Shown: positions 1-27,463, counted from the first letter of the stretch. The stretch: 27,463 nucleotides of DNA from a virus (IMGVR_UViG_3300025009_000331:1-27463); one strand, 5' to 3'. Numbers and translations are program-made. Notes: generated from the letters alone by a model not told the origin.

Positions 1-43
1 ACTTTGCTACGCCATCCCACCAAATTTTACTGTAATCGCGCAT
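1..43 (-). CDS. Hypothetical protein, partial (runs off left edge)
   Basis: An ATG at 43-41 overlaps the stop of the next gene as TAATG and opens a frame reading MRDYSKIWWDGVAK that is still open at the window edge. A GAGGG Shine-Dalgarno-like run lies about eight bases upstream, inside the preceding gene. The tight overlap matches the style of the whole leftward operon. Too little sequence is visible to assign a function. Confidence 0.55.
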   Translation of the reverse strand, partial: MRDYSKIWWDGVAK

Positions 44-390
44 TACCAAGCCCTCGCTATTTCTACAATTAACAATGTTTTATGCTTTACAACAAACCAT
101 TGCGAATCCATGTAATTGTGTTTTCGTCTCAAATAGTCTTTAGTATTATTAAATCTTTTTGGTGAAACTTCGTCATATTGCGCAAACGTTAAACTATAAC
201 TTTCATATATTTTTAGTTTTTCAAGTCTTGTTTTAGTTGTTATTTCATCAGGCGCAATTCGCCAAGCTTCTGGCACTAATCCTTTCTTTTTATGGTAAGC
301 GCGTATCAACTTTGCTGCTTCGTCAGAGCATTGATATATCGGCGCTGTTAACATAATCCTTTCGAATAATTGTAAAACTGCCTTTGCCAT
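43..390 (-). CDS. Hypothetical phage protein (115 aa)
   Basis: Last complete gene of the leftward block at the left edge. The protein is basic and lysine-rich, with no membrane segment and no recognised motif. The start ATG is preceded by AAAGGTTAG, in which the stop of the upstream cysteine-rich gene is embedded, so translation is probably coupled. The stop overlaps the ATG of the partial gene at the edge. Function unknown; expression with the helicase/exonuclease operon suggests an early role, which is inference only. Confidence 0.7.
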   Translation of the reverse strand: MAKAVLQLFERIMLTAPIYQCSDEAAKLIRAYHKKKGLVPEAWRIAPDEITTKTRLEKLKIYESYSLTFAQYDEVSPKRFNNTKDYLRRKHNYMDSQWFVVKHKTLLIVEIARAW

Positions 391-394
391 TTAT

Positions 395-601
395 CTAACC
401 TTTTGCAATAAGCGGAAAATATTCAACGCAACCAACAACAATTACATTTGTAGGCGGTCTTTGTTTATACAAACTACAAACATCAGACTTAGCGTTGAAA
501 TTTTTGCAATTCAAGCAACAAACCCATGCGTAATTATTAATTACTTTGTTTTGAAAATCAATAGTTATTTGATTAAATTCTTTTAAATTTTTAGAAGTCA
601 T
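395..601 (-). CDS. Small cysteine-rich (zinc-binding-like) protein
   Basis: A 68-residue protein with a Cys pattern CCxNC at residues 28-32, another Cys near 42, and a GC pair near 57-58 followed by an aromatic residue. The same spacing (CxxC, Cys, Pro, GC, aromatic) occurs at the C-terminus of the PD-(D/E)XK nuclease encoded two genes upstream, suggesting a shared metal- or cluster-binding module. The ATG lies inside the last codons of the helicase gene (11-base overlap). Function unknown; a free-standing partner of the nuclease or helicase is possible. Confidence 0.7.
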   Translation of the reverse strand: MTSKNLKEFNQITIDFQNKVINNYAWVCCLNCKNFNAKSDVCSLYKQRPPTNVIVVGCVEYFPLIAKG

Positions 602-2180
602 AATCTATTATTTCCGCATGAGGTTTTTTATTAATATGAACACGTATTCTTTCAGGTTGTCGCAGTTCTTTTACAATCTGTAAAGCATCGTGCGTTAATA
701 CTGGCGGTTCGCTGGCGTGACGTCTGCGCCACCAATCCCGCGCCTTAGTTCTCGGAAACCCTTCGTGCTCTAAGCAAACCCACTCAGTAAACGAGTTCAG
801 ACCACAGGCATACATAACCTTGATACTTGGCGGCGAACCCTGCTTAGAATGCAAATGGTAGTAAACCGCGCTGACGTCGAACCACTCAAACGCCGGTTCT
901 GTTTCCAGACCTTTAATCAGTTCAGACCTTGACGCAAAATTCATTAGGTGCGATTTAAACGTAAATTCAAAACCGCAGTTGCAACAGAACCGAGCTGCGC
1001 CCCAATTGTAAGCGCTACACTTTTCGCATATCTTAATCGGTACTTCACCTGCTGATTTCTTCTGACCTGGTTTGGCAGGCTTTACGGGGTCGTTAATCGG
1101 CCCTAGCCGGTCAGTGTTTCGGGCAAAGTCCAAAACCAAGCAATTCTCTTTACCTGGTGATACACGAGTACCGCGCCCGAGCATTTGTACCCACAAATTA
1201 GGCGACATCGTGTGTCGAATCATTCCGATAAAGTCTACTTGTGGGCAGTCAAAACCGGTTGTCAATTTATCGCTATTCACAATACAACGTAACCGACCTT
1301 CTTTAAAATCTTCGATTGCTTTATCGTTTTCGTCAGCTTTCTTTTTAGAATGAACGGCACGAGAATCAACGCCAAAGCTTGTAAGTATTGCCGATATATG
1401 TTCGGCATGGTCAATGCCGTTGCAGAAAATTAACCAGCATTTGCGAGAATAAGCCTTTTCGATTATCTCTTTGCATACGTTGTAATTAATAATTTCTTTA
1501 TCAGTGGCCTTTTCTAATTCTTTTCGATTAAAGTCGCCAGCAACCATGCCCACACTAGAAACGTCAATTTCGGTTGTTGTCGGGAAAGGGATTAGCGGTG
1601 ATAAATAGCCTTCTGTAATGAATCTGATAAAACATTCAGGGGATGATAAATCAATACAAATATCAGTAAAGATACCATCGTCGGTTAACATGCCTTGTTT
1701 CAAACGATAAGGCGTTGCAGATAAACCAATTAGTTTTAAATGCGGGTTTATCTCTTTTAATTCATTAATTGTTTTTTGATACATACTTTCGCTACTTGGC
1801 GAAATTAAGTGGCATTCATCAACAATTATTAAGTCAATATGGCCAAATATTTTAGGGTTCTTACAAACAGAAGCAACCCCGCCGAATATAATAGGCATGT
1901 TAAAATCTTTTTGATTTAAACCAGCGCTATAAATACCAAGCGGGGCGGTCGGCCATATCCTTTGTAACGTTTTGGCGTTTTGTTCAATAAGTTCTTTAAC
2001 GTGCGTTAACATCATAATTCTTTGATTAGGATATATTGCAAATACACGTTTAATAAACTCACACAACGTTAGCGCTTTGCCTGTACCTGTCGGCATGACA
2101 ATAATCGGGTTTCCAGTCTTTTGCCTGAAATACTCAAAAACACTTCCAACCGCTTCTTCTTGATATGGCCTTAATTTCAT
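591..2180 (-). CDS. SF2 DEAD/DEAH-type DNA helicase
   Basis: A 529-residue superfamily 2 helicase. Visible motifs in order: Q-like LRPYQ at the N-terminus, motif I PTGTGKA (about residues 30-36), Ia LTHVKEL, II DECH, III LSATPYR, IV WLIFCNG, V TTGFDCP, VI QMLGRGTRV. A four-Cys zinc ribbon (CEKC...CCNC) follows the second RecA domain, then a tryptophan-rich C-terminal domain (EWVCLEH, WWRRR) often seen on phage helicases of this type. It presumably unwinds or remodels DNA in phage replication or recombination. Motif I ends in GKA rather than GKT/GKS, so the hydroxyl that normally helps bind Mg is missing. The gene follows the exonuclease by three bases, and its Shine-Dalgarno is weak, suggesting coupling. 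Confidence 0.92.
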   Translation of the reverse strand: MKLRPYQEEAVGSVFEYFRQKTGNPIIVMPTGTGKALTLCEFIKRVFAIYPNQRIMMLTHVKELIEQNAKTLQRIWPTAPLGIYSAGLNQKDFNMPIIFGGVASVCKNPKIFGHIDLIIVDECHLISPSSESMYQKTINELKEINPHLKLIGLSATPYRLKQGMLTDDGIFTDICIDLSSPECFIRFITEGYLSPLIPFPTTTEIDVSSVGMVAGDFNRKELEKATDKEIINYNVCKEIIEKAYSRKCWLIFCNGIDHAEHISAILTSFGVDSRAVHSKKKADENDKAIEDFKEGRLRCIVNSDKLTTGFDCPQVDFIGMIRHTMSPNLWVQMLGRGTRVSPGKENCLVLDFARNTDRLGPINDPVKPAKPGQKKSAGEVPIKICEKCSAYNWGAARFCCNCGFEFTFKSHLMNFASRSELIKGLETEPAFEWFDVSAVYYHLHSKQGSPPSIKVMYACGLNSFTEWVCLEHEGFPRTKARDWWRRRHASEPPVLTHDALQIVKELRQPERIRVHINKKPHAEIIDYDF

Positions 2181-2183
2181 ATT

Positions 2184-3073
2184 TTATAACTCTACTTGTT
2201 TTGTAATATCTTGCCAAGAATCACAACCAATTGCAATAAACTCTTTAGGTATTACTGCATTAAAAACAGCACAATGCCATTGGGCATTTTCAACAGGTTT
2301 TGCATTAATACAGCTTCTACAATTTTTTTCTGCTGGTTTACCTTCATGACAAATGGCAGATTTAGAACAAAACTTACAGGTAAAATGCGTCGGGTTTAAA
2401 CTAAATTTTGCTGGCGGCGATTGCGTGAAAATAATCTGTTCAGCTTTTTGAATTAATTGCTTGCCTAATTCATGGTCTAGCTTTACAAATTCAACGTGTA
2501 AATCGTCGTCGTTTTTATTAACATTCATGTACAGCGAATGCGTTAAACCTTCTTTATAACCATAGATACATTGTTGGGCGTAATGTACAGGCTTTGCAGT
2601 AACGACGCCGAAACTACTCAGTTTAGTGAATCCCGAACCTGTACCGTTTGTTTTGAACTCGCAAAGGAACTTACCTGGTATGCCGTAGGTTTCAGGAAAT
2701 TCAATCTTACCATCCATAGAGCCGCCAAAATGACCAAGGCAGTCACTAATGCGGAACTGCGGATAAGTGCCATCTTCTTTGACCGGCGCGTCTGTGTTGA
2801 ATTCCCATACGCCAAAACCTGCGCCTTTGAGCATTTCAACAAACTGTGCTTCTTCCCGATGGCCACGACGGAATAGCCGGTTCATCCGAGCGTCAAAAGT
2901 TTCAGCCTGCACCCAACGAAAGGTATACCAAAGGTAACGCTTGCAATCATGGCCAATTAAAGACGCGCCTAAATGTGACCGGTGACCGTCGTTATAAGTG
3001 CGTCAATATCACTTTTTATTTTTGTCGTTATTTGTTTTAGAATACCTGGCGTATTCAGATTTATTTCAGACAT
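2184..3073 (-). CDS. PD-(D/E)XK exonuclease, apparent frameshift near 5' end
   Basis: The uninterrupted frame from GTG 2912 gives 242 residues carrying the nuclease core: MDG (catalytic Asp) and, about 20 residues on, CEFKT (ExK), then KPVHYAQQC. A cysteine cluster CKFCSKSAIC plus a second CxxC...GC module lies at the C-terminus. That frame stays open back to 3002 and encodes TYNDGHRSHLGASLIG and LWYTFRW, which I recognise as the conserved N-terminus of phage nucleases of this family, but it has no ATG. A well-placed ATG at 3073 (AAAGG upstream, two bases after the SLOG gene stop) starts MSEINLNTPG in another frame and stops at 2969. Restoring one base near 2998-3001 joins both into a protein of about 296 residues. 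Causes could be a mutation, recoding or a sequence error. Role: probable 5'-end resection for recombination with the Sak4 ATPase and SSB. Confidence 0.85.
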
Positions 3074-3075
3074 TA

Positions 3076-3429
3076 TCAATACCTTTCTATATGAACTGGT
3101 TTATTTGACTTACGCATTAAATCAATCATATTCGACGTGCCTTTTGATTTGTAATCCCAAAAAGCAATTAAGTGCGTTGCTTCTTGTTCCATTTGACGAT
3201 TTCTTAAATAGCCTGCTTTCCTTCCATGTTCCACCCAATCAGCAGGAAAAGGCATCACAGTTAAACCAAACTCTTGTGCAAATTTATAACCAAGTTCATC
3301 AGCACCTTTAGCCATTCCACACAAAACAGTTATTTCAACTTTAGGTATTTGGCATAATAAAGCAGTACAAACTTTGCGTAAAAGCTCGTAATCTTTAAAA
3401 GTTCTACCGCCTGCTATAATAACTTTCAT
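3076..3429 (-). CDS. YspA-like SLOG-family protein (DUF2493)
   Basis: A 117-residue Rossmann-like protein with the family hallmarks: an N-terminal strand running into GGRTFKD, GMAKGADELGYKFA in the middle, then FPADW, GRKAGYLRNRQM and AFWDYKSKGTSNMI. The SLOG superfamily binds nucleotides or nucleotide-derived ligands; members occur in phages and near defence systems, but the substrate of this subgroup is not established. The ATG is preceded by AAGGA, and the TGA stop lies two bases before the ATG of the nuclease gene. A terminator separates it from the SSB gene upstream. Confidence 0.85.
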   Translation of the reverse strand: MKVIIAGGRTFKDYELLRKVCTALLCQIPKVEITVLCGMAKGADELGYKFAQEFGLTVMPFPADWVEHGRKAGYLRNRQMEQEATHLIAFWDYKSKGTSNMIDLMRKSNKPVHIERY

Positions 3430-3446
3430 TTTATCAATTCCTTAGA

Positions 3447-3472
3447 CAAAAAAGCGGTCATTACGACCGCTT
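3447..3472 (-). terminator. Intrinsic terminator downstream of SSB gene
   Basis: On the minus strand AAGCGGTC pairs with GACCGCTT around a five-base loop, followed by six Ts. It lies just after the SSB-like gene and before the SLOG gene, so it could lower transcription of the SLOG-exonuclease-helicase segment relative to SSB and Sak4. Confidence 0.8.
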
Positions 3473-3491
3473 AATTATTGTGGGCAAACAG

Positions 3492-4229
3492 TTAAGGTTT
3501 AGCGCCCCAAGGTGCTGTAGTTGCAACGGAAGCTTGTTGCGTTTGGCCCCATGCCGGTGCGGCCTGTGCCGGTGCTACGCTACTGGCCGGTTGTTCGGTT
3601 TGTTGTTGCTGTGCTTGTTGCTGGCCCCATGCAGGTGCCGCTTGTTGCTGCTGTTGTGCAGGGGCTGCTTGTTGTTGCGCCTGTTGCCCCCAACTTGCGC
3701 CCTGTTGTGCTGCTTGTTGAACCTGTGCATTTTGTGCCGGTGCTACTTTAGGGGCCTGACCTGGTTTAGCACCGCCAGTATCGAACACCGCTTTAATTTC
3801 TTTGTATGGTTCAACAGTTTCGCCCTGCGCTTGTTTTTCAAGCTGTTGTGGTGTCAGTTTTTGGTTTTGAACGTCAACCATAAAAGGAATGTTAAAAAGC
3901 TGTTGTAAATCCTGCACCTGGAAAATACCGGTAACATGGCAGATTGCAGATAACTGTTGACGGGCGATTTCAACCGTTTTTGGGTTTTCGTTATGAATGT
4001 TCAAACGATAATCCATCGTGCGGCCAAAATCAGGGTCGTTCGGGTCAATCGCTTCAACGGTAAAAACTACCATGCCGCCGTTGCCGCCTTTGGTGGTGGT
4101 CAATTCACCATCAATGATTTTGACAATGTGTTTGCCCACACTAAGAGTCGAGCCGCCTGTGGCCGGTGCTACTTGCGTTGCGTCGAATACGCCGCCAATT
4201 ACTGACGCTAAATTAGTTAATTTACTCAT
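3492..4229 (-). CDS. DUF669-type ssDNA-binding protein with Q/A-rich tail
   Basis: A 245-residue protein. Residues about 25-130 match the DUF669 pattern (KHIVKIIDGELTTTKGG, then FTVEAID, FGRTMDYRLNIHNENP and an IARQQLSAIC helix), a family found beside phage recombinases and regarded as single-stranded-DNA binding. Residues about 160-245 are low-complexity Ala/Gln/Pro with four Trp-Gly units (SWGQ, AWGQ, AWGQ, PWGA). The C-terminus is not acidic, unlike bacterial SSB. The gene follows the Sak4-like ATPase by nine bases; the ATPase stop sits inside this gene's Shine-Dalgarno (TAAGG). Likely coats ssDNA for the recombinase and replisome. Confidence 0.85.
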   Translation of the reverse strand: MSKLTNLASVIGGVFDATQVAPATGGSTLSVGKHIVKIIDGELTTTKGGNGGMVVFTVEAIDPNDPDFGRTMDYRLNIHNENPKTVEIARQQLSAICHVTGIFQVQDLQQLFNIPFMVDVQNQKLTPQQLEKQAQGETVEPYKEIKAVFDTGGAKPGQAPKVAPAQNAQVQQAAQQGASWGQQAQQQAAPAQQQQQAAPAWGQQQAQQQQTEQPASSVAPAQAAPAWGQTQQASVATTAPWGAKP

Positions 4230-4238
4230 TTTGCTACC

Positions 4239-4919
4239 TTATTGCATTGCTTTGTTGAAAATGTTGGTTAGGTTTGGTTGTTCAAATTCGGCTAAATTGC
4301 CGCTTCTGTCTCGGGCCAAAATATCGTAACTTGGCTGACAACGAACGGCAGTAACAGGTTTCGGGCCTGCGCCTGGGACTAGCGCCGGTGCAATATGCCA
4401 GATTTCGTCAAATAAGTGTGGAATTTTAACGTTAAGGTCTTGACCTGGAAAATAAGGTTTTTTGACCGAACCGTTATCATCAACAGTTATTTGCTTGCAT
4501 ATTAAATATAAATTAGTTTCAGGCTTAAAGTAAAGGTCGTTCACGTATTTCATTACGAATTGTGATAATTCGCCGTATGCTTTACGTGGGTCTTTATTTA
4601 GCGGCAAATAATGCGCTAATACAATTTCAGCTAATTGGCTTAAACTGTCAATACACAAAGTATCAAAAGCTTTAGCTTCAGCGCTACCAAAAAACCAGTC
4701 GAAAAACTCTTTAACTCGGGGCAATGTGTAGGCATCCCAAGCCGGTATATTATCAACTTTTCGCATTGATAACATACCTGGTTCACAGGCTAACAGTACC
4801 GGTCGGGGCGCTGTCTGAATCAATGGCGTTTTGCCTGAACCGGCAGGCCCATAAGCAATAGCCTTGACGCCGTTTCTGGCGGCTAACGTGCTTACCGGCT
4901 TTAGGTCGCTAATTTTCAT
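4239..4919 (-). CDS. Sak4-like RecA-fold ATPase (single-strand annealing)
   Basis: A 226-residue P-loop ATPase with Walker A GPAGSGKT at about residues 24-31 and Walker B FDTLCIDSLSQL at about 84-95. The conserved KQITVDDNGSVKKPYFPGQ segment and overall length fit the Sak4/AAA_24 group of phage recombinases. Sak4 proteins promote homologous pairing or annealing together with a phage SSB, and the SSB-like gene lies immediately downstream. AAGGA is placed five bases before the ATG. The start is one base after the stop of the upstream small gene, so the genes are co-translated. Confidence 0.88.
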   Translation of the reverse strand: MKISDLKPVSTLAARNGVKAIAYGPAGSGKTPLIQTAPRPVLLACEPGMLSMRKVDNIPAWDAYTLPRVKEFFDWFFGSAEAKAFDTLCIDSLSQLAEIVLAHYLPLNKDPRKAYGELSQFVMKYVNDLYFKPETNLYLICKQITVDDNGSVKKPYFPGQDLNVKIPHLFDEIWHIAPALVPGAGPKPVTAVRCQPSYDILARDRSGNLAEFEQPNLTNIFNKAMQ

Positions 4920-4920
4920 G

Positions 4921-5124
4921 CTAGTCCTTAACCAGTTCGTTAAACAAAACCCGACCTTGCGCGTGTACCAGTTCTGCGCTCGAATAGGTGATGATTGCCG
5001 TTGTATGTGGCGTAACCCACTGCGGATTATCGTTAAACCATTTTACTAAAGGCTCGCAAGCGTCGGCGAATGATTGCATTACTGTAGGCTCTGCTTTTAC
5101 TGTTACTGGGGTAGGTATTGTCAT
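4921..5124 (-). CDS. Small conserved phage protein (67 aa)
   Basis: A short protein with a pattern familiar from many phages next to recombination genes: EPLVKWF...NPQWVTPHTTAIITYSSAEL. No catalytic motif or membrane segment is seen. TAAGGATAAGTAAA precedes the ATG. It sits between the tRNA and the Sak4-like ATPase in the same operon. Function unknown. Confidence 0.75.
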   Translation of the reverse strand: MTIPTPVTVKAEPTVMQSFADACEPLVKWFNDNPQWVTPHTTAIITYSSAELVHAQGRVLFNELVKD

Positions 5125-5140
5125 TTTACTTATCCTTAAA

Positions 5141-5217
5141 TGGTGCCGCGAAAGGGATTTGAACCCCTGACCCTACGATTATGAGTCGTGCGCTCTAACC
5201 AACTGAGCTATCGCGGC
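5141..5217 (-). tRNA. tRNA with anticodon CAU (Met, or Ile2 if lysidine-modified)
   Basis: A full cloverleaf on the minus strand: acceptor GCCGCGA pairs with TCGCGGC, D arm GCTC/GAGC, anticodon loop CTCATAA, T arm AGGGG/CCCTT with loop TTCAAAT, discriminator A and encoded CCA. The anticodon stem has four good pairs and a C-A mismatch at 27-43. The sequence resembles elongator tRNA-Met, but tRNA-Ile2 genes share the CAT anticodon and the two cannot be told apart with certainty here. It is embedded in the leftward operon, six bases after one gene and about 16 bases before the next, so it must be processed from the mRNA. Confidence 0.97.
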
Positions 5218-5223
5218 TGTTAA

Positions 5224-5643
5224 TTACGCTTTCGCTTTTGGTTCGATGAATTCAATAGTCGGTGAACCTGGTTTAGAAGTAATCACTTTGTCAATGATTT
5301 TCTTCATTTTTGGTTCTAACTGTTTGTATTCAGTCAATGAAAGTTCAGGTTTGAATTTAATCAAACGACCAGCGATAAATTTACCATCTTCGCCCAAACG
5401 TTCGATTTCTGATAAAGCATCTTCAACTTTATCTTTGTTTAAAGTAATGTTTTGTTTAAAAACAAACTTCAGTTTATAACCGTTGCCAAGTTCTTCGTTA
5501 ACTGTGCCTTCGTCCGGTTGTTTTTCAGGGAAGAAGCTTTGCATAACTTGTACACGTAACAAACGTTCAGTTTCAACAGCAGCTTTGCTGGCTGCTTGTG
5601 CTTCTAACCATTTGCTAATTAAGGTATCGCGTTCTGATTGCAT
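5224..5643 (-). CDS. Conserved phage protein, DUF7173-like (139 aa)
   Basis: A soluble, charged protein. The N-terminal helix SKWLEAQAASKAAVETERLL and the C-terminal signature IKFKPELSLTEYKQL ... ITSKPGSPTIEF resemble a phage family of unknown function whose members end with a KPGRPS-like strand and lie next to Sak4/SSB genes. AAGG is spaced about nine bases before the ATG. The gene directly precedes the tRNA. A role in recombination or nuclease modulation is guessed only from the neighbourhood. Confidence 0.78.
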   Translation of the reverse strand: MQSERDTLISKWLEAQAASKAAVETERLLRVQVMQSFFPEKQPDEGTVNEELGNGYKLKFVFKQNITLNKDKVEDALSEIERLGEDGKFIAGRLIKFKPELSLTEYKQLEPKMKKIIDKVITSKPGSPTIEFIEPKAKA

Positions 5644-5698
5644 GATGTTTGCCTTTTAAGTTGTTTGTTATTTACATGACTTATTATAATTATATTTT

Positions 5699-6211
5699 TT
5701 AAACCGTCAAGTCATTTTCTAAACTTTCTCGCTCTATTTTTAAATCACGATTTTCAGCAAGAAAAGCGTTAAATTCTTCGTTAGGATAGCGCTTGCTTAA
5801 CTTCTTAATATTGGCAACTTCCATTTGAGTGCGACTAACACCAGTTGCTTTGGCCAGCAATTCGATATACCACAAAACGTCGCCACATTCTTCACCGACA
5901 TTAACCAGGTCAATAGGTTGGCCGTTTTCTAAAGACTTTAACAGCGCTTGTGCAAGCTCACCAGCTTCGGTTAATACACCGATAATACCGTGAATTAAAT
6001 CAGGGCTTACTGTGCCACTTTTGTCAGTTACTTGTGTATATACAGTGTGGTCGGTATTAGGCTTGCCGTAAAACATTGATTTTTTACAAATGTCTAAAAC
6101 TTCAGATGCGTGAATGGCATTTTCTAACTCTAGCTGCAAAACAAAGTTATCAACGCTGTTTGGGTAGTAGTTCGGGCTTAGGGTTTTGAGTGCTAATTCT
6201 GAGTAGTTCAT
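5699..6211 (-). CDS. MazG-like NTP pyrophosphohydrolase
   Basis: A 170-residue all-alpha protein. The metal-binding signature of the MazG/all-alpha NTP-PPase fold is visible: TEAGELAQAL around residue 95, GEECGDVLWYIELLA around 120, and a trailing NIKKLSKRYP. Such enzymes hydrolyse NTPs or dNTPs (or related alarmone-type nucleotides) to monophosphates; phage copies are proposed to adjust nucleotide pools or host stress signalling. It is the first gene after the leftward promoter at 6244-6272, with AAGG before the ATG, and so heads the whole leftward replication operon. Confidence 0.88.
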   Translation of the reverse strand: MNYSELALKTLSPNYYPNSVDNFVLQLELENAIHASEVLDICKKSMFYGKPNTDHTVYTQVTDKSGTVSPDLIHGIIGVLTEAGELAQALLKSLENGQPIDLVNVGEECGDVLWYIELLAKATGVSRTQMEVANIKKLSKRYPNEEFNAFLAENRDLKIERESLENDLTV

Positions 6212-6238
6212 GCTGGTTGCCTTTTGCTTTTTAAAGTT

Positions 6239-6296
6239 CGATAAGATTACAACCAGCCTTTTTACTTGTCAACTGAGTTTTGCACTTTACTTATCG
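6239..6296. promoter_or_regulatory. Inverted repeat, candidate operator of the divergent region
   Basis: CGATAAG at 6239-6245 and its complement CTTATCG at 6290-6296 flank the leftward promoter; the match extends outward as AAAGT(T)CGATAAG against CTTATCGACTTT. The left arm overlaps the leftward -10 and the right arm lies where rightward transcription must begin. The adjacent small HTH protein is the obvious candidate binder. This is inferred from position and symmetry only. Confidence 0.5.
6244..6272 (-). promoter_or_regulatory. Strong sigma-70 promoter for the leftward replication operon
   Basis: On the minus strand TTGACA (6272-6267) and TAATCT (6249-6244) are separated by exactly 17 bases. 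The predicted start lies about 25 bases before the MazG-like ATG at 6211. A rightward promoter must also exist in the 133-base gap; TTTACT/TAAATT with 17-base spacing around 6286-6314 is possible but weak. Confidence 0.8.
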
Positions 6297-6344
6297 ACTT
6301 TTGTAGTTTAAATTTGCTGATATTTTTGCGAAAAGGTACGACTT

Positions 6345-6539
6345 ATGACTTTGCCCACAATAGGCCAACTAATAGAAATGCTTAAAAAACGACCCGCTGA
6401 CGTTAAATTATCCGACATAGTGCTTGCTACTGGTTGTAGTGAAAGCTGGTTAAATCAATTTATAGCGGGTAAAATCCCAAAACCTGGATATGACAAAATT
6501 TGTGCTATCGTCAATTACTTAAACAATAACAAGGTTTAA
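6345..6539 (+). CDS. Small HTH DNA-binding protein
   Basis: A 64-residue protein with a helix-turn-helix: KLSDIVLATGCSESWLNQFI (residues about 21-40), followed by a recognition-type tail GKIPKPGYDKICAIVNYL. This layout matches short Cro/XRE-like or primase-associated HTH proteins of phages. It ends one base before the ATG of the primase-helicase and is probably coupled to it. Its position beside a divergent promoter and an inverted repeat suggests autoregulation or control of the leftward operon. AAAAGG lies upstream of the ATG. Confidence 0.8.
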   Translation: MTLPTIGQLIEMLKKRPADVKLSDIVLATGCSESWLNQFIAGKIPKPGYDKICAIVNYLNNNKV

Positions 6540-6540
6540 C

Positions 6541-8838
6541 ATGCTGCAAAATTTGCCAATGGATTTACGCCAATATAAGCAATTTGTTTGCTGGCGGTAT
6601 GAAGATTTTGACGGAACTAAACCAACTAAAGTACCTTACAACCCTTCGACCGGCTACCCTGCCCGGGTTAACGACGGCGCTACCTGGAACGATTTTGAAA
6701 CGTGTGTTGACGCTGTTGAAAAAGGCAACTATTCCGGTGTTGGTTTTGTTCTGACTGAACACGACCCGTTTACCTTTATCGACCTTGACGATACCGAAGG
6801 CAATGCCGATATGTTGAACATTCAAATGAAGATATTTGAAGCGTTTGACAGTTACGCGGAAATCAGCCCAAGCGGTAAAGGCTTGCATATTATCGTTAAA
6901 GGTAAAGTGCCGTCAGGCCGCAAGCGCTCAAAAATTGAAGTTTACTCAGACCTTCGCTTTATGACCGTTACCGGCAATGTCTACAGAAACGCCCCTATTC
7001 GTGACCATGACGAGTTAGTCAACAGATTGTGGGCAGACATGGGGCGCAACACTCAAACCGAAGGACACGACCCCTACGCACAGCAAACCGCAACAGACGA
7101 AGAAGTAATAAACGCAGCCGTTACCGCGTCCAACGGTGAAAAGGCTATGGATTTGGCCCAAGGTAATTGGCAAAAATATTACGCATCACAATCTGAAGCC
7201 GATTTAGCTTTAATAAATATCATCAGTTATTACACTCAAAATCGTGACCAAATTATTAGACTATTTAAAGCCAGTGCTTTGGGTACTCGCAATAAGCAAA
7301 CGACTATACGCGGTGTTGATTATCTGAATTACATGATTAATAAAAGTTTTGATAGACTTTTACCACCTGTTGATATTCAAGCTTTACAAAATAACTTACA
7401 AGCTGCTTTAGAACAGAACATGCGCCGAGTGCCGCAAGAATGCGCCCCGTTACCGGCAATTATCGAACAGCCTAAAGAAGTTTCAGATTGTTATTTTCCG
7501 CCTGGTTTGGTCGGTGAAATCGCCCAATTTATTTACGACTCTGCGCCAAGGCCGGTAAAAGAAATTGCGTTAGGCGGTGCTATCGCATTGATGGCGGGTA
7601 TTGTGGGCAGGTCTTACAACATCAGCGGCGGCGGTTTAAATCAGTACATTCTTATCCTGGCGGGTACAGGTCGCGGTAAAGAAGCGATTGCAAGCGGTAT
7701 TGACAAGATAATGACCCGCGTTATCAAGACGGTGCCAACCGCTATGGATTTTATCGGCCCTGCTGAAATATCATCCCCACAAGCATTAGTTAAATATATG
7801 GCCAAAGCGACTTGCTTTGTTTCAATGATTGGCGAATTCGGCCTGAAGTTGCAACAGCTTAGCAGCGCAAGGGCTACCCCGATTGATTTAGGCTTGCGCC
7901 GTATGATACTGGATTTATACGGTAAATCAGGTGAAGGTAAATTGGTTAGGCCAACGATTTACAGCGATAAAGATAAAAACACAGAATGTATTTTATCACC
8001 TGCTTTTTCAATTATGGGCGAAACAACGCCAGAAAGATTCTATGAATGTTTAAATGAAGGCATGGTATCTGAAGGTTTATTACCGCGCTTTTTCTGTATT
8101 GAGTTTAAAGGCAAAAGACCGCCATTAAATGACAACCATTTACACGTTAAACCTTCTGAAACTCTAATTAGCAGAATAAGCACTTTATGCGCGAATAGCG
8201 CCATGATGAACAGTCAAAATAAAGCTGTTAACGTTGAATTAAGTCCTGAAGCAAAGAAAGTTTTAGACGTATTTAATGAATACTGTGACGCTGAAATAAA
8301 CGAATCTGACCGCGAAATAAAAGCGCAATTGTGGAATCGTGGCCACTTAAAAGCTTTACGCTTATCAGCGACTGTTGCAGTTGGTATGAATCCCTGGCAA
8401 CCGGTTGTTGACGAAGAAGTTGCTCGGTGGTCAATTGCTTTAATCATTAAAGATATTAAAAATATCACTAATAAATTTGATTTGGGTGAAATTGCATCTG
8501 ATGATGATGAAGGTAAGCAAATTACTTTAGCACTGAATTTTATCCGCGAATATGTTACTAAAAACTGGCCAGAAATCGCCAAGTACAAAGCGTCAACGGC
8601 TATCCTGCATGGCGAACGTGTTATACCTATGTCTTATATGTATAAACGCGCTTCCGGTGTTGTTGCTTACAAGAAAGACCGGCGCGGAACATCTGAAGCA
8701 ATGAAACGTGCAATGAAAGTTTTAGTTGAACGTGGTGATATTATCGAAGTACCTAAGATGCAAACTATGCAACGGTTTAACACAAGCGCTGTTTGCTTTA
8801 TGGTTAACGATAACAGGATATTATCAGGGGCGTACTGA
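6541..8838 (+). CDS. Primase-polymerase / DUF3987-like helicase
   Basis: A 765-residue replication protein. The N-terminal archaeo-eukaryotic-type primase (prim-pol) core shows FTFIDLDD (residues about 77-84, catalytic DxD), SPSGKGLHIIVKGK (about 105-118) and a VYSDLRFMTVTGN strand. A linker leads to a P-loop domain from about residue 315 (YFPPGLVGEIAQF) with the Walker-A-like AGTGRGKEA and a degenerate Walker B region (SMIGEFG instead of a DE pair), typical of the DUF3987-type helicase-like module. The end (EAMKRAMKVLVERGDIIEV) looks like a winged helix. It probably primes and unwinds DNA in phage replication. It is the last gene of the short rightward operon and is followed by an intrinsic terminator. 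Confidence 0.88.
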   Translation: MLQNLPMDLRQYKQFVCWRYEDFDGTKPTKVPYNPSTGYPARVNDGATWNDFETCVDAVEKGNYSGVGFVLTEHDPFTFIDLDDTEGNADMLNIQMKIFEAFDSYAEISPSGKGLHIIVKGKVPSGRKRSKIEVYSDLRFMTVTGNVYRNAPIRDHDELVNRLWADMGRNTQTEGHDPYAQQTATDEEVINAAVTASNGEKAMDLAQGNWQKYYASQSEADLALINIISYYTQNRDQIIRLFKASALGTRNKQTTIRGVDYLNYMINKSFDRLLPPVDIQALQNNLQAALEQNMRRVPQECAPLPAIIEQPKEVSDCYFPPGLVGEIAQFIYDSAPRPVKEIALGGAIALMAGIVGRSYNISGGGLNQYILILAGTGRGKEAIASGIDKIMTRVIKTVPTAMDFIGPAEISSPQALVKYMAKATCFVSMIGEFGLKLQQLSSARATPIDLGLRRMILDLYGKSGEGKLVRPTIYSDKDKNTECILSPAFSIMGETTPERFYECLNEGMVSEGLLPRFFCIEFKGKRPPLNDNHLHVKPSETLISRISTLCANSAMMNSQNKAVNVELSPEAKKVLDVFNEYCDAEINESDREIKAQLWNRGHLKALRLSATVAVGMNPWQPVVDEEVARWSIALIIKDIKNITNKFDLGEIASDDDEGKQITLALNFIREYVTKNWPEIAKYKASTAILHGERVIPMSYMYKRASGVVAYKKDRRGTSEAMKRAMKVLVERGDIIEVPKMQTMQRFNTSAVCFMVNDNRILSGAY

Positions 8839-8856
8839 TTGCCCACAATACCAATT

Positions 8857-8878
8857 AGCCCGTTAATTCGGGCTTTTT
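8857..8878 (+). terminator. Intrinsic terminator of the primase operon
   Basis: AGCCCG pairs with CGGGCT around the loop TTAATT, then TTTTAT follows. It lies 18 bases past the primase-helicase stop. Confidence 0.88.
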
Positions 8879-8898
8879 ATTAAGCTTATTTTACCGAT

Positions 8899-8922
8899 AA
8901 AAAAAGCCGCAATTAAGCGGCC
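8899..8922 (-). terminator. Intrinsic terminator of the leftward 9.5 kb gene
   Basis: On the minus strand GCCGC and GCGGC pair around TTAATT, followed by a run of seven Ts. It faces the primase terminator, so the two convergent units are insulated from each other. Confidence 0.88.
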
Positions 8923-8941
8923 TTTTCAATACTGGTTTTAA

Positions 8942-9532
8942 TTACAATACGCGGTAAATCTGAGTGCCACCATCAACACGACGTTGTTCAAATTTACGTT
9001 GTGCAATGCGTTTTGGAATCTGTTTACCGGCAAATTTACCGCGCGATACTTCTTCAAATTCGCCTTCGACTTCAGTTGACCAGCGCTTGTTGGCGTTGTT
9101 CAGTGCGCTTGACATTGCAGAATGCGCGTTACCGCTTGCAACTTTGGTGTCCAGTACGCGGAATGATTGGCCTGGTTCTAACTTGTCAAACGGGTACTTG
9201 CTGGCGCGTGGTGCGCGGGTAGCTGCTGGCATTGGCTCGTTTAAAATTTCAAACTCGTCGTCATCGTTATCAACGGTAAATTGAATATCTTCATCACCGT
9301 CTTTACCTGTGTCAACCTGGTTAGCCGCTACTTCAGCGTTGCGCTGTGCTTGTAAACCAGCTTCAGAAGCACGAACAGCAAATTGTGTAGGCTTTGCAGG
9401 GTTTGCAATGCGGGTATTTAATTCAGCAAAACCATGCTTTACTAATTCAGCAACATCTTTTTCAGTTGCGTACATAAAACCAGTTTCAGACAGTGTTGCA
9501 GCAACTAACACTTTTAACGTAACTTTTGCCAT
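8942..9532 (-). CDS. Conserved phage protein with acidic linker (196 aa)
   Basis: Three parts are visible: an N-terminal module (residues 1-60, TLKVLVAATL, ATEKDVAELVKHGFAELN); an Asp/Glu-rich linker near 70-100; and a C-terminal domain starting KYPFDKLEPGQSFRVLDTK that resembles a small phage domain (DUF7303-like). No catalytic motif is recognised. The gene has its own strong promoter and terminator, so it is an independent transcription unit, probably abundantly expressed. AAAGGTGA lies six bases before the ATG. Function unknown; a DNA-binding or structural accessory role is possible. Confidence 0.8.
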   Translation of the reverse strand: MAKVTLKVLVAATLSETGFMYATEKDVAELVKHGFAELNTRIANPAKPTQFAVRASEAGLQAQRNAEVAANQVDTGKDGDEDIQFTVDNDDDEFEILNEPMPAATRAPRASKYPFDKLEPGQSFRVLDTKVASGNAHSAMSSALNNANKRWSTEVEGEFEEVSRGKFAGKQIPKRIAQRKFEQRRVDGGTQIYRVL

Positions 9533-9580
9533 TTTTAATCACCTTTTGATATTTAAGTTTATTTTGTGTCGTTTTGAATA

Positions 9581-9616
9581 ACGCAAACGAATCTTATAGA
9601 TAAAATTTATTTGCGT
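9581..9616. promoter_or_regulatory. Inverted repeat operator candidate over the 9.6 kb promoter
   Basis: ACGCAAA (9581-9587) and TTTGCGT (9610-9616) are perfect inverted copies 29 bases apart. One covers the expected transcription start and the other overlaps the -35 box, a typical repressor geometry. Confidence 0.5.
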
Positions 9617-9619
9617 CAA
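9591..9619 (-). promoter_or_regulatory. Sigma-70 promoter for the 8942-9532 gene
   Basis: On the minus strand TTGACG (9619-9614), a 17-base spacer and TAAGAT (9596-9591). The start would lie about 50 bases before the ATG at 9532. Confidence 0.78.
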
Positions 9620-9666
9620 CTATTTTTAAATGAAAAATTTTTAAAAAGTTGGTATGGTTTTTGCGT

Positions 9667-10443
9667 TTATTCCTGGCCACCAACTAATTTAAAGCCAGCA
9701 GCTAGAATTTCACTAGCCGTTTTGTCATAACTTGCATTTGCGTTTCTTCTCAATATGTCTTTTAACAATTTCCATTGAGCTTTTTCTTTCCGGTCATGGT
9801 CTAGCGGTAAAAAATCGGTAGTCGTTTCAGTCCAGTTCGCACCTTGCACGAAAATGCAATGTTTGCTCGCCGCAACGCCATACGCCACAACTACACCTTG
9901 CCCTAGCGATACAAGTACGCTTTCGCCAACTGGCGGCATTCTGCCTGCAATACGCTCTTTTTTATCGTAGTCGTACCAGTTTACGCCGTTATCTGCGGAG
10001 CTTTCCGCGCTATGTGTGGAGCTATCAGGCTTATCTAGGTAGCTCGTGTCCTGCGGCTTGTAGCGTTCGTCGGTGACTTTGAATAAAACCACATTAGACC
10101 AATCTTCTCGCATGTACATCGGAAATTTCCCAGTAAATCCGAATTGACTATTTACCTGCACAGCAACAGAAATACCGTCCACCAACTCAGGCCGCTTGCC
10201 ATCAGTCTTATACTCAACGCCCCACCTATACCGTCCGACAAAGCCTAGCTCTTTGGCTCGGCTTTGGAATTGTTTTTGGTCGCACACAAATAGCCATTTG
10301 TTTAGCTCTGCAATGTCTCTATCTGAATCGCAAACTAAACCTAAAATGTATTTGCTACCATCTGTGTATAATTGATGGCTTTCGTGGTGATTAGCAGGCA
10401 ACACCCCACTCAACTCAATAACCGCGTCATCTAATGTTTTCAT
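9667..10443 (-). CDS. Hypothetical phage protein with acidic/Ser linker (258 aa)
   Basis: I choose ATG 10443 (MKTLDDAVIEL) because GGTGAGGG lies about ten bases upstream; in-frame GTG codons extend to 10461 inside the upstream gene. The protein appears composite: an N-terminal part with LYTDGSKYILGLVCDSDRD, a variable Ser/Asp-rich linker, and a C-terminal domain NWYDYDKKERIAGRMPPVGE ... DFLPLDHDRKEKAQWKLLK that recurs in many gammaproteobacterial phage proteins of unknown function. It lies downstream of the VRR-NUC nuclease with coupled translation. Confidence 0.78.
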   Translation of the reverse strand: MKTLDDAVIELSGVLPANHHESHQLYTDGSKYILGLVCDSDRDIAELNKWLFVCDQKQFQSRAKELGFVGRYRWGVEYKTDGKRPELVDGISVAVQVNSQFGFTGKFPMYMREDWSNVVLFKVTDERYKPQDTSYLDKPDSSTHSAESSADNGVNWYDYDKKERIAGRMPPVGESVLVSLGQGVVVAYGVAASKHCIFVQGANWTETTTDFLPLDHDRKEKAQWKLLKDILRRNANASYDKTASEILAAGFKLVGGQE

Positions 10444-10447
10444 CACA

Positions 10448-10873
10448 TTAACCCTCACCAACTAAATATTTAACAATCATTTCCCAAGCTTCGAGCCAGT
10501 CATAACAGACAATCCAGCCATAGCCTTGTTTGTGGGCAAAGTCTCTAAACTCGGCCTGCTTTTCACTGACGCCACCGCTTGAACCTGGTCGTTTAGGCCG
10601 CATTGCCGGTTTTTTCATTTCGATATATAAGCCATGACAATTTTGTCTTGCAACCGGCAAAAATATATCGGGTATACCTTCTTTAACGCCTTCCGCTTTG
10701 AGCTTACCGCCGCGAATAGCATTACCCCTAGCATCGTCAGCCCTAGCGCCGCCGTTGGGTATATGGTGCATCCACTGCAATTGTGGATAGGTTTTTAAGT
10801 GCAAAGCAGCCATACAGAACAGGGCTTGCTGGTGACTGCTTTCACTGTCTTTTGCTATTTGTTCGGGACGCAT
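10448..10873 (-). CDS. VRR-NUC domain nuclease
   Basis: A 141-residue protein of the VRR-NUC branch of the PD-(D/E)XK fold. Visible: HIPNGGARADD near residue 37, the catalytic GIPDIFLP (Asp) near 66, YIEMKKP (ExK) near 84, then SEKQAEFRDFAHKQGYGWIVC and a C-terminal helix. Stand-alone phage VRR-NUC proteins act on branched or Holliday-type DNA, so a junction-resolving role in replication or packaging is plausible. AAGGTAA, containing the end of the upstream gene, precedes the ATG. Confidence 0.9.
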   Translation of the reverse strand: MRPEQIAKDSESSHQQALFCMAALHLKTYPQLQWMHHIPNGGARADDARGNAIRGGKLKAEGVKEGIPDIFLPVARQNCHGLYIEMKKPAMRPKRPGSSGGVSEKQAEFRDFAHKQGYGWIVCYDWLEAWEMIVKYLVGEG

Positions 10874-10874
10874 T

Positions 10875-11078
10875 TTAGTTACCTTGTTGCCAAACTACTT
10901 TTATTATATCTTTTGAATACTTTTTGATAATAAAATCCTTTGCAGCTTCCAGTGAATCAAATGAAATATCGACCTCCTGTTCAATGTTAAAGTCAAACTC
11001 ATTAAACATTAACCACCAAAAAAGAAATTTCTTTTGCGGGTAAAATAGCCCGTCAATTTCTACAATTCGTAATCCCAT
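10875..11078 (-). CDS. Hypothetical small protein (67 aa)
   Basis: I start it at ATG 11078 (MGLRIVEIDGLFYPQKKFLF), which overlaps the stop of the upstream gene as TGATG and has a strong GGAGGT seven bases upstream; a longer in-frame reading into the upstream gene is unlikely. The N-terminal half has aromatic-rich strands and the C-terminal half an amphipathic helix (SLEAAKDFIIKKYSKD). No known motif. Confidence 0.72.
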   Translation of the reverse strand: MGLRIVEIDGLFYPQKKFLFWWLMFNEFDFNIEQEVDISFDSLEAAKDFIIKKYSKDIIKVVWQQGN

Positions 11079-11410
11079 CACACCACCTCCTGCCGGATGC
11101 TTTCTGCGTATTGGTCTGCGTGATACTCGGAGTGCTTTTTGTTCCAATCACTGTCACTCCCTCCGGCGTCCAAGTGTCCACGGAAATAACCAGCCCGCCC
11201 AGCATCAGCTTTCACCTGAGCCAAGCAGGCTGTTGGCGTTGCTTTTAAAGTCTCTGTAATATCTAAAGCTACCTGCTCTAAATCAACAAAGCCAACATCT
11301 TGTACGTAACCAGTTTCATCAGCACAAGTAATGCAATTAAGTGCAACGTCCAGTTGTGTGCGCAACACCTCAACCTGCGCTGCCAGTTCTTCGTAAGTAG
11401 GTTTATTCAT
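11078..11410 (-). CDS. Phage protein with ea22-like C-terminal motif (110 aa)
   Basis: The N-terminus YEELAAQVEVLRTQLDVAL is a short coiled coil. The rest, TPTACLAQVKADAGRAGYF, ending with YHADQYAESIRQEV, is a recurring C-terminal module of small phage proteins (ea22-like group) with no assigned function. The ATG overlaps the stop of the upstream 52-residue gene as TAATG; GAGG is eight bases upstream. Confidence 0.75.
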   Translation of the reverse strand: MNKPTYEELAAQVEVLRTQLDVALNCITCADETGYVQDVGFVDLEQVALDITETLKATPTACLAQVKADAGRAGYFRGHLDAGGSDSDWNKKHSEYHADQYAESIRQEVV

Positions 11411-11568
11411 TATTCGACCTCATTAATTGCTCGTTGTTGTGCAATAGCACGTTGCCAGCGTCCTACGTATAACTCAAGTTCGTTTAATTCTTCAGGACAC
11501 CACAAAACATCACCGCTAAAAATACTAGCGTCTATTTCTTCTGCCGCGTCTTTTAAGTATTTGCGCAT
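11410..11568 (-). CDS. Small hypothetical protein (52 aa)
   Basis: An intact frame starting MRKYLKDAAEEIDASIFSGD and ending QQRAINEVE. AAGGTGA, part of the upstream gene's last codons, sits six bases before the ATG, and the stop overlaps the next ATG as TAATG. It fills the gap between two overlapping genes exactly, which strongly supports it. Predicted to be helical and soluble; function unknown. Confidence 0.75.
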   Translation of the reverse strand: MRKYLKDAAEEIDASIFSGDVLWCPEELNELELYVGRWQRAIAQQRAINEVE

Positions 11569-11569
11569 T

Positions 11570-11779
11570 TTATTCACCTTGTTGTTTGGGTAAATTCACT
11601 TTGGCCCAATGAGTAATGCCGTGTAACATTTGCTCATGTACGGTGTAAAAACAAAGCTGCTTGTATTTTACGCTGCCAAGACATAACCCGAGCCGTGGAA
11701 ATTTACCATTCCACAAAAGTATTTGTTCGTGGCTATCTTCTGGCATTTCTTCATCAACACTAATCCATTCAATCATCAT
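11570..11779 (-). CDS. DUF551-like protein
   Basis: A 69-residue protein with the DUF551 pattern: WISVDEEMPE at the N-terminus, a central strand QILLWNG, and a C-terminal THWAKV. DUF551 proteins are common in phage accessory regions and have no known function. The ATG overlaps the upstream stop (ATGA), with GGAGGA as Shine-Dalgarno. Two adjacent Met codons are possible starts. Confidence 0.8.
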   Translation of the reverse strand: MMIEWISVDEEMPEDSHEQILLWNGKFPRLGLCLGSVKYKQLCFYTVHEQMLHGITHWAKVNLPKQQGE

Positions 11780-12060
11780 TCATCCTCCGCAGCCATTTCA
11801 GCCGCTTTGTTATCTAGCCATTTTTGAGAAAAGTTCCACAAAACTTTACCGTATTTATCAAAATCATCACCACAAAAAATACGGTCGATTGCTTCACAGC
11901 AATTTTTATCAATTGTTGCCGCTTCTTTAATTTCTTCTAGATAATCACCGATTGATAAATTATCACGAATTTTTTCAATTCGCATTTCTTGAATTGCCGC
12001 TTGTTCTGCTGCAACGTCAGTAGTTAACCAGTTATCATAAGCCTTTTGTGCGCTGTTCAT
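11776..12060 (-). CDS. Hypothetical helical protein (94 aa)
   Basis: An acidic, helix-rich protein with repeated Ala/Glu stretches and a CGDDFDKYGKVLW segment; no family recognised. First gene after the promoter candidate at 12094-12122. ATAAGGA precedes the ATG. It heads the run of co-translated genes reaching to the 264-codon gene near 9.7 kb. Confidence 0.72.
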   Translation of the reverse strand: MNSAQKAYDNWLTTDVAAEQAAIQEMRIEKIRDNLSIGDYLEEIKEAATIDKNCCEAIDRIFCGDDFDKYGKVLWNFSQKWLDNKAAEMAAEDE

Positions 12061-12093
12061 TTCTTAAATCCTTATTTAATTAAACACAAATTA

Positions 12094-12122
12094 ATATTAA
12101 TTCATTACATTTTAAATTGCAA
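12094..12122 (-). promoter_or_regulatory. Promoter candidate for the 12.06-9.67 kb operon
   Basis: On the minus strand TTGCAA (12122-12117), 17 bases, then TAATAT (12099-12094). Each box matches consensus at four positions, and it lies between an upstream terminator and the first gene of the operon. Confidence 0.5.
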
Positions 12123-12132
12123 TACGCAAAGC

Positions 12133-12162
12133 AAAAAAAAGCCTTAAATTAATAAGGCTTTT
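12133..12162 (-). terminator. Intrinsic terminator between accessory operons
   Basis: AAAAGCCTTA pairs with TAAGGCTTTT around TTAATT, with eight Ts on the minus strand. It ends the unit carrying the coiled-coil gene; a weaker T-run also exists in the plus direction. Confidence 0.85.
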
Positions 12163-12172
12163 AGGTTTTAAT

Positions 12173-12856
12173 TTAGCTTTGAATTACTCTTAAAACAGCA
12201 TCGAACTTTTTGACTTTTTCGTAATCAGACGCACAACGCAATAAAAAATCTTCAAAATTCATAAAGCTGTTAGATTCTTTATGAATTTTATGTAATGTTT
12301 CAAAAGTGTCGTCTGATAATTGTTTCGGGTAAATCCTATAAGCTTCGATAACGCAAGCGACTAACCATGAATCAAATGTATTAATTGACTTTTTAGAATC
12401 GTTAAATTTGTCAACTAATTTTTTTAACGTATCGTCTGAAATTTTAGGTAACATCGGGCTATTAACGCTGTAATTTATTGAGCTTTTAAGCTGTCTGTTT
12501 TCTTCAAGTAAAGTTTTAGTTGTTGTTTCATAATTTGAAAGTTGTTTAGCCCATACACTGTTAGTTTCTTTTAGTCTTTCATTTTCGGCAATTAAATCTT
12601 CATTTGCTTCAACCAGACCTCGCGATAAATTTTCAGAACATCTTAATTTATTCTTCAAATAATTATTTTCTGTAATTAAACATAAAGCCCGTTCCGATTC
12701 GGTTTTAATTTGCTTTTCTGCAACTTGTAATTTACTTTGTAAATCTTTAATTTGTTTTTCAGCAAGTTCTAATTTGCTAACAACTTTGAATTTTTGTTCG
12801 CCGGTTTTTTGCGTATCGTCGCAATTATAAGATAAAACAATATTTAAAATTTCCAT
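12173..12856 (-). CDS. Coiled-coil protein (227 aa)
   Basis: Residues about 25-125 form a long heptad-type coiled coil (KLELAEKQIKDLQSKLQVAEK, ENERLKE, EENRQLKS). The C-terminal 90 residues are a separate helical domain. I take ATG 12856 (MEILNIV) because AAAGGTGA would be only a few bases from the ATG at 12862 but is well spaced for the second. No enzymatic motif. The final gene of its unit, directly before a terminator. Function unknown; it could be a scaffold or an interaction partner of a host protein. Confidence 0.75.
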   Translation of the reverse strand: MEILNIVLSYNCDDTQKTGEQKFKVVSKLELAEKQIKDLQSKLQVAEKQIKTESERALCLITENNYLKNKLRCSENLSRGLVEANEDLIAENERLKETNSVWAKQLSNYETTTKTLLEENRQLKSSINYSVNSPMLPKISDDTLKKLVDKFNDSKKSINTFDSWLVACVIEAYRIYPKQLSDDTFETLHKIHKESNSFMNFEDFLLRCASDYEKVKKFDAVLRVIQS

Positions 12857-12874
12857 TTTCATTCACCTTTTAAT

Positions 12875-13294
12875 TTATAAAATTTCTTTATTAAACCAGT
12901 AATCGCTTACAATTTTGATTACCTGGCGACACTGATAAACGCTGAACCATGCAATATGGCAATCGTCAACGTTTAACCCCATCTTACCGGCCAGCAACAA
13001 ATAAGCGTCTGTTCGGCTCATGTGGGCAGTAATACCGCGCCACAGCATATCAAAGGCTTTGTGTGCTTCTAACTTTGCATGGCGACCTGCTTTAGTGCTT
13101 GCATAGCCTAACGGGATTTCGGTTCCTTTATGGCAAGCTACAAAACATAATTCATGGTTATTTTCACAAAAATAAAAAACTTTGTTTTTATATTCTTGTC
13201 GATGGTGGCCTATTTTTTCACCGGTTCCCTTATTTAAACGTTGCCCACAAATTGTACATTTGTAATGCTCTACCCTGGTTTGTATTGTTGGCAT
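12875..13294 (-). CDS. DUF3268 zinc-finger-containing protein
   Basis: A 139-residue protein with CTICG near residue 13, a second Cys set (FYFCENNHELCFVACH) near 41-56, then the family signature EIPLGYASTKAGRHAKLEAH, FDMLW, RTDAYLLLAGKMGL and CHIAWF. DUF3268 proteins occur in phages and prophages and are assumed to bind zinc; activity is unknown. AAAGGA lies about ten bases before the ATG. Confidence 0.85.
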   Translation of the reverse strand: MPTIQTRVEHYKCTICGQRLNKGTGEKIGHHRQEYKNKVFYFCENNHELCFVACHKGTEIPLGYASTKAGRHAKLEAHKAFDMLWRGITAHMSRTDAYLLLAGKMGLNVDDCHIAWFSVYQCRQVIKIVSDYWFNKEIL

Positions 13295-13313
13295 TTAATA
13301 GCGTCCTTTTGTT

Positions 13314-13541
13314 TTATTCGTCAACATCGTCAAAAATTGAGCGAGTACCGTTACGGTTTAATAAAGTGCCGTTTTTAAAATAATCATTAGTAAAAGGCAC
13401 ATTACATAATTTGTTAAAATTTTCCCATAACCAAGGATATAAAACTTTATAGCGTTCAACATCATCAGACCAAAAGCCTTTTGACATATCAAAACCACAT
13501 AATATTAAAAAATCACGTTCAATGTTGTTAATGTTTTTCAT
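13314..13541 (-). CDS. Hypothetical protein (75 aa)
   Basis: A tryptophan/phenylalanine-rich soluble protein (FLILCGFDMSKGFWSDDVER, LYPWLWENFNK) with an acidic C-terminus. No family recognised. The stop of the upstream membrane-anchored gene is part of the GGGTGA Shine-Dalgarno. Confidence 0.68.
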   Translation of the reverse strand: MKNINNIERDFLILCGFDMSKGFWSDDVERYKVLYPWLWENFNKLCNVPFTNDYFKNGTLLNRNGTRSIFDDVDE

Positions 13542-13544
13542 ATA

Positions 13545-13781
13545 TCACCCAAAAATTAAATAACAAGTTGCAACAAATAAAAGCGAATAACCAAGCCAAA
13601 ACCAACGAGTATTGAAATATTCGTCTTTAGCCTTGCGCCATCCGGTTTTACCTTTAATTTGTATATCAAACGCGCCTGGTATTGCTGTCTTTATCGCCGC
13701 TGTTGCTTCGCTTTCGTTATCTGCGAAAACATCAGCAAAGTATGTTTTTCCGTTATTTTTAAATTTCAGTTGGTATTTCAT
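13545..13781 (-). CDS. Small membrane-anchored protein (78 aa)
   Basis: Residues 1-60 form a soluble part with alternating strands (MKYQLKFKNNGKTYFADVFA, ESEATAAIKTAI). The C-terminal 19 residues, WFWLGYSLLFVATCYLIFG, are a single transmembrane segment, so the protein is probably tail-anchored in the inner membrane with its N-terminus in the cytoplasm. AAGGA is well placed. Function unknown. Confidence 0.7.
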   Translation of the reverse strand: MKYQLKFKNNGKTYFADVFADNESEATAAIKTAIPGAFDIQIKGKTGWRKAKDEYFNTRWFWLGYSLLFVATCYLIFG

Positions 13782-13782
13782 G

Positions 13783-13980
13783 TCAATTCCTTAATTTTAC
13801 TAAAACATTTCTGGATTGCTTTGATTTAGATTTAAAAACTTTAAAAGTTAAAGAATATTTAATTTTAAAATTAAAGTCTAAACCGGAGCCAATTTCTGAT
13901 TTAATTATTAAATTGCTTTTTTCGAAAATTACATCTTTAATTGTAATACCGTGTATGCCTGGCGCTAGTAATTTTTTCAT
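13783..13980 (-). CDS. Hypothetical basic protein (65 aa)
   Basis: A beta-strand-rich, lysine-rich short protein (GITIKDVIFEKSNLIIKSEI). It is preceded by a TTTAAATTAAGGA leader at 14002-13990 whose TAA is the stop of the upstream gene. No recognisable domain. Confidence 0.65.
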   Translation of the reverse strand: MKKLLAPGIHGITIKDVIFEKSNLIIKSEIGSGLDFNFKIKYSLTFKVFKSKSKQSRNVLVKLRN

Positions 13981-13992
13981 TTTGTCAATTCC

Positions 13993-14265
13993 TTAATTTA
14001 AAATATGATAGCTTTTAACTTGCCCTATCGGGCTTTTATTTACCGATTCTATTAAATCGGCCTTGCCCTGGCATTCGGCAAACGTCGTACAGTATTCAAT
14101 TTGTCCGGCCTTTTTGCCTTGCTTGTGGGTAAACCGGATTTTACCTAATGCCGCATCATCATCGAATTTTGTTATTTCTTGCGCTATGGCCAGCAAGCAA
14201 TCTGTATAGATTGATTTAAACGACCATACATTAACGCAAAACCTGGTTGTAATAACATTTTTCAT
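13993..14265 (-). CDS. Hypothetical protein (90 aa)
   Basis: The in-frame open reading extends to 14448 inside the upstream gene, but the likely start is ATG 14265 (MKNVITTRFCVNVW), which overlaps the stop of a 31-residue membrane peptide gene as ATGA. The protein has a central KIRFTHKQGKKAGQIEYC hairpin-like segment; no family recognised. Confidence 0.68.
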   Translation of the reverse strand: MKNVITTRFCVNVWSFKSIYTDCLLAIAQEITKFDDDAALGKIRFTHKQGKKAGQIEYCTTFAECQGKADLIESVNKSPIGQVKSYHILN

Positions 14266-14357
14266 TTTCTGCCGTCCATTAAAAAAGCGATTAATAAAAG
14301 AGACAAAGGAACAACAAACAACAATATAAAAATTAAATTTAGTATAATTTTTTCCAC
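14262..14357 (-). CDS. Micro-ORF: 31-aa hydrophobic membrane peptide
   Basis: GTG 14357 is preceded by AAGGA at ideal spacing and opens 31 codons: MEKIILNLIFILLFVVPLSL followed by LLIAFLMDGRK. Residues 4-27 are an almost pure transmembrane helix with a charged tail. The start lies two bases after the upstream stop and the stop overlaps the next ATG as ATGA, so it fills the gap exactly. Probably a single-pass inner-membrane micro-protein; role unknown. Confidence 0.62.
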   Translation of the reverse strand: MEKIILNLIFILLFVVPLSLLLIAFLMDGRK

Positions 14358-14359
14358 TG

Positions 14360-14641
14360 TTATTCCTTGCAACCATTTTGTAATGCGCGCTCTTTTGCTT
14401 TTTCGTAGAATGGCGAATCTTTAAAAAATGTAATGCGGCTTGTTTCAAAGTAATCAGTCATTGAATCACTATCGTTTTTAACGCCAGAATCGAATACCTT
14501 TTGCAAGTTGCGTTTATATTCTTTTTCGTACAGCGTTACGCATTCACGTCCATCAATGCGGTTGTTTAAAGAATAAAATACTTTTGCTTTTTCGCCATTG
14601 GTTTTATTAACTACAGCATGTTTATTAAATTGAATAATCAT
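14360..14641 (-). CDS. Conserved phage protein (93 aa)
   Basis: Contains the sequence KAKVFYSLNNRIDGRECVTL and NDSDSMTDYFETSRITFF, a pattern I associate with a widespread small phage protein of unknown function. It is soluble, with no cofactor motif. AAAGGA precedes the ATG. Confidence 0.72.
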   Translation of the reverse strand: MIIQFNKHAVVNKTNGEKAKVFYSLNNRIDGRECVTLYEKEYKRNLQKVFDSGVKNDSDSMTDYFETSRITFFKDSPFYEKAKERALQNGCKE

Positions 14642-14677
14642 TTTAATTTGTCCTTTATTTAAAACTAATCAGCTATT

Positions 14678-15130
14678 TTATGCTTTGATAATTTTTAATA
14701 AATCGTCATAAGTTAATTGAGTTTTTAAACAACGGATAGTTGTGAAATAGCGACTTTTGCGCCCATTGTCACGAATCCGCATAAATTGCCGTCTGTAATG
14801 TAGGTCATAGCATTCAGACATTAGAAAGGACTCGAAAAGGTAATCGCCGCGCCAATCAACCGGCGGCAAAACTTCTAGCATGTCTTGAAATTTTTCAAAG
14901 TCAATTTCCGTCACAGGATAATTTGAATATTTTTCATCGGCTAGTTTATTCATTAAACCGTTTAATTCAGCGTATTCTATAACCTTAAAGCTTGCGCCTG
15001 GTTTAGCAACCTGAGTGTCGTGGTGATTTAAAGCGGCAACGCTGGCGGCTAAAAAGTCGCTGTGTTCGCCTAAATCAGACCAACCAAAAACCGTATTGTC
15101 TTTAATTTCTACTAAGATAAATTTTTTCAT
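14678..15130 (-). CDS. Hypothetical phage protein (150 aa)
   Basis: The N-terminal half (KKFILVEIKDNTVFGWSD) is beta-rich. The C-terminal half, FEKFQDMLEVLPPVDWRGD, ESFLMSEC and RYFTTI, resembles a DUF1419-like phage/plasmid pattern (assignment weak). A perfect TTTAAATTAAGGA leader (15149-15137) precedes the ATG. Function unknown. Confidence 0.7.
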   Translation of the reverse strand: MKKFILVEIKDNTVFGWSDLGEHSDFLAASVAALNHHDTQVAKPGASFKVIEYAELNGLMNKLADEKYSNYPVTEIDFEKFQDMLEVLPPVDWRGDYLFESFLMSECYDLHYRRQFMRIRDNGRKSRYFTTIRCLKTQLTYDDLLKIIKA

Positions 15131-15172
15131 GGTAAATCCTTAATTTAAAGTTTAATTTGTCACCTGCTTATT

Positions 15173-15256
15173 TTAATACTTAATCGCAAGATAAGCAATG
15201 TATAATAGAAATAAAGCAAAAATAATTAATGATAAAACAAAAAGAATTGTATTCAT
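15173..15256 (-). CDS. Micro-ORF: 27-aa hydrophobic membrane peptide
   Basis: ATG 15256, one base after the upstream stop, encodes MNTILFVLSLIIFALFLLYI then AYLAIKY: one transmembrane helix occupying nearly the whole peptide. The Shine-Dalgarno is weak (AGG twelve bases upstream), so expression would depend on coupling. It resembles the 31-residue peptide at 14262-14357 in size and architecture. Confidence 0.5.
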   Translation of the reverse strand: MNTILFVLSLIIFALFLLYIAYLAIKY

Positions 15257-15257
15257 T

Positions 15258-15479
15258 TTAATTTATGCCTAATTGTTTAGCCGCTTTATCTGCTATGTAA
15301 TCAAGACAAGTGTTATGTATGTCCTTTTCTTGCCACTCAGCCAGCGTATAATAGCCGCTAACCCGTTTACCGGTTACATTACAATACATTGCCCACAATT
15401 TGCTGTTACCGGTAACGCCTGGACTTTCAACCGATAACAAAAGCTTTTCGGCCTTTTCGCGTAATTCCTGGTAAGTCAT
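15258..15479 (-). CDS. Hypothetical protein (73 aa)
   Basis: I use ATG 15479 (MTYQELREKAEKLLL) rather than the longer in-frame start in the upstream gene, because a TTTAAATTAAGGA leader (15500-15488) stands eight bases before it. A helical N-terminus is followed by YTLAEWQEKDIHN and a C-terminal helix. Unknown function. Confidence 0.7.
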   Translation of the reverse strand: MTYQELREKAEKLLLSVESPGVTGNSKLWAMYCNVTGKRVSGYYTLAEWQEKDIHNTCLDYIADKAAKQLGIN

Positions 15480-15490
15480 TTTAAAAGTCC

Positions 15491-15688
15491 TTAATTTAAA
15501 ATTAAAACTTTGCCGAATAATTGCTGTGTATCGCATACATTGCGCCCATAAGGTGCAACAGCGTATACAATGCCGTATGCTTTAGCCTGGTGATTACCAT
15601 ATTCTAAAGCAGCATTTTCTGTGCCAACTAACAAAGCGTTTCTGTCAATTTCACCACGATACGTTAATACATAAAATTCAATATTCAT
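15491..15688 (-). CDS. Hypothetical protein (65 aa)
   Basis: A short alpha/beta protein (MNIEFYVLTYRGEIDRNALL, EYGNHQAKAYGIVYAVAPYG). Its TAA stop is embedded in the leader of the next gene. ATTAAGGA lies nine bases before the ATG. No recognisable family. Confidence 0.68.
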   Translation of the reverse strand: MNIEFYVLTYRGEIDRNALLVGTENAALEYGNHQAKAYGIVYAVAPYGRNVCDTQQLFGKVLILN

Positions 15689-15700
15689 TTAATTTAATCC

Positions 15701-15961
15701 TTAATTACTCAATGATAAATATTTTTGCAAAATCACAAAGTCATTTTCAGGTACTTCTACGCATCCGTTTACAGAATATTCAAAATCATTTGCAAAGTCT
15801 GTAATACCTGTTTTACATTCTGATAATTCAAATTTACCATGACATTCTGACATTAAAGCCAATTGCATAGCTGATTTTTCATTTTCAGCCTTAACTAATG
15901 TTTCGGAAAATTTCTCAAAACCGCCTAAATTCAAAAGTAAAGTAATTTTGTAACATTTCAT
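15701..15961 (-). CDS. Hypothetical acidic protein (86 aa)
   Basis: The N-terminal YKITLLLNLGGFEKFSETLV strand region is followed by a helix EKSAMQLALMSE and an acidic C-terminus. The TTTAAATTAAGGA leader (15982-15970) comes just after a terminator-like hairpin, so expression may be attenuated. Unknown function. Confidence 0.68.
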   Translation of the reverse strand: MKCYKITLLLNLGGFEKFSETLVKAENEKSAMQLALMSECHGKFELSECKTGITDFANDFEYSVNGCVEVPENDFVILQKYLSLSN

Positions 15962-15978
15962 CTTTTTAATCCTTAATT

Positions 15979-16002
15979 TAAAAGGCCGGTTTTATTCGGC
16001 CT
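15979..16002 (-). terminator. Weak terminator/attenuator hairpin
   Basis: On the minus strand AGGCCG and CGGCCT pair around an eight-base loop and are followed by TTTT then AAATT. It lies between two co-oriented genes, so partial termination is more likely than a full stop. Confidence 0.5.
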
Positions 16003-16024
16003 CGTTACCTGGTTTTAGTGGGTT

Positions 16025-16303
16025 TTATTCGCTGGCGTGAATTGCATTAATTAGCGCTAATTCATAGGCAGGTTCATAAGATTGGAACACGATACCGCCA
16101 CCATATTGTTTATTGTGAAAGCGTTTACCGCCAAAAAGTTTTTTAGCCTTTTTAACTGCTAAATCATAACGGCCTGATAAATCGCCAAGTGAATTACCTG
16201 ATTTTTCTTGGTCAGTCAGCAGCGCTAAAAAGTGAATTACATAACGCGGGTTGCCGTTTACGTCGTTATTCACGCGAGTCAGGTTATCTTTTGTATATTT
16301 CAT
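16025..16303 (-). CDS. Hypothetical protein (92 aa)
   Basis: A basic protein with YVIHFLALLTDQEK and a Lys/Gly-rich middle (KKAKKLFGGKRFHNKQYGGG). The family is not recognised. The TTTAAATTAAGGA leader (16323-16311) precedes the ATG, downstream of a promoter candidate at 16347-16374. Confidence 0.7.
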   Translation of the reverse strand: MKYTKDNLTRVNNDVNGNPRYVIHFLALLTDQEKSGNSLGDLSGRYDLAVKKAKKLFGGKRFHNKQYGGGIVFQSYEPAYELALINAIHASE

Positions 16304-16346
16304 TTTCTAATCCTTAATTTAAAGTTATGTCTTAATCGACTATTTA

Positions 16347-16374
16347 ATTATACATTAATCGTTTATTTAAGCAA
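16347..16374 (-). promoter_or_regulatory. Internal promoter candidate with perfect -10
   Basis: On the minus strand TTGCTT (16374-16369), 16 bases and TATAAT (16352-16347). The 7-base direct repeat CGATTAA flanks the -10. The position is right for the gene starting at 16303. Confidence 0.5.
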
Positions 16375-16376
16375 GT

Positions 16377-16592
16377 TTATTTCAGGTTATTTTGCAAATA
16401 ATTAATCATAATTTTTGCCTCGTTTTTACCTTGCCAGTCGGACAAAGTTAAAAAAGGCGTACATTGCAAACCAAAACCGCCTAAATCGGTATCAAATAAA
16501 GCGTATACCTGTACGCCGTTATTTGTAACGGTTTTAACTTCACAACCTAGCAATTCAGCAGTAACTTTTAAGTTGTCAATTGTGTTATTCAT
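16377..16592 (-). CDS. Hypothetical protein (71 aa)
   Basis: A short alpha/beta protein (NLKVTAELLGCEVKTVTNNG, TLSDWQGKNEAKIMINYL) with no known domain. The ATG overlaps the upstream stop (ATGA), and GGAG is placed eight bases upstream. Confidence 0.68.
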   Translation of the reverse strand: MNNTIDNLKVTAELLGCEVKTVTNNGVQVYALFDTDLGGFGLQCTPFLTLSDWQGKNEAKIMINYLQNNLK

Positions 16593-16795
16593 TTTATAAA
16601 CTCCAATAACGTTAAACCGTTTAATTCTAAGCTACGATTTACCGCATCCGTCGCGCTGCAATGCTTATGTTGCGTTGCCCACAACTCAGGATATTCTGTG
16701 CCGTCCGTTATGGTTTGCCAGTCGCTTACCTGGTCATACACTTTAACAAGTTTACCGCATACTGTGCGCGCTATTTTTACCGGTGGATTATTCAT
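16589..16795 (-). CDS. Hypothetical protein (68 aa)
   Basis: A soluble small protein (VCGKLVKVYDQVSDWQTITD, ELWATQHKHCSATDAVNRSL). No family recognised. The upstream stop forms part of AAAGGTTAA, its Shine-Dalgarno. One copy of the TGTGGGCA word lies within the gene. Confidence 0.68.
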   Translation of the reverse strand: MNNPPVKIARTVCGKLVKVYDQVSDWQTITDGTEYPELWATQHKHCSATDAVNRSLELNGLTLLEFIK

Positions 16796-16799
16796 AATG

Positions 16800-16958
16800 T
16801 TAACCTTTAACTTTACGCGGTTTTAAATAAGTATAACCTAATTTTTTAGCGGCTATCCTTGCGCCTTTTAAGCTCGAATAAGTACCTAAAACGTCATAGC
16901 CGAATTGCAGTCTAAAGCCTGGTTTTGGTAAGTCTACAAAATAAATACTAGCCTGCAT
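16800..16958 (-). CDS. Small basic protein (52 aa)
   Basis: MQASIYFVDLPKPGFRLQFG begins an intact frame ending KPRKVKG. AGAAGGTGA stands six bases before the ATG. The N-terminus is strand-like, the middle (SSLKGARIAAKKLG) an amphipathic helix, and the C-terminus strongly basic, so nucleic-acid binding is possible. Function unknown. Confidence 0.7.
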   Translation of the reverse strand: MQASIYFVDLPKPGFRLQFGYDVLGTYSSLKGARIAAKKLGYTYLKPRKVKG

Positions 16959-17035
16959 TTTTAATCACCTTCTCTATTGTGGGCAAAATTGATTTACCAA
17001 TGCCGTCGATTACAACGGCATTAATTAAATTAACT

Positions 17036-17602
17036 TTACAGTCTTGCAGGCATTAATACATAAGTCATTTTAACGCCGTCTATTTCTTGGCTTGCTGTCA
17101 TTGATTCATTAGCACTTGCAAAGTTTAACGCCCATATAGGGAATTGCTTAGTTTTTTGGCCTTTAACAATTGCCTTGTGAATTGTAGATAAATTAGCTAA
17201 GTATTCGACGTTAACGCCAATATGCGTTAAATCAGCTTTTCTGTCAGCTTTAGGTAAAACGCGCGTAATATCAGGATACCGGCCATCTATTAATTCACAA
17301 CTTGCCAAAATTTCAGTTAATTGGCTTGCTGTTATGCCATCAAAACCGGCGACGTCTAATAACGGGTATTTAATGTTGATTAATTTAATATCGTTTTTAG
17401 ATAGTACAACCGTCCGGCAAACTTGCAAGGCCGTGAAACTGTTAACCGTTGCCAAAATTAATTGGTGGCCATCCGTTGCACTGGCTGCAATTAATTTGCC
17501 GCTATTTGCACAGATATGCAAAGCGACACCATTTAGATAATAGCGTATATCTTTTGTTGGCGCGATAACATTGCAAGCGTTTAAAACGTTGATTAATTTC
17601 AT
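17036..17602 (-). CDS. Short beta sliding clamp-like protein (188 aa)
   Basis: Three landmarks of bacterial DnaN are present in the right order: ATDGHQL at residues 42-48, LIDGRYPDITRVLP at 104-117 and the C-terminal YVLMPARL at 181-188. In DnaN (about 366 residues, three domains) these belong to domain II, the II-III connection and the C-terminus, so domain I appears to be missing and the rest is compact. It may form a reduced ring, perhaps a trimer, or cap host Pol III contacts. No DNA polymerase gene is visible here. AAAGGA precedes the ATG. Family assignment rests on motifs, not on a search. Confidence 0.7.
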   Translation of the reverse strand: MKLINVLNACNVIAPTKDIRYYLNGVALHICANSGKLIAASATDGHQLILATVNSFTALQVCRTVVLSKNDIKLINIKYPLLDVAGFDGITASQLTEILASCELIDGRYPDITRVLPKADRKADLTHIGVNVEYLANLSTIHKAIVKGQKTKQFPIWALNFASANESMTASQEIDGVKMTYVLMPARL

Positions 17603-17688
17603 GGTATTTTCCTTTATTTAAAATTGCCACAATTGGCGTATTGAGTTTATTAATAGCAGCTATTCAAGCCGCTATGTATAAAATCAAT

Positions 17689-17880
17689 TTATTCTACTTT
17701 TATAAAAACAGGTTCCTGTTTGTTTAGCGTAGTTACTCCGAATTGACCAAAGCTGTCAGCTTCATTTTCGCTAAGCTTTACGCAATAATAAGTATCAAAA
17801 TAAATAGGGTTGTTCGGATTCCAACAAGCTTTGAATTCCTGACCTATTTTAACATCTGCAAAAGTGACTTGCTTTATCAT
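17689..17880 (-). CDS. Small conserved phage protein (63 aa)
   Basis: I start it at ATG 17880 (MIKQVTFADVKIGQEF), with GAGG eight bases upstream; the longer in-frame start at 17937 lies inside the upstream 47-residue gene. The VTFADVKIGQEF opening and a later YYCVKLSENEA strand match a common small phage beta-protein pattern of unknown function. Confidence 0.68.
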   Translation of the reverse strand: MIKQVTFADVKIGQEFKACWNPNNPIYFDTYYCVKLSENEADSFGQFGVTTLNKQEPVFIKVE

Positions 17881-17893
17881 GGCTTTTTCCTCT

Positions 17894-18037
17894 TTACTCA
17901 ACTTGTTCAATAGCAGCAATAGCCGCGCCTTTTTCACAAGTCATTAATTCACAAGCGGCATCAAAAATGCTATTTGCCCGAATTGAATAAGTAAACCAAC
18001 GGCCTTCAGCTAAAAAATCAATTAAGTATAAATTCAT
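17894..18037 (-). CDS. Small hypothetical protein (47 aa)
   Basis: MNLYLIDFLAEGRWFTYSIR continues to AAIEQVE. The ATG overlaps the upstream stop as ATGA, and GGGGA is eight bases before it. A strand-strand-helix arrangement with NSIFDAACELM looks like a small adaptor fold. Function unknown. Confidence 0.68.
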   Translation of the reverse strand: MNLYLIDFLAEGRWFTYSIRANSIFDAACELMTCEKGAAIAAIEQVE

Positions 18038-18288
18038 GCTAAGTTCCCCTGCTCTAAGTCGTTGCCAATATCAGTATGCAATTTCAGCATTGCGCGCATA
18101 GTTACCATTTCGGTGCCCATCTCAAACGTCTTATCATGTAAAGCGATTGCATAAGCGACAGTTGCCCACAATTCAAGAAGCTGTTGATAGTTGTAAGCCA
18201 ATAAATAGCAGTCGGTGATGGCATTAACAAAGCGAGTAAAACCGTAGTTGGTGATAAATGCGTTAACCTTCATTTCGTGTTTATTCAT
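18034..18288 (-). CDS. Hypothetical helical protein (84 aa)
   Basis: First gene of the leftward accessory block. An all-helical, soluble protein (FITNYGFTRFVNAITDCYLL, QLLELWATVAYAIAL). AAGGGA lies before the ATG, and a promoter candidate is about 50 bases upstream. No family recognised. Confidence 0.7.
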   Translation of the reverse strand: MNKHEMKVNAFITNYGFTRFVNAITDCYLLAYNYQQLLELWATVAYAIALHDKTFEMGTEMVTMRAMLKLHTDIGNDLEQGNLA

Positions 18289-18329
18289 TTTTAATTCCCT
18301 TGTTTAAATCAGTGTTTAACCTGATACAA

Positions 18330-18358
18330 AGCTTATTATTCTTTTTCATGCTTTGCAA
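18330..18358 (-). promoter_or_regulatory. Promoter candidate for the leftward accessory block
   Basis: On the minus strand TTGCAA (18358-18353), 17 bases and TAAGCT (18335-18330). The -10 is poor, but the -35 sequence and spacing are the same as at 12094-12122. Confidence 0.4.
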
Positions 18359-18408
18359 GCTGTTTTTTAGTTGTTTTTTAAATTCTTTTGTACCTGTGAT
18401 GGGTAAAC

Positions 18409-18775
18409 TGTCAGTATGTTAGGGTATCAAATACTGCCGCTAGACCTTGGTATATATGGGAGTCAGTATCAAAACAAGTTTTTTTCTGTTTTTAGCACAT
18501 ATCAGAAATCTGCAAAAGTATACTGACAGCCATATAGGACGTGGGTTTCAGCCACTTTTAGTAAAAACTGTAATAAATAACTATATATAAATATACTAAC
18601 AACCAACAACAGCAAAGGCTCTAGACCATAAGTTAACGATTACCAGACCGATTAAGGACATTCTAGAAAATAATGGCTGACTGTCATATATACATTGATT
18701 GTCAGTATGGTTTTGCAAGCCTGCAAAAATGGCTGACTCGTCGCTAAGCCTTGCTGTATATGACAGTCAGTACAT
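18409..18775. repeat. Cluster of TGTCAGTAT-like sites (iteron or operator candidates)
   Basis: CTGTCAGTAT near 18408, AGTCAGTAT near 18462, ATACTGACAG near 18520 (reverse), CTGACTGTCATATA at 18677-18690, TTGTCAGTAT near 18699, and TATATGACAGTCAG at 18757-18770, the exact reverse complement of the 18677 copy. AATGGCTGACT also occurs twice (18673 and 18729). Such dispersed direct and inverted copies suit a multi-site DNA-binding protein. Confidence 0.65.
18711..18728. repeat. Perfect 7-bp stem hairpin
   Basis: TTTTGCA and TGCAAAA are exact inverted copies around AGCC, inside the TGTCAGTAT cluster. There is no T-run after it, so an operator or origin structure is likelier than a terminator. Confidence 0.6.
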
Positions 18776-18821
18776 TTCAGGGGCAAAACCAGGCTATAAA
18801 AAGTAATATGCAACCATTCAG

Positions 18822-18853
18822 TGTTTATTCATGTTTTATTCATGTTTTATTCA
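18822..18853. repeat. Tandem repeat TGTTTTATTCA (three units)
   Basis: TGTTTATTCA followed by two identical TGTTTTATTCA units, directly abutting. AT-rich and within the candidate origin; unit length about one helical turn. Confidence 0.8.
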
Positions 18854-19087
18854 TTGTATAAAATACGACGCAAACCAGGCTATTTTGAGATGTTTTAGCA
18901 GATACCATTATTCATGCCGTGAATGGCGCAATTGTTAAAAGAATTAACATAACGCACAGAATGCGTCAGGTTGCGAGATTGTGGGCATACCCAGGCTTTG
19001 CCCTTGCTAAAAATTGCGCTTAACCTAGTGCGATTGGCTGCGTTTAAATAGGTGATAAAATAAATGCAAAAATATACGCTTTATTAC

Positions 19088-19117
19088 TTGCCTATTTTTT
19101 TCGTGCTGTGCTAGTAT
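19088..19117 (+). promoter_or_regulatory. Extended -10 promoter for the 19157 gene
   Basis: TTGCCT (19088-19093), 18 bases, then TAGTAT (19112-19117) preceded by TGC, giving an extended -10. The start lies about 35 bases before the ATG. Confidence 0.55.
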
Positions 19118-19156
19118 TCGAAGTGTTGATTAGAACTTGAAACTAAGGAATAGAAA

Positions 19157-19408
19157 ATGAAATATCTCCCAGTCGTAGACGTTTGGAATAGTGCTATATA
19201 CGCCGCGTTACGCAGTGGTCAATTAAAGTTGCAAACCGGCCAATGGATTAGCTGTGGGGGTAAGCCTTATTCTCGCTTTGTCGGGATTAACTTAAAAACT
19301 GGTACAATTGATGCCTGCCATGGTGGCAATGGTAAAGAAGTAACAAAACGCTTTGTTAGTCGCATAAATATCAAGCGTGAAACGATAGCGCGATTCGGTA
19401 AAGAATAA
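19157..19408 (+). CDS. Hypothetical basic phage protein (83 aa)
   Basis: First rightward gene after the non-coding region, in its own unit between a promoter and a terminator. MKYLPVVDVWNSAIYAALRS is followed by TGQWISCGG, SRFVGIN and a basic C-terminus (KRFVSRINIKRETI). The opening is reminiscent of a small protein found in several phages, without function. AAGGA is spaced eight bases before the ATG. Its position suggests an early regulator, which is inference. Confidence 0.75.
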   Translation: MKYLPVVDVWNSAIYAALRSGQLKLQTGQWISCGGKPYSRFVGINLKTGTIDACHGGNGKEVTKRFVSRINIKRETIARFGKE

Positions 19409-19430
19409 GCCGCACCCCTACCGCATAAAC

Positions 19431-19450
19431 GCCCCTTAATTGGGGTTTTG
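19431..19450 (+). terminator. Intrinsic terminator after the 19157 gene
   Basis: CCCC and GGGG pair around TTAATT, followed by TTTTG. The stem can be extended by one pair on the outer side. Confidence 0.75.
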
Positions 19451-19726
19451 TGCATTGCACGTCTAAAATCGCATCATAGCGCCCCTATGCCATGCCATGC
19501 TATGCGCGATAGGCAAGCCATAGCGCCACTGACTACCCCTACCCCTACCCCTTACCTACCCCTGCTGGTATTGAACGCCGCATATCGCATCCTACGAACA
19601 CAAGCAAAAGCCATGCCAAGCCACCAGGTTATACCTACAGGTTAGACCAGTCTATACCAGGCCCTAGCATAGACCATGCCAACAATACACAGAATAAAAT
19701 ATCATGAAAATATCACAAGTTTGCTA
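19451..19726. other. Non-coding low-complexity region
   Basis: Rich in short repeats: ATGCCATGC variants, CATAGCGCC twice, TATACC/TAGACC four times at 19630-19675, and C-rich runs. A 65-codon frame can be read here but it follows the repeats, has a biased composition and lacks a good start. I see no gene. Confidence 0.5.
19536..19562 (-). other. G-quadruplex-capable sequence
   Basis: Four runs of four Gs on the minus strand (C-runs at 19536-19539, 19542-19545, 19548-19551, 19559-19562 on plus) with loops of 2, 2 and 7 bases, a canonical G4 pattern in an otherwise AT-rich genome. Confidence 0.65.
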
Positions 19727-19757
19727 TTGACAAACGATGTAAAACAAAATGTATAAT
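19727..19757 (+). promoter_or_regulatory. Promoter candidate for the 20.2-22.3 kb operon
   Basis: Perfect TTGACA (19727-19732) and perfect TATAAT (19752-19757) but with a 19-base spacer, which is longer than optimal and could make it activator-dependent. The next gene starts about 430 bases downstream, leaving a long leader containing direct repeats. Confidence 0.5.
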
Positions 19758-20189
19758 AAAATGTAAAATATTTGTTAGCAGATTGTAAAAAAAGTGTTGC
19801 CAAGCATGCTTTTTCACGCATTCTCCCCTCTCCCCACCCCACACACATTTTTGCTAGTTTCAAATCCTATCCATGCTAATAACATAATAGACAACAAAAC
19901 AATTGCATTAATAGCTAACATAAGAAATGTTTAATACCGATGTATAGAAATTGACTAGACCCTTGAAGGTAGAATCTAATTTTTATAAATTTCTATATGC
20001 TATATAAAAAATCACTAACCCTTGAAGGTACAAAAATATTTTTTGACCTCTGTATACAAAAAAGTTAAATGGCTGAAGGTACAAAAATATTTTTTGAAAA
20101 ATTACAATCCTAAAAGGTTGACAGAAACTGATTACAGGCCCACACTGTTTAGCACACCCATTATTGTGGGCATAACAGGAGATAACCCG
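19758..20189 (+). other. Long leader with no gene
   Basis: 432 bases without a convincing gene: AT-rich, with a C-rich segment at 19824-19846 and the three CCTTGAAGG-type repeats. A frame open from 20022 joins the next gene, but its N-terminus merely translates the direct repeats twice (VQKYFL) and has no ribosome site. Confidence 0.5.
19959..20097. repeat. Direct repeats with CCTTGAAGG core
   Basis: ACCCTTGAAGGTA occurs at 19959-19971 and 20018-20030. The second copy is the start of a 24-base sequence (20023-20046) repeated perfectly at 20074-20097. CCTTGAAGG is near-palindromic. Distances are 59 and 51 bases. Candidate operators or phage-specific promoter elements upstream of the small-regulator operon. 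Confidence 0.8.
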
Positions 20190-20366
20190 ATGAATGAATT
20201 AGACATACCTTGCGCGTTGGTTGACACGGATAGCATTAGCTTCGGCCACGCTAAAAGCGGAGCGCTGGTTGTAAGTATTGATGCAGATACTATTCAACGA
20301 GTCTATATCGAAAAGAATAAAGCCAGAGAATTACGTGACTGGCTAACTGTTTACTTAGGCGAATAA
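20190..20366 (+). CDS. Hypothetical protein (58 aa)
   Basis: ATG 20190 (MNELDIPCALVDTDSISFGH) has AGGAG seven bases upstream and is preferred over the repeat-derived extension to 20022. An alpha/beta small protein with a SGALVVSIDADT strand and KNKARELRDWLTVYL helix. First gene of a rightward operon whose genes overlap. Function unknown. Confidence 0.72.
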   Translation: MNELDIPCALVDTDSISFGHAKSGALVVSIDADTIQRVYIEKNKARELRDWLTVYLGE

Positions 20367-20367
20367 A

Positions 20368-20544
20368 ATGGCAAAAAGCTTGCACGATACAATTAGAAAG
20401 TTATCTGAAAAACGACCTGTAACGCCATCTGAATTTAAACCTAACAGTCGTGAAATTGTTCTGCGAATGATTGGTGACGGTCGGTTGATTAAGAAAGGCA
20501 AAGGTTATATGTATAACGAGGTGCGAAGATGCAATATAAAGTAA
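20368..20544 (+). CDS. Small winged-helix-like protein (58 aa)
   Basis: An intact frame one base after the preceding stop, with AGGCGA before the ATG. MAKSLHDTIRKLSEKRPVTP, then FKPNSREIVLRMIGDGRLI, KKGKGYMY reads as helix, helix and a beta wing, typical of a minimal winged-helix DNA binder, though no family is recognised. It overlaps the next gene by 16 bases. Confidence 0.65.
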   Translation: MAKSLHDTIRKLSEKRPVTPSEFKPNSREIVLRMIGDGRLIKKGKGYMYNEVRRCNIK

Positions 20545-20711
20545 GCGAAGAAACAAGAGTGCAATTTGAGCATTATTGTGCTGAAAATGGTATTGAATTG
20601 GCACGTTATGAAGGCGGTGTTTATTTCAGTGCTACGACCCGCAAACTTTGGGCGGTTTGGCAAAATGCGGTTAAGGCCCATGAATTAGGTAAAGTCGGGG
20701 TGCCAGTATGA
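20529..20711 (+). CDS. Small conserved phage protein (60 aa)
   Basis: MQYKVSEETRVQFEHYCAEN, then a strand (GGVYFSATTRKLWAVWQ) and a helix. Many phages encode similar short proteins before the structural genes, without known function. GAGG seven bases upstream; the stop overlaps the next ATG (ATGA). Confidence 0.72.
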   Translation: MQYKVSEETRVQFEHYCAENGIELARYEGGVYFSATTRKLWAVWQNAVKAHELGKVGVPV

Positions 20712-20971
20712 GCGAAGTAACGAACAGTCCTGTTGTTGAACGCTTTTATGTTTTTGCTGGTAGTCATACTGCCTATTTAGATTTTGTTAAAAGTAATGGT
20801 TTGGATAGGAATCAGTATCGCTATATCGACAAGGCTGAAGCTTTACGCGGTTTGTTGCGACCTAGAGTGGTTTTTCTACGGTCGTGTTGGGCCAATCGTA
20901 ATTACATTGAAATTAGCCGGATGCTGCGCGCATGCGGGGCTATTGAGGTTGAACCGCCATGCGCTACCTAA
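20708..20971 (+). CDS. Conserved phage protein (87 aa)
   Basis: Alpha/beta protein: FYVFAGSHTAYLDFV, DRNQYRYIDKAEALRGLL and VVFLRSCWANRNYIEISRML. The pattern (strand, helix, RYI, RGL, strand, helix) is a common phage fold of unknown role. Overlaps both neighbours, indicating strict co-translation. Confidence 0.75.
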   Translation: MSEVTNSPVVERFYVFAGSHTAYLDFVKSNGLDRNQYRYIDKAEALRGLLRPRVVFLRSCWANRNYIEISRMLRACGAIEVEPPCAT

Positions 20972-21246
20972 CACAAGGAAGCCAAAGCCCCGAGCGTTTT
21001 ACTGTGCTGCTCAGCATGACCGGTATCAAGTCTGACGATGTTATTGAGGCTTTACGTGATTACCTGGTGAAAGGTTGGGCAGAATCGACGGCAGCGGCTT
21101 TTAACGGTATTAGTCAGTCTAACCTTAAGCGGGCTTTGGCCAAAATGGAAATAATGGCGCAATCTGTTGAAAAGATTAAAGAAATTGACATTAAAAACAG
21201 CAGCTATTTACAAAATCGAATTAACGCTGCTCACAAAACTGAGTAG
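20959..21246 (+). CDS. PapB-like transcriptional regulator
   Basis: A 95-residue protein whose SPERFTVLLSMTGIKSDDVI followed by EALRDYLVKGW and ISQSNLKRALAKM matches the PapB/FocB adhesin-regulator family: two helices, the DYLV.G signature and an HTH. PapB binds AT-rich repeats cooperatively to control transcription. Here it lies in the small regulator operon just before the structural genes and downstream of repeated AT-rich motifs, so it may control the switch to late transcription. The target is inferred. Confidence 0.8.
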   Translation: MRYLTQGSQSPERFTVLLSMTGIKSDDVIEALRDYLVKGWAESTAAAFNGISQSNLKRALAKMEIMAQSVEKIKEIDIKNSSYLQNRINAAHKTE

Positions 21247-21271
21247 TTTACTAAACTCAAAAAGGTGATTT

Positions 21272-22093
21272 ATGCAAAAATACACGTTAGATTTGGAAAG
21301 TTTGCGTTATGCGATTTCCACACAGTTAAAAGGCAAAAGATTAGCAACTCGGTTTAATGTTACCGAAGAAGAATTAGCCGATTTTATGATAAAAAACGGC
21401 ATGTATTTCGATTACATAAGCCTGGTGGCGAAGCGGTTGCATCAATTAGGCACCACTTTTAAGCAGCTTATTGCTGAATATGGCTATGATTTTGGCATGA
21501 TGTACCGCATTTTTTATGCTGAAAATGACGATTTTTATGTCGGAAAAACGGTAAATTACCTTAAAATTAATGGTTTTTTGAATAAAGACGGCGTACAAAA
21601 GGTCGATTGCACCTGTATAGCCTGTGGTTCGCAAGCATTTTTTGGCAGATGTACTGTTTTAAGCGGTGCTACTAAATCTTGTGGTTGTTTGGGTACGGGG
21701 CGTCGGCCTAAAGGCAGTTTTCCCACAAAAAACGAATCGCTGTATAACCATAAGAAAGAAATGTTCTTGTCGCTGGTTAAAGACGGTATTATTTTCAATG
21801 TACAGTCTAAAATAATCAGTAAAATATTAAAAGGTGAAACGGATGCAATTAAAATAGCCGCTGATTGCAATAGCGACGTTGCTTATGTTTATCACACTGC
21901 TAGAGATTTCGATTTGGCTTATAAAATTAATAAAACTCAAATTGAAAAAACAAAAAAATCAAATGATGAAAAAACAGAAAAGGTTATTAAATTAGTAAAA
22001 GGCGGTTGCTTTACAAAAAAGGCAGCATGTAACGAAGTTGGTATACCTTATCGCACATTTCAAGAACGCACACGGAAAACAAAAAAATGCTGA
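21272..22093 (+). CDS. Zinc-finger/HTH DNA-binding protein (273 aa)
   Basis: Residues 113-140 form a Cys-rich finger (C113, C115, C118, C127, C137, C139; TCIACGS and SCGCL) like those in phage HNH/AP2-type proteins. No catalytic HNH or GIY-YIG motif is visible. HTH-like segments lie near 24-42 (ATRFNVTEEELADFMIKNG), near 195-220 and at the C-terminus (KKAACNEVGIPYRTFQERTR). AAAAGGTGA precedes the ATG. It could be a late transcription regulator or a degenerate homing-endonuclease relative; both readings are inference. Confidence 0.72.
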   Translation: MQKYTLDLESLRYAISTQLKGKRLATRFNVTEEELADFMIKNGMYFDYISLVAKRLHQLGTTFKQLIAEYGYDFGMMYRIFYAENDDFYVGKTVNYLKINGFLNKDGVQKVDCTCIACGSQAFFGRCTVLSGATKSCGCLGTGRRPKGSFPTKNESLYNHKKEMFLSLVKDGIIFNVQSKIISKILKGETDAIKIAADCNSDVAYVYHTARDFDLAYKINKTQIEKTKKSNDEKTEKVIKLVKGGCFTKKAACNEVGIPYRTFQERTRKTKKC

Positions 22094-22221
22094 ACAAAAT
22101 AAAACTAATTGTAAAAATGGCAATTAAATGGATTTTGGTTTTATTTTGCATGAGTTCGGCTTTACCTGCTGCGATTTTCGGATTAAAGTTAATCGCGGCG
22201 TATAATGTGGGCAAACTATGA
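22087..22221 (+). CDS. Small membrane protein (44 aa)
   Basis: ATG 22087 overlaps the stop of the zinc-finger gene and encodes a basic N-terminus MLNKIKLIVKMAIK followed by WILVLFCMSSALPAAIFGLK, a transmembrane or signal-like helix. The stop overlaps the next ATG as ATGA. The Shine-Dalgarno is weak, so expression would be coupled. The TGTGGGCA word lies near its end. Function unknown. Confidence 0.55.
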   Translation: MLNKIKLIVKMAIKWILVLFCMSSALPAAIFGLKLIAAYNVGKL

Positions 22222-22334
22222 ACGAATGTCCGGTAACTGAGAAAATAGGTAAACGCTCTTGGCGGCTGTTGCAGCAGTTTGGGCCTGTACCGCCAGGGTT
22301 CGTTTTCCGCATTGTTTATTCTTGCTTGACTTAA
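22218..22334 (+). CDS. Small hypothetical protein (38 aa)
   Basis: MNECPVTEKIGKRSWRLLQQ continues FGPVPPGFVFRIVYSCLT. It overlaps the previous stop by four bases, and GGG lies nine bases before the ATG. Short but fits the overlapping operon. Last gene before the structural module; function unknown. Confidence 0.5.
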   Translation: MNECPVTEKIGKRSWRLLQQFGPVPPGFVFRIVYSCLT

Positions 22335-22374
22335 TATGCAGTAGTGTACCAAAATAGCAGTCGTACTTACTGTA

Positions 22375-22400
22375 TTTTGCTGTTTATATGTTTAGCAAAA
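22375..22400. promoter_or_regulatory. Inverted repeat upstream of the tail module
   Basis: TTTTGCT (22375-22381) and AGCAAAA (22394-22400) are exact inverted copies flanking a TTTATATG segment. It lies 17 bases before the adaptor gene ATG and its Shine-Dalgarno; could be an operator or leader hairpin for late genes. Confidence 0.45.
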
Positions 22401-22416
22401 CAAAAGGTTTATTAAA

Positions 22417-22848
22417 ATGAGCATTGGAAACATATTGCGAAAAGGCGAACGAAAGTTCTTTTTTGATAAAGAGTTAAAACTCGGCAAAATTCAAAAATAT
22501 ACTTTTGACGTTTCTTCTTGGTTAGAAGACGAAAAAGGTATAGCGGCGCCTGATACTTTAACCAATGCTTCAGCCGAGTCTGTTTTGGGTTTTTGTACTG
22601 TATCGCCTTGCCAAATTAACCAAGGGTTTATAACATTTTTTGCCACAGGTGTTAATTTAGGCAACGATATTATCAGAGTTTCATACGCGACCGCTACCCA
22701 ACAAGACAGCGACGACTTGCGACTTAATGTGCAAAAAATTAGCTGGTTTTTGCCTGAAGACAATGTTAATAATTTTATATCAGACGATGGCTATCTAATT
22801 TCAGATGGTTATCTTTTAGATGACGCATATTTACTTGAAGGGGTTTAG
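22417..22848 (+). CDS. Tail fibre/spike adaptor-like structural protein
   Basis: A 143-residue protein beginning MSIGNILRKGERKFFFDKEL. The central part (YTFDVSSWLEDEKGIAAPDT, GFITFFATGVNLGNDIIRVSY) resembles phage fibre-tail adaptor proteins, with an Ig/FN3-like strand pattern. The C-terminus has three short repeats (DGYLI, DGYLL, DAYLL). It ends two bases before the tail-spike gene, supporting a role in attaching the spike to the virion. AAAGG is nine bases before the ATG. Confidence 0.65.
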   Translation: MSIGNILRKGERKFFFDKELKLGKIQKYTFDVSSWLEDEKGIAAPDTLTNASAESVLGFCTVSPCQINQGFITFFATGVNLGNDIIRVSYATATQQDSDDLRLNVQKISWFLPEDNVNNFISDDGYLISDGYLLDDAYLLEGV

Positions 22849-22850
22849 AC

Positions 22851-24641
22851 ATGCCGTATGAAAGATTAACTTCTGCCCTAACCGGTGGGCCAGGAGTAAG
22901 CCAAGGACAAGACGTAAAAACAGTGGTCAATTCTATTGCAACCGGCCTTGAAGCTGCTGAAGTTACTTTAGCTGCGATTGTCGAGCACGCAGAAACAACC
23001 GACACCGCATTAACAGCATTAACTGACCGCGTAGATACTGCTGAAGGTGAAATTGCAGAGGTTGCCACTGCGGTTAATGGGTTGATTGGTGCCAACTACT
23101 ACCCTAAACTAACGGATGAAATGACGCCAGAGCAAGTTCGGCAAGCGATTAACGCCAGCATTTTGACTGCGTACAATATGGGTGGCGGAGCTGTAAATAT
23201 TCCCAAGGGTACTTATGTAATTAATGGGGCAATTATCCCACTTCCACTGGTGCGAGTTCGCGGGGCTGGGCTCGGCTTAACAATCATAAAAATGGACAAA
23301 GACGTCAACCCATCCGCTAACAGCTCAGAGGGTTACGGTAACAATGCGAACTGCATCAACGTTCAGCCAAGGATCTTGATTCCTTCCTTGCCAGACAAAT
23401 CATGGATTGAGATCTCAGATATGACTATCGATTTTAACTATCCAGAGATTGTCGCAACTGGTGCTTTTTCTGCTGAGTGGGCAACAAGAACAGCAGGCGC
23501 AGCGCTGGACAATGTTGGTAATGGGATAACTGCTCGCGGTGCTGCTGGTGACTTTCTTCACGGCCTGAAAATTGAACGAGTAAGGTGTATCAACGCGGCG
23601 TTCCACGGTATCGCTGTTTACATGAACACATCAAACATCCGAGTTTGTAATAACGAATTCGAAAATAACGGCTACAGGGCTTGCCACATTCACGGAGACG
23701 AAGGCACTGAAACTGTCGAAGACATCATTGTCACTGGAAACTTAGCGGTTGGAAATGGCGTTGTTGCTGGTGCGTTAGTGGCTAACCCAGCCTCGCTGAA
23801 CGGCGGAATGTATGTGTTCTTCCACAACGCCAAGCGGGGAATTATTGCTAACAACATTGTCAGGATGGATAAAGGTGTCGGCATTCATGCGTGGGGCAAC
23901 ACTATTGTTGGTGCTACATCTGACAGCCTGGTGATCGAAGGGAATATAATCGACCGGTGCGCCACTGGGATACTTTTAGGTAACGGACTTAACGGATTGT
24001 CAGTCACTGGCAACGTGATTACATACAGCCGCAGCCAAGCGAGCGGAGCGGGTGACGCAGCGAAAGGACGCGGTATCGATTGCACAGCTACTGTGACTAG
24101 TATGGGAGCTTCAGTGACCGGTAACACCGTATTTGGCTGTGACGGTATGGGCGTCAAACTCGCCAATATTGATGGATTATCGTGGGCGGGTAACACGGTT
24201 CAGAATTGCAACACGACAAACGAGAATCAGGCTGTTGTGTTGTCGAACATCAGACATGCCAGCATTTCTGGTGGTTCTATTTTCAATAATGGGCGAGTAG
24301 TTGCGGACTTTTGTAATCAGCTGGCAATCGAAGCAACTATGGCTACAAACGCAACAGAGACCGCTGGCACGCATGAAGTTATTGTAAGTGGCGTTTTTAT
24401 AAGTGGGGGGCAGCGCGGAAATGCGCCTACCGTAGTTGTTCAAGGTGGCACGGCGGCATCTCCACACTGCAAAGCGGTAACGTTCCAAGGTAATAAGATA
24501 CGCAGGCCGCTGAACGCTGCCGGTAACGTAGTGGATCTGACTGCAAGGGATAGTCGAGTTATGTATAACGACATACTGACAGGAACGATTTTGGACAAAA
24601 TGACTCCAGGAACAACGAACCAGGTTGTTGGGAACTACTAA
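22851..24641 (+). CDS. Tail spike with right-handed beta-helix (pectate-lyase-like)
   Basis: A 596-residue receptor-binding protein. Residues about 1-90 are helical/coiled (TALTALTDRVDTAEGEIAEV) and probably bind the virion. From about 100, GGGAVNIPKGTYVINGAI marks the start of a pectate-lyase_3-type beta-helix, with repeated rungs VTGNLAVGNG, IEGNIIDRC, VTGNVITYS, VTGNTVFGC, WAGNTVQNC and similar to the end. Such spikes often degrade capsule or O-antigen, but catalytic residues cannot be named here. The coding sequence from about 23.1 kb is visibly more GC-rich than its neighbours and lacks the TGTGGGCA word, indicating recent modular exchange. Two terminators follow. Confidence 0.85.
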   Translation: MPYERLTSALTGGPGVSQGQDVKTVVNSIATGLEAAEVTLAAIVEHAETTDTALTALTDRVDTAEGEIAEVATAVNGLIGANYYPKLTDEMTPEQVRQAINASILTAYNMGGGAVNIPKGTYVINGAIIPLPLVRVRGAGLGLTIIKMDKDVNPSANSSEGYGNNANCINVQPRILIPSLPDKSWIEISDMTIDFNYPEIVATGAFSAEWATRTAGAALDNVGNGITARGAAGDFLHGLKIERVRCINAAFHGIAVYMNTSNIRVCNNEFENNGYRACHIHGDEGTETVEDIIVTGNLAVGNGVVAGALVANPASLNGGMYVFFHNAKRGIIANNIVRMDKGVGIHAWGNTIVGATSDSLVIEGNIIDRCATGILLGNGLNGLSVTGNVITYSRSQASGAGDAAKGRGIDCTATVTSMGASVTGNTVFGCDGMGVKLANIDGLSWAGNTVQNCNTTNENQAVVLSNIRHASISGGSIFNNGRVVADFCNQLAIEATMATNATETAGTHEVIVSGVFISGGQRGNAPTVVVQGGTAASPHCKAVTFQGNKIRRPLNAAGNVVDLTARDSRVMYNDILTGTILDKMTPGTTNQVVGNY

Positions 24642-24646
24642 AACAA

Positions 24647-24668
24647 AAAGCCCTCAACCGAGGGCTTT
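24647..24668 (+). terminator. Terminator hairpin after tail spike
   Basis: AAAGCCCTC and GAGGGCTTT pair around AACC five bases after the spike stop. The T-run is short, but the hairpin works in both orientations. Confidence 0.7.
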
Positions 24669-24700
24669 CAACCTAAAATAATCAATTCTCCGTAGTACTT

Positions 24701-24723
24701 GCCCGGTTATTGCCGGGCTTTTT
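24701..24723 (+). terminator. Second intrinsic terminator after tail spike
   Basis: GCCCGG and CCGGGC pair around TTATTG and are followed by five Ts, a strong rho-independent signal. In tandem with the previous hairpin it separates the tail module from the lysis module. Confidence 0.88.
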
Positions 24724-24731
24724 AAGTTAGC

Positions 24732-24760
24732 TTGACACTTTTAAAAATTTAAAGTAATTC
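24732..24760 (+). promoter_or_regulatory. Strong sigma-70 promoter for the lysis/packaging operon
   Basis: TTGACA (24732-24737), exactly 17 bases, TAATTC (24755-24760). It lies directly after two terminators and about 33 bases before the first lysis-region ATG. Confidence 0.8.
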
Positions 24761-24792
24761 TATTCAAGTTTTAATAAAATCGTAGGTGGCTT

Positions 24793-24924
24793 ATGAAAGA
24801 ACGAAATTGGGGCTTATTGACAGGTTACGGCGAAGGTATTCTTTGTATTAAACATTGTTACATGCCTGGTACGGGCGAACATGATGACGATGACAAGGAT
24901 GACCCGAAAGACCCGCCTAAGTAA
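24793..24924 (+). CDS. Small acidic-tailed protein (43 aa)
   Basis: MKERNWGLLTGYGEGILCIK is followed by HCYMPGTGEH and an Asp/Pro/Lys tail (DDDDKDDPKDPPK). First gene after the strong promoter; AGGTGG precedes the ATG and the stop overlaps the next ATG (TAATG). No family recognised. Confidence 0.65.
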   Translation: MKERNWGLLTGYGEGILCIKHCYMPGTGEHDDDDKDDPKDPPK

Positions 24925-25379
24925 TGTGGGTATCGTTTGATGTATTTATGGTGGCCGTCTGGTTAATTGTGGCGGCCTGTAATAGACAAGGTTTTATTTG
25001 TTGCCTTTTACTTGTCTATTACATTTTTATTTATAATTTACAAACTTCTAATTTTCACTTGTTTCTTCTTGCTTCGTCTGCTCATTTTTTAGCCGCTTCT
25101 TCTAATTTCATAACTTTATCAACTATTCGTAAAGTTTTATTTTTGCAAGCCTGTATATTTTACATAGCTGCTATTGATAAAGTTGCATATCAAAACTTTA
25201 ATCTAATCAGTGATTTCAAAACAATCAGACCTTACTTGTTGACGTTTTTAGATTTTTACATGATTGGTATACTGATGAGGGGCCGTTTTGATGGATTATA
25301 TAGTTTGGTTGCTAACGGTCTTTGTTATGGGTTATTATTCATTAAAACGCATACTTCGGATTTTAAGGCTGGAAAATGA
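24924..25379 (+). CDS. Polytopic membrane protein (151 aa)
   Basis: Several hydrophobic segments: residues about 5-20 (FDVFMVAVWLIVAAC), 24-38, 44-60, 68-86 (KVLFLQACIFYIAAIDK), 103-117 and 124-140, suggesting four to six transmembrane helices. Codon and base use are strongly AT-rich. It is coupled to the acidic peptide gene upstream (TAATG) and to the holin-like gene downstream (ATGA). It may belong to the lysis machinery, but no family is recognised. Confidence 0.7.
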   Translation: MWVSFDVFMVAVWLIVAACNRQGFICCLLLVYYIFIYNLQTSNFHLFLLASSAHFLAASSNFITLSTIRKVLFLQACIFYIAAIDKVAYQNFNLISDFKTIRPYLLTFLDFYMIGILMRGRFDGLYSLVANGLCYGLLFIKTHTSDFKAGK

Positions 25380-25681
25380 ACGTAAAGCAAATGTTAATAG
25401 AACTGAGCGAAATGATGGGTAACACATTACCTACTTTGTATCATAAAGCTTTTATGTGGTTTGCTGGAACAAGTTTAGTTTTAAATGTAGGTGATGCCGC
25501 CGATGATTATTTACCTGCATGGTTATCGAACGCAATACAGTACGTTATGGGTGTTGACTATATCGCGTTTTTTTCAGGGCTTGCTATTATTCTTCTTTGC
25601 GTGGAACGCGCTTTAGTTTTGGGCCTAAGACTTAGGCGAATTTTAAACGGTGATTATTCAATACAAAAGCCAGGTGAATAA
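25376..25681 (+). CDS. Holin-like membrane protein (101 aa)
   Basis: Residues 26-40 (AFMWFAGTSLVLNVG) and 62-84 (YIAFFSGLAIILLCVERAL) are hydrophobic, and the C-terminus (RLRRILNGDY) is charged. Size, two membrane segments and position immediately before the endolysin (1-base overlap, TAATG) fit a holin. The small membrane protein after Rz1 is a rival candidate. Confidence 0.7.
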   Translation: MNVKQMLIELSEMMGNTLPTLYHKAFMWFAGTSLVLNVGDAADDYLPAWLSNAIQYVMGVDYIAFFSGLAIILLCVERALVLGLRLRRILNGDYSIQKPGE

Positions 25682-26121
25682 TGACGTATTTAGAATTTAA
25701 AGAATCATGTAAGCAGTGGCTTTTTGACTTCGGTAATTATTCCGAAGCTCGGGTTGAACTGCTGGCTATGCTTTGTGCGCATGAGTCGTTAGGCGGTCGC
25801 TATCGCAAGCAAGTTAACGGCCCTGCCCTGTCTATCTACCAGGTTGAGAAAATCGCACACGACGACGCATGGAACCGGCACCGCAGCATTAAAATGCGTG
25901 CTATGCAAAGCGGCGTTGTTCAAGACTGGCCATTAATGGAACATTCCGACAAGTACGCTACGTTTGTCGCTATGCACATCATCGCGCTTGACCCGAACCC
26001 GATACCGACTGAACCTGAACAAATGGCGCAGTGGTGTAAAAAACATTGGAATAAAGGCGGTAAGGCAACACCGGAGAAATATTTAAATGATTACACTAAG
26101 TGGATTAACGGCAAACTATAA
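25681..26121 (+). CDS. Endolysin (lysozyme/transglycosylase-like)
   Basis: A 146-residue muralytic enzyme. LLAMLCAHESLGGRYRKQ carries the likely catalytic Glu35, followed by GPALSIYQVE (48-57) and THDD-like AHDDAW; the C-terminal WCKKHWNKGGKATPEKYLND is typical of this phage endolysin family. It has no signal peptide, so export to the periplasm would need the holin. It lies between the holin-like gene and Rz, the standard lysis order. AGGTGA precedes the ATG. Confidence 0.85.
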   Translation: MTYLEFKESCKQWLFDFGNYSEARVELLAMLCAHESLGGRYRKQVNGPALSIYQVEKIAHDDAWNRHRSIKMRAMQSGVVQDWPLMEHSDKYATFVAMHIIALDPNPIPTEPEQMAQWCKKHWNKGGKATPEKYLNDYTKWINGKL

Positions 26122-26533
26122 AAGACAAATAGTATTTGTTTTACTTTTGTCTTTATGTTTTTATTTATTGTATGCTTTGGCTTACGATAAAGGCTACGAC
26201 AAGGCTTCTGAAAATTTTGAAAATTTGCAAAAAATAGCATTAAAAGAAGCTTTGATTGATTACGACAAAAAAGTTAAAGAAGCTTTTGCCCACAAAGAAA
26301 AAGACATTGTACAGGCTGAAGTAATAAAACAAGCCGAAACGATAGTAAAAACAAAAGTACAAACGGTGACTAAATATGTTGACAAAATTATTGTTACAAA
26401 TGAGTGCAATTCTTTGGCTACTAATGTTGTCAGCTTGCTCAGTGAATCGACCGGTATTGTTAGAGAAGTTACCGGAAGCCCCGATAGCCAAAATAGAACC
26501 GAGGCTAACAACACCTTGCGACGAACCTTTTGA
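26087..26533 (+). CDS. Rz: Rz-like inner-membrane spanin subunit
   Basis: A 148-residue i-spanin: an N-terminal anchor (IVFVLLLSLCFYLLYALAY, residues 15-33) and a charged, coiled-coil periplasmic region (LKEALIDYDKKVKEAFAHKE). With Rz1 it bridges inner and outer membrane and disrupts the outer membrane in the last step of lysis. Starts inside the endolysin gene (35-base overlap) with GGAG upstream; the Rz1 frame lies in its 3' part. Confidence 0.85.
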   Translation: MITLSGLTANYKRQIVFVLLLSLCFYLLYALAYDKGYDKASENFENLQKIALKEALIDYDKKVKEAFAHKEKDIVQAEVIKQAETIVKTKVQTVTKYVDKIIVTNECNSLATNVVSLLSESTGIVREVTGSPDSQNRTEANNTLRRTF

Positions 26534-26657
26534 CATAACAAAAAACATGCCATTACAAACGGCTTTAAATAATTTAGTAATAAATCATGGTATTTACGCA
26601 AAGTGTTATTTAAAGCAGAAGGAATTGTCAGATGCGGTTATCAGACGAGGTTACTAA
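26376..26657 (+). CDS. Rz1: Rz1-like outer-membrane lipoprotein spanin subunit
   Basis: A 93-residue o-spanin in another frame, starting inside Rz and extending 124 bases past its end. The signal sequence MLTKLLLQMSAILWLLMLSA ends at the lipobox LSAC with Cys21 as lipidation site. The mature part contains prolines (RPVLLEKLPEAP) as is usual for Rz1. GGTGA lies before the ATG. The overlapping-frame arrangement is diagnostic of Rz/Rz1. Confidence 0.88.
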   Translation: MLTKLLLQMSAILWLLMLSACSVNRPVLLEKLPEAPIAKIEPRLTTPCDEPFDITKNMPLQTALNNLVINHGIYAKCYLKQKELSDAVIRRGY

Positions 26658-26904
26658 AACATTAACTGTAATGTTTGGCTTTATTTGGCAACAACCTTTA
26701 CCAGTAACATTACGACAACTCAGAATAATTCAGGTCGGTTTAATAATAAACAGTCAGTATTTGTTATGGGTTATTGTGGGCATGTTACATACTTTAGACC
26801 CCGTTCAGGCTGCTATGGCCTACGCAACAATAGCAGTTACTTTGGTCGGTAGCATTTGGAAATGTATTGACAGCTTTAACAAAGGTACTGTAAAAGACGA
26901 ATAA
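26632..26904 (+). CDS. Small membrane protein, possible second holin (90 aa)
   Basis: Two hydrophobic segments: residues about 31-54 (IIQVGLIINSQYLLWVIVGM) and 60-78 (AMAYATIAVTLVGSIWKCI), with a short charged C-terminus (NKGTVKDE). AAGGA is eight bases before the ATG; it overlaps Rz1 by 26 bases. It lies before the terminase genes. It may be a holin, antiholin or unrelated membrane protein. Confidence 0.68.
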   Translation: MRLSDEVTKTLTVMFGFIWQQPLPVTLRQLRIIQVGLIINSQYLLWVIVGMLHTLDPVQAAMAYATIAVTLVGSIWKCIDSFNKGTVKDE

Positions 26905-26945
26905 TTAAGTTATACTTTAGAAAATTTTATATTGCGGTGGTTATT

Positions 26946-27377
26946 ATGTTTGATACTCAAGTATCTTTTACTGACGAAGAAGCAGAAGAATACGCAAAGC
27001 AATTATTGATTGCTGAAAGCCCTATTGAAGCTGCTCGGGCTGCTTGTGAAAACATATTAGGCGAATTTGATATTAAGGTCGGCGGTCGCTCTTTGCTTAT
27101 GGTTAAGTGGTTGACTGATGACCCTCGCGTGACCGGTCGCTTGGCTAGCCTTCGCAACAGCGACGCCGATTTAACAGGTTTGCCGTCTAAAGGTGAGTTT
27201 GCCAGGGCTATTTGGAATCAAACCAAAACGCCATTAGACCCTGAAGATAAATTGAAATATTTCCGGTTACTTGGCGAAACTTTGGGTTATGTCGGTACTA
27301 AAGGCGCTGTTGAAATTAACAACAATAACACCGCACAATTGCCGTCTGCACCGGTTTACGAGGTTGTTGATAAATGA
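26946..27377 (+). CDS. Terminase small subunit (probable)
   Basis: A 143-residue acidic protein. I start at ATG 26946 because GGTGG is spaced six bases upstream. An N-terminal helical region (FTDEEAEEYAKQLLI) is followed by DLTGLPSKGEFARAIWNQTK and DPEDKLKYFRLLGETLGYV, a pattern typical of phage small terminase subunits, and a disordered C-terminus. It overlaps the next gene by ATGA. The small subunit recognises packaging sites on phage DNA and feeds the large subunit. Confidence 0.75.
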   Translation: MFDTQVSFTDEEAEEYAKQLLIAESPIEAARAACENILGEFDIKVGGRSLLMVKWLTDDPRVTGRLASLRNSDADLTGLPSKGEFARAIWNQTKTPLDPEDKLKYFRLLGETLGYVGTKGAVEINNNNTAQLPSAPVYEVVDK

Positions 27378-27463
27378 CCTTGACCAAGACGGCAAGGGCG
27401 TTACGAACGGCGGTAAAAATAACGGAGATATTCCCCGCGTATCAAGACTACCTGCAACCGGCG
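27374..27463 (+). CDS. Probable terminase large subunit, partial (right edge)
   Basis: The ATG overlaps the small-subunit stop, and 30 codons are visible: MTLTKTARALRTAVKITEIF then PAYQDYLQPA. The phrase before the expected P-loop (a Phe-Pro, Tyr, Leu-Pro pattern) is common at the start of large terminases. The ATPase motifs lie outside the window, so the call rests on order and this short N-terminus. Confidence 0.65.
   Translation, partial: MTLTKTARALRTAVKITEIFPAYQDYLQPA

Follow-up and report, generated by a model that had tools for sequence, protein, structure and literature searches.

An evenly spaced, conserved 8-base word in tailed-phage genomes as the putative recognition site of an NrS-1-type primase-polymerase

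The 8-base word TGTGGGCA occurs 20 times in the window, by which we mean the whole analysed stretch of 27,463 bases from a virus record, and it is likely that the word represents the putative recognition site of the phage's own primase-polymerase (PrimPol) of the NrS-1 type. This explanation is supported by the enrichment of the word, its independence of the host, its exact conservation, its regularity on each strand, its association with the PrimPol gene, and the homology of the enzyme, including the NrS-1 priming residues. With somewhat less assurance, we propose that a large set of tailed phages probably keeps genome-wide arrays of 8-base primase start sites, even on each strand and selected even inside genes, and that the dialect of the word shifts with residues 226 and 239 of the helix bundle domain (HBD), enzyme and sites co-evolving. 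Primase sites are of a known kind; what is new here is the evenly spaced, selected, dialect-forming 8-base array.

The exact copies, 11 on the plus strand and 9 on the minus strand, span positions 1240-26782, and our recount is identical to that of a preliminary description of this DNA. The chance expectation is below one, as claimed there: dinucleotide shuffles give 0.71 copies with a maximum of 3 in 100 shuffles, and a second-order Markov model gives 0.49, nowhere near 20, the resulting z of 19.6 being the highest among the 8-mers of the window. TTGTGGGCA is present 16 times against 0.2-0.34 expected. A count of single-base variants found those of the 9-mer to be scarce, with 1-2 each, and TGTGGGTA occurs three times. 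The family-wide unit is TGTGGGCA, and the additional 5' T is a mere A/T preference upstream; in the phages with TGTGGGCA, the two bases 5' of the word are A/T-rich, which is where a new chain would begin. By simple ORF calls, 10 copies run in the sense of their gene, 6 run against it and 4 lie outside ORFs, in line with the earlier statement that both strands and different frames are involved. The earlier figure of five intergenic copies varies with the gene calls used. Both copies that had been placed directly after the SSB and primase stops were located. The copies and the genes relevant to them are as follows.

1240..1247, plus strand: TGTGGGCA copy within the SF2 helicase gene
1547..1554, minus strand: TGTGGGCA copy within the SF2 helicase gene
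3479..3486, plus strand: TGTGGGCA copy directly 3' of the SSB stop
4133..4140, minus strand: TGTGGGCA copy within the SSB gene
6345-6539: small HTH gene just upstream of the primase
6352..6359, minus strand: TGTGGGCA copy at the 5' end of the HTH gene that precedes the primase gene
6541..8838, plus strand: NrS-1-type primase-polymerase with fused MCM-like AAA+ helicase domain, 765 aa, the proposed reader
7028..7035, plus strand: TGTGGGCA copy within the primase gene
7189..7353, plus strand: HBD, residues 217-271 (PF22763 NrS1-1_pol-like_HBD, E 4.8e-7), the proposed word-reading domain
7501..8475, plus strand: MCM-like AAA+ helicase domain, residues 321-645, by fold match to MCM chains
7602..7609, plus strand: TGTGGGCA copy within the primase gene
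8840..8847, minus strand: TGTGGGCA copy directly 3' of the primase stop
10531..10538, plus strand: TGTGGGCA copy
13021..13028, plus strand: TGTGGGCA copy
13242..13249, minus strand: TGTGGGCA copy
15390..15397, minus strand: TGTGGGCA copy
16676..16683, minus strand: TGTGGGCA copy
16978..16985, plus strand: TGTGGGCA copy between ORFs
18163..18170, minus strand: TGTGGGCA copy
18980..18987, plus strand: TGTGGGCA copy outside the listed ORFs
20165..20172, plus strand: TGTGGGCA copy
22206..22213, plus strand: TGTGGGCA copy
26287..26294, minus strand: TGTGGGCA copy within the Rz-like spanin gene
26775..26782, plus strand: TGTGGGCA copy

The largest gap between copies, 4.07 kb, lies over the spike gene. 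It had been read as acquired DNA not yet populated by the word; uniform placement yields a gap at least as large in 62% of draws, so that its size is unremarkable and that reading finds no support. No relatives of the spike protein were found in viral contigs.

The best-supported candidate reader is the phage's own primase-polymerase, a homologue of NrS-1 PrimPol. Residues 9-271 of the window primase match NrS-1 PrimPol structures (N300) with an E value of 2e-25; the protein also matches PHROG 3022 DNA primase, and a DUF3987 match lies in its C-terminal part. The AlphaFold model of the primase has a mean pLDDT of 84.7 and a pTM of only 0.51. When this model was used in a fold search, six NrS-1 entries ranked first over residues 1-275 (Z 19.2-19.4), their large rmsd of about 12 being an effect of domain placement. 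MCM helicases came next for residues 321-645 (Z ~17-18, rmsd ~3.5, 14-18% identity), and this match and that to DUF3987 identify a C-terminal AAA+ helicase domain. The DxD and His residues of an AEP PrimPol catalytic domain (D81, D83 and H116) are invariant among 26 sequences, as are S109 and S111 of an SPS loop, which at residues 109-111 replaces the zinc finger, and the HBD matches PF22763 above cut-off. In the NrS-1 HBD, R249, K251 and Y261 are required for priming (PMC8718748). They correspond to R250 and K252 (both invariant among the 26 sequences) and Y261 of the window primase, with the R-x-K offset by one residue between the two proteins in the ungapped alignment. NrS-1 PrimPol initiates DNA at 5'-TTTGGTTA-3', and better at 5'-GTGG-3', starting from the first base upstream (PMC8718748; recognition sites also in Zhu et al. 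2017, as cited in PMC8718748 and PMC7102993); biochemically, only GTG(G) is essential. Related phages carry the word in dialects of the general form TGTGG-N-Y-A, as established by two scans with PrimPol alignments. All dialects include GTGG preceded by T (TGTGG or TTGTGG), which agrees with the site known for NrS-1 PrimPol, and the dialect TGTGGTTA is one base apart from TTTGGTTA.

The presence of the word follows the primase gene over its neighbouring genes. Among 119 long PrimPol loci, some of which are one contig fetched twice, 76% reach a z of 4, about a quarter staying below it; six scrambled cores used as controls reach this level in 0.4%. A control scan started from the Cas4 exonuclease of phage 16-3 and comprised 42 loci, each 12 kb or longer, encoding Cas4 (42), Sak4 (42), SF2 helicase (41) and SSB (32). 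The word stayed below z 4 in all 40 of these loci without an NrS-1-type PrimPol and in both with a distant one. This result bears on the suggestion of a Chi-like site, at which the SF2 helicase and Cas4 exonuclease of the phage, acting as a helicase-nuclease, would read the word and so control end resection or recombination. The two genes do adjoin in every array-bearing phage examined, and a strand-specific word would suit a translocating nuclease. Chi, too, is an iterated, asymmetric, G-rich octamer, but it is read by the host RecBCD/AddAB, whereas TGTGGGCA is host-independent and tracks the phage primase, and the dialects fit the published NrS-1 primase sites (PMC8718748). We therefore regard a Chi-like site as improbable; the Cas4, SF2 helicase, Sak4 and SSB proteins were set aside as readers on the control scan, and the link proposed earlier between a Chi-like role and the exonuclease/Sak4/SSB set is not supported.

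Association with the PrimPol gene could also arise if the word served another part of the replisome (family-B polymerase, clamp), packaging or genome organisation, and was merely co-inherited with PrimPol. The array-bearing phages do encode a family-B polymerase and a clamp alongside PrimPol. NrS-1, Lactobacillus A2, phi105 and Sasha encode PrimPol homologues, and word counts revealed no array in them, only a mild excess of TGTGGAYA in NrS-1 (10 vs 2.7); such arrayless phages, e.g. NrS-1, A2 and phi105, have no such annotated polymerase or clamp. On the other hand, phage 16-3, with a different primase (PF09250 plus AAA_25), has a clamp and lacks the word, and the GTGG core is a known PrimPol site (PMC8718748). 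A replisome, packaging or organisation site thus has a low probability in our estimate. To our knowledge, sequence recognition of this kind has not been described for family-B polymerases or clamps, which also weighs against it. The distant PrimPols of temperate phages lack the array, and the arrayless PrimPol phages are evidence against PrimPol alone being sufficient. One reading is that dispersed priming may be needed only by phages with their own full replisome.

The copies of the word are retained by selection. Of 96 copies aligned between related genomes, 72 are unchanged, where the rate at neighbouring 8-mers predicts 19.2; between Loki and IME_AB3 all 12 of 12 copies are kept, compared with 11% of the neighbouring 8-mers. 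Free synonymous drift within the copies is thereby excluded. Enrichment independent of the host, exact retention of copies and association with one phage gene together point to a phage-encoded reader. The word is under selection and read by a protein, most likely one of the phage. Of the earlier proposal that a phage or host protein reads the word, selection and a phage reader are upheld, and reading by the host is not.

The word might also serve as a stoperator or operator for a different phage protein, the small HTH protein whose gene (6345-6539) precedes that of the primase. Its gene adjoins the primase in most relatives, a TGTGGGCA copy sits at its 5' end, and stoperators are scattered asymmetric phage words. 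Mycobacteriophage L5, for instance, has about 20-30 asymmetric stoperators scattered over its genome, a number similar to that seen here. Stoperators lie for the most part between genes and point along transcription, whereas the word considered here is mostly intragenic and found in both orientations: 381 copies from 15 genomes divide into 193 sense, 149 antisense and 39 outside ORFs. Its sites are also evenly spaced on each strand. Moreover, the HTH proteins of relatives are only 10-39% identical to that of the window and their recognition helix is not conserved, yet the word is constant. The HTH operator was rejected on the unconserved helix, and the stoperator parallel drawn earlier is quite unlikely to hold.

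The PrimPol reading gains further support from the distribution of the word among related phages. TGTGGGCA is the top 8-mer in eight relatives infecting several host genera, which answers the earlier call for a check of related phages: Kakheti25 (19 copies, Pseudomonas), KL1 (18, Burkholderia), IME_AB3 (24, Acinetobacter), Halfdan (20, E. coli), RcSpartan (16, Rhodobacter), Lucius (19, Sphingomonas), Pfeifenkraut (18, Xanthomonas) and LPPA15 (19, Pseudomonas). It is also strong in Loki (13 copies) and Axy18 (11), the expectation for each of these genomes being 0.2-0.8. Queuovirinae use the dialects TGTGGTTA or TGTGGTCA (slur01, 37 copies; TIVP-H6, 27; R7M, 25 and 16), the tail-sheath-encoding Salmonella phage yarpen uses TTGTGGGT (29 copies), another contig uses TGTGGGTA (14 copies), and the TGTGGAYA dialect is present in Shewanella S0112. 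Each array-bearing genome has about 12-40 evenly spaced copies on both strands. The same word thus recurs in phages whose hosts are gamma-, beta- or alphaproteobacteria, and within a single host species the words of different phages differ (Kakheti25 vs TIVP-H6 in P. aeruginosa, Halfdan vs slur01 in E. coli; the three E. coli or Salmonella phages likewise differ in dialect), which means that the word is not set by the host. Host Chi sites, DNA uptake sequences or imported host repeats, although Chi and uptake sequences are iterated asymmetric words and had been offered as parallels, are for these two reasons extremely improbable and were discarded.

Dialects instead track phage lineage. A dialect could be called for 93 of 128 distinct primases, many of the remainder being short fragments, with N being G in 68, T in 14, A in 10 and C in 1. 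On the PrimPol tree, a large clade has G at N throughout; the clade to which Variovorax phage VPv64 and the Queuovirinae belong has mostly T, A or C there. Dialect labels require 33 changes on this tree, a quick one with some long branches, vs 53.6 when shuffled, and none of 200 shuffles was as low. Two HBD residues covary with base 6. Arg occupies position 239 in 23 of the 24 phages whose base 6 is T, A or C, and in none of the 67 that have G there. At position 226, all 67 G phages carry D or N, and 23 of the 24 others carry S, A or T. L173, a phage of the G dialect that falls within the T/A clade, differs from its sister rows at 239, having Thr in place of their Arg. It should be mentioned that many other columns follow clades too, and the covariation of 226 and 239 with base 6 backs reading of the word by the primase, short of proof.

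The variation of gaps between copies is below that of random placement in 15 of 15 genomes (CV 0.47-0.77), with P <= 0.05 in 12. Each strand taken alone is evenly spaced, with CV mostly 0.2-0.7 vs about 0.9 for matched words, the controls being hundreds of words of similar count from the same genome. By these controls, evenness per strand gives P 0.02 for the window, and the word comes first or close to it in each of Halfdan, RcSpartan, Lucius, slur01, TIVP-H6 and yarpen; combined over 14 genomes, Fisher p is 3e-20, an optimistic value since related genomes share sites by descent. Site density in the window is one per 2.5-3 kb on each strand. Copies alternate between strands (p 1e-9) because each strand is regular on its own: sliding one strand against the other made no significant change, and dependence across strands was dropped as a candidate.

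In the proposed mechanism, the HBD of the enzyme would bind the word on an exposed single strand, and the enzyme would begin a new chain with dNTPs at the base directly 5' of GTGG. This base is the constant T, so that the first nucleotide of the chain would be A; extension would probably be carried out by the phage's own replicative polymerase. With a separate evenly spaced set of sites on each strand, either exposed strand could be primed along its length. This PrimPol may read all 8 bases, and the sites may serve lagging- or second-strand priming.

Among known systems, NrS-1 PrimPol is the closest in kind, with a homologous enzyme (PrimPol domain, HBD, SPS loop, C-terminal AAA+ helicase) and the GTGG core. 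It differs in copy number: the 8-base site was reported to occur just twice in NrS-1, close to the middle of the genome (PMC7102993), against about 12-40 evenly spaced copies here. ORF904 of the archaeal plasmid pRN1 is also an AEP PrimPol whose HBD reads a motif, 5'-GTG-3', with the start outside the motif (PMC8718748); its site has three bases, and the enzyme is plasmid-borne with a zinc finger. T7 gene 4 primase starts chains at the template word 5'-(G/T)2GTC-3' (PMC12839067). It is likewise a phage primase initiating at a defined template word, but an unrelated TOPRIM enzyme making RNA primers, whose 5-base site needs no enrichment. We know of no array of this kind for the T7 sites, and known phage primase sites are mostly short enough for chance to supply. 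In the phages described here, which span many host genera and more than one type of tail, each strand seems to carry an 8-base site whose placement is kept up along its length. Should the explanation be true, the starts of DNA strands in these phages could be mapped from sequence, covariation would link a primase domain with its word, and the dialects would make up a set of naturally matched enzymes and sites on which sequence reading by primases can be studied. The repeat would also gain a function, and phage fragments could be assigned to this replication type by its presence. No paper naming the word as a phage motif was found in a literature search that covered sources outside subscription journals and preprints, and the genome papers checked do not mention the repeat.

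Terminator-like use was considered in a scan of viral contigs for inverted pairs and rejected, the hits being mostly chance matches and an unrelated soil iteron cluster. The window has the gene order of Septimatrevirus Kakheti25 (SF2 helicase, Cas4 exonuclease, SSB, Sak4, MazG, small HTH, primase), and its primase is ~54% identical to Septimatrevirus and Kilunavirus primases. In Kakheti25, a minus-strand copy of the word likewise lies just upstream of the HTH gene, and a copy within the primase gene occupies Ile-Val-Gly codons matching the window copy at 7602..7609.

The word also occurs in shifted form as dialects, TTGTGGGG in four of the compared contigs (L124, L125, L126 and L127; 14-20 copies in 16-22 kb) and TTGTGGGT in the Salmonella phage yarpen (L055). 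Other strongly iterated words were found over the whole of two further contigs, GCCAGAGC in L095 and CGCAGCTC in L136, each with 19 copies and an adjoining PrimPol gene; these may be local repeats. The window itself carries, over its whole length, the weaker iterated words CCGGTAAC/GTTACCGG (9 copies) and AAATTAAGGA (6 copies).

In L001, a contig with its own dialect, word pairs form two inverted repeats:

L001 14481-14515, inverted repeat made by a word pair
L001 20142-20175, inverted repeat made by a word pair

The pair at 14481-14515 folds into a hairpin that may act as a terminator; the fold is stable, at -20 kcal/mol with a z of -4.3.

Clustered repeats of TGTGGGCAA type are found in soil virus contigs:

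L009 2751-3051, TGTGGGCAA-type repeat cluster
L015 85-491, TGTGGGCAA-type repeat cluster

Similar clusters are present in the soil virus contigs L017, L025 and L036, and these soil clusters hold approximately 10-14 repeats per 300-400 bp, in tandem and inverted arrangement. Among the proteins encoded by the repeat-bearing L015 is one of 717 aa that contains DUF5906 (PF19263), which is present in the NrS-1 PrimPol as well. The clusters may represent an iteron origin of a related replicase.

One further gene of the window was compared with viral contigs, among which no relatives were found:

22851-24641, beta-helix tail spike gene

The helicase part of the window PrimPol (gene 6541-8838, plus strand; residues 321-645) resembles archaeal and eukaryotic MCM AAA+ domains, with Z of about 17-18, and this MCM-like part sits in an enzyme of a bacterial phage.
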